Source: Volvox africanus (Eukaryota > Chlorophyta > Chlorophyceae > Chlamydomonadales > Volvocaceae). Taken from it: a stretch of DNA of 64,000 nucleotides. The stretch's first letter is position 1; each line of letters opens with the position of its first letter. Below, piece after piece: positions 1 to 64,000 of this stretch. Location of the stretch: contig BSDZ01000094.1 in assembly GCA_030268105.1 (NCBI GenBank), positions 186,001 to 250,000 on the forward strand. The letters are read 5' to 3'. Made by a program: the position numbers and the translations under genes. The notes below the pieces were generated by a model. It was not told the origin of the DNA and ran no database searches. It worked only from the letters and a program-made list of their open reading frames with translations.

Positions 1-239
1 GAGCATAATCAGGTCTAAAGGCGAAGGTTTCACAGCTTTCCTTTATCCGGTTGTAACACTGAAGCAAAGTAATTTGAATGGCAATGTAGGGGCGCTTCCG
101 TGTGGCGATAAGAACCCCGTATTACCATAATCGGTCCGCTGTTCGTGGCTTCGGGCCGTACATTGGAACAACAGATTACGTAGGTTCATCGCAAAGGATT
201 TCTTGAGCTCCTATTGAACTGTAATTTCAATTGGTACAA

Positions 240-259
240 TTGAGCTCGCGTAAGCTCAA
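240..259. other. Perfect 7-bp inverted repeat, 6-nt loop
   Basis: The arms TTGAGCT and AGCTCAA enclose CGCGTA. The same structure is present in every unit I read. It could form a small hairpin in RNA from either strand; no function is known. Confidence 0.6.
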
Positions 260-319
260 AGACATCAACACCGCACAAGTGTGTGTTTCACCAATACCGG
301 TTCGGAGGCCCCAAGAGCG

Positions 320-335
320 CAAGGTTATCACCTTG
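320..335. other. Perfect 6-bp inverted repeat, 4-nt loop
   Basis: CAAGGT and ACCTTG flank TATC. It is the second of a series of short foldbacks in the spacer. Confidence 0.55.
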
Positions 336-626
336 TATAGTACTGGTCTTCCCCATAGTAGGGAATCTAAAGTCCTGAAATTCCTTACATAATGCCACCA
401 CTGGACTGTGGCCCACGGTAGCTTGCCGTACACTATCACGTGTCCTGAAATTAATAAAGATGGAGCACGCCGAAGGCCTTCCGGTGCCATCTCCATGATG
501 GGCATGGACGCCCAAGTTGGGGCACCATAATGTCATAATGCCAACGATTGTTGAACCCTTGTATGAACATACATACACCTTAGTGAGAGCCTGCTGCAGT
601 AAAATGCAATTTGGCTGTGCAGCGCT

Positions 627-650
627 GCATGGAGATACAGCTCTCCATGC
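627..650. other. Perfect 9-bp inverted repeat, 6-nt loop
   Basis: GCATGGAGA (627-635) pairs fully with TCTCCATGC (642-650) across a TACAGC loop. This is the strongest simple hairpin in the unit and is unchanged in all ten units. It might belong to a structured transcript or be a protein-binding palindrome; the sequence does not decide. Confidence 0.65.
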
Positions 651-878
651 GGAGTAAAATCCAAACAGTTCTTCCCAAGTTTTCAGAACAAGTCGCCCAC
701 AGTGTAACACCTAAAAAGCACCCCTCTGTTCTGCTTCAGGGGGAGACTGAGACACTCAAAAAGGGTCATCCAGGCATCGCACGATTTACATGTGGTGTCA
801 CGGAGAGGCCTGCTGCTTGCTCGTCCACTCGTGAGCAACTGCGAGGCTCGAACACCATGGTATTGCACATGCCTGCAG

Positions 879-925
879 CACATGCATGCGCACACACGCA
901 TATGCACACACACGCCCACAGAGGC
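879..925. repeat. Imperfect CA-rich microsatellite tract
   Basis: A run of CA and CG/CATG-interrupted dinucleotides. It carries unit-specific substitutions (C to T at the site equivalent to 889 in units 5 and 7; C to T at the site equivalent to 911 in units 8-10) but no length change that I saw. Confidence 0.7.
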
Positions 926-972
926 ACGCATGCCCTCCCCCTTTGTGCTGTCCCAGGCATGTCTAGTTGAGA

Positions 973-987
973 GTCCCCTGTAAATAA
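973..987 (+). other. TGTAA/AATAAA motif, possible plus-strand poly(A) signal
   Basis: TGTAA overlaps directly with AATAAA on the + strand. TGTAA is the usual green-algal poly(A) signal and AATAAA the usual animal one. It lies just beyond two short plus-strand open frames. A chance occurrence is quite possible, since no plus-strand gene is supported. Confidence 0.2.
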
Positions 988-1068
988 ACTGGTCACATGC
1001 CATGTCGTCATGGCAGATTATGACACCAGCCTAATCACTTGAGAAGGATGTTAAATAGCTCATTAATC

Positions 1069-1226
1069 AGATCCATTAACAAACACGGTTCACAAGCTCC
1101 TATCGGTCAGAATCCAATGATGAACAGTTGACAACCATCTAGGGTTCAGATCCACTAACAAACACATTTGACACGCTCCTATTGGTTAGGGTCCACTAAT
1201 GAATGGCAGATAAGAAACGATGCAAC
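1069..1226. repeat. Degenerate 79-bp tandem dimer
   Basis: Two diverged copies, 1069-1147 and 1148-1226, share AGATCCAYTAACAAACAC at their starts and a CTCCTATYGGTYAG core, ending in an AATGATGAA / TAATGAATG pair. They are far more diverged from each other than any two macro-units are, so this duplication predates amplification of the array. Confidence 0.7.
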
Positions 1227-1249
1227 TAAAACTATATCAGGTCTATGAC

Positions 1250-2466
1250 AGCTAAGTGACTAAATGCTAGGCACAATACCATGTGTGCAGTTGGGAGTCT
1301 CACTGACTATGAATACCACTTGATGAAGTCCGACTGCCCACCAGCTGTTTAAACCTCCACAGCCCCTCCCCCTCCACTGCATGAAGCCTTAGGTACGATA
1401 AAAAGAACACAGAATATCACATAGCTAAGTGACTAAATGCTAGGCACAAATACCATGTGTGCAGTTGGGAGTCTCACTGACTATGAATACCACTTGATGA
1501 AGTCCGACTGCCCACCAGCTGTTTAAACCTCCACAGCCCCTCCCCCTCCACTGCATGAAGCCTTAGGTACGATAAAAAGAACACAGAATATCACATAGCT
1601 AAGTGACTTAATGCTAGGCACAAATACCATGTGTGCAGTTGGGAGTCTCACTGACTATGAATACCACTTGATGAAGTCCGACTGCCCACCAGCTGTTTAA
1701 ACCTCCACAGCCCCTCCCCCTCCACTGCATGAAGCCTTAGGTACGATAAAAAGAACACAGAATATCACATAGCTAAGTGACTTAATGCTAGGCACAAATA
1801 CCATGTGTGCAGTTGGGAGTCTCACTGACTATGAATACCACTTGATGAAGTCCGACTGCCCACCAGCTGTTTAAACCTCCACAGCCCCTCCCCCTCCACT
1901 GCATGAAGCCTTAGGTACGATAAAAAGAACACAGAATATCACATAGCTAAGTGACTAAATGCTAGGCACAAATACCATGTGTGCAGTTGGGAGTCTCACT
2001 GACTGTGAATACCACTTGATGAAGTCCGACTGCCCACCAGCTGTTTAAACCTCCACAGCCCCTCCCCCTCCACTGCATGAAGCCTTAGGTACGATAAAAA
2101 GAACACAGAATATCACATAGCTAAGTGACTAAATGCTAGGCACAAATACCATGTGTGCAGTTGGGAGTCTCACTGACTATGAATACCACTTGATGAAGTC
2201 CGACTGCCCACCAGCTGTTTAAACCTCCACAGCCCCTCCCCCTCCACTGCATGAAGCCTTAGGTACGATAAAAAGAACACAGAATATCACATAGCTAAGT
2301 GACTAAATGCTAGGCACAAATACCATGTGTGCAGTTGGGAGTCTCACTGACTATGAATACCACTTGATGAAGTCCGACTGCCCACCAGCTGTTTAAACCT
2401 CCACAGCCCCTCCCCCTCCACTGCATGAAGCCTTAGGTACGATAAAAAGAACACAGAATACCACAT
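1250..2466. repeat. 174-bp minisatellite, 7 monomers (unit 1)
   Basis: Monomers start at 1250, 1423, 1597, 1771, 1945, 2119 and 2293. The first is 173 bp because one A is missing from its CACAAATACC segment. Monomer position 1 is the A of AGCTAAG. Variants: type a is the consensus; b has T at position 13; g has G at position 61; c has C at position 9 and T at 13. The order here is a-a-b-b-g-a-a. The last monomer ends ACCACAT instead of ATCACAT, as in every complete unit, which marks the array edge. Each monomer has a C-rich tract at about positions 107-128 and a GTTTAAAC palindrome at about 99-106. Confidence 0.97.
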
Positions 2467-2907
2467 ACAAAACTGGGGGTGCCCGAAAACAAACATGTAC
2501 ATGAGAAAGCTAACCAAACCTGCAAACCCCAGCCTAACATCACGCCTAAGCCGCAGCAGCCACCTGCAAGCCACCACACCGACATCTCTCACGAGAGCCC
2601 TAACATACGTAATGTAAAGTGCCGCGCTATTCAGCCAGTCACCGCCCCTTGGTGCTACTACGGCCATGGTCACGGTCACCATCAGGCCTCAGAGTTTTTA
2701 GTTCCGCTCTAGGTGTCTTGAGTCCCTCTTTTCTTAATAACCGCGTCACCGTCGATTAAGGGTGCAGTGTTTAACAACGCTAAGCATCACGACTTGGCAA
2801 ACAAAATCGATGGCTCGAGATGACCATCTAGCAATCCGGCTAGCTAGCAAGGAGGGTAGTAGGTACATATCAGTGCGTGCACTTCCTGCAAAACCGCCCC
2901 AGCTCGA
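2467..2907. other. Flank between minisatellite and gene 3' end (unit 1)
   Basis: The 441 bp downstream of the minus-strand stop codon. This would hold the 3' untranslated region and transcription end; I see no convincing minus-strand AATAAA or TGTAA signal. A plus-strand Pro/His/Gln-rich open frame (2479-2712) has no in-frame ATG and is not called. A self-complementary GCTAGCTAGC lies near 2838-2847. Confidence 0.6.
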
Positions 2908-5511
2908 TCAGAGCCGAATGCCCCCACGCTGAACACACGGCTCTGTGATTCCCTTGGCAGCCCTTAGGAAGGCCGCCAAGAAAGGGCGCCTCTTGCGGGG
3001 CCCCTCAAGCGAGGCGGCCTTGATGGACGCCGTCCCCCAACGATTGGAGCCACAAAGCTCCATCAGCTTGAGCTGCACATAGGAAATTGCTGGAGCTGCC
3101 GCCTGCTCCTTCCCGAAGGCAACAAGTGGATTGTGCTCGAGGCCTAAAGAGGGCAAAGTGTGTGGGGGAGAGCGAACGTCTCTGTGCCAGAAATCAATTC
3201 ATGTAAGGTGGGCTGCGCTTAGATGTGCAGGCAGACAGCAGGTGGCAAGGCCCACTGCCTGCTGAGTCAGCAGATAGAACAGGATACTTGGGAGCCAAAC
3301 CAGTCAGCAGACCTAGACTCAGGGGTGTCTTTTCACAACCCCTCACACAATGACAACCCCTCAGCAGTACCATGCACCTAGCTAGCATGAGATGGAGCGC
3401 GACGTGCACACCACCAGACTTACTTGCTTCACGAATGGCTTCTGCCAGGGTCGGCTCAAGCGTCTTGGTAAACGCCTGAACCTCCGCCCAGGACGACCAA
3501 TGCTGCTCCCCCGCCCAGGACCGGCAGTCCTGCAGACCCCAGTTCCGTGCCTCAGGGGGCAGACGCCGCTCTGGGGTTTTCGGGTGCGGTTTTGGTGGCT
3601 GCGTGAGCTCCAGGGGTTGGTACAACTCCTGGGGTTGCTGCGCAGCCTTGTTGATGAAAATGGAAGCGGCACCAGCATCTGCGACTTCGACTGCAGAAGG
3701 CGGACTCGTGGCGCCCATAGCAGGACAGCTGGCGGCAGGGATGATGGCAAATTTGGCAGTGATGCTGCTGCCCTGCAGGTCTGTAGAGGCCCCGGAAAGG
3801 CCCCCCTTCCTGGCCTCCATCATGGCGGCCCCCGACCTCAGCTTCTCGAGTTGCGAAATCAAATCTGACACCTGCAGATAAAAGAGCGAACATCCAGCAG
3901 TTGTCGGGTTTTGTATACATAAGACTATGTTGCTTCGATGACTTCTTGCCCACGCACCTGGACTTGGAAGCCCTCGAAGCCCTCAGCTTCGGTGGTCTCG
4001 TCCAACCTGTATGGAAAAGGCATGGGTGGGGTTGCAGGTGTAAGCAAGAGATCCCAGCATTGTGGGTTTCGGGTAAACAGGAAGTCGCACATCCGAAACA
4101 CGTACTCCTTCATGCATTTGCCGCCACGTACTCAGACCTCCACGCACTACCACGTCACTCCGCCGTACACCTAGTTATACACTGCACCTACCGCTGATAT
4201 GCTAGCTCAATGGCCGCCGCTGCTCCCGCCAACCCCGACGGGGCCATCACGCCACCCGCGCATTGCTGCACGTTGTTCTCCTCACTCTCCAGCTGCGGCT
4301 CCTGCTGGCAGAGAACGAGACACACAAAAAAGCTTTTCATCAGTTAGTGCACCGTTTACGTGCGTAGACATGGAACATCTGCATCACGGAAAGCATCTTG
4401 ATGTGTTTCCGAGGGGGTATTGGACGTCCAAACACAAGCGCATGTACACAAATTAGTTTCGGCGACATCTGAACGACGACAAAATAACGACATGGATGAT
4501 GAGCCCACCCCCGTGTCACCCTCGGGCAACTCCCTCCGTCCGTCTCCCCTCCCCTCGGAAACCATGTTCCCCATTCGCCTCCCCTGAGAAGCGCTTTCCT
4601 GCAGGCACTTTGCAACCAACACAGTGCAGCACAAGCCGCGCACTGGTATGAGAAAGGCGACCTCCTCCCCGGAACCCCCTCAGGCGTCAGGTCTGACCCA
4701 CCACCTGCTGCGCTGCTGGAACTGGCTGGGCTTCCAGTTGGGCTCCGGCCTGGTGAAGATTCTCGGGCGCGCCCTTCTGTTGTGCGCACGCAAAAGACGG
4801 GGGGTCGACACGTTGGTCGATAGTCAGCAAGCGGTGCGGGTCGGCGCATGGCCCAATCACATCGAGCGACTGTCAGACAAGCGACCCCCAAGGCATCTCA
4901 ACACCCATCACCACTGCTGGAGCAAACTCCTGATCAGCTCAAACTCACCCAGGATAGCAGGACCTTAAGCAGAGTCCCCTTCTCAGCTATTTGCAGGCGC
5001 CGCGCGGACAACCGCTCCTGCAACGTCAAGGATTCTTCGCCCTCGAGCTTCCCGAACCGCTGAAGAGGCTGCGACAGAAAAGGTGGAAGGGATGGGATGT
5101 CACGGAATGACCGAAAAAAGACGGAATCGAAGAAAACATAAACGACGACGAAAGGCAGGCTTGATGGGAGTTGGCCTTACTTAGAACTGAACATCAGGAA
5201 AGACAGCAACACGAATTCACCTTTTCTGTCGGAATCCACTTGCGGCTAAACTTCTTCATTAGTTCACGCAAAGGAGTGACGACCACTCCACCTGCAGGCT
5301 GCTCTACAGCTTTGCCATTTAGGCAGCTGCTGTTGCTCATAACGCTGTCATTATCGTTAGCGGTGCTGTTGGTGTCCGAGATTGTGTCGATCCTCTCATA
5401 AGCACGATCCTTAGGCTTGAAGCCCAGTTTCACCAACAGCGAGATCATGGCTGACGCCTGGACAGCCGGGTCGTGGTCAAGGAGCCGGTAATCGAAGCGT
5501 CCAATGAAGCA
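2908..5511 (-). CDS. Seven-exon split gene, unknown function, copy 1
   Basis: Exons in transcript order: 5221-5511, 4949-5059, 4705-4776, 4192-4304, 3958-4006, 3424-3871, 2908-3143. All six introns (161, 172, 400, 185, 86 and 280 nt) are GT-AG, with donors GTGAAT, GTGAGT, GTGGTG, GTAGGT, GTGCGT and GTAAGT. The exon phases close exactly (0,0,0,2,0,1), giving 1,320 nt and 439 residues ending in TGA. I do not recognise the family. Visible traits: Asn/Ser/Asp-rich stretch at residues 42-65, a charged Leu-rich helix-like exon at 98-134, Ala-rich 184-191, Pro/Gln-rich 290-318, four tryptophans at 323, 331, 337 and 340, and a basic PRKRRP at 410-415 that could be a nuclear signal. There is no signal peptide or clear membrane segment. 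The 5' end is uncertain: an in-frame TAG precedes exon 1, serving either as an acceptor or as the limit before an ATG at residue 22 (418 residues). Exon 3 is the weakest exon. Confidence 0.62.
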
Positions 5512-5718
5512 CTATCGCTAAGCAAATCGTTGAGATGTATTACTCAATAAACGACACTAAGGTTTTGTCTAGAGGCAAACTGTTGTGTTGACAGGCCAAA
5601 GCCTGTTCTTTGGAGTCTCTCTAAGGAATTCGAAAGCAATTATGGAAAATGGTTTTAAAATAACTAGTTAGGATGTTAATGGGTCACACAGGGTGGGCTA
5701 TGGTTATGTAGAGCGACG
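5512..5718 (-). promoter_or_regulatory. Gene upstream flank, possible promoter (unit 1)
   Basis: The 207 bp upstream of exon 1 are AT-richer than the rest of the unit and include a TTTTAAAATA stretch (about 5653-5662) and a perfect ACAGGC/GCCTGT hairpin with CAAA loop (5591-5606). If exon 1 begins with the ATG at 5448, this region should contain the promoter; if exon 1 is internal, it is an intron. The sequence alone does not choose. Confidence 0.3.
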
Positions 5719-6967
5719 GAGCATAATCAGGTCTAAAGGCGAAGGTTTCACAGCTTTCCTTTATCCGGTTGTAACACTGAAGCAAAGTAATTTGAATGGC
5801 AATGTAGGGGCGCTTCCGTGTGGCGATAAGAACCCCGTATTACCATAATCGGTCCGCTGTTCGTGGCTTCGGGCCGTACATTGGAACAACAGATTACGTA
5901 GGTTCATCGCAAAGGATTTCTTGAGCTCCTATTGAACTGTAATTTCAATTGGTACAATTGAGCTCGCGTAAGCTCAAAGACATCAACACCGCACAAGTGT
6001 GTGTTTCACCAATACCGGTTCGGAGGCCCCAAGAGCGCAAGGTTATCACCTTGTATAGTACTGGTCTTCCCCATAGTAGGGAATCTAAAGTCCTGAAATT
6101 CCTTACATAATGCCACCACTGGACTGTGGCCCACGGTAGCTTGCCGTACACTATCACGTGTCCTGAAATTAATAAAGATGGAGCACGCCGAAGGCCTTCC
6201 GGTGCCATCTCCATGATGGGCATGGACGCCCAAGTTGGGGCACCATAATGTCATAATGCCAACGATTGTTGAACCCTTGTATGAACATACATACACCTTA
6301 GTGAGAGCCTGCTGCAGTAAAATGCAATTTGGCTGTGCAGCGCTGCATGGAGATACAGCTCTCCATGCGGAGTAAAATCCAAACAGTTCTTCCCAAGTTT
6401 TCAGAACAAGTCGCCCACAGTGTAACACCTAAAAAGCACCCCTCTGTTCTGCTTCAGGGGGAGACTGAGACACTCAAAAAGGGTCATCCAGGCATCGCAC
6501 GATTTACATGTGGTGTCACGGAGAGGCCTGCTGCTTGCTCGTCCACTCGTGAGCAACTGCGAGGCTCGAACACCATGGTATTGCACATGCCTGCAGCACA
6601 TGCATGCGCACACACGCATATGCACACACACGCCCACAGAGGCACGCATGCCCTCCCCCTTTGTGCTGTCCCAGGCATGTCTAGTTGAGAGTCCCCTGTA
6701 AATAAACTGGTCACATGCCATGTCGTCATGGCAGATTATGACACCAGCCTAATCACTTGAGAAGGATGTTAAATAGCTCATTAATCAGATCCATTAACAA
6801 ACACGGTTCACAAGCTCCTATCGGTCAGAATCCAATGATGAACAGTTGACAACCATCTAGGGTTCAGATCCACTAACAAACACATTTGACACGCTCCTAT
6901 TGGTTAGGGTCCACTAATGAATGGCAGATAAGAAACGATGCAACTAAAACTATATCAGGTCTATGAC

Positions 6968-8184
6968 AGCTAAGTGACTAAATGCTAGGCACAATACCAT
7001 GTGTGCAGTTGGGAGTCTCACTGACTATGAATACCACTTGATGAAGTCCGACTGCCCACCAGCTGTTTAAACCTCCACAGCCCCTCCCCCTCCACTGCAT
7101 GAAGCCTTAGGTACGATAAAAAGAACACAGAATATCACATAGCTAAGTGACTAAATGCTAGGCACAAATACCATGTGTGCAGTTGGGAGTCTCACTGACT
7201 ATGAATACCACTTGATGAAGTCCGACTGCCCACCAGCTGTTTAAACCTCCACAGCCCCTCCCCCTCCACTGCATGAAGCCTTAGGTACGATAAAAAGAAC
7301 ACAGAATATCACATAGCTAAGTGACTTAATGCTAGGCACAAATACCATGTGTGCAGTTGGGAGTCTCACTGACTATGAATACCACTTGATGAAGTCCGAC
7401 TGCCCACCAGCTGTTTAAACCTCCACAGCCCCTCCCCCTCCACTGCATGAAGCCTTAGGTACGATAAAAAGAACACAGAATATCACATAGCTAAGTGACT
7501 TAATGCTAGGCACAAATACCATGTGTGCAGTTGGGAGTCTCACTGACTATGAATACCACTTGATGAAGTCCGACTGCCCACCAGCTGTTTAAACCTCCAC
7601 AGCCCCTCCCCCTCCACTGCATGAAGCCTTAGGTACGATAAAAAGAACACAGAATATCACATAGCTAAGTGACTAAATGCTAGGCACAAATACCATGTGT
7701 GCAGTTGGGAGTCTCACTGACTGTGAATACCACTTGATGAAGTCCGACTGCCCACCAGCTGTTTAAACCTCCACAGCCCCTCCCCCTCCACTGCATGAAG
7801 CCTTAGGTACGATAAAAAGAACACAGAATATCACATAGCTAAGTGACTAAATGCTAGGCACAAATACCATGTGTGCAGTTGGGAGTCTCACTGACTATGA
7901 ATACCACTTGATGAAGTCCGACTGCCCACCAGCTGTTTAAACCTCCACAGCCCCTCCCCCTCCACTGCATGAAGCCTTAGGTACGATAAAAAGAACACAG
8001 AATATCACATAGCTAAGTGACTAAATGCTAGGCACAAATACCATGTGTGCAGTTGGGAGTCTCACTGACTATGAATACCACTTGATGAAGTCCGACTGCC
8101 CACCAGCTGTTTAAACCTCCACAGCCCCTCCCCCTCCACTGCATGAAGCCTTAGGTACGATAAAAAGAACACAGAATACCACAT
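6968..8184. repeat. 174-bp minisatellite, 7 monomers (unit 2)
   Basis: Same length, same one-base deletion in the first monomer and the same variant order (a-a-b-b-g-a-a) as in unit 1. Confidence 0.97.
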
Positions 8185-8625
8185 ACAAAACTGGGGGTGC
8201 CCGAAAACAAACATGTACATGAGAAAGCTAACCAAACCTGCAAACCCCAGCCTAACATCACGCCTAAGCCGCAGCAGCCACCTGCAAGCCACCACACCGA
8301 CATCTCTCACGAGAGCCCTAACATACGTAATGTAAAGTGCCGCGCTATTCAGCCAGTCACCGCCCCTTGGTGCTACTACGGCCATGGTCACGGTCACCAT
8401 CAGGCCTCAGAGTTTTTAGTTCCGCTCTAGGTGTCTTGAGTCCCTCTTTTCTTAATAACCGCGTCACCGTCGATTAAGGGTGCAGTGTTTAACAACGCTA
8501 AGCATCACGACTTGGCAAACAAAATCGATGGCTCGAGATGACCATCTAGCAATCCGGCTAGCTAGCAAGGAGGGTAGTAGGTACATATCAGTGCGTGCAC
8601 TTCCTGCAAAACCGCCCCAGCTCGA

Positions 8626-11229
8626 TCAGAGCCGAATGCCCCCACGCTGAACACACGGCTCTGTGATTCCCTTGGCAGCCCTTAGGAAGGCCGCCAAGAA
8701 AGGGCGCCTCTTGCGGGGCCCCTCAAGCGAGGCGGCCTTGATGGACGCCGTCCCCCAACGATTGGAGCCACAAAGCTCCATCAGCTTGAGCTGCACATAG
8801 GAAATTGCTGGAGCTGCCGCCTGCTCCTTCCCGAAGGCAACAAGTGGATTGTGCTCGAGGCCTAAAGAGGGCAAAGTGTGTGGGGGAGAGCGAACGTCTC
8901 TGTGCCAGAAATCAATTCATGTAAGGTGGGCTGCGCTTAGATGTGCAGGCAGACAGCAGGTGGCAAGGCCCACTGCCTGCTGAGTCAGCAGATAGAACAG
9001 GATACTTGGGAGCCAAACCAGTCAGCAGACCTAGACTCAGGGGTGTCTTTTCACAACCCCTCACACAATGACAACCCCTCAGCAGTACCATGCACCTAGC
9101 TAGCATGAGATGGAGCGCGACGTGCACACCACCAGACTTACTTGCTTCACGAATGGCTTCTGCCAGGGTCGGCTCAAGCGTCTTGGTAAACGCCTGAACC
9201 TCCGCCCAGGACGACCAATGCTGCTCCCCCGCCCAGGACCGGCAGTCCTGCAGACCCCAGTTCCGTGCCTCAGGGGGCAGACGCCGCTCTGGGGTTTTCG
9301 GGTGCGGTTTTGGTGGCTGCGTGAGCTCCAGGGGTTGGTACAACTCCTGGGGTTGCTGCGCAGCCTTGTTGATGAAAATGGAAGCGGCACCAGCATCTGC
9401 GACTTCGACTGCAGAAGGCGGACTCGTGGCGCCCATAGCAGGACAGCTGGCGGCAGGGATGATGGCAAATTTGGCAGTGATGCTGCTGCCCTGCAGGTCT
9501 GTAGAGGCCCCGGAAAGGCCCCCCTTCCTGGCCTCCATCATGGCGGCCCCCGACCTCAGCTTCTCGAGTTGCGAAATCAAATCTGACACCTGCAGATAAA
9601 AGAGCGAACATCCAGCAGTTGTCGGGTTTTGTATACATAAGACTATGTTGCTTCGATGACTTCTTGCCCACGCACCTGGACTTGGAAGCCCTCGAAGCCC
9701 TCAGCTTCGGTGGTCTCGTCCAACCTGTATGGAAAAGGCATGGGTGGGGTTGCAGGTGTAAGCAAGAGATCCCAGCATTGTGGGTTTCGGGTAAACAGGA
9801 AGTCGCACATCCGAAACACGTACTCCTTCATGCATTTGCCGCCACGTACTCAGACCTCCACGCACTACCACGTCACTCCGCCGTACACCTAGTTATACAC
9901 TGCACCTACCGCTGATATGCTAGCTCAATGGCCGCCGCTGCTCCCGCCAACCCCGACGGGGCCATCACGCCACCCGCGCATTGCTGCACGTTGTTCTCCT
10001 CACTCTCCAGCTGCGGCTCCTGCTGGCAGAGAACGAGACACACAAAAAAGCTTTTCATCAGTTAGTGCACCGTTTACGTGCGTAGACATGGAACATCTGC
10101 ATCACGGAAAGCATCTTGATGTGTTTCCGAGGGGGTATTGGACGTCCAAACACAAGCGCATGTACACAAATTAGTTTCGGCGACATCTGAACGACGACAA
10201 AATAACGACATGGATGATGAGCCCACCCCCGTGTCACCCTCGGGCAACTCCCTCCGTCCGTCTCCCCTCCCCTCGGAAACCATGTTCCCCATTCGCCTCC
10301 CCTGAGAAGCGCTTTCCTGCAGGCACTTTGCAACCAACACAGTGCAGCACAAGCCGCGCACTGGTATGAGAAAGGCGACCTCCTCCCCGGAACCCCCTCA
10401 GGCGTCAGGTCTGACCCACCACCTGCTGCGCTGCTGGAACTGGCTGGGCTTCCAGTTGGGCTCCGGCCTGGTGAAGATTCTCGGGCGCGCCCTTCTGTTG
10501 TGCGCACGCAAAAGACGGGGGGTCGACACGTTGGTCGATAGTCAGCAAGCGGTGCGGGTCGGCGCATGGCCCAATCACATCGAGCGACTGTCAGACAAGC
10601 GACCCCCAAGGCATCTCAACACCCATCACCACTGCTGGAGCAAACTCCTGATCAGCTCAAACTCACCCAGGATAGCAGGACCTTAAGCAGAGTCCCCTTC
10701 TCAGCTATTTGCAGGCGCCGCGCGGACAACCGCTCCTGCAACGTCAAGGATTCTTCGCCCTCGAGCTTCCCGAACCGCTGAAGAGGCTGCGACAGAAAAG
10801 GTGGAAGGGATGGGATGTCACGGAATGACCGAAAAAAGACGGAATCGAAGAAAACATAAACGACGACGAAAGGCAGGCTTGATGGGAGTTGGCCTTACTT
10901 AGAACTGAACATCAGGAAAGACAGCAACACGAATTCACCTTTTCTGTCGGAATCCACTTGCGGCTAAACTTCTTCATTAGTTCACGCAAAGGAGTGACGA
11001 CCACTCCACCTGCAGGCTGCTCTACAGCTTTGCCATTTAGGCAGCTGCTGTTGCTCATAACGCTGTCATTATCGTTAGCGGTGCTGTTGGTGTCCGAGAT
11101 TGTGTCGATCCTCTCATAAGCACGATCCTTAGGCTTGAAGCCCAGTTTCACCAACAGCGAGATCATGGCTGACGCCTGGACAGCCGGGTCGTGGTCAAGG
11201 AGCCGGTAATCGAAGCGTCCAATGAAGCA
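8626..11229 (-). CDS. Split gene of unknown function, copy 2
   Basis: Exons in transcript order: 10939-11229, 10667-10777, 10423-10494, 9910-10022, 9676-9724, 9142-9589, 8626-8861. I found no difference from copy 1 in exons or introns. As in every copy, all splice dinucleotides and the terminal stop are intact. Confidence 0.62.
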
Positions 11230-12685
11230 CTATCGCTAAGCAAATCGTTGAGATGTATTACTCAATAAACGACACTAAGGTTTTGTCTAGAGGCAAACGG
11301 TTGTGTTGACAGGCCAAAGCCTGTTCTTTGGAGTCTCTCTAAGGAATTCGAAAGCAATTATGGAAAATGGTTTTAAAATAACTAGTTAGGATGTTAATGG
11401 GTCACACAGGGTGGGCTATGGTTATGTAGAGCGACGGAGCATAATCAGGTCTAAAGGCGAAGGTTTCACAGCTTTCCTTTATCCGGTTGTAACACTGAAG
11501 CAAAGTAATTTGAATGGCAATGTAGGGGCGCTTCCGTGTGGCGATAAGAACCCCGTATTACCATAATCGGTCCGCTGTTCGTGGCTTCGGGCCGTACATT
11601 GGAACAACAGATTACGTAGGTTCATCGCAAAGGATTTCTTGAGCTCCTATTGAACTGTAATTTCAATTGGTACAATTGAGCTCGCGTAAGCTCAAAGACA
11701 TCAACACCGCACAAGTGTGTGTTTCACCAATACCGGTTCGGAGGCCCCAAGAGCGCAAGGTTATCACCTTGTATAGTACTGGTCTTCCCCATAGTAGGGA
11801 ATCTAAAGTCCTGAAATTCCTTACATAATGCCACCACTGGACTGTGGCCCACGGTAGCTTGCCGTACACTATCACGTGTCCTGAAATTAATAAAGATGGA
11901 GCACGCCGAAGGCCTTCCGGTGCCATCTCCATGATGGGCATGGACGCCCAAGTTGGGGCACCATAATGTCATAATGCCAACGATTGTTGAACCCTTGTAT
12001 GAACATACATACACCTTAGTGAGAGCCTGCTGCAGTAAAATGCAATTTGGCTGTGCAGCGCTGCATGGAGATACAGCTCTCCATGCGGAGTAAAATCCAA
12101 ACAGTTCTTCCCAAGTTTTCAGAACAAGTCGCCCACAGTGTAACACCTAAAAAGCACCCCTCTGTTCTGCTTCAGGGGGAGACTGAGACACTCAAAAAGG
12201 GTCATCCAGGCATCGCACGATTTACATGTGGTGTCACGGAGAGGCCTGCTGCTTGCTCGTCCACTCGTGAGCAACTGCGAGGCTCGAACACCATGGTATT
12301 GCACATGCCTGCAGCACATGCATGCGCACACACGCATATGCACACACACGCCCACAGAGGCACGCATGCCCTCCCCCTTTGTGCTGTCCCAGGCATGTCT
12401 AGTTGAGAGTCCCCTGTAAATAAACTGGTCACATGCCATGTCGTCATGGCAGATTATGACACCAGCCTAATCACTTGAGAAGGATGTTAAATAGCTCATT
12501 AATCAGATCCATTAACAAACACGGTTCACAAGCTCCTATCGGTCAGAATCCAATGATGAACAGTTGACAACCATCTAGGGTTCAGATCCACTAACAAACA
12601 CATTTGACACGCTCCTATTGGTTAGGGTCCACTAATGAATGGCAGATAAGAAACGATGCAACTAAAACTATATCAGGTCTATGAC

Positions 12686-13903
12686 AGCTAAGTGACTAAA
12701 TGCTAGGCACAAATACCATGTGTGCAGTTGGGAGTCTCACTGACTATGAATACCACTTGATGAAGTCCGACTGCCCACCAGCTGTTTAAACCTCCACAGC
12801 CCCTCCCCCTCCACTGCATGAAGCCTTAGGTACGATAAAAAGAACACAGAATATCACATAGCTAAGTGACTAAATGCTAGGCACAAATACCATGTGTGCA
12901 GTTGGGAGTCTCACTGACTATGAATACCACTTGATGAAGTCCGACTGCCCACCAGCTGTTTAAACCTCCACAGCCCCTCCCCCTCCACTGCATGAAGCCT
13001 TAGGTACGATAAAAAGAACACAGAATATCACATAGCTAAGTGACTTAATGCTAGGCACAAATACCATGTGTGCAGTTGGGAGTCTCACTGACTATGAATA
13101 CCACTTGATGAAGTCCGACTGCCCACCAGCTGTTTAAACCTCCACAGCCCCTCCCCCTCCACTGCATGAAGCCTTAGGTACGATAAAAAGAACACAGAAT
13201 ATCACATAGCTAAGTGACTTAATGCTAGGCACAAATACCATGTGTGCAGTTGGGAGTCTCACTGACTATGAATACCACTTGATGAAGTCCGACTGCCCAC
13301 CAGCTGTTTAAACCTCCACAGCCCCTCCCCCTCCACTGCATGAAGCCTTAGGTACGATAAAAAGAACACAGAATATCACATAGCTAAGTGACTAAATGCT
13401 AGGCACAAATACCATGTGTGCAGTTGGGAGTCTCACTGACTGTGAATACCACTTGATGAAGTCCGACTGCCCACCAGCTGTTTAAACCTCCACAGCCCCT
13501 CCCCCTCCACTGCATGAAGCCTTAGGTACGATAAAAAGAACACAGAATATCACATAGCTAAGTCACTTAATGCTAGGCACAAATACCATGTGTGCAGTTG
13601 GGAGTCTCACTGACTATGAATACCACTTGATGAAGTCCGACTGCCCACCAGCTGTTTAAACCTCCACAGCCCCTCCCCCTCCACTGCATGAAGCCTTAGG
13701 TACGATAAAAAGAACACAGAATATCACATAGCTAAGTGACTAAATGCTAGGCACAAATACCATGTGTGCAGTTGGGAGTCTCACTGACTATGAATACCAC
13801 TTGATGAAGTCCGACTGCCCACCAGCTGTTTAAACCTCCACAGCCCCTCCCCCTCCACTGCATGAAGCCTTAGGTACGATAAAAAGAACACAGAATACCA
13901 CAT
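12686..13903. repeat. 174-bp minisatellite, 7 monomers (unit 3)
   Basis: All seven monomers are full length (1,218 bp). Order a-a-b-b-g-c-a: the sixth monomer is type c, where units 1 and 2 have type a, giving a g-c pair like those that dominate unit 5. Confidence 0.97.
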
Positions 13904-14344
13904 ACAAAACTGGGGGTGCCCGAAAACAAACATGTACATGAGAAAGCTAACCAAACCTGCAAACCCCAGCCTAACATCACGCCTAAGCCGCAGCAGCCAC
14001 CTGCAAGCCACCACACCGACATCTCTCACGAGAGCCCTAACATACGTAATGTAAAGTGCCGCGCTATTCAGCCAGTCACCGCCCCTTGGTGCTACTACGG
14101 CCATGGTCACGGTCACCATCAGGCCTCAGAGTTTTTAGTTCCGCTCTAGGTGTCTTGAGTCCCTCTTTTCTTAATAACCGCGTCACCGTCGATTAAGGGT
14201 GCAGTGTTTAACAACGCTAAGCATCACGACTTGGCAAACAAAATCGATGGCTCGAGATGACCATCTAGCAATCCGGCTAGCTAGCAAGGAGGGTAGTAGG
14301 TACATATCAGTGCGTGCACTTCCTGCAAAACCGCCCCAGCTCGA

Positions 14345-16948
14345 TCAGAGCCGAATGCCCCCACGCTGAACACACGGCTCTGTGATTCCCTTGGCAGCCC
14401 TTAGGAAGGCCGCCAAGAAAGGGCGCCTCTTGCGGGGCCCCTCAAGCGAGGCGGCCTTGATGGACGCCGTCCCCCAACGATTGGAGCCACAAAGCTCCAT
14501 CAGCTTGAGCTGCACATAGGAAATTGCTGGAGCTGCCGCCTGCTCCTTCCCGAAGGCAACAAGTGGATTGTGCTCGAGGCCTAAAGAGGGCAAAGTGTGT
14601 GGGGGAGAGCGAACGTCTCTGTGCCAGAAATCAATTCATGTAAGGTGGGCTGCGCTTAGATGTGCAGGCAGACAGCAGGTGGCAAGGCCCACTGCCTGCT
14701 GAGTCAGCAGATAGAACAGGATACTTGGGAGCCAAACCAGTCAGCAGACCTAGACTCAGGGGTGTCTTTTCACAACCCCTCACACAATGACAACCCCTCA
14801 GCAGTACCATGCACCTAGCTAGCATGAGATGGAGCGCGACGTGCACACCACCAGACTTACTTGCTTCACGAATGGCTTCTGCCAGGGTCGGCTCAAGCGT
14901 CTTGGTAAACGCCTGAACCTCCGCCCAGGACGACCAATGCTGCTCCCCCGCCCAGGACCGGCAGTCCTGCAGACCCCAGTTCCGTGCCTCAGGGGGCAGA
15001 CGCCGCTCTGGGGTTTTCGGGTGCGGTTTTGGTGGCTGCGTGAGCTCCAGGGGTTGGTACAACTCCTGGGGTTGCTGCGCAGCCTTGTTGATGAAAATGG
15101 AAGCGGCACCAGCATCTGCGACTTCGACTGCAGAAGGCGGACTCGTGGCGCCCATAGCAGGACAGCTGGCGGCAGGGATGATGGCAAATTTGGCAGTGAT
15201 GCTGCTGCCCTGCAGGTCTGTAGAGGCCCCGGAAAGGCCCCCCTTCCTGGCCTCCATCATGGCGGCCCCCGACCTCAGCTTCTCGAGTTGCGAAATCAAA
15301 TCTGACACCTGCAGATAAAAGAGCAAACATCCAGCAGTTGTCGGGTTTTGTATACATAAGACTATGTTGCTTCGATGACTTCTTGCCCACGCACCTGGAC
15401 TTGGAAGCCCTCGAAGCCCTCAGCTTCGGTGGTCTCGTCCAACCTGTATGGAAAAGGCATGGGTGGGGTTGCAGGTGTAAGCAAGAGATCCCAGCATTGT
15501 GGGTTTCGGGTAAACAGGAAGTCGCACATCCGAAACACGTACTCCTTCATGCATTTGCCGCCACGTACTCAGACCTCCACGCACTACCACGTCACTCCGC
15601 CGTACACCTAGTTATACACTGCACCTACCGCTGATATGCTAGCTCAATGGCCGCCGCTGCTCCCGCCAACCCCGACGGGGCCATCACGCCACCCGCGCAT
15701 TGCTGCACGTTGTTCTCCTCACTCTCCAGCTGCGGCTCCTGCTGGCAGAGAACGAGACACACAAAAAAGCTTTTCATCAGTTAGTGCACCGTTTACGTGC
15801 GTAGACATGGAACATCTGCATCACGGAAAGCATCTTGATGTGTTTCCGAGGGGGTATTGGACGTCCAAACACAAGCGCATGTACACAAATTAGTTTCGGC
15901 GACATCTGAACGACGACAAAATAACGACATGGATGATGAGCCCACCCCCGTGTCACCCTCGGGCAACTCCCTCCGTCCGTCTCCCCTCCCCTCGGAAACC
16001 ATGTTCCCCATTCGCCTCCCCTGAGAAGCGCTTTCCTGCAGGCACTTTGCAACCAACACAGTGCAGCACAAGCCGCGCACTGGTATGAGAAAGGCGACCT
16101 CCTCCCCGGAACCCCCTCAGGCGTCAGGTCTGACCCACCACCTGCTGCGCTGCTGGAACTGGCTGGGCTTCCAGTTGGGCTCCGGCCTGGTGAAGATTCT
16201 CGGGCGCGCCCTTCTGTTGTGCGCACGCAAAAGACGGGGGGTCGACACGTTGGTCGATAGTCAGCAAGCGGTGCGGGTCGGCGCATGGCCCAATCACATC
16301 GAGCGACTGTCAGACAAGCGACCCCCAAGGCATCTCAACACCCATCACCACTGCTGGAGCAAACTCCTGATCAGCTCAAACTCACCCAGGATAGCAGGAC
16401 CTTAAGCAGAGTCCCCTTCTCAGCTATTTGCAGGCGCCGCGCGGACAACCGCTCCTGCAACGTCAAGGATTCTTCGCCCTCGAGCTTCCCGAACCGCTGA
16501 AGAGGCTGCGACAGAAAAGGTGGAAGGGATGGGATGTCACGGAATGACCGAAAAAAGACGGAATCGAAGAAAACATAAACGACGACGAAAGGCAGGCTTG
16601 ATGGGAGTTGGCCTTACTTAGAACTGAACATCAGGAAAGACAGCAACACGAATTCACCTTTTCTGTCGGAATCCACTTGCGGCTAAACTTCTTCATTAGT
16701 TCACGCAAAGGAGTGACGACCACTCCACCTGCAGGCTGCTCTACAGCTTTGCCATTTAGGCAGCTGCTGTTGCTCATAACGCTGTCATTATCGTTAGCGG
16801 TGCTGTTGGTGTCCGAGATTGTGTCGATCCTCTCATAAGCACGATCCTTAGGCTTGAAGCCCAGTTTCACCAACAGCGAGATCATGGCTGACGCCTGGAC
16901 AGCCGGGTCGTGGTCAAGGAGCCGGTAATCGAAGCGTCCAATGAAGCA
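14345..16948 (-). CDS. Split gene of unknown function, copy 3
   Basis: Exons in transcript order: 16658-16948, 16386-16496, 16142-16213, 15629-15741, 15395-15443, 14861-15308, 14345-14580. One substitution, G to A on the + strand at 15325, lies in the 86-nt intron. It removes an in-frame stop that limits the exon 6 frame in other copies, so a naive frame search finds a slightly longer open frame here; the spliced product is unchanged. Confidence 0.62.
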
Positions 16949-18404
16949 CTATCGCTAAGCAAATCGTTGAGATGTATTACTCAATAAACGACACTAAGGT
17001 TTTGTCTAGAGGCAAACGGTTGTGTTGACAGGCCAAAGCCTGTTCTTTGGAGTCTCTCTAAGGAATTCGAAAGCAATTATGGAAAATGGTTTTAAAATAA
17101 CTAGTTAGGATGTTAATGGGTCACACAGGGTGGGCTATGGTTATGTAGAGCGACGGAGCATAATCAGGTCTAAAGGCGAAGGTTTCACAGCTTTCCTTTA
17201 TCCGGTTGTAACACTGAAGCAAAGTAATTTGAATGGCAATGTAGGGGCGCTTCCGTGTGGCGATAAGAACCCCGTATTACCATAATCGGTCCGCTGTTCG
17301 TGGCTTCGGGCCGTACATTGGAACAACAGATTACGTAGGTTCATCGCAAAGGATTTCTTGAGCTCCTATTGAACTGTAATTTCAATTGGTACAATTGAGC
17401 TCGCGTAAGCTCAAAGACATCAACACCGCACAAGTGTGTGTTTCACCAATACCGGTTCGGAGGCCCCAAGAGCGCAAGGTTATCACCTTGTATAGTACTG
17501 GTCTTCCCCATAGTAGGGAATCTAAAGTCCTGAAATTCCTTACATAATGCCACCACTGGACTGTGGCCCACGGTAGCTTGCCGTACACTATCACGTGTCC
17601 TGAAATTAATAAAGATGGAGCACGCCGAAGGCCTTCCGGTGCCATCTCCATGATGGGCATGGACGCCCAAGTTGGGGCACCATAATGTCATAATGCCAAC
17701 GATTGTTGAACCCTTGTATGAACATACATACACCTTAGTGAGAGCCTGCTGCAGTAAAATGCAATTTGGCTGTGCAGCGCTGCATGGAGATACAGCTCTC
17801 CATGCGGAGTAAAATCCAAACAGTTCTTCCCAAGTTTTCAGAACAAGTCGCCCACAGTGTAACACCTAAAAAGCACCCCTCTGTTCTGCTTCAGGGGGAG
17901 ACTGAGACACTCAAAAAGGGTCATCCAGGCATCGCACGATTTACATGTGGTGTCACGGAGAGGCCTGCTGCTTGCTCGTCCACTCGTGAGCAACTGCGAG
18001 GCTCGAACACCATGGTATTGCACATGCCTGCAGCACATGCATGCGCACACACGCATATGCACACACACGCCCACAGAGGCACGCATGCCCTCCCCCTTTG
18101 TGCTGTCCCAGGCATGTCTAGTTGAGAGTCCCCTGTAAATAAACTGGTCACATGCCATGTCGTCATGGCAGATTATGACACCAGCCTAATCACTTGAGAA
18201 GGATGTTAAATAGCTCATTAATCAGATCCATTAACAAACACGGTTCACAAGCTCCTATCGGTCAGAATCCAATGATGAACAGTTGACAACCATCTAGGGT
18301 TCAGATCCACTAACAAACACATTTGACACGCTCCTATTGGTTAGGGTCCACTAATGAATGGCAGATAAGAAACGATGCAACTAAAACTATATCAGGTCTA
18401 TGAC

Positions 18405-18752
18405 AGCTAAGTGACTAAATGCTAGGCACAAATACCATGTGTGCAGTTGGGAGTCTCACTGACTATGAATACCACTTGATGAAGTCCGACTGCCCACCAG
18501 CTGTTTAAACCTCCACAGCCCCTCCCCCTCCACTGCATGAAGCCTTAGGTACGATAAAAAGAACACAGAATATCACATAGCTAAGTGACTAAATGCTAGG
18601 CACAAATACCATGTGTGCAGTTGGGAGTCTCACTGACTATGAATACCACTTGATGAAGTCCGACTGCCCACCAGCTGTTTAAACCTCCACAGCCCCTCCC
18701 CCTCCACTGCATGAAGCCTTAGGTACGATAAAAAGAACACAGAATACCACAT
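18405..18752. repeat. 174-bp minisatellite, 2 monomers (unit 4, minimal array)
   Basis: Two type a monomers only, the second with the ACCACAT edge. This is the smallest array in the window, so the unit tolerates near-complete loss of the minisatellite. Confidence 0.97.
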
Positions 18753-19193
18753 ACAAAACTGGGGGTGCCCGAAAACAAACATGTACATGAGAAAGCTAAC
18801 CAAACCTGCAAACCCCAGCCTAACATCACGCCTAAGCCGCAGCAGCCACCTGCAAGCCACCACACCGACATCTCTCACGAGAGCCCTAACATACGTAATG
18901 TAAAGTGCCGCGCTATTCAGCCAGTCACCGCCCCTTGGTGCTACTACGGCCATGGTCACGGTCACCATCAGGCCTCAGAGCCTTTAGTTCCGCTCTAGGT
19001 GTCTTGAGTCCCTCTTTTCTTAATAACCACGTCACCGTCGATTAAGGGTGCAGTGTTTAACAACGCTAAGCATCACGACTTGGCAAACAAAATCGATGGC
19101 TCGAGATGACCATCTAGCAATCCGGCTAGCTAGCAAGGAGGGTAGTAGGTACATATCAGTGCGTGCACTTCCTGCAAAACCGCCCCAGCTCGA

Positions 19194-21787
19194 TCAGAGC
19201 CGAATGCCCCCACGCTGAACACACGGCTCTGTGATTCCCTTGGCAGCCCTTAGGAAGGCCGCCAAGAAAGGGCGCCTCTTGCGGGGCCCCTCAAGCGAGG
19301 CGGCCTTGATGGACGCCGTCCCCCAACGATTGGAGCCACAAAGCTCCATCAGCTTGAGCTGCACATAGGAAATTGCTGGAGCTGCCGCCTGCTCCTTCCC
19401 GAAGGCAACAAGTGGATTGTGCTCGAGGCCTAAAGAGGGCAAAGTGTGTGGGGGAGAGCGAACGTCTCTGTGCCAGAAATCAATTCATGTAAGGTGGGCT
19501 GCGCTTAGATGTGCAGGCAGACAGCAGGTGGCAAGGCCCACTGCCTGCTGAGTCAGCAGATAGAACAGGATACTTGGGAGCCAAACCAGTCAGCAGACCT
19601 AGACTCAGGGGTGTCTTTTCACAACCCCTCACACAATGACAACCCCTCAGCAGTACCATGCACCTAGCTAGCATGAGATGGAGCGCGACGTGCACACCAC
19701 CAGACTTACTTGCTTCACGAATGGCTTCTGCCAGGGTCGGCTCAAGCGTCTTGGTAAACGCCTGAACCTCCGCCCAGGACGACCAATGCTGCTCCCCCGC
19801 CCAGGACCGGCAGTCCTGCAGACCCCAGTTCCGTGCCTCAGGGGGCAGACGCCGCTCTGGGGTTTTCGGGTGCGGTTTTGGTGGCTGCGTGAGCTCCAGG
19901 GGTTGGTACAACTCCTGGGGTTGCTGCGCAGCCTTGTTGATGAAAATGGAAGCGGCACCAGCATCTGCGACTTCGACTGCAGAAGGCGGACTCGTGGCGC
20001 CCATAGCAGGACAGCTGGCGGCAGGGATGATGGCAAATTTGGCAGTGATGCTGCTGCCCTGCAGGTCTGTAGAGGCCCCGGAAAGGCCCCCCTTCCTGGC
20101 CTCCATCATGGCGGCCCCCGACCTCAGCTTCTCGAGTTGCGAAATCAAATCTGACACCTGCAGATAAAAGAGCGAACATCCAGCAGTTGTCGGGTTTTGT
20201 ATACATAAGACTATGTTGCTTCGATGACTTCTTGCCCACGCACCTGGACTTGGAAGCCCTCGAAGCCCTCAGCTTCGGTGGTCTCGTCCAACCTGTATGG
20301 AAAAGGCATGGGTGGGGTTGCAGGTGTAAGCAAGAGATCCCAGCATTGTGGGTTTCGGGTAAACAGGAAGTCGCACATCCGAAACACGTACTCCTTCATG
20401 CATTTGCCGCCACGTACTCAGACCGCCACGCACTACCACGTCACTCCGCCGTACACCTAGTTATACACTGCACCTACCGCTGATATGCTAGCTCAATGGC
20501 CGCCGCTGCTCCCGCCAACCCCGACGGGGCCATCACGCCACCCGCGCATTGCTGCACGTTGTTCTCCTCACTCTCCAGCTGCGGCTCCTGCTGGCAGAGA
20601 ACGAGACACACAAAAAAGCTTTTCATCAGTTAGTGCACCGTTTACGTGCGTAGACATGGAACATCTGCATCACGGAAAGCATCTTGATGTGTTTCCGAGG
20701 GGGTATTGGACGTCCAAACACAAGCGCATGTACACAAATTAGTTTCGGCGACATCTGAACGACGACAAAATAACGACATGGATGATGAGCCCACCCCTCG
20801 GGCAACTCCCTCCGTCCGTCTCCCCTCCCCTCGGAAACCATGTTCCCCATTCGCCTCCCCTGAGAAGCGCTTTCCTGCAGGCACTTTGCAACCAACACAG
20901 TGCAGCACAAGCCGCGCACTGGTATGAGAAAGGCGACCTCCTCCCCGGAACCCCCTCAGGCGTCAGGTCTGACCCACCACCTGCTGCGCTGCTGGAACTG
21001 GCTGGGCTTCCAGTTGGGCTCCGGCCTGGTGAAGATTCTCGGGCGCGCCCTTCTGTTGTGCGCACGCAAAAGACGGGGGGTCGACACGTTGGTCGATAGT
21101 CAGCAAGCGGTGCGGGTCGGCGCATGGCCCAATCACATCGAGCGACTGTCAGACAAGCGACCCCCAAGGCATCTCAACACCCATCACCACTGCTGGAGCA
21201 AACTCCTGATCAGCTCAAACTCACCCAGGATAGCAGGACCTTAAGCAGAGTCCCCTTCTCAGCTATTTGCAGGCGCCGCGCGGACAACCGCTCCTGCAAC
21301 GTCAAGGATTCTTCGCCCTCGAGCTTCCCGAACCGCTGAAGAGGCTGCGACAGAAAAGGTGGAAGGGATGGGATGTCACGGAATGACCGAAAAAAGACGG
21401 AATCGAAGAAAACATAAACGACGACGAAAGGCAGGCTTGATGGGAGTTGGCCTTACTTAGAACTGAACATCAGGAAAGACAGCAACACGAATTCACCTTT
21501 TCTGTCGGAATCCACTTGCGGCTAAACTTCTTCATTAGTTCACGCAAAGGAGTGACGACCACTCCACCTGCAGGCTGCTCTACAGCTTTGCCATTTAGGC
21601 AGCTGCTGTTGCTCATAACGCTGTCATTATCGTTAGCGGTGCTGTTGGTGTCCGAGATTGTGTCGATCCTCTCATAAGCACGATCCTTAGGCTTGAAGCC
21701 CAGTTTCACCAACAGCGAGATCATGGCTGACGCCTGGACAGCCGGGTCGTGGTCAAGGAGCCGGTAATCGAAGCGTCCAATGAAGCA
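19194..21787 (-). CDS. Split gene of unknown function, copy 4, intron deletion
   Basis: Exons in transcript order: 21497-21787, 21225-21335, 20981-21052, 20478-20590, 20244-20292, 19710-20157, 19194-19429. A 10-bp deletion at 20796/20797 shortens intron 3 from 400 to 390 nt. It would break any frame read straight through this region but leaves the spliced frame intact, which supports the exon/intron assignment. T to G at 20425 lies in intron 4 and is shared by units 4-8. Confidence 0.62.
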
Positions 21788-23243
21788 CTATCGCTAAGCA
21801 AATCGTTGAGATGTATTACTCAATAAACGACACTAAGGTTTTGTCTAGAGGCAAACGGTTGTGTTGACAGGCCAAAGCCTGTTCTTTGGAGTCTCTCTAA
21901 GGAATTCGAAAGCAATTATGGAAAATGGTTTTAAAATAACTAGTTAGGATGTTAATGGGTCACACAGGGTGGGCTATGGTTATGTAGAGCGACGGAGCAT
22001 AATCAGGTCTAAAGGCGAAGGTTTCACAGCTTTCCTTTATCCGGTTGTAACACTGAAGCAAAGTAATTTGAATGGCAATGTAGGGGCGCTTCCGTGTGGC
22101 GATAAGAACCCCGTATTACCATAATCGGTCCGCTGTTCGTGGCTTCGGGCCGTACATTGGAACAACAGATTACGTAGGTTCATCGCAAAGGATTTCTTGA
22201 GCTCCTATTGAACTGTAATTTCAATTGGTACAATTGAGCTCGCGTAAGCTCAAAGACATCAACACCGCACAAGTGTGTGTTTCACCAATACCGGTTCGGA
22301 GGCCCCAAGAGCGCAAGGTTATCACCTTGTATAGTACTGGTCTTCCCCATAGTAGGGAATCTAAAGTCCTGAAATTCCTTACATAATGCCACCACTGGAC
22401 TGTGGCCCACGGTAGCTTGCCGTACACTATCACGTGTCCTGAAATTAATAAAGATGGAGCACGCCGAAGGCCTTCCGGTGCCATCTCCATGATGGGCATG
22501 GACGCCCAAGTTGGGGCACCATAATGTCATAATGCCAACGATTGTTGAACCCTTGTATGAACATACATACACCTTAGTGAGAGCCTGCTGCAGTAAAATG
22601 CAATTTGGCTGTGCAGCGCTGCATGGAGATACAGCTCTCCATGCGGAGTAAAATCCAAACAGTTCTTCCCAAGTTTTCAGAACAAGTCGCCCACAGTGTA
22701 ACACCTAAAAAGCACCCCTCTGTTCTGCTTCAGGGGGAAACTGAGACACTCAAAAAGGGTCATCCAGGCATCGCACGATTTACATGTGGTGTCACGGAGA
22801 GGCCTGCTGCTTGCTCGTCCACTCGTGAGCAACTGCGAGGCTCGAACACCATGGTATTGCACATGCCTGCAGCACATGCATGTGCACACACGCATATGCA
22901 CACACACGCCCACAGAGGCACGCATGCCCTCCCCCTTTGTGCTGTCCCAGGCATGTCTAGTTGAGAGTCCCCTGTAAATAAACTGGTCACATGCCATGTC
23001 GCCATGGCAGATTATGACACCAGCCTAATCACTTGGGAAGGATGTTAAATAGCTAATTAATTAGATCCATTAACAAACACAGTTCACAAGCTCCTATCGG
23101 TCAGAATCCAATGATGAACAGTTGACAACCATCTAGGGTTCAGATCCACTAACAAACACATTTGACACGCTCCTATTGGTTAGGGTCCACTAATGAATGG
23201 CAGATAAGAAACTATGCAACTAAAACTATATCAGGTCTATGAC

Positions 23244-26200
23244 AGCTAAGTGACTAAATGCTAGGCACAAATACCATGTGTGCAGTTGGGAGTCTCACTG
23301 ACTATGAATACCACTTGATGAAGTCCGACTGCCCACCAGCTGTTTAAACCTCCACAGCCCCTCCCCCTCCACTGCATGAAGCCTTAGGTACGATAAAAAG
23401 AACACAGAATATCACATAGCTAAGTGACTTAATGCTAGGCACAAATACCATGTGTGCAGTTGGGAGTCTCACTGACTATGAATACCACTTGATGAAGTCC
23501 GACTGCCCACCAGCTGTTTAAACCTCCACAGCCCCTCCCCCTCCACTGCATGAAGCCTTAGGTACGATAAAAAGAACACAGAATATCACATAGCTAAGTG
23601 ACTAAATGCTAGGCACAAATACCATGTGTGCAGTTGGGAGTCTCACTGACTGTGAATACCACTTGATGAAGTCCGACTGCCCACCAGCTGTTTAAACCTC
23701 CACAGCCCCTCCCCCTCCACTGCATGAAGCCTTAGGTACGATAAAAAGAACACAGAATATCACATAGCTAAGTGACTTAATGCTAGGCACAAATACCATG
23801 TGTGCAGTTGGGAGTCTCACTGACTATGAATACCACTTGATGAAGTCCGACTGCCCACCAGCTGTTTAAACCTCCACAGCCCCTCCCCCTCCACTGCATG
23901 AAGCCTTAGGTACGATAAAAAGAACACAGAATATCACATAGCTAAGTGACTAAATGCTAGGCACAAATACCATGTGTGCAGTTGGGAGTCTCACTGACTA
24001 TGAATACCACTTGATGAAGTCCGACTGCCCACCAGCTGTTTAAACCTCCACAGCCCCTCCCCCTCCACTGCATGAAGCCTTAGGTACGATAAAAAGAACA
24101 CAGAATATCACATAGCTAAGTGACTAAATGCTAGGCACAAATACCATGTGTGCAGTTGGGAGTCTCACTGACTGTGAATACCACTTGATGAAGTCCGACT
24201 GCCCACCAGCTGTTTAAACCTCCACAGCCCCTCCCCCTCCACTGCATGAAGCCTTAGGTACGATAAAAAGAACACAGAATATCACATAGCTAAGTCACTT
24301 AATGCTAGGCACAAATACCATGTGTGCAGTTGGGAGTCTCACTGACTATGAATACCACTTGATGAAGTCCGACTGCCCACCAGCTGTTTAAACCTCCACA
24401 GCCCCTCCCCCTCCACTGCATGAAGCCTTAGGTACGATAAAAAGAACACAGAATATCACATAGCTAAGTGACTAAATGCTAGGCACAAATACCATGTGTG
24501 CAGTTGGGAGTCTCACTGACTATGAATACCACTTGATGAAGTCCGACTGCCCACCAGCTGTTTAAACCTCCACAGCCCCTCCCCCTCCACTGCATGAAGC
24601 CTTAGGTACGATAAAAAGAACACAGAATATCACATAGCTAAGTGACTTAATGCTAGGCACAAATACCATGTGTGCAGTTGGGAGTCTCACTGACTATGAA
24701 TACCACTTGATGAAGTCCGACTGCCCACCAGCTGTTTAAACCTCCACAGCCCCTCCCCCTCCACTGCATGAAGCCTTAGGTACGATAAAAAGAACACAGA
24801 ATATCACATAGCTAAGTGACTAAATGCTAGGCACAAATACCATGTGTGCAGTTGGGAGTCTCACTGACTGTGAATACCACTTGATGAAGTCCGACTGCCC
24901 ACCAGCTGTTTAAACCTCCACAGCCCCTCCCCCTCCACTGCATGAAGCCTTAGGTACGATAAAAAGAACACAGAATATCACATAGCTAAGTCACTTAATG
25001 CTAGGCACAAATACCATGTGTGCAGTTGGGAGTCTCACTGACTATGAATACCACTTGATGAAGTCCGACTGCCCACCAGCTGTTTAAACCTCCACAGCCC
25101 CTCCCCCTCCACTGCATGAAGCCTTAGGTACGATAAAAAGAACACAGAATATCACATAGCTAAGTGACTTAATGCTAGGCACAAATACCATGTGTGCAGT
25201 TGGGAGTCTCACTGACTATGAATACCACTTGATGAAGTCCGACTGCCCACCAGCTGTTTAAACCTCCACAGCCCCTCCCCCTCCACTGCATGAAGCCTTA
25301 GGTACGATAAAAAGAACACAGAATATCACATAGCTAAGTGACTAAATGCTAGGCACAAATACCATGTGTGCAGTTGGGAGTCTCACTGACTGTGAATACC
25401 ACTTGATGAAGTTCGACTGCCCACCAGCTGTTTAAACCTCCACAGCCCCTCCCCCTCCACTGCATGAAGCCTTAGGTACGATAAAAAGAACACAGAATAT
25501 CACATAGCTAAGTCACTTAATGCTAGGCACAAATACCATGTGTGCAGTTGGGAGTCTCACTGACTATGAATACCACTTGATGAAGTCCGACTGCCCACCA
25601 GCTGTTTAAACCTCCACAGCCCCTCCCCCTCCACTGCATGAAGCCTTAGGTACGATAAAAAGAACACAGAATATCACATAGCTAAGTGACTAAATGCTAG
25701 GCACAAATACCATGTGTGCAGTTGGGAGTCTCACTGACTATGAATACCACTTGATGAAGTCCGACTGCCCACCAGCTGTTTAAACCTCCACAGCCCCTCC
25801 CCCTCCACTGCATGAAGCCTTAGGTACGATAAAAAGAACACAGAATATCACATAGCTAAGTGACTAAATGCTAGGCACAAATACCATGTGTGCAGTTGGG
25901 AGTCTCACTGACTATGAATACCACTTGATGAAGTCCGACTGCCCACCAGCTGTTTAAACCTCCACAGCCCCTCCCCCTCCACTGCATGAAGCCTTAGGTA
26001 CGATAAAAAGAACACAGAATATCACATAGCTAAGTGACTAAATGCTAGGCACAAATACCATGTGTGCAGTTGGGAGTCTCACTGACTATGAATACCACTT
26101 GATGAAGTCCGACTGCCCACCAGCTGTTTAAACCTCCACAGCCCCTCCCCCTCCACTGCATGAAGCCTTAGGTACGATAAAAAGAACACAGAATATCACA

Positions 26201-29200
26201 TAGCTAAGTGACTAAATGCTAGGCACAAATACCATGTGTGCAGTTGGGAGTCTCACTGACTGTGAATACCACTTGATGAAGTCCGACTGCCCACCAGCTG
26301 TTTAAACCTCCACAGCCCCTCCCCCTCCACTGCATGAAGCCTTAGGTACGATAAAAAGAACACAGAATATCACATAGCTAAGTCACTTAATGCTAGGCAC
26401 AAATACCATGTGTGCAGTTGGGAGTCTCACTGACTATGAATACCACTTGATGAAGTCCGACTGCCCACCAGCTGTTTAAACCTCCACAGCCCCTCCCCCT
26501 CCACTGCATGAAGCCTTAGGTACGATAAAAAGAACACAGAATATCACATAGCTAAGTGACTAAATGCTAGGCACAAATACCATGTGTGCAGTTGGGAGTC
26601 TCACTGACTATGAATACCACTTGATGAAGTCCGACTGCCCACCAGCTGTTTAAACCTCCACAGCCCCTCCCCCTCCACTGCATGAAGCCTTAGGTACGAT
26701 AAAAAGAACACAGAATATCACATAGCTAAGTGACTAAATGCTAGGCACAAATACCATGTGTGCAGTTGGGAGTCTCACTGACTGTGAATACCACTTGATG
26801 AAGTCCGACTGCCCACCAGCTGTTTAAACCTCCACAGCCCCTCCCCCTCCACTGCATGAAGCCTTAGGTACGATAAAAAGAACACAGAATATCACATAGC
26901 TAAGTGACTAAATGCTAGGCACAAATACCATGTGTGCAGTTGGGAGTCTCACTGACTATGAATACCACTTGATGAAGTCCGACTGCCCACCAGCTGTTTA
27001 AACCTCCACAGCCCCTCCCCCTCCACTGCATGAAGCCTTAGGTACGATAAAAAGAACACAGAATATCACATAGCTAAGTGACTTAATGCTAGGCACAAAT
27101 ACCATGTGTGCAGTTGGGAGTCTCACTGACTATGAATACCACTTGATGAAGTCCGACTGCCCACCAGCTGTTTAAACCTCCACAGCCCCTCCCCCTCCAC
27201 TGCATGAAGCCTTAGGTACGATAAAAAGAACACAGAATATCACATAGCTAAGTGACTAAATGCTAGGCACAAATACCATGTGTGCAGTTGGGAGTCTCAC
27301 TGACTGTGAATACCACTTGATGAAGTCCGACTGCCCACCAGCTGTTTAAACCTCCACAGCCCCTCCCCCTCCACTGCATGAAGCCTTAGGTACGATAAAA
27401 AGAACACAGAATATCACATAGCTAAGTCACTTAATGCTAGGCACAAATACCATGTGTGCAGTTGGGAGTCTCACTGACTATGAATACCACTTGATGAAGT
27501 CCGACTGCCCACCAGCTGTTTAAACCTCCACAGCCCCTCCCCCTCCACTGCATGAAGCCTTAGGTACGATAAAAAGAACACAGAATATCACATAGCTAAG
27601 TGACTTAATGCTAGGCACAAATACCATGTGTGCAGTTGGGAGTCTCACTGACTATGAATACCACTTGATGAAGTCCGACTGCCCACCAGCTGTTTAAACC
27701 TCCACAGCCCCTCCCCCTCCACTGCATGAAGCCTTAGGTACGATAAAAAGAACACAGAATATCACATAGCTAAGTGACTAAATGCTAGGCACAAATACCA
27801 TGTGTGCAGTTGGGAGTCTCACTGACTGTGAATACCACTTGATGAAGTTCGACTGCCCACCAGCTGTTTAAACCTCCACAGCCCCTCCCCCTCCACTGCA
27901 TGAAGCCTTAGGTACGATAAAAAGAACACAGAATATCACATAGCTAAGTCACTTAATGCTAGGCACAAATACCATGTGTGCAGTTGGGAGTCTCACTGAC
28001 TATGAATACCACTTGATGAAGTCCGACTGCCCACCAGCTGTTTAAACCTCCACAGCCCCTCCCCCTCCACTGCATGAAGCCTTAGGTACGATAAAAAGAA
28101 CACAGAATATCACATAGCTAAGTGACTAAATGCTAGGCACAAATACCATGTGTGCAGTTGGGAGTCTCACTGACTGTGAATACCACTTGATGAAGTTCGA
28201 CTGCCCACCAGCTGTTTAAACCTCCACAGCCCCTCCCCCTCCACTGCATGAAGCCTTAGGTACGATAAAAAGAACACAGAATATCACATAGCTAAGTCAC
28301 TTAATGCTAGGCACAAATACCATGTGTGCAGTTGGGAGTCTCACTGACTATGAATACCACTTGATGAAGTCCGACTGCCCACCAGCTGTTTAAACCTCCA
28401 CAGCCCCTCCCCCTCCACTGCATGAAGCCTTAGGTACGATAAAAAGAACACAGAATATCACATAGCTAAGTGACTAAATGCTAGGCACAAATACCATGTG
28501 TGCAGTTGGGAGTCTCACTGACTGTGAATACCACTTGATGAAGTCCGACTGCCCACCAGCTGTTTAAACCTCCACAGCCCCTCCCCCTCCACTGCATGAA
28601 GCCTTAGGTACGATAAAAAGAACACAGAATATCACATAGCTAAGTCACTTAATGCTAGGCACAAATACCATGTGTGCAGTTGGGAGTCTCACTGACTATG
28701 AATACCACTTGATGAAGTCCGACTGCCCACCAGCTGTTTAAACCTCCACAGCCCCTCCCCCTCCACTGCATGAAGCCTTAGGTACGATAAAAAGAACACA
28801 GAATATCACATAGCTAAGTGACTAAATGCTAGGCACAAATACCATGTGTGCAGTTGGGAGTCTCACTGACTATGAATACCACTTGATGAAGTCCGACTGC
28901 CCACCAGCTGTTTAAACCTCCACAGCCCCTCCCCCTCCACTGCATGAAGCCTTAGGTACGATAAAAAGAACACAGAATATCACATAGCTAAGTGACTAAA
29001 TGCTAGGCACAAATACCATGTGTGCAGTTGGGAGTCTCACTGACTGTGAATACCACTTGATGAAGTCCGACTGCCCACCAGCTGTTTAAACCTCCACAGC
29101 CCCTCCCCCTCCACTGCATGAAGCCTTAGGTACGATAAAAAGAACACAGAATATCACATAGCTAAGTGACTTAATGCTAGGCACAAATACCATGTGTGCA

Positions 29201-29507
29201 GTTGGGAGTCTCACTGACTATGAATACCACTTGATGAAGTCCGACTGCCCACCAGCTGTTTAAACCTCCACAGCCCCTCCCCCTCCACTGCATGAAGCCT
29301 TAGGTACGATAAAAAGAACACAGAATATCACATAGCTAAGTGACTTAATGCTAGGCACAAATACCATGTGTGCAGTTGGGAGTCTCACTGACTATGAATA
29401 CCACTTGATGAAGTCCGACTGCCCACCAGCTGTTTAAACCTCCACAGCCCCTCCCCCTCCACTGCATGAAGCCTTAGGTACGATAAAAAGAACACAGAAT
29501 ACCACAT
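23244..29507. repeat. 174-bp minisatellite, 36 monomers (unit 5, largest array)
   Basis: 6,264 bp, exactly 36 x 174. Monomer types in order: a b g b a g c a b g c b g' c a a a g c a g a b g c b g' c g' c g c a g b b, where g' is type g with an extra T at position 82 (TTCGAC for TCCGAC). Type c always follows g or g' here (8 of 8). The block at monomers 8-14 (24462-25679) recurs as 22-28 (26898-28115). Type g' is seen only in this unit. Confidence 0.96.
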
Positions 29508-29948
29508 ACAAAACTGGGGGTGCCCGAAAACAAACATGTACATGAGAAAGCTAACCAAACCTGCAAACCCCAGCCTAACATCACGCCTAAGCCGCAGCAG
29601 CCACCTGCAAGCCACCACACCGACATCTCTCACGAGAGCCCTAACATACGTAATGTAAAGTGCCGCGCTATTCAGCCAGTCACCGCCCCTTGGTGCTACT
29701 ACGGCCATGGTCACGGTCACCATCAGGCCTCAGAGCCTTTAGTTCCGCTCTAGGTGTCTTGAGTCCCTCTTTTCTTAATAACCACGTCACCGTCGATTAA
29801 GGGTGCAGTGTTTAACAACGCTAAGCATCACGACTTGGCAAACAAAATCGATGGCTCGAGATGACCATCTAGCAATCCGGCTAGCTAGCAAGGAGGGTAG
29901 TAGGTACATATCAGTGCGTGCACTTCCTGCAAAACCGCCCCAGCTCGA

Positions 29949-32552
29949 TCAGAGCCGAATGCCCCCACGCTGAACACACGGCTCTGTGATTCCCTTGGCA
30001 GCCCTTAGGAAGGCCGCCAAGAAAGGGCGCCTCTTGCGGGGCCCCTCAAGCGAGGCGGCCTTGATGGACGCCGTCCCCCAACGATTGGAGCCACAAAGCT
30101 CCATCAGCTTGAGCTGCACATAGGAAATTGCTGGAGCTGCCGCCTGCTCCTTCCCGAAGGCAACAAGTGGATTGTGCTCGAGGCCTAAAGAGGGCAAAGT
30201 GTGTGGGGGAGAGCGAACGTCTCTGTGCCAGAAATCAATTCATGTAAGGTGGGCTGCGCTTAGATGTGCAGGCAGACAGCAGGTGGCAAGGCCCACTGCC
30301 TGCTGAGTCAGCAGATAGAACAGGATACTTGGGAGCCAAACCAGTCAGCAGACCTAGACTCAGGGGTGTCTTTTCACAACCCCTCACACAATGACAACCC
30401 CTCAGCAGTACCATGCACCTAGCTAGCATGAGATGGAGCGCGACGTGCACACCACCAGACTTACTTGCTTCACGAATGGCTTCTGCCAGGGTCGGCTCAA
30501 GCGTCTTGGTAAACGCCTGAACCTCCGCCCAGGACGACCAATGCTGCTCCCCCGCCCAGGACCGGCAGTCCTGCAGACCCCAGTTCCGTGCCTCAGGGGG
30601 CAGACGCCGCTCTGGGGTTTTCGGGTGCGGTTTTGGTGGCTGCGTGAGCTCCAGGGGTTGGTACAACTCCTGGGGTTGCTGCGCAGCCTTGTTGATGAAA
30701 ATGGAAGCGGCACCAGCATCTGCGACTTCGACTGCAGAAGGCGGACTCGTGGCGCCCATAGCAGGACAGCTGGCGGCAGGGATGATGGCAAATTTGGCAG
30801 TGATGCTGCTGCCCTGCAGGTCTGTAGAGGCCCCGGAAAGGCCCCCCTTCCTGGCCTCCATCATGGCGGCCCCCGACCTCAGCTTCTCGAGTTGCGAAAT
30901 CAAATCTGACACCTGCAGATAAAAGAGCGAACATCCAGCAGTTGTCGGGTTTTGTATACATAAGACTATGTTGCTTCGATGACTTCTTGCCCACGCACCT
31001 GGACTTGGAAGCCCTCGAAGCCCTCAGCTTCGGTGGTCTCGTCCAACCTGTATGGAAAAGGCATGGGTGGGGTTGCAGGTGTAAGCAAGAGATCCCAGCA
31101 TTGTGGGTTTCGGGTAAACAGGAAGTCGCACATCCGAAACACGTACTCCTTCATGCATTTGCCGCCACGTACTCAGACCGCCACGCACTACCACGTCACT
31201 CCGCCGTACACCTAGTTATACACTGCACCTACCGCTGATATGCTAGCTCAATGGCCGCCGCTGCTCCCGCCAACCCCGACGGGGCCATCACGCCACCCGC
31301 GCATTGCTGCACGTTGTTCTCCTCACTCTCCAGCTGCGGCTCCTGCTGGCAGAGAACGAGACACACAAAAAAGCTTTTCATCAGTTAGTGCACCGTTTAC
31401 GTGCGTAGACATGGAACATCTGCATCACGGAAAGCATCTTGATGTGTTTCCGAGGGGGTATTGGACGTCCAAACACAAGCGCATGTACACAAATTAGTTT
31501 CGGCGACATCTGAACGACGACAAAATAACGACATGGATGATGAGCCCACCCCCGTGTCACCCTCGGGCAACTCCCTCCGTCCGTCTCCCCTCCCCTCGGA
31601 AACCATGTTCCCCATTCGCCTCCCCTGAGAAGCGCTTTCCTGCAGGCACTTTGCAACCAACACAGTGCAGCACAAGCCGCGCACTGGTATGAGAAAGGCG
31701 ACCTCCTCCCCGGAACCCCCTCAGGCGTCAGGTCTGACCCACCACCTGCTGCGCTGCTGGAACTGGCTGGGCTTCCAGTTGGGCTCCGGCCTGGTGAAGA
31801 TTCTCGGGCGCGCCCTTCTGTTGTGCGCACGCAAAAGACGGGGGGTCGACACGTTGGTCGATAGTCAGCAAGCGGTGCGGGTCGGCGCATGGCCCAATCA
31901 CATCGAGCGACTGTCAGACAAGCGACCCCCAAGGCATCTCAACACCCATCACCACTGCTGGAGCAAACTCCTGATCAGCTCAAACTCACCCAGGATAGCA
32001 GGACCTTAAGCAGAGTCCCCTTCTCAGCTATTTGCAGGCGCCGCGCGGACAACCGCTCCTGCAACGTCAAGGATTCTTCGCCCTCGAGCTTCCCGAACCG
32101 CTGAAGAGGCTGCGACAGAAAAGGTGGAAGGGATGGGATGTCACGGAATGACCGAAAAAAGACGGAATCGAAGAAAACATAAACGACGACGAAAGGCAGG
32201 CTTGATGGGAGTTGGCCTTACTTAGAACTGAACATCAGGAAAGACAGCAACACGAATTCACCTTTTCTGTCGGAATCCACTTGCGGCTAAACTTCTTCAT
32301 TAGTTCACGCAAAGGAGTGACGACCACTCCACCTGCAGGCTGCTCTACAGCTTTGCCATTTAGGCAGCTGCTGTTGCTCATAACGCTGTCATTATCGTTA
32401 GCGGTGCTGTTGGTGTCCGAGATTGTGTCGATCCTCTCATAAGCACGATCCTTAGGCTTGAAGCCCAGTTTCACCAACAGCGAGATCATGGCTGACGCCT
32501 GGACAGCCGGGTCGTGGTCAAGGAGCCGGTAATCGAAGCGTCCAATGAAGCA
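29949..32552 (-). CDS. Split gene of unknown function, copy 5
   Basis: Exons in transcript order: 32262-32552, 31990-32100, 31746-31817, 31233-31345, 30999-31047, 30465-30912, 29949-30184. The intron 4 G state is shared with units 4 and 6-8; no other change was found. The gene sits next to the longest minisatellite, 441 bp beyond its stop codon, with no sign of decay. Confidence 0.62.
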
Positions 32553-34008
32553 CTATCGCTAAGCAAATCGTTGAGATGTATTACTCAATAAACGACACTA
32601 AGGTTTTGTCTAGAGGCAAACGGTTGTGTTGACAGGCCAAAGCCTGTTCTTTGGAGTCTCTCTAAGGAATTCGAAAGCAATTATGGAAAATGGTTTTAAA
32701 ATAACTAGTTAGGATGTTAATGGGTCACACAGGGTGGGCTATGGTTATGTAGAGCGACGGAGCATAATCAGGTCTAAAGGCGAAGGTTTCACAGCTTTCC
32801 TTTATCCGGTTGTAACACTGAAGCAAAGTAATTTGAATGGCAATGTAGGGGCGCTTCCGTGTGGCGATAAGAACCCCGTATTACCATAATCGGTCCGCTG
32901 TTCGTGGCTTCGGGCCGTACATTGGAACAACAGATTACGTAGGTTCATCGCAAAGGATTTCTTGAGCTCCTATTGAACTGTAATTTCAATTGGTACAATT
33001 GAGCTCGCGTAAGCTCAAAGACATCAACACCGCACAAGTGTGTGTTTCACCAATACCGGTTCGGAGGCCCCAAGAGCGCAAGGTTATCACCTTGTATAGT
33101 ACTGGTCTTCCCCATAGTAGGGAATCTAAAGTCCTGAAATTCCTTACATAATGCCACCACTGGACTGTGGCCCACGGTAGCTTGCCGTACACTATCACGT
33201 GTCCTGAAATTAATAAAGATGGAGCACGCCGAAGGCCTTCCGGTGCCATCTCCATGATGGGCATGGACGCCCAAGTTGGGGCACCATAATGTCATAATGC
33301 CAACGATTGTTTAACCCTTGTATGAACATACATACACCTTAGTGAGAGCCTGCTGCAGTAAAATGCAATTTGGCTGTGCAGCGCTGCATGGAGATACAGC
33401 TCTCCATGCGGAGTAAAATCCAAACAGTTCTTCCCAAGTTTTCAGAACAAGTCGCCCACAGTGTAACACCTAAAAAGCACCCCTCTGTTCTGCTTCAGGG
33501 GGAAACTGAGACACTCAAAAAGGGTCATCCAGGCATCGCACGATTTACATGTGGTGTCACGGAGAGGCCTGCTGCTTGCTCGTCCACTCGTGAGCAACTG
33601 CGAGGCTCGAACACCATGGTATTGCACATGCCTGCAGCACATGCATGCGCACACACGCATATGCACACACACGCCCACAGAGGCACGCATGCCCTCCCCC
33701 TTTGTGCTGTCCCAGGCATGTCTAGTTGAGAGTCCCCTGTAAATAAACTGGTCACATGCCATGTCGCCATGGCAGATTATGACACCAGCCTAATCACTTG
33801 GGAAGGATGTTAAATAGCTAATTAATTAGATCCATTAACAAACACAGTTCACAAGCTCCTATCGGTCAGAATCCAATGATGAACAGTTGACAACCATCTA
33901 GGGTTCAGATCCACTAACAAACACATTTGACACGCTCCTATTGGTTAGGGTCCACTAATGAATGGCAGATAAGAAACTATGCAACTAAAACTATAACAGG
34001 TCTATGAC

Positions 34009-37000
34009 AGCTAAGTGACTAAATGCTAGGCACAAATACCATGTGTGCAGTTGGGAGTCTCACTGACTATGAATACCACTTGATGAAGTCCGACTGCCCA
34101 CCAGCTGTTTAAACCTCCACAGCCCCTCCCCCTCCACTGCATGAAGCCTTAGGTACGATAAAAAGAACACAGAATATCACATAGCTAAGTGACTAAATGC
34201 TAGGCACAAATACCATGTGTGCAGTTGGGAGTCTCACTGACTATGAATACCACTTGATGAAGTCCGACTGCCCACCAGCTGTTTAAACCTCCACAGCCCC
34301 TCCCCCTCCACTGCATGAAGCCTTAGGTACGATAAAAAGAACACAGAATATCACATAGCTAAGTGACTAAATGCTAGGCACAAATACCATGTGTGCAGTT
34401 GGGAGTCTCACTGACTATGAATACCACTTGATGAAGTCCGACTGCCCACCAGCTGTTTAAACCTCCACAGCCCCTCCCCCTCCACTGCATGAAGCCTTAG
34501 GTACGATAAAAAGAACACAGAATATCACATAGCTAAGTGACTAAATGCTAGGCACAAATACCATGTGTGCAGTTGGGAGTCTCACTGACTATGAATACCA
34601 CTTGATGAAGTCCGACTGCCCACCAGCTGTTTAAACCTCCACAGCCCCTCCCCCTCCACTGCATGAAGCCTTAGGTACGATAAAAAGAACACAGAATATC
34701 ACATAGCTAAGTGACTAAATGCTAGGCACAAATACCATGTGTGCAGTTGGGAGTCTCACTGACTATGAATACCACTTGATGAAGTCCGACTGCCCACCAG
34801 CTGTTTAAACCTCCACAGCCCCTCCCCCTCCACTGCATGAAGCCTTAGGTACGATAAAAAGAACACAGAATATCACATAGCTAAGTGACTAAATGCTAGG
34901 CACAAATACCATGTGTGCAGTTGGGAGTCTCACTGACTATGAATACCACTTGATGAAGTCCGACTGCCCACCAGCTGTTTAAACCTCCACAGCCCCTCCC
35001 CCTCCACTGCATGAAGCCTTAGGTACGATAAAAAGAACACAGAATATCACATAGCTAAGTGACTTAATGCTAGGCACAAATACCATGTGTGCAGTTGGGA
35101 GTCTCACTGACTATGAATACCACTTGATGAAGTCCGACTGCCCACCAGCTGTTTAAACCTCCACAGCCCCTCCCCCTCCACTGCATGAAGCCTTAGGTAC
35201 GATAAAAAGAACACAGAATATCACATAGCTAAGTCACTTAATGCTAGGCACAAATACCATGTGTGCAGTTGGGAGTCTCACTGACTATGAATACCACTTG
35301 ATGAAGTCCGACTGCCCACCAGCTGTTTAAACCTCCACAGCCCCTCCCCCTCCACTGCATGAAGCCTTAGGTACGATAAAAAGAACACAGAATATCACAT
35401 AGCTAAGTGACTAAATGCTAGGCACAAATACCATGTGTGCAGTTGGGAGTCTCACTGACTATGAATACCACTTGATGAAGTCCGACTGCCCACCAGCTGT
35501 TTAAACCTCCACAGCCCCTCCCCCTCCACTGCATGAAGCCTTAGGTACGATAAAAAGAACACAGAATATCACATAGCTAAGTGACTAAATGCTAGGCACA
35601 AATACCATGTGTGCAGTTGGGAGTCTCACTGACTGTGAATACCACTTGATGAAGTCCGACTGCCCACCAGCTGTTTAAACCTCCACAGCCCCTCCCCCTC
35701 CACTGCATGAAGCCTTAGGTACGATAAAAAGAACACAGAATATCACATAGCTAAGTCACTTAATGCTAGGCACAAATACCATGTGTGCAGTTGGGAGTCT
35801 CACTGACTATGAATACCACTTGATGAAGTCCGACTGCCCACCAGCTGTTTAAACCTCCACAGCCCCTCCCCCTCCACTGCATGAAGCCTTAGGTACGATA
35901 AAAAGAACACAGAATATCACATAGCTAAGTGACTAAATGCTAGGCACAAATACCATGTGTGCAGTTGGGAGTCTCACTGACTATGAATACCACTTGATGA
36001 AGTCCGACTGCCCACCAGCTGTTTAAACCTCCACAGCCCCTCCCCCTCCACTGCATGAAGCCTTAGGTACGATAAAAAGAACACAGAATATCACATAGCT
36101 AAGTGACTAAATGCTAGGCACAAATACCATGTGTGCAGTTGGGAGTCTCACTGACTATGAATACCACTTGATGAAGTCCGACTGCCCACCAGCTGTTTAA
36201 ACCTCCACAGCCCCTCCCCCTCCACTGCATGAAGCCTTAGGTACGATAAAAAGAACACAGAATATCACATAGCTAAGTGACTAAATGCTAGGCACAAATA
36301 CCATGTGTGCAGTTGGGAGTCTCACTGACTGTGAATACCACTTGATGAAGTCCGACTGCCCACCAGCTGTTTAAACCTCCACAGCCCCTCCCCCTCCACT
36401 GCATGAAGCCTTAGGTACGATAAAAAGAACACAGAATATCACATAGCTAAGTGACTAAATGCTAGGCACAAATACCATGTGTGCAGTTGGGAGTCTCACT
36501 GACTATGAATACCACTTGATGAAGTCCGACTGCCCACCAGCTGTTTAAACCTCCACAGCCCCTCCCCCTCCACTGCATGAAGCCTTAGGTACGATAAAAA
36601 GAACACAGAATATCACATAGCTAAGTGACTAAATGCTAGGCACAAATACCATGTGTGCAGTTGGGAGTCTCACTGACTATGAATACCACTTGATGAAGTC
36701 CGACTGCCCACCAGCTGTTTAAACCTCCACAGCCCCTCCCCCTCCACTGCATGAAGCCTTAGGTACGATAAAAAGAACACAGAATATCACATAGCTAAGT
36801 GACTAAATGCTAGGCACAAATACCATGTGTGCAGTTGGGAGTCTCACTGACTATGAATACCACTTGATGAAGTCCGACTGCCCACCAGCTGTTTAAACCT
36901 CCACAGCCCCTCCCCCTCCACTGCATGAAGCCTTAGGTACGATAAAAAGAACACAGAATATCACATAGCTAAGTGACTAAATGCTAGGCACAAATACCAT

Positions 37001-39402
37001 GTGTGCAGTTGGGAGTCTCACTGACTATAAATACCACTTGATGAAGTCCGACTGCCCACCAGCTGTTTAAACCTCCACAGCCCCTCCCCCTCCACTGCAT
37101 GAAGCCTTAGGTACGATAAAAAGAACACAGAATATCACATAGCTAAGTGACTAAATGCTAGGCACAAATACCATGTGTGCAGTTGGGAGTCTCACTGACT
37201 ATGAATACCACTTGATGAAGTCCGACTGCCCACCAGCTGTTTAAACCTCCACAGCCCCTCCCCCTCCACTGCATGAAGCCTTAGGTACGATAAAAAGAAC
37301 ACAGAATATCACATAGCTAAGTGACTAAATGCTAGGCACAAATACCATGTGTGCAGTTGGGAGTCTCACTGACTGTGAATACCACTTGATGAAGTCCGAC
37401 TGCCCACCAGCTGTTTAAACCTCCACAGCCCCTCCCCCTCCACTGCATGAAGCCTTAGGTACGATAAAAAGAACACAGAATATCACATAGCTAAGTGACT
37501 AAATGCTAGGCACAAATACCATGTGTGCAGTTGGGAGTCTCACTGACTATGAATACCACTTGATGAAGTCCGACTGCCCACCAGCTGTTTAAACCTCCAC
37601 AGCCCCTCCCCCTCCACTGCATGAAGCCTTAGGTACGATAAAAAGAACACAGAATATCACATAGCTAAGTGACTTAATGCTAGGCACAAATACCATGTGT
37701 GCAGTTGGGAGTCTCACTGACTATGAATACCACTTGATGAAGTCCGACTGCCCACCAGCTGTTTAAACCTCCACAGCCCCTCCCCCTCCACTGCATGAAG
37801 CCTTAGGTACGATAAAAAGAACACAGAATATCACATAGCTAAGTGACTAAATGCTAGGCACAAATACCATGTGTGCAGTTGGGAGTCTCACTGACTATGA
37901 ATACCACTTGATGAAGTCCGACTGCCCACCAGCTGTTTAAACCTCCACAGCCCCTCCCCCTCCACTGCATGAAGCCTTAGGTACGATAAAAAGAACACAG
38001 AATATCACATAGCTAAGTGACTAAATGCTAGGCACAAATACCATGTGTGCAGTTGGGAGTCTCACTGACTGTGAATACCACTTGATGAAGTCCGACTGCC
38101 CACCAGCTGTTTAAACCTCCACAGCCCCTCCCCCTCCACTGCATGAAGCCTTAGGTACGATAAAAAGAACACAGAATATCACATAGCTAAGTCACTTAAT
38201 GCTAGGCACAAATACCATGTGTGCAGTTGGGAGTCTCACTGACTATGAATACCACTTGATGAAGTCCGACTGCCCACCAGCTGTTTAAACCTCCACAGCC
38301 CCTCCCCCTCCACTGCATGAAGCCTTAGGTACGATAAAAAGAACACAGAATATCACATAGCTAAGTGACTTAATGCTAGGCACAAATACCATGTGTGCAG
38401 TTGGGAGTCTCACTGACTATGAATACCACTTGATGAAGTCCGACTGCCCACCAGCTGTTTAAACCTCCACAGCCCCTCCCCCTCCACTGCATGAAGCCTT
38501 AGGTACGATAAAAAGAACACAGAATATCACATAGCTAAGTGACTAAATGCTAGGCACAAATACCATGTGTGCAGTTGGGAGTCTCACTGACTATGAATAC
38601 CACTTGATGAAGTCCGACTGCCCACCAGCTGTTTAAACCTCCACAGCCCCTCCCCCTCCACTGCATGAAGCCTTAGGTACGATAAAAAGAACACAGAATA
38701 TCACATAGCTAAGTGACTAAATGCTAGGCACAAATACCATGTGTGCAGTTGGGAGTCTCACTGACTATGAATACCACTTGATGAAGTCCGACTGCCCACC
38801 AGCTGTTTAAACCTCCACAGCCCCTCCCCCTCCACTGCATGAAGCCTTAGGTACGATAAAAAGAACACAGAATATCACATAGCTAAGTGACTAAATGCTA
38901 GGCACAAATACCATGTGTGCAGTTGGGAGTCTCACTGACTGTGAATACCACTTGATGAAGTCCGACTGCCCACCAGCTGTTTAAACCTCCACAGCCCCTC
39001 CCCCTCCACTGCATGAAGCCTTAGGTACGATAAAAAGAACACAGAATATCACATAGCTAAGTCACTTAATGCTAGGCACAAATACCATGTGTGCAGTTGG
39101 GAGTCTCACTGACTATGAATACCACTTGATGAAGTCCGACTGCCCACCAGCTGTTTAAACCTCCACAGCCCCTCCCCCTCCACTGCATGAAGCCTTAGGT
39201 ACGATAAAAAGAACACAGAATATCACATAGCTAAGTGACTAAATGCTAGGCACAAATACCATGTGTGCAGTTGGGAGTCTCACTGACTATGAATACCACT
39301 TGATGAAGTCCGACTGCCCACCAGCTGTTTAAACCTCCACAGCCCCTCCCCCTCCACTGCATGAAGCCTTAGGTACGATAAAAAGAACACAGAATACCAC
39401 AT
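34009..39402. repeat. 174-bp minisatellite, 31 monomers (unit 6)
   Basis: 5,394 bp, exactly 31 x 174. Order: a a a a a a b c a g c a a g a a a a* a g a b a g c b a a g c a, where a* carries A at position 63 (about 37029). The left end is a run of six consensus monomers. One c here follows b instead of g (monomer 8, 35227), the single exception that I found to the g-c pairing. Confidence 0.96.
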
Positions 39403-39843
39403 ACAAAACTGGGGGTGCCCGAAAACAAACATGTACATGAGAAAGCTAACCAAACCTGCAAACCCCAGCCTAACATCACGCCTAAGCCGCAGCAGCCACC
39501 TGCAAGCCACCACACCGACATCTCTCACGAGAGCCCTAACATACGTAATGTAAAGTGCCGCGCTATTCAGCCAGTCACCGCCCCTTGGTGCTACTACGGC
39601 CATGGTCACGGTCACCATCAGGCCTCAGAGCCTTTAGTTCCGCTCTAGGTGTCTTGAGTCCCTCTTTTCTTAATAACCGCGTCACCGTCGATTAAGGGTG
39701 CAGTGTTTAACAACGCTAAGCATCACGACTTGGCAAACAAAATCGATGGCTCGAGATGACCATCTAGCAATCCGGCTAGCTAGCAAGGAGGGTAGTAGGT
39801 ACATATCAGTGCGTGCACTTCCTGCAAAACCGCCCCAGCTCGA

Positions 39844-42447
39844 TCAGAGCCGAATGCCCCCACGCTGAACACACGGCTCTGTGATTCCCTTGGCAGCCCT
39901 TAGGAAGGCCGCCAAGAAAGGGCGCCTCTTGCGGGGCCCCTCAAGCGAGGCGGCCTTGATGGACGCCGTCCCCCAACGATTGGAGCCACAAAGCTCCATC
40001 AGCTTGAGCTGCACATAGGAAATTGCTGGAGCTGCCGCCTGCTCCTTCCCGAAGGCAACAAGTGGATTGTGCTCGAGGCCTAAAGAGGGCAAAGTGTGTG
40101 GGGGAGAGCGAACGTCTCTGTGCCAGAAATCAATTCATGTAAGGTGGGCTGCGCTTAGATGTGCAGGCAGACAGCAGGTGGCAAGGCCCACTGCCTGCTG
40201 AGTCAGCAGATAGAACAGGATACTTGGGAGCCAAACCAGTCAGCAGACCTAGACTCAGGGGTGTCTTTTCACAACCCCTCACACAATGACAACCCCTCAG
40301 CAGTACCATGCACCTAGCTAGCAAGAGATGGAGCGCGACGTGCACACCACCAGACTTACTTGCTTCACGAATGGCTTCTGCCAGGGTCGGCTCAAGCGTC
40401 TTGGTAAACGCCTGAACCTCCGCCCAGGACGACCAATGCTGCTCCCCCGCCCAGGACCGGCAGTCCTGCAGACCCCAGTTCCGTGCCTCAGGGGGCAGAC
40501 GCCGCTCTGGGGTTTTCGGGTGCGGTTTTGGTGGCTGCGTGAGCTCCAGGGGTTGGTACAACTCCTGGGGTTGCTGCGCAGCCTTGTTGATGAAAATGGA
40601 AGCGGCACCAGCATCTGCGACTTCGACTGCAGAAGGCGGACTCGTGGCGCCCATAGCAGGACAGCTGGCGGCAGGGATGATGGCAAATTTGGCAGTGATG
40701 CTGCTGCCCTGCAGGTCTGTAGAGGCCCCGGAAAGGCCCCCCTTCCTGGCCTCCATCATGGCGGCCCCCGACCTCAGCTTCTCGAGTTGCGAAATCAAAT
40801 CTGACACCTGCAGATAAAAGAGCGAACATCCAGCAGTTGTCGGGTTTTGTATACATAAGACTATGTTGCTTCGATGACTTCTTGCCCACGCACCTGGACT
40901 TGGAAGCCCTCGAAGCCCTCAGCTTCGGTGGTCTCGTCCAACCTGTATGGAAAAGGCATGGGTGGGGTTGCAGGTGTAAGCAAGAGATCCCAGCATTGTG
41001 GGTTTCGGGTAAACAGGAAGTCGCACATCCGAAACACGTACTCCTTCATGCATTTGCCGCCACGTACTCAGACCGCCACGCACTACCACGTCACTCCGCC
41101 GTACACCTAGTTATACACTGCACCTACCGCTGATATGCTAGCTCAATGGCCGCCGCTGCTCCCGCCAACCCCGACGGGGCCATCACGCCACCCGCGCATT
41201 GCTGCACGTTGTTCTCCTCACTCTCCAGCTGCGGCTCCTGCTGGCAGAGAACGAGACACACAAAAAAGCTTTTCATCAGTTAGTGCACCGTTTACGTGCG
41301 TAGACATGGAACATCTGCATCACGGAAAGCATCTTGATGTGTTTCCGAGGGGGTATTGGACGTCCAAACACAAGCGCATGTACACAAATTAGTTTCGGCG
41401 ACATCTGAACGACGACAAAATAACGACATGGATGATGAGCCCACCCCCGTGTCACCCTCGGGCAACTCCCTCCGTCCGTCTCCCCTCCCCTCGGAAACCA
41501 TGTTCCCCATTCGCCTCCCCTGAGAAGCGCTTTCCTGCAGGCACTTTGCAACCAACACAGTGCAGCACAAGCCGCGCACTGGTATGAGAAAGGCGACCTC
41601 CTCCCCGGAACCCCCTCAGGCGTCAGGTCTGACCCACCACCTGCTGCGCTGCTGGAACTGGCTGGGCTTCCAGTTGGGCTCCGGCCTGGTGAAGATTCTC
41701 GGGCGCGCCCTTCTGTTGTGCGCACGCAAAAGACGGGGGGTCGACACGTTGGTCGATAGTCAGCAAGCGGTGCGGGTCGGCGCATGGCCCAATCACATCG
41801 AGCGACTGTCAGACAAGCGACCCCCAAGGCATCTCAACACCCATCACCACTGCTGGAGCAAACTCCTGATCAGCTCAAACTCACCCAGGATAGCAGGACC
41901 TTAAGCAGAGTCCCCTTCTCAGCTATTTGCAGGCGCCGCGCGGACAACCGCTCCTGCAACGTCAAGGATTCTTCGCCCTCGAGCTTCCCGAACCGCTGAA
42001 GAGGCTGCGACAGAAAAGGTGGAAGGGATGGGATGTCACGGAATGACCGAAAAAAGACGGAATCGAAGAAAACATAAACGACGACGAAAGGCAGGCTTGA
42101 TGGGAGTTGGCCTTACTTAGAACTGAACATCAGGAAAGACAGCAACACGAATTCACCTTTTCTGTCGGAATCCACTTGCGGCTAAACTTCTTCATTAGTT
42201 CACGCAAAGGAGTGACGACCACTCCACCTGCAGGCTGCTCTACAGCTTTGCCATTTAGGCAGCTGCTGTTGCTCATAACGCTGTCATTATCGTTAGCGGT
42301 GCTGTTGGTGTCCGAGATTGTGTCGATCCTCTCATAAGCACGATCCTTAGGCTTGAAGCCCAGTTTCACCAACAGCGAGATCATGGCTGACGCCTGGACA
42401 GCCGGGTCGTGGTCAAGGAGCCGGTAATCGAAGCGTCCAATGAAGCA
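39844..42447 (-). CDS. Split gene of unknown function, copy 6
   Basis: Exons in transcript order: 42157-42447, 41885-41995, 41641-41712, 41128-41240, 40894-40942, 40360-40807, 39844-40079. The private T to A at 40324 falls in intron 6, 36 nt downstream of the exon 6 donor. Read as unspliced protein it would change Met to Leu, but it lies outside the exon model. Confidence 0.62.
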
Positions 42448-43903
42448 CTATCGCTAAGCAAATCGTTGAGATGTATTACTCAATAAACGACACTAAGGTT
42501 TTGTCTAGAGGCAAACGGTTGTGTTGACAGGCCAAAGCCTGTTCTTTGGAGTCTCTCTAAGGAATTCGAAAGCAATTATGGAAAATGGTTTTAAAATAAC
42601 TAGTTAGGATGTTAATGGGTCACACAGGGTGGGCTATGGTTATGTAGAGCGACGGAGCATAATCAGGTCTAAAGGCGAAGGTTTCACAGCTTTCCTTTAT
42701 CCGGTTGTAACACTGAAGCAAAGTAATTTGAATGGCAATGTAGGGGCGCTTCCGTGTGGCGATAAGAACCCCGTATTACCATAATCGGTCCGCTGTTCGT
42801 GGCTTCGGGCCGTACATTGGAACAACAGATTACGTAGGTTCATCGCAAAGGATTTCTTGAGCTCCTATTGAACTGTAATTTCAATTGGTACAATTGAGCT
42901 CGCGTAAGCTCAAAGACATCAACACCGCACAAGTGTGTGTTTCACCAATACCGGTTCGGAGGCCCCAAGAGCGCAAGGTTATCACCTTGTATAGTACTGG
43001 TCTTCCCCATAGTAGGGAATCTAAAGTCCTGAAATTCCTTACATAATGCCACCACTGGACTGTGGCCCACGGTAGCTTGCCGTACACTATCACGTGTCCT
43101 GAAATTAATAAAGATGGAGCACGCCGAAGGCCTTCCGGTGCCATCTCCATGATGGGCATGGACGCCCAAGTTGGGGCACCATAATGTCATAATGCCAACG
43201 ATTGTTTAACCCTTGTATGAACATACATACACCTTAGTGAGAGCCTGCTGCAGTAAAATGCAATTTGGCTGTGCAGCGCTGCATGGAGATACAGCTCTCC
43301 ATGCGGAGTAAAATCCAAACAGTTCTTCCCAAGTTTTCAGAACAAGTCGCCCACAGTGTAACACCTAAAAAGCACCCCTCTGTTCTGCTTCAGGGGGAGA
43401 CTGAGACACTCAAAAAGGGTCATCCAGGCATCGCACGATTTACATGTGGTGTCACGGAGAGGCCTGCTGCTTGCTCGTCCACTCGTGAGCAACTGCGAGG
43501 CTCGAACACCATGGTATTGCACATGCCTGCAGCACATGCATGTGCACACACGCATATGCACACACACGCCCACAGAGGCACGCATGCCCTCCCCCTTTGT
43601 GCTGTCCCAGGCATGTCTAGTTGAGAGTCCCCTGTAAATAAACTGGTCACATGCCATGTCGCCATGGCAGATTATGACACCAGCCTAATCACTTGGGAAG
43701 GATGTTAAATAGCTAATTAATTAGATCCATTAACAAACACAGTTCACAAGCTCCTATCGGTCAGAATCCAATGATGAACAGTTGACAACCATCTAGGGTT
43801 CAGATCCACTAACAAACACATTTGACACGCTCCTATTGGTTAGGGTCCACTAATGAATGGCAGATAAGAAACTATGCAACTAAAACTATATCAGGTCTAT
43901 GAC

Positions 43904-45991
43904 AGCTAAGTGACTAAATGCTAGGCACAAATACCATGTGTGCAGTTGGGAGTCTCACTGACTATGAATACCACTTGATGAAGTCCGACTGCCCACCAGC
44001 TGTTTAAACCTCCACAGCCCCTCCCCCTCCACTGCATGAAGCCTTAGGTACGATAAAAAGAACACAGAATATCACATAGCTAAGTGACTTAATGCTAGGC
44101 ACAAATACCATGTGTGCAGTTGGGAGTCTCACTGACTATGAATACCACTTGATGAAGTCCGACTGCCCACCAGCTGTTTAAACCTCCACAGCCCCTCCCC
44201 CTCCACTGCATGAAGCCTTAGGTACGATAAAAAGAACACAGAATATCACATAGCTAAGTGACTAAATGCTAGGCACAAATACCATGTGTGCAGTTGGGAG
44301 TCTCACTGACTGTGAATACCACTTGATGAAGTCCGACTGCCCACCAGCTGTTTAAACCTCCACAGCCCCTCCCCCTCCACTGCATGAAGCCTTAGGTACG
44401 ATAAAAAGAACACAGAATATCACATAGCTAAGTGACTAAATGCTAGGCACAAATACCATGTGTGCAGTTGGGAGTCTCACTGACTATGAATACCACTTGA
44501 TGAAGTCCGACTGCCCACCAGCTGTTTAAACCTCCACAGCCCCTCCCCCTCCACTGCATGAAGCCTTAGGTACGATAAAAAGAACACAGAATATCACATA
44601 GCTAAGTGACTAAATGCTAGGCACAAATACCATGTGTGCAGTTGGGAGTCTCACTGACTGTGAATACCACTTGATGAAGTCCGACTGCCCACCAGCTGTT
44701 TAAACCTCCACAGCCCCTCCCCCTCCACTGCATGAAGCCTTAGGTACGATAAAAAGAACACAGAATATCACATAGCTAAGTGACTAAATGCTAGGCACAA
44801 ATACCATGTGTGCAGTTGGGAGTCTCACTGACTATGAATACCACTTGATGAAGTCCGACTGCCCACCAGCTGTTTAAACCTCCACAGCCCCTCCCCCTCC
44901 ACTGCATGAAGCCTTAGGTACGATAAAAAGAACACAGAATATCACATAGCTAAGTGACTTAATGCTAGGCACAAATACCATGTGTGCAGTTGGGAGTCTC
45001 ACTGACTATGAATACCACTTGATGAAGTCCGACTGCCCACCAGCTGTTTAAACCTCCACAGCCCCTCCCCCTCCACTGCATGAAGCCTTAGGTACGATAA
45101 AAAGAACACAGAATATCGCATAGCTAAGTGACTAAATGCTAGGCACAAATACCATGTGTGCAGTTGGGAGTCTCACTGACTGTGAATACCACTTGATGAA
45201 GTCCGACTGCCCACCAGCTGTTTAAACCTCCACAGCCCCTCCCCCTCCACTGCATGAAGCCTTAGGTACGATAAAAAGAACACAGAATATCACATAGCTA
45301 AGTGACTTAATGCTAGGCACAAATACCATGTGTGCAGTTGGGAGTCTCACTGACTATGAATACCACTTGATGAAGTCCGACTGCCCACCAGCTGTTTAAA
45401 CCTCCACAGCCCCTCCCCCTCCACTGCATGAAGCCTTAGGTACGATAAAAAGAACACAGAATATCACATAGCTAAGTGACTAAATGCTAGGCACAAATAC
45501 CATGTGTGCAGTTGGGAGTCTCACTGACTGTGAATACCACTTGATGAAGTCCGACTGCCCACCAGCTGTTTAAACCTCCACAGCCCCTCCCCCTCCACTG
45601 CATGAAGCCTTAGGTACGATAAAAAGAACACAGAATATCACATAGCTAAGTGACTTAATGCTAGGCACAAATACCATGTGTGCAGTTGGGAGTCTCACTG
45701 ACTATGAATACCACTTGATGAAGTCCGACTGCCCACCAGCTGTTTAAACCTCCACAGCCCCTCCCCCTCCACTGCATGAAGCCTTAGGTACGATAAAAAG
45801 AACACAGAATATCACATAGCTAAGTGACTAAATGCTAGGCACAAATACCATGTGTGCAGTTGGGAGTCTCACTGACTATGAATACCACTTGATGAAGTCC
45901 GACTGCCCACCAGCTGTTTAAACCTCCACAGCCCCTCCCCCTCCACTGCATGAAGCCTTAGGTACGATAAAAAGAACACAGAATACCACAT
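43904..45991. repeat. 174-bp minisatellite, 12 monomers (unit 7)
   Basis: 2,088 bp. Order: a b g a g a b g b g b a. Alternating b-g pairs fill the right half. Monomer 7 ends ATCGCAT (about 45117), a rare mark found again in units 9 and 10. Confidence 0.97.
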
Positions 45992-46432
45992 ACAAAACTG
46001 GGGGTGCCCGAAAACAAACATGTACATGAGAAAGCTAACCAAACCTGCAAACCCCAGCCTAACATCACGCCTAAGCCGCAGCAGCCACCTGCAAGCCACC
46101 ACACCGACATCTCTCACGAGAGCCCTAACATACGTAATGTAAAGTGCCGCGCTATTCAGCCAGTCACCGCCCCTTGGTGCTACTACGGCCATGGTCACGG
46201 TCACCATCAGGCCTCAGAGCCTTTAGTTCCGCTCTAGGTGTCTTGAGTCCCTCTTTTCTTAATAACCACGTCACCGTCGATTAAGGGTGCAGTGTTTAAC
46301 AACGCTAAGCATCACGACTTGGCAAACAAAATCGATGGCTCGAGATGACCATCTAGCAATCCGGCTAGCTAGCAAGGAGGGTAGTAGGTACATATCAGTG
46401 CGTGCACTTCCTGCAAAACCGCCCCAGCTCGA

Positions 46433-49036
46433 TCAGAGCCGAATGCCCCCACGCTGAACACACGGCTCTGTGATTCCCTTGGCAGCCCTTAGGAAGGCCG
46501 CCAAGAAAGGGCGCCTCTTGCGGGGCCCCTCAAGCGAGGCGGCCTTGATGGACGCCGTCCCCCAACGATTGGAGCCACAAAGCTCCATCAGCTTGAGCTG
46601 CACATAGGAAATTGCTGGAGCTGCCGCCTGCTCCTTCCCGAAGGCAACAAGTGGATTGTGCTCGAGGCCTAAAGAGGGCAAAGTGTGTGGGGGAGAGCGA
46701 ACGTCTCTGTGCCAGAAATCAATTCATGTAAGGTGGGCTGCGCTTAGATGTGCAGGCAGACAGCAGGTGGCAAGGCCCACTGCCTGCTGAGTCAGCAGAT
46801 AGAACAGGATACTTGGGAGCCAAACCAGTCAGCAGACCTAGACTCAGGGGTGTCTTTTCACAACCCCTCACACAATGACAACCCCTCAGCAGTACCATGC
46901 ACCTAGCTAGCATGAGATGGAGCGCGACGTGCACACCACCAGACTTACTTGCTTCACGAATGGCTTCTGCCAGGGTCGGCTCAAGCGTCTTGGTAAACGC
47001 CTGAACCTCCGCCCAGGACGACCAATGCTGCTCCCCCGCCCAGGACCGGCAGTCCTGCAGACCCCAGTTCCGTGCCTCAGGGGGCAGACGCCGCTCTGGG
47101 GTTTTCGGGTGCGGTTTTGGTGGCTGCGTGAGCTCCAGGGGTTGGTACAACTCCTGGGGTTGCTGCGCAGCCTTGTTGATGAAAATGGAAGCGGCACCAG
47201 CATCTGCGACTTCGACTGCAGAAGGCGGACTCGTGGCGCCCATAGCAGGACAGCTGGCGGCAGGGATGATGGCAAATTTGGCAGTGATGCTGCTGCCCTG
47301 CAGGTCTGTAGAGGCCCCGGAAAGGCCCCCCTTCCTGGCCTCCATCATGGCGGCCCCCGACCTCAGCTTCTCGAGTTGCGAAATCAAATCTGACACCTGC
47401 AGATAAAAGAGCGAACATCCAGCAGTTGTCGGGTTTTGTATACATAAGACTATGTTGCTTCGATGACTTCTTGCCCACGCACCTGGACTTGGAAGCCCTC
47501 GAAGCCCTCAGCTTCGGTGGTCTCGTCCAACCTGTATGGAAAAGGCATGGGTGGGGTTGCAGGTGTAAGCAAGAGATCCCAGCATTGTGGGTTTCGGGTA
47601 AACAGGAAGTCGCACATCCGAAACACGTACTCCTTCATGCATTTGCCGCCACGTACTCAGACCGCCACGCACTACCACGTCACTCCGCCGTACACCTAGT
47701 TATACACTGCACCTACCGCTGATATGCTAGCTCAATGGCCGCCGCTGCTCCCGCCAACCCCGACGGGGCCATCACGCCACCCGCGCATTGCTGCACGTTG
47801 TTCTCCTCACTCTCCAGCTGCGGCTCCTGCTGGCAGAGAACGAGACACACAAAAAAGCTTTTCATCAGTTAGTGCACCGTTTACGTGCGTAGACATGGAA
47901 CATCTGCATCACGGAAAGCATCTTGATGTGTTTCCGAGGGGGTATTGGACGTCCAAACACAAGCGCATGTACACAAATTAGTTTCGGCGACATCTGAACG
48001 ACGACAAAATAACGACATGGATGATGAGCCCACCCCCGTGTCACCCTCGGGCAACTCCCTCCGTCCGTCTCCCCTCCCCTCGGAAACCATGTTCCCCATT
48101 CGCCTCCCCTGAGAAGCGCTTTCCTGCAGGCACTTTGCAACCAACACAGTGCAGCACAAGCCGCGCACTGGTATGAGAAAGGCGACCTCCTCCCCGGAAC
48201 CCCCTCAGGCGTCAGGTCTGACCCACCACCTGCTGCGCTGCTGGAACTGGCTGGGCTTCCAGTTGGGCTCCGGCCTGGTGAAGATTCTCGGGCGCGCCCT
48301 TCTGTTGTGCGCACGCAAAAGACGGGGGGTCGACACGTTGGTCGATAGTCAGCAAGCGGTGCGGGTCGGCGCATGGCCCAATCACATCGAGCGACTGTCA
48401 GACAAGCGACCCCCAAGGCATCTCAACACCCATCACCACTGCTGGAGCAAACTCCTGATCAGCTCAAACTCACCCAGGATAGCAGGACCTTAAGCAGAGT
48501 CCCCTTCTCAGCTATTTGCAGGCGCCGCGCGGACAACCGCTCCTGCAACGTCAAGGATTCTTCGCCCTCGAGCTTCCCGAACCGCTGAAGAGGCTGCGAC
48601 AGAAAAGGTGGAAGGGATGGGATGTCACGGAATGACCGAAAAAAGACGGAATCGAAGAAAACATAAACGACGACGAAAGGCAGGCTTGATGGGAGTTGGC
48701 CTTACTTAGAACTGAACATCAGGAAAGACAGCAACACGAATTCACCTTTTCTGTCGGAATCCACTTGCGGCTAAACTTCTTCATTAGTTCACGCAAAGGA
48801 GTGACGACCACTCCACCTGCAGGCTGCTCTACAGCTTTGCCATTTAGGCAGCTGCTGTTGCTCATAACGCTGTCATTATCGTTAGCGGTGCTGTTGGTGT
48901 CCGAGATTGTGTCGATCCTCTCATAAGCACGATCCTTAGGCTTGAAGCCCAGTTTCACCAACAGCGAGATCATGGCTGACGCCTGGACAGCCGGGTCGTG
49001 GTCAAGGAGCCGGTAATCGAAGCGTCCAATGAAGCA
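46433..49036 (-). CDS. Split gene of unknown function, copy 7
   Basis: Exons in transcript order: 48746-49036, 48474-48584, 48230-48301, 47717-47829, 47483-47531, 46949-47396, 46433-46668. It agrees with copy 5 throughout the gene as far as I could read. Confidence 0.62.
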
Positions 49037-50494
49037 CTATCGCTAAGCAAATCGTTGAGATGTATTACTCAATAAACGACACTAAGGTTTTGTCTAGAGG
49101 CAAACGGTTGTGTTGACAGGCCAAAGCCTGTTCTTTGGAGTCTCTCTAAGGAATTCGAAAGCAATTATGGAAAATGGTTTTAAAATAACTAGTTAGGATG
49201 TTAATGGGTCACACAGGGTGGGCTATGGTTATGTAGAGCGACGGAGCATAATCAGGTCTAAAGGCGAAGGTTTCACAGCTTTCCTTTATCCGGTTGTAAC
49301 ACTGAAGCAAAGTAATTTGAATGGCAATGTAGGGGCGCTTCCGTGTGGCGATAAGAACCCCGTATTACCATAATCGGTAATCGCTGTTCGTGGCTTCGGG
49401 CCGTACATTGGAACAACAGATTACGTAGGTTCATCGCAAAGGATTTCTTGAGCTCCTATTGAACTGTAATTTCAATTGGTACAATTGAGCTCGCGTAAGC
49501 TCAAAGACATCAACACCGCACAAGTGTGTGTTTCACCAATACCGGTTCGGAGGCCCCAAGAGCGCAAGGTTATCACCTTGTATAGTACTGGTCTTCCCCA
49601 TAGTAGGGAATCTAAAGTCCTGAAATTCCTTACATAATGCGACCACTGGACTGTGGCCCACGGTAGCTTGCCGTACACTATCACGTGTCCTGAAATTAAT
49701 AAAGATGGAGCACGCCGAAGGCCTTCCGGTGCCATCTCCATGATGGGCATGGACGCCCAAGTTGGGGCACCATAATGTCATAATGCCAACGATTGTTGAA
49801 CCCTTGTATGAACATACATACACCTTAGTGAGAGCCTGCTGCAGTAAAATGCAATTTGGCTGTGCAGCGCTGCATGGAGATACAGCTCTCCATGCGGAGT
49901 AAAATCCAAACAGTTCTTCCCAAGTTTTCAGAACAAGTCGCCCACAGTGTAACACCTAAAAAGCACCCCTCTGTTCTGCTTCAGGGGGAGACTGAGACAC
50001 TCAAAAAGGGTCATCCAGGCATCGCACGATTTACATGTGGTGTCACGGAGAGGCCTGCTGCTTGCTCGTCCACTCGTGAGCAACTGCGAGGCTCGAACAC
50101 CATGGTATTGCACATGCCTGCAGCACATGCATGCGCACACACGCATATGCACACATACGCCCACAGAGGCACGCATGCCCTCCCCCTTTGTGCTGTCCCA
50201 GGCATGTCTAGTTGAGAGTCCCCTGTAAATAAACTGGTCACATGCCATGTCGTCATGGCAGATTATGACACCAGCCTAATCACTTGGGAAGGATGTTAAA
50301 TAGCTAATTAATTAGATCCATTAACAAACACAGTTCACAAGCTCCTATCGGTCAGAATCCAATGATGAACAGTTGACAACCATCTAGGGTTCAGATCCAC
50401 TAACAAACACATTTGACACGCTCCTATTGGTTAGGGTCCACTAATGAATGGCAGATAAGAAACTATGCAACTAAAACTATATCAGGTCTATGAC

Positions 50495-52234
50495 AGCTAA
50501 GTGACTAAATGCTAGGCACAAATACCATGTGTGCAGTTGGGAGTCTCACTGACTATGAATACCACTTGATGAAGTCCGACTGCCCACCAGCTGTTTAAAC
50601 CTCCACAGCCCCTCCCCCTCCACTGCATGAAGCCTTAGGTACGATAAAAAGAACACAGAATATCACATAGCTAAGTGACTTAATGCTAGGCACAAATACC
50701 ATGTGTGCAGTTGGGAGTCTCACTGACTATGAATACCACTTGATGAAGTCCGACTGCCCACCAGCTGTTTAAACCTCCACAGCCCCTCCCCCTCCACTGC
50801 ATGAAGCCTTAGGTACGATAAAAAGAACACAGAATATCACATAGCTAAGTGACTAAATGCTAGGCACAAATACCATGTGTGCAGTTGGGAGTCTCACTGA
50901 CTGTGAATACCACTTGATGAAGTCCGACTGCCCACCAGCTGTTTAAACCTCCACAGCCCCTCCCCCTCCACTGCATGAAGCCTTAGGTACGATAAAAAGA
51001 ACACAGAATATCACATAGCTAAGTGACTAAATGCTAGGCACAAATACCATGTGTGCAGTTGGGAGTCTCACTGACTATGAATACCACTTGATGAAGTCCG
51101 ACTGCCCACCAGCTGTTTAAACCTCCACAGCCCCTCCCCCTCCACTGCATGAAGCCTTAGGTACGATAAAAAGAACACAGAATATCACATAGCTAAGTGA
51201 CTAAATGCTAGGCACAAATACCATGTGTGCAGTTGGGAGTCTCACTGACTGTGAATACCACTTGATGAAGTCCGACTGCCCACCAGCTGTTTAAACCTCC
51301 ACAGCCCCTCCCCCTCCACTGCATGAAGCCTTAGGTACGATAAAAAGAACACAGAATATCACATAGCTAAGTCACTTAATGCTAGGCACAAATACCATGT
51401 GTGCAGTTGGGAGTCTCACTGACTATGAATACCACTTGATGAAGTCCGACTGCCCACCAGCTGTTTAAACCTCCACAGCCCCTCCCCCTCCACTGCATGA
51501 AGCCTTAGGTACGATAAAAAGAACACAGAATATCACATAGCTAAGTGACTTAATGCTAGGCACAAATACCATGTGTGCAGTTGGGAGTCTCACTGACTAT
51601 GAATACCACTTGATGAAGTCCGACTGCCCACCAGCTGTTTAAACCTCCACAGCCCCTCCCCCTCCACTGCATGAAGCCTTAGGTACGATAAAAAGAACAC
51701 AGAATATCACATAGCTAAGTGACTAAATGCTAGGCACAAATACCATGTGTGCAGTTGGGAGTCTCACTGACTGTGAATACCACTTGATGAAGTCCGACTG
51801 CCCACCAGCTGTTTAAACCTCCACAGCCCCTCCCCCTCCACTGCATGAAGCCTTAGGTACGATAAAAAGAACACAGAATATCACATAGCTAAGTGACTTA
51901 ATGCTAGGCACAAATACCATGTGTGCAGTTGGGAGTCTCACTGACTATGAATACCACTTGATGAAGTCCGACTGCCCACCAGCTGTTTAAACCTCCACAG
52001 CCCCTCCCCCTCCACTGCATGAAGCCTTAGGTACGATAAAAAGAACACAGAATATCACATAGCTAAGTGACTAAATGCTAGGCACAAATACCATGTGTGC
52101 AGTTGGGAGTCTCACTGACTATGAATACCACTTGATGAAGTCCGACTGCCCACCAGCTGTTTAAACCTCCACAGCCCCTCCCCCTCCACTGCATGAAGCC
52201 TTAGGTACGATAAAAAGAACACAGAATACCACAT
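50495..52234. repeat. 174-bp minisatellite, 10 monomers (unit 8)
   Basis: 1,740 bp. Order: a b g a g c b g b a. The first five monomers match the first five of unit 7 and the last four match the last four of units 7 and 9, so these arrays are related by internal gain or loss. Confidence 0.97.
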
Positions 52235-52675
52235 ACAAAACTGGGGGTGCCCGAAAACAAACATGTACATGAGAAAGCTAACCAAACCTGCAAACCCCAG
52301 CCTAACATCACGCCTAAGCCGCAGCAGCCACCTGCAAGCCACCACACCGACATCTCTCACGAGAGCCCTAACATACGTAATGTAAAGTGCCGCGCTATTC
52401 AGCCAGTCACCGCCCCTTGGTGCTACTACGGCCATGGTCACGGTCACCATCAGGCCTCAGAGCCTTTAGTTCCGCTCTAGGTGTCTTGAGTCCCTCTTTT
52501 CTTAATAACCACGTCACCGTCGATTAAGGGTTTAGTGTTTAACAACGCTAAGCATCACGACTTGGCAAACAAAATCGATGGCTCGAGATGACCATCTAGC
52601 AATCCGGCTAGCTAGCAAGGAGGGTAGTAGGTACATATCAGTGCGTGCACTTCCTGCAAAACCGCCCCAGCTCGA

Positions 52676-55279
52676 TCAGAGCCGAATGCCCCCACGCTGA
52701 ACACACGGCTCTGTGATTCCCTTGGCAGCCCTTAGGAAGGCCGCCAAGAAAGGGCGCCTCTTGCGGGGCCCCTCAAGCGAGGCGGCCTTGATGGACGCCG
52801 TCCCCCAACGATTGGAGCCACAAAGCTCCATCAGCTTGAGCTGCACATAGGAAATTGCTGGAGCTGCCGCCTGCTCCTTCCCGAAGGCAACAAGTGGATT
52901 GTGCTCGAGGCCTAAAGAGGGCAAAGTGTGTGGGGGAGAGCGAACGTCTCTGTGCCAGAAATCAATTCATGTAAGGTGGGCTGCGCTTAGATGTGCAGGC
53001 AGACAGCAGGTGGCAAGGCCCACTGCCTGCTGAGTCAGCAGATAGAACAGGATACTTGGGAGCCAAACCAGTCAGCAGACCTAGACTCAGGGGTGTCTTT
53101 TCACAACCCCTCACACAATGACAACCCCTCAGCAGTACCATGCACCTAGCTAGCATGAGATGGAGCGCGACGTGCACACCACCAGACTTACTTGCTTCAC
53201 GAATGGCTTCTGCCAGGGTCGGCTCAAGCGTCTTGGTAAACGCCTGAACCTCCGCCCAGGACGACCAATGCTGCTCCCCCGCCCAGGACCGGCAGTCCTG
53301 CAGACCCCAGTTCCGTGCCTCAGGGGGCAGACGCCGCTCTGGGGTTTTCGGGTGCGGTTTTGGTGGCTGCGTGAGCTCCAGGGGTTGGTACAACTCCTGG
53401 GGTTGCTGCGCAGCCTTGTTGATGAAAATGGAAGCGGCACCAGCATCTGCGACTTCGACTGCAGAAGGCGGACTCGTGGCGCCCATAGCAGGACAGCTGG
53501 CGGCAGGGATGATGGCAAATTTGGCAGTGATGCTGCTGCCCTGCAGGTCTGTAGAGGCCCCGGAAAGGCCCCCCTTCCTGGCCTCCATCATGGCGGCCCC
53601 CGACCTCAGCTTCTCGAGTTGCGAAATCAAATCTGACACCTGCAGATAAAAGAGCGAACATCCAGCAGTTGTCGGGTTTTGTATACATAAGACTATGTTG
53701 CTTCGATGACTTCTTGCCCACGCACCTGGACTTGGAAGCCCTCGAAGCCCTCAGCTTCGGTGGTCTCGTCCAACCTGTATGGAAAAGGCATGGGTGGGGT
53801 TGCAGGTGTAAGCAAGAGATCCCAGCATTGTGGGTTTCGGGTAAACAGGAAGTCGCACATCCGAAACACGTACTCCTTCATGCATTTGCCGCCACGTACT
53901 CAGACCGCCACGCACTACCACGTCACTCCGCCGTACACCTAGTTATACACTGCACCTACCGCTGATATGCTAGCTCAATGGCCGCCGCTGCTCCCGCCAA
54001 CCCCGACGGGGCCATCACGCCACCCGCGCATTGCTGCACGTTGTTCTCCTCACTCTCCAGCTGCGGCTCCTGCTGGCAGAGAACGAGACACACAAAAAAG
54101 CTTTTCATCAGTTAGTGCACCGTTTACGTGCGTAGACATGGAACATCTGCATCACGGAAAGCATCTTGATGTGTTTCCGAGGGGGTATTGGACGTCCAAA
54201 CACAAGCGCATGTACACAAATTAGTTTCGGCGACATCTGAACGACGACAAAATAACGACATGGATGATGAGCCCACCCCCGTGTCACCCTCGGGCAACTC
54301 CCTCCGTCCGTCTCCCCTCCCCTCGGAAACCATGTTCCCCATTCGCCTCCCCTGAGAAGCGCTTTCCTGCAGGCACTTTGCAACCAACACAGTGCAGCAC
54401 AAGCCGCGCACTGGTATGAGAAAGGCGACCTCCTCCCCGGAACCCCCTCAGGCGTCAGGTCTGACCCACCACCTGCTGCGCTGCTGGAACTGGCTGGGCT
54501 TCCAGTTGGGCTCCGGCCTGGTGAAGATTCTCGGGCGCGCCCTTCTGTTGTGCGCACGCAAAAGACGGGGGGTCGACACGTTGGTCGATAGTCAGCAAGC
54601 GGTGCGGGTCGGCGCATGGCCCAATCACATCGAGCGACTGTCAGACAAGCGACCCCCAAGGCATCTCAACACCCATCACCACTGCTGGAGCAAACTCCTG
54701 ATCAGCTCAAACTCACCCAGGATAGCAGGACCTTAAGCAGAGTCCCCTTCTCAGCTATTTGCAGGCGCCGCGCGGACAACCGCTCCTGCAACGTCAAGGA
54801 TTCTTCGCCCTCGAGCTTCCCGAACCGCTGAAGAGGCTGCGACAGAAAAGGTGGAAGGGATGGGATGTCACGGAATGACCGAAAAAAGACGGAATCGAAG
54901 AAAACATAAACGACGACGAAAGGCAGGCTTGATGGGAGTTGGCCTTACTTAGAACTGAACATCAGGAAAGACAGCAACACGAATTCACCTTTTCTGTCGG
55001 AATCCACTTGCGGCTAAACTTCTTCATTAGTTCACGCAAAGGAGTGACGACCACTCCACCTGCAGGCTGCTCTACAGCTTTGCCATTTAGGCAGCTGCTG
55101 TTGCTCATAACGCTGTCATTATCGTTAGCGGTGCTGTTGGTGTCCGAGATTGTGTCGATCCTCTCATAAGCACGATCCTTAGGCTTGAAGCCCAGTTTCA
55201 CCAACAGCGAGATCATGGCTGACGCCTGGACAGCCGGGTCGTGGTCAAGGAGCCGGTAATCGAAGCGTCCAATGAAGCA
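52676..55279 (-). CDS. Split gene of unknown function, copy 8
   Basis: Exons in transcript order: 54989-55279, 54717-54827, 54473-54544, 53960-54072, 53726-53774, 53192-53639, 52676-52911. The exons match the other copies; the private GC-to-TT change at 52532-52533 lies about 140 bp beyond the stop codon, in the 3' flank. Confidence 0.62.
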
Positions 55280-56737
55280 CTATCGCTAAGCAAATCGTTG
55301 AGATGTATTACTCAATAAACGACACTAAGGTTTTGTCTAGAGGCAAACGGTTGTGTTGACAGGCCAAAGCCTGTTCTTTGGAGTCTCTCTAAGGAATTCG
55401 AAAGCAATTATGGAAAATGGTTTTAAAATAACTAGTTAGGATGTTAATGGGTCACACAGGGTGGGCTATGGTTATGTAGAGCGACGGAGCATAATCAGGT
55501 CTAAAGGCGAAGGTTTCACAGCTTTCCTTTATCCGGTTGTAACACTGAAGCAAAGTAATTTGAATGGCAATGTAGGGGCGCTTCCGTGTGGCGATAAGAA
55601 CCCCGTATTACCATAATCGGTAATCGCTGTTCGTGGCTTCGGGCCGTACATTGGAACAACAGATTACGTAGGTTCATCGCAAAGGATTTCTTGAGCTCCT
55701 ATTGAACTGTAATTTCAATTGGTACAATTGAGCTCGCGTAAGCTCAAAGACATCAACACCGCACAAGTGTGTGTTTCACCAATACCGGTTCGGAGGCCCC
55801 AAGAGCGCAAGGTTATCACCTTGTATAGTACTGGTCTTCCCCATAGTAGGGAATCTAAAGTCCTGAAATTCCTTACATAATGCGACCACTGGACTGTGGC
55901 CCACGGTAGCTTGCCGTACACTATCACGTGTCCTGAAATTAATAAAGATGGAGCACGCCGAAGGCCTTCCGGTGCCATCTCCATGATGGGCATGGACGCC
56001 CAAGTTGGGGCACCATAATGTCATAATGCCAACGATTGTTGAACCCTTGTATGAACATACATACACCTTAGTGAGAGCCTGCTGCAGTAAAATGCAATTT
56101 GGCTGTGCAGCGCTGCATGGAGATACAGCTCTCCATGCGGAGTAAAATCCAAACAGTTCTTCCCAAGTTTTCAGAACAAGTCGCCCACAGTGTAACACCT
56201 AAAAAGCACCCCTCTGTTCTGCTTCAGGGGGAGACTGAGACACTCAAAAAGGGTCATCCAGGCATCGCACGATTTACATGTGGTGTCACGGAGAGGCCTG
56301 CTGCTTGCTCGTCCACTCGTGAGCAACTGCGAGGCTCGAACACCATGGTATTGCACATGCCTGCAGCACATGCATGCGCACACACGCATATGCACACATA
56401 CGCCCACAGAGGCACGCATGCCCTCCCCCTTTGTGCTGTCCCAGGCATGTCTAGTTGAGAGTCCCCTGTAAATAAACTGGTCACATGCCATGTCGTCATG
56501 GCAGATTATGACACCAGCCTAATCACTTGAGAAGGATGTTAAATAGCTCATTAATCAGATCAATTAACAAACACGGTTCACAAGCTCCTATCGGTCAGAA
56601 TCCAATGATGAACAGTTGACAACCATCTAGGGTTCAGATCCACTAACAAACACATTTGACACGCTCCTATTGGTTAGGGTCCACTAATGAATGGCAGATA
56701 AGAAACTATGCAACTAAAACTATATCAGGTCTATGAC

Positions 56738-58477
56738 AGCTAAGTGACTAAATGCTAGGCACAAATACCATGTGTGCAGTTGGGAGTCTCACTGACTATG
56801 AACACCACTTGATGAAGTCCGACTGCCCACCAGCTGTTTAAACCTCCACAGCCCCTCCCCCTCCACTGCATGAAGCCTTAGGTACGATAAAAAGAACACA
56901 GAATATCACATAGCTAAGTGACTAAATGCTAGGCACAAATACCATGTGTGCAGTTGGGAGTCTCACTGACTATGAACACCACTTGATGAAGTCCGACTGC
57001 CCACCAGCTGTTTAAACCTCCACAGCCCCTCCCCCTCCACTGCATGAAGCCTTAGGTACGATAAAAAGAACACAGAATATCACATAGCTAAGTGACTAAA
57101 TGCTAGGCACAAATACCATGTGTGCAGTTGGGAGTCTCACTGACTATGAACACCACTTGATGAAGTCCGACTGCCCACCAGCTGTTTAAACCTCCACAGC
57201 CCCTCCCCCTCCACTGCATGAAGCCTTAGGTACGATAAAAAGAACACAGAATATCACATAACTAAGTGACTAAATGCTAGGCACAAATACCATGTGTGCA
57301 GTTGGGAGTCTCACTGACTATGAACACCACTTGATGAAGTCCGACTGCCCACCAGCTGTTTAAACCTCCACAGCCCCTCCCCCTCCACTGCATGAAGCCT
57401 TAGGTACGATAAAAAGAACACAGAATATCACATAGCTAAGTGACTAAATGCTAGGCACAAATACCATGTGTGCAGTTGGGAGTCTCACTGACTATGAATA
57501 CCACTTGATGAAGTCCGACTGCCCACCAGCTGTTTAAACCTCCACAGCCCCTCCCCCTCCACTGCATGAAGCCTTAGGTACGATAAAAAGAACACAGAAT
57601 ATCGCATAGCTAAGTGACTAAATGCTAGGCACAAATACCATGTGTGCAGTTGGGAGTCTCACTGACTATGAATACCACTTGATGAAGTCCGACTGCCCAC
57701 CAGCTGTTTAAACCTCCACAGCCCCTCCCCCTCCACTGCATGAAGCCTTAGGTACGATAAAAAGAACACAGAATATCACATAGCTAAGTGACTTAATGCT
57801 AGGCACAAATACCATGTGTGCAGTTGGGAGTCTCACTGACTATGAATACCACTTGATGAAGTCCGACTGCCCACCAGCTGTTTAAACCTCCACAGCCCCT
57901 CCCCCTCCACTGCATGAAGCCTTAGGTACGATAAAAAGAACACAGAATATCACATAGCTAAGTGACTAAATGCTAGGCACAAATACCATGTGTGCAGTTG
58001 GGAGTCTCACTGACTGTGAATACCACTTGATGAAGTCCGACTGCCCACCAGCTGTTTAAACCTCCACAGCCCCTCCCCCTCCACTGCATGAAGCCTTAGG
58101 TACGATAAAAAGAACACAGAATATCACATAGCTAAGTGACTTAATGCTAGGCACAAATACCATGTGTGCAGTTGGGAGTCTCACTGACTATGAATACCAC
58201 TTGATGAAGTCCGACTGCCCACCAGCTGTTTAAACCTCCACAGCCCCTCCCCCTCCACTGCATGAAGCCTTAGGTACGATAAAAAGAACACAGAATATCA
58301 CATAGCTAAGTGACTAAATGCTAGGCACAAATACCATGTGTGCAGTTGGGAGTCTCACTGACTATGAATACCACTTGATGAAGTCCGACTGCCCACCAGC
58401 TGTTTAAACCTCCACAGCCCCTCCCCCTCCACTGCATGAAGCCTTAGGTACGATAAAAAGAACACAGAATACCACAT
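56738..58477. repeat. 174-bp minisatellite, 10 monomers (unit 9)
   Basis: 1,740 bp. The first four monomers have C at position 66 (GAACACC instead of GAATACC), a type seen only in units 9 and 10; the fourth also starts AACTAAG. Then a, a, b, g, b, a, with an ATCGCAT end on monomer 5 (about 57603). Confidence 0.97.
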
Positions 58478-58918
58478 ACAAAACTGGGGGTGCCCGAAAA
58501 CAAACATGTACATGAGAAAGCTAACCAAACCTGCAAACCCCAGCCTAACATCACGCCTAAGCCGCAGCAGCCACCTGCAAGCCACCACACCGACATCTCT
58601 CACGAGAGCCCTAACATACGTAATGTAAAGTGCCGCGCTATTCAGCCAGTCACCGCCCCTTGGTGCTACTACGGCCATGGTCACGGTCACCATCAGGCCT
58701 CAGAGCCTTTAGTTCCGCTCTAGGTGTCTTGAGTCCCTCTTTTCTTAATAACCACGTCACCGTCGATTAAGGGTGCAGTGTTTAACAACGCTAAGCATCA
58801 CGACTTGGCAAACAAAATCGATGGCTCGAGATGACCATCTAGCAATCCGGCTAGCTAGCAAGGAGGGTAGTAGGTACATATCAGTGCGTGCACTTCCTGC
58901 AAAACCGCCCCAGCTCGA

Positions 58919-61522
58919 TCAGAGCCGAATGCCCCCACGCTGAACACACGGCTCTGTGATTCCCTTGGCAGCCCTTAGGAAGGCCGCCAAGAAAGGGCGC
59001 CTCTTGCGGGGCCCCTCAAGCGAGGCGGCCTTGATGGACGCCGTCCCCCAACGATTGGAGCCACAAAGCTCCATCAGCTTGAGCTGCACATAGGAAATTG
59101 CTGGAGCTGCCGCCTGCTCCTTCCCGAAGGCAACAAGTGGATTGTGCTCGAGGCCTAAAGAGGGCAAAGTGTGTGGGGGAGAGCGAACGTCTCTGTGCCA
59201 GAAATCAATTCATGTAAGGTGGGCTGCGCTTAGATGTGCAGGCAGACAGCAGGTGGCAAGGCCCACTGCCTGCTGAGTCAGCAGATAGAACAGGATACTT
59301 GGGAGCCAAACCAGTCAGCAGACCTAGACTCAGGGGTGTCTTTTCACAACCCCTCACACAATGACAACCCCTCAGCAGTACCATGCACCTAGCTAGCATG
59401 AGATGGAGCGCGACGTGCACACCACCAGACTTACTTGCTTCACGAATGGCTTCTGCCAGGGTCGGCTCAAGCGTCTTGGTAAACGCCTGAACCTCCGCCC
59501 AGGACGACCAATGCTGCTCCCCCGCCCAGGACCGGCAGTCCTGCAGACCCCAGTTCCGTGCCTCAGGGGGCAGACGCCGCTCTGGGGTTTTCGGGTGCGG
59601 TTTTGGTGGCTGCGTGAGCTCCAGGGGTTGGTACAACTCCTGGGGTTGCTGCGCAGCCTTGTTGATGAAAATGGAAGCGGCACCAGCATCTGCGACTTCG
59701 ACTGCAGAAGGCGGACTCGTGGCGCCCATAGCAGGACAGCTGGCGGCAGGGATGATGGCAAATTTGGCAGTGATGCTGCTGCCCTGCAGGTCTGTAGAGG
59801 CCCCGGAAAGGCCCCCCTTCCTGGCCTCCATCATGGCGGCCCCCGACCTCAGCTTCTCGAGTTGCGAAATCAAATCTGACACCTGCAGATAAAAGAGCGA
59901 ACATCCAGCAGTTGTCGGGTTTTGTATACATAAGACTATGTTGCTTCGATGACTTCTTGCCCACGCACCTGGACTTGGAAGCCCTCGAAGCCCTCAGCTT
60001 CGGTGGTCTCGTCCAACCTGTATGGAAAAGGCATGGGTGGGGTTGCAGGTGTAAGCAAGAGATCCCAGCATTGTGGGTTTCGGGTAAACAGGAAGTCGCA
60101 CATCCGAAACACGTACTCCTTCATGCATTTGCCGCCACGTACTCAGACCTCCACGCACTACCACGTCACTCCGCCGTACACCTAGTTATACACTGCACCT
60201 ACCGCTGATATGCTAGCTCAATGGCCGCCGCTGCTCCCGCCAACCCCGACGGGGCCATCACGCCACCCGCGCATTGCTGCACGTTGTTCTCCTCACTCTC
60301 CAGCTGCGGCTCCTGCTGGCAGAGAACGAGACACACAAAAAAGCTTTTCATCAGTTAGTGCACCGTTTACGTGCGTAGACATGGAACATCTGCATCACGG
60401 AAAGCATCTTGATGTGTTTCCGAGGGGGTATTGGACGTCCAAACACAAGCGCATGTACACAAATTAGTTTCGGCGACATCTGAACGACGACAAAATAACG
60501 ACATGGATGATGAGCCCACCCCCGTGTCACCCTCGGGCAACTCCCTCCGTCCGTCTCCCCTCCCCTCGGAAACCATGTTCCCCATTCGCCTCCCCTGAGA
60601 AGCGCTTTCCTGCAGGCACTTTGCAACCAACACAGTGCAGCACAAGCCGCGCACTGGTATGAGAAAGGCGACCTCCTCCCCGGAACCCCCTCAGGCGTCA
60701 GGTCTGACCCACCACCTGCTGCGCTGCTGGAACTGGCTGGGCTTCCAGTTGGGCTCCGGCCTGGTGAAGATTCTCGGGCGCGCCCTTCTGTTGTGCGCAC
60801 GCAAAAGACGGGGGGTCGACACGTTGGTCGATAGTCAGCAAGCGGTGCGGGTCGGCGCATGGCCCAATCACATCGAGCGACTGTCAGACAAGCGACCCCC
60901 AAGGCATCTCAACACCCATCACCACTGCTGGAGCAAACTCCTGATCAGCTCAAACTCACCCAGGATAGCAGGACCTTAAGCAGAGTCCCCTTCTCAGCTA
61001 TTTGCAGGCGCCGCGCGGACAACCGCTCCTGCAACGTCAAGGATTCTTCGCCCTCGAGCTTCCCGAACCGCTGAAGAGGCTGCGACAGAAAAGGTGGAAG
61101 GGATGGGATGTCACGGAATGACCGAAAAAAGACGGAATCGAAGAAAACATAAACGACGACGAAAGGCAGGCTTGATGGGAGTTGGCCTTACTTAGAACTG
61201 AACATCAGGAAAGACAGCAACACGAATTCACCTTTTCTGTCGGAATCCACTTGCGGCTAAACTTCTTCATTAGTTCACGCAAAGGAGTGACGACCACTCC
61301 ACCTGCAGGCTGCTCTACAGCTTTGCCATTTAGGCAGCTGCTGTTGCTCATAACGCTGTCATTATCGTTAGCGGTGCTGTTGGTGTCCGAGATTGTGTCG
61401 ATCCTCTCATAAGCACGATCCTTAGGCTTGAAGCCCAGTTTCACCAACAGCGAGATCATGGCTGACGCCTGGACAGCCGGGTCGTGGTCAAGGAGCCGGT
61501 AATCGAAGCGTCCAATGAAGCA
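58919..61522 (-). CDS. Split gene of unknown function, copy 9
   Basis: Exons in transcript order: 61232-61522, 60960-61070, 60716-60787, 60203-60315, 59969-60017, 59435-59882, 58919-59154. Intron 4 has T at 60150 as in units 1-3, although the flanking unit carries later-type marks; this looks like a converted or recombined patch. Confidence 0.62.
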
Positions 61523-61729
61523 CTATCGCTAAGCAAATCGTTGAGATGTATTACTCAATAAACGACACTAAGGTTTTGTCTAGAGGCAAACGGTTGTGTT
61601 GACAGGCCAAAGCCTGTTCTTTGGAGTCTCTCTAAGGAATTCGAAAGCAATTATGGAAAATGGTTTTAAAATAACTAGTTAGGATGTTAATGGGTCACAC
61701 AGGGTGGGCTATGGTTATGTAGAGCGACG

Positions 61730-64000
61730 GAGCATAATCAGGTCTAAAGGCGAAGGTTTCACAGCTTTCCTTTATCCGGTTGTAACACTGAAGCAAAGTA
61801 ATTTGAATGGCAATGTAGGGGCGCTTCCGTGTGGCGATAAGAACCCCGTATTACCATAATCGGTAATCGCTGTTCGTGGCTTCGGGCCGTACATTGGAAC
61901 AACAGATTACGTAGGTTCATCGCAAAGGATTTCTTGAGCTCCTATTGAACTGTAATTTCAATTGGTACAATTGAGCTCGCGTAAGCTCAAAGACATCAAC
62001 ACCGCACAAGTGTGTGTTTCACCAATACCGGTTCGGAGGCCCCAAGAGCGCAAGGTTATCACCTTGTATAGTACTGGTCTTCCCCATAGTAGGGAATCTA
62101 AAGTCCTGAAATTCCTTACATAATGCGACCACTGGACTGTGGCCCACGGTAGCTTGCCGTACACTATCACGTGTCCTGAAATTAATAAAGATGGAGCACG
62201 CCGAAGGCCTTCCGGTGCCATCTCCATGATGGGCATGGACGCCCAAGTTGGGGCACCATAATGTCATAATGCCAACGATTGTTGAACCCTTGTATGAACA
62301 TACATACACCTTAGTGAGAGCCTGCTGCAGTAAAATGCAATTTGGCTGTGCAGCGCTGCATGGAGATACAGCTCTCCATGCGGAGTAAAATCCAAACAGT
62401 TCTTCCCAAGTTTTCAGAACAAGTCGCCCACAGTGTAACACCTAAAAAGCACCCCTCTGTTCTGCTTCAGGGGGAGACTGAGACACTCAAAAAGGGTCAT
62501 CCAGGCATCGCACGATTTACATGTGGTGTCACGGAGAGGCCTGCTGCTTGCTCGTCCACTCGTGAGCAACTGCGAGGCTCGAACACCATGGTATTGCACA
62601 TGCCTGCAGCACATGCATGCGCACACACGCATATGCACACATACGCCCACAGAGGCACGCATGCCCTCCCCCTTTGTGCTGTCCCAGGCATGTCTAGTTG
62701 AGAGTCCCCTGTAAATAAACTGGTCACATGCCATGTCGTCATGGCAGATTATGACACCAGCCTAATCACTTGAGAAGGATGTTAAATAGCTCATTAATCA
62801 GATCAATTAACAAACACGGTTCACAAGCTCCTATCGGTCAGAATCCAATGATGAACAGTTGACAACCATCTAGGGTTCAGATCCACTAACAAACACATTT
62901 GACACGCTCCTATTGGTTAGGGTCCACTAATGAATGGCAGATAAGAAACTATGCAACTAAAACTATATCAGGTCTATGACAGCTAAGTGACTAAATGCTA
63001 GGCACAAATACCATGTGTGCAGTTGGGAGTCTCACTGACTATGAACACCACTTGATGAAGTCCGACTGCCCACCAGCTGTTTAAACCTCCACAGCCCCTC
63101 CCCCTCCACTGCATGAAGCCTTAGGTACGATAAAAAGAACACAGAATATCACATAGCTAAGTGACTAAATGCTAGGCACAAATACCATGTGTGCAGTTGG
63201 GAGTCTCACTGACTATGAACACCACTTGATGAAGTCCGACTGCCCACCAGCTGTTTAAACCTCCACAGCCCCTCCCCCTCCACTGCATGAAGCCTTAGGT
63301 ACGATAAAAAGAACACAGAATATCACATAGCTAAGTGACTAAATGCTAGGCACAAATACCATGTGTGCAGTTGGGAGTCTCACTGACTATGAACACCACT
63401 TGATGAAGTCCGACTGCCCACCAGCTGTTTAAACCTCCACAGCCCCTCCCCCTCCACTGCATGAAGCCTTAGGTACGATAAAAAGAACACAGAATATCAC
63501 ATAACTAAGTGACTAAATGCTAGGCACAAATACCATGTGTGCAGTTGGGAGTCTCACTGACTATGAACACCACTTGATGAAGTCCGACTGCCCACCAGCT
63601 GTTTAAACCTCCACAGCCCCTCCCCCTCCACTGCATGAAGCCTTAGGTACGATAAAAAGAACACAGAATATCACATAGCTAAGTGACTAAATGCTAGGCA
63701 CAAATACCATGTGTGCAGTTGGGAGTCTCACTGACTATGAATACCACTTGATGAAGTCCGACTGCCCACCAGCTGTTTAAACCTCCACAGCCCCTCCCCC
63801 TCCACTGCATGAAGCCTTAGGTACGATAAAAAGAACACAGAATATCGCATAGCTAAGTGACTAAATGCTAGGCACAAATACCATGTGTGCAGTTGGGAGT
63901 CTCACTGACTATGAATACCACTTGATGAAGTCCGACTGCCCACCAGCTGTTTAAACCTCCACAGCCCCTCCCCCTCCACTGCATGAAGCCTTAGGTACGA
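61730..64000. repeat. Macrosatellite unit 10 (partial, cut by window end)
   Basis: Contains leading spacer 61730-62980 and the first 1,020 bp of the minisatellite. Everything visible appears identical to the corresponding part of unit 9, including four GAACACC monomers and one monomer starting with AACTAAG. The gene of this unit lies beyond the window. Confidence 0.95.
62981..64000. repeat. 174-bp minisatellite, about 5.9 monomers (unit 10, cut)
   Basis: Four GAACACC monomers, the fourth starting AACTAAG, then a consensus monomer ending ATCGCAT and most of a sixth. It repeats the left side of the unit 9 array monomer for monomer. The true length is unknown because the window ends. Confidence 0.95.

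What the first reader, a model, noticed from the sequence alone, without database searches (positions are those of the whole stretch)
1..64000. Gene-bearing macrosatellite filling the whole window
Nine complete and one partial head-to-tail units of about 5.7 kb (4.8-10.8 kb with minisatellite changes) each carry the same minus-strand split gene. Families of this architecture (rDNA, the D4Z4/DUX4 array, tandem U2 snRNA genes) serve dosage or chromatin roles. I do not recognise this gene or unit.
Basis: partly seen in the sequence, partly recalled or inferred. Interest (0 to 1): 0.85.

Follow-up and report, generated by a model that had tools for sequence, protein, structure and literature searches.

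The report
Volvox macrosatellite of an orphan gene
The window is part of a long head-to-tail array in the alga Volvox africanus, in which the same seven-exon gene of unknown function is repeated well over a hundred times with its coding parts kept nearly free of changes, a kind of gene-bearing satellite known from human chromosomes.

Summary
The window (G000:C91:186001-250000; inferred Volvox africanus 1101-NZ-11) holds nine complete units: a core of about 4.5 kb plus 2 to 36 copies of a 174-bp minisatellite. Each core carries one intact seven-exon minus-strand gene (420-421 aa). Genome-wide an exon-7 tag has 146 matches (100 listed); array stretches on seven contigs sum to about 0.78 Mb. C33 and C91 each break off inside the array.

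The gene looks real. Coding sequence is identical in all nine window copies. In 14 copies, 1 of 50 substitution sites is exonic, and it is synonymous (nominal p about 1e-6). Splice sites are shared with a diverged paralog (dN/dS 0.47). That paralog has one 174-bp copy, and its homology ends just past a shared TGTAA, so the minisatellite probably lies in the 3' UTR.

Protein relatives were found only in V. africanus, V. reticuliferus and one unnamed sequence; no known domain. Most likely this is a recently amplified, recombination-homogenised macrosatellite that raises dosage of an orphan protein; expression was not testable. rDNA, RNA-gene, transposon and pseudogene readings are not supported. 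The kind is known; the gene and lineage are new.

The parts
2908..5448 (-). Gene copy 1: 7 exons 5448-5221, 5068-4949, 4776-4705, 4301-4192, 4006-3958, 3871-3424, 3143-2908; 420 aa (421 if exon 3 uses the next donor)
   Evidence: exon 3 with the extra GTG as in annotated VaNZ11_014997
8626..11166 (-). Gene copy 2, identical CDS
14345..16885 (-). Gene copy 3, identical CDS
19194..21724 (-). Gene copy 4, identical CDS; 10-bp deletion in the intron between exons 3 and 4
29949..32489 (-). Gene copy 5, identical CDS
39844..42384 (-). Gene copy 6, identical CDS
46433..48973 (-). Gene copy 7, identical CDS
52676..55216 (-). Gene copy 8, identical CDS
58919..61459 (-). Gene copy 9, identical CDS
1250..2467 (-). 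174-bp minisatellite block, 7 copies, downstream of gene copy 1 (inferred 3' UTR)
6968..8185 (-). 174-bp minisatellite block, 7 copies
12686..13904 (-). 174-bp minisatellite block, 7 copies
18405..18753 (-). 174-bp minisatellite block, 2 copies (shortest unit)
23244..29508 (-). 174-bp minisatellite block, about 36 copies (longest unit)
   Evidence: TRF fuses this block with the next; split here by the core boundaries
34009..39403 (-). 174-bp minisatellite block, about 31 copies
43904..45992 (-). 174-bp minisatellite block, 12 copies
50495..52235 (-). 174-bp minisatellite block, 10 copies
56738..58478 (-). 174-bp minisatellite block, 10 copies
62981..64000 (-). 174-bp minisatellite block, at least 5.9 copies, cut by the window end
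786..790 (-). TGTAA (read on the minus strand), inferred polyadenylation signal of the gene whose coding part ends at 2908; the same site recurs in the next unit (6504-6508)
   Evidence: aligned TGTAA in the C86 paralog, homology ends about 15 nt further on. That TGTAA is the volvocine signal is recalled, not from a call.

Best explanation
A gene-bearing macrosatellite in the nuclear genome of Volvox africanus (Thai strain). SHOWN: many near-identical units (146 tag matches), each sampled unit a core of about 4.5 kb with a complete 7-exon gene plus a variable number of 174-bp repeats, with coding sequence far less variable than the rest of the unit. STRONGLY INFERRED: a member of a small dispersed gene family, so far seen only in the V. 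africanus / V. reticuliferus lineage, was duplicated head to tail. Unequal exchange and gene conversion then spread and homogenised the units and changed the number of 174-bp repeats, while selection removed coding changes. INFERRED: each unit is a separate transcription unit with its own upstream region of about 0.6 kb; the minisatellite lies in its 3' UTR, which ends at a TGTAA some 460 bp into what looks like the next unit. LEAST CERTAIN: the array works by dosage, supplying many templates for a 45-kDa protein, apparently soluble, with a conserved C-terminal region.
For: Array geometry. Genome-wide: 146 matches to a 38-mer of exon 7 with up to 3 mismatches (100 listed) and 706 to a 36-mer of the minisatellite. 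C33 (right end) and C91 (left end) break inside the array. Gene: 9 of 9 window copies have identical CDS and intact splice sites. 23 substitution sites in the window's cores, 0 exonic (p=5e-4); 14 copies, 50 sites, 1 exonic and synonymous (p=1.4e-6; 40 clustered events, p=3e-5). Exon/intron structure, ATG and stop shared with a C86 paralog; exons 5.5-19% diverged, introns 16-29%; dN 0.109, dS 0.232, Fisher p=2e-5. Three full-length annotated homologs of 420-425 aa in V. africanus JP, 80-82%. 3' end: one 174-bp copy in the paralog, homology stops just past a shared TGTAA.
Against: No expression data were available. Of 17 gene copies tested for an open frame, 3 (L050, L056, L063), all near contig ends, have frame-breaking indels; these may be sequencing errors or real dead copies. 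Within the gene span of the window copies alone there are only 3 variant sites, none exonic, which is not significant (p=0.13). dN/dS of 0.47 is not strong constraint, and the C86 copies used for it are doubtful (one lacks exon 4; both look one base short at the end of exon 1); per-exon ratios were obtained for exons 1-4 only: 0.51, 1.02, 0.28, 0.18. Even synonymous changes look scarce in the array (1 seen, roughly 5 expected by my own estimate from the noncoding rate), so part of the exon deficit may come from mutation or conversion bias. A TGTAA is expected by chance about once per kb, and another one occurs further on in the unit.
Confidence: 0.68

Rival explanations
1. Selfish amplification, of the kind of Stellate or other drive-associated tandem genes: the array expanded because the product or the locus biases its own transmission; selection on the coding sequence serves the driver, not the alga.
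Against: No drive phenotype or suppressor known to me; the species is homothallic (PMC10291315), so selfing leaves little room for meiotic drive; no targeting domain found.
Confidence: 0.14
2. By-product of recombination: a gene of little importance happened to seed a satellite, and copies are kept similar only by recent expansion and conversion.
For: Adjacent units are most alike (window copies 2 and 3 differ from copy 1 at 1 and 2 positions); 174-bp copy number is unstable; dispersed relatives include fragments (C77) and a copy lacking an exon (C86).
Against: A neutral array should vary as much in exons as elsewhere: 1 of 50 substitution sites is exonic against 28% of the sequence.
Confidence: 0.1
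3. Structural or chromatin element (centromere, heterochromatin block or silencing source) in which the gene is incidental.
For: About 0.78 Mb at contig breaks; a different 160-bp satellite adjoins the array on C33; minisatellite CpG o/e 0.22.
Against: Among the places listed only two contigs with other sequence, C33 and C91, hold tandem array, so it is unlikely to be a centromere common to all chromosomes; coding constraint; core CpG o/e 0.73 like its surroundings.
Confidence: 0.05
4. Assembly artefact or collapsed/expanded repeat.
For: Contigs end in the array; copy number from an assembly is only approximate; copies at contig ends show error-like indels.
Against: Unit lengths differ (2 to 36 minisatellite copies in the window); three array edges on C91 and the left edge on C33 join other DNA; libraries of 20-30 kb at 197x.
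Confidence: 0.03

Closest known systems
RS447 / USP17 macrosatellite (human 4p16.1)
   Same: Unit of similar size (4.7 kb), one protein-coding gene per unit, 20-103 units (PMC3599962, passages seen).
   Different: Encodes a recognisable deubiquitinase; human. Here a multi-exon orphan gene and a nested 174-bp minisatellite.
D4Z4 / DUX4, CT47 and FLJ40296/PRR20 macrosatellites (human)
   Same: Protein-coding macrosatellites; CT47 units 4.8 kb, FLJ40296 6.6 kb (PMC3599962, passages); D4Z4 3.3 kb (abstract of PMC4278900 in the listing).
   Different: Different genes; D4Z4 is subject to epigenetic repression, untested here.
RNU2 array and rDNA
   Same: Head-to-tail units; RNU2 units are 6.1 kb (PMC3599962).
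   Different: Products are structural RNAs; no Rfam family matched here.
Stellate tandem genes of Drosophila (recalled, not from a call)
   Same: Many near-identical copies of a spliced protein-coding gene of narrow phylogenetic range.
   Different: No sequence comparison made; no suppressor or germ-line role known here.
Volvox hypothetical proteins Vafri_14240, Vafri_14406, Vafri_5499, Vafri_1633, VaNZ11_014843, Vretimale_1623, Vretimale_12794
   Same: Homologs of the gene, 52-82% identical.
   Different: Annotated as separate hypothetical proteins with no function; no array of them is mentioned in what I saw of the papers.

Membership tests
Gene-bearing macrosatellite | Kilobase-scale units repeated head to tail, tens of copies or more, over hundreds of kb | tested here: met
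Gene-bearing macrosatellite | A complete gene in each unit | tested here: met
   9 of 9 window copies; 14 of 17 copies tested in all
Gene-bearing macrosatellite | Copy number varies between individuals | not testable with these tools
   one assembly only
Functional protein-coding gene | Coding sequence constrained relative to noncoding | tested here: met
Functional protein-coding gene | Transcribed and translated | not testable with these tools
   annotated models exist in VaNZ11, JP and V. reticuliferus; the TH annotation used transcriptome data (PMC10291315, passages), but support for this gene was not seen
rDNA or other RNA-gene array | Match to an Rfam family or tRNA | tested here: not met
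Transposable element array | Transposase, integrase or reverse transcriptase domain | tested here: not met
Transposable element array | Fixed ends with terminal repeats or target-site duplications | tested here: inconclusive
   edges at different unit positions (773, 788, 927, 975; 45, 474, 527, 1402); flanks printed and compared with each other, no systematic target-site search
Subtelomeric repeat | Next to telomere repeats | tested here: inconclusive
   C91 ends in telomere on the far side; the chromosome end on the array side is unknown

The most novel reading that the evidence does not exclude
A haploid alga keeps a near-megabase array of a lineage-specific gene whose copies are individually policed by selection. 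That would require dosage dependence on very many copies, harmful effects of altered copies, or a self-promoting (drive-like) product, and the variable 3'-UTR minisatellite would tune each copy's output.
Probability: 0.15. Interest if true: 0.75.

Novelty: new member of a known kind. Interest (0 to 1): 0.5.

Why it matters
Coding macrosatellites are known best from mammals (recalled; the comparison paper seen, PMC3599962, is on human arrays). A copy-rich one in a haploid, culturable, sequenced alga, with a diverged single-repeat relative in the same genome, gives a simple system for asking how selection acts on one copy among more than a hundred and how a minisatellite expands inside a gene's inferred 3' UTR. 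No description of it came up in the searches, of which I saw listings, plus passages of PMC10291315 and PMC8226300; the library holds only openly licensed papers, and no supplementary files were read.

Tried and rejected
rDNA or small-RNA array: no Rfam or tRNA match. Phage or plasmid DNA: no match with one 4.3-kb stretch. Viral origin: 27 pattern matches in viral contigs, none a relative. Transposon: no domain above threshold in Pfam or, for P0001 and P0006, in NCBIfam; the weak Pfam hits (best E 0.015, DUF6993 and DUF592 in the exon-1 frame; best 0.08) are taken as chance. Fold: the AlphaFold2 model of P0001 (10-row alignment) had mean pLDDT 32.8 and pTM 0.18, too poor for a fold search, so none was run; no PDB sequence match. 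Subtelomeric satellite: the repeat next to C16's telomere looks different by eye. Not done: no DNA of V. africanus JP or V. reticuliferus was fetched, so whether they hold an array is open; read depth and expression could not be seen.

Rows dropped: one search used 14 copies (9 in the window, L053, L054, L057, L058, L067); several of the five outside copies are partial and lack noncoding flank, which works against the result rather than for it. L050, L056, L059 and L063 lie at contig ends and were left out for error-like indels. Had they been kept, one search lists in their exons 7 indels (1 in L050, 1 in L056, 5 in L063) and 4 substitution calls (two adjacent bases in L063, and the synonymous site already counted, in L056 and in L063). 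L005 (one more intact copy) was not. The variant-site test treats sites as independent, although copies share ancestry. The tree left out P0010, P0011 and P0013 and used trimmed P0004 and P0012.
Full report
WHAT THE WINDOW IS. The window is bases 186001-250000 of a 5,851,727-bp contig (C91) in a 140,993,249-bp, 126-contig genome. The gene's protein matches the partial 216-residue model VaNZ11_014997 of Volvox africanus at 100% over the aligned part, and the assembly size fits the 141.0 Mbp reported for V. africanus strain 1101-NZ-11 from Thailand (129 contigs there, 126 here; PMC10291315, passages seen). The strain is therefore inferred. Telomere-type repeats TTTTAGGG are present in the genome and close C91's right end.

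THE ARRAY. All 1-kb bins of the window consist 98-100% of repeated 24-mers. Nine complete cores of 4,490-4,502 bp at 99.5-100% identity stand in one orientation, separated by 2 to 36 copies of a 174-bp minisatellite. On C91 the array occupies 1-48.5 kb with the gene on the plus strand and about 181.2-301.6 kb with the gene on the minus strand. Of the roughly 132 kb between, only 48.5-57 and 174-181.2 kb were read; they hold other sequence, with at least one recognisable gene fragment (peptidase S41, E 2e-29) and a weak protein-kinase match below Pfam's cut-off.

COPY NUMBER. An exon-7 38-mer with up to 3 mismatches has 146 matches, 106 forward and 40 reverse. The 100 listed are C33 21 (20 in tandem at its right end and one solo copy at 281 kb), C34 18, C89 43, C90 12 and the first 6 of C91. 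The other 46 were not listed; the exon-6 matches show 29 copies on C91 in all, and further copies on C123 and C124, which by spacing account for about 44 of the 46, so one or two may be dispersed relatives. C34, C89, C123 and C124 are 98, 229, 76 and 37 kb long and, with C90, have matches along their listed length, so they look like array throughout, though only parts were read. Summing array stretches from these coordinates gives about 0.78 Mb; this is an estimate, and C90's end was not read. One reading is a single locus between C33's right end and C91's left end; this is inference.

THE GENE. Each window unit carries a minus-strand gene of seven exons with GT-AG introns and a 420-residue product; if exon 3 ends three bases later, as in the annotated VaNZ11_014997, it has 421. 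All nine window copies have identical coding sequence. Of 17 copies tested, 14 are open and three, near contig ends, carry frame-breaking indels. Product: 45.4 kDa, pI 6.9, no strongly hydrophobic segment, no Pfam or PDB relative and no NCBIfam match for two homologs. The predicted structure was uninformative.

IS IT UNDER SELECTION? In the nine window cores 23 substitution sites were found, none in the 1,263 exonic of 4,500 bases (binomial p=5e-4); inside the gene span alone there are only 3, none exonic (p=0.13). With five copies from other places (C91 right edge, two from C89, one from C123, the C33 solo copy) there are 50 sites, one exonic and synonymous (p=1.4e-6; after merging neighbours 1 of 40, p=3e-5); inside the gene span, 1 of 17 (p=1.5e-4) (synonymy). 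Against a paralog on C86, exons diverge by 5.5-19% and introns by 16-29%; dN 0.109, dS 0.232, ratio 0.47 (Fisher p=2e-5). That paralog may be decaying. Per-exon ratios came out for exons 1 to 4 only (0.51, 1.02, 0.28, 0.18), because the script stopped at exon 5.

WHERE THE MINISATELLITE LIES. The C86 copy aligns with the array unit past the stop codon, through one copy of the 174-bp segment, and on to a TGTAA at the same place, about 15 nt after which similarity ends. In the array unit no other TGTAA lies between the stop codon and that point; a second one lies about 400 bp beyond it. So the 174-bp segment was probably single at first, lay in the 3' UTR and expanded there. Upstream, similarity with C86 starts about 590 bp before the ATG. 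The apparent unit boundary at the minisatellite is thus probably not the gene's boundary.

RELATIVES. Two protein searches found 13 proteins at E<=1: nine V. africanus entries (Vafri or VaNZ11 names), two from V. reticuliferus, one unnamed sequence of source 'lgn' (taken from memory to mean the Logan assemblies), and one that the window itself encodes. Each search scored only the 7,997 candidates sharing most words, so absence elsewhere, including V. carteri, is provisional. Four of the JP proteins form two close pairs, each pair on one contig length; the relation of the array gene to the JP genes is unresolved. In the TH genome, dispersed relatives lie on C86 (four places) and C77 (fragments in both orientations, one with a stop).

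READING. The simplest account is a member of a young, fast-evolving Volvox gene family that was amplified head to tail and is kept alike by recombination, with coding changes removed. A role through dosage is the likeliest purpose but is inferred. A drive-like or other selfish role fits the narrow distribution and cannot be excluded. A paper on human macrosatellites (PMC3599962, passages) gives the closest comparison in kind; passages of a paper on Chlamydomonas genomes (PMC8226300) mention satellite DNA and centromeric LINEs but nothing like this array.

Noticed in passing
L065 (C33:1-1500), L055 7168-7547: A different satellite of about 160 bp fills the first 1.5 kb of C33 and adjoins the left edge of the array; a 35-mer of it has 1,096 matches in the genome, the first 100 listed being on C1, C23, C32 and C33.
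   Followed up: partly
L016 (C16 end): The telomere of C16 is preceded by a tandem repeat of roughly 200 bp (by eye) that looks unrelated to the array.
   Followed up: no
L062 (C77:5353500-5358500): Fragments of the same gene family at about 87-97% identity lie in opposite orientations, as if inverted and broken.
   Followed up: no
L057 (C33:276000-285500): A solo array-type copy, about 330 kb from the C33 array, truncated at unit position 975 and shortly after one 174-bp repeat, with an intact coding sequence.
   Followed up: partly
P0013 (Vafri_11646): A V. africanus JP relative carries a many-fold repeat of a short motif of the type QQASEEDM after the conserved N-terminal part.
   Followed up: no
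window 1250-2467: The 174-bp minisatellite is poor in CpG (o/e 0.22) while the gene core is not (0.73).
   Followed up: no
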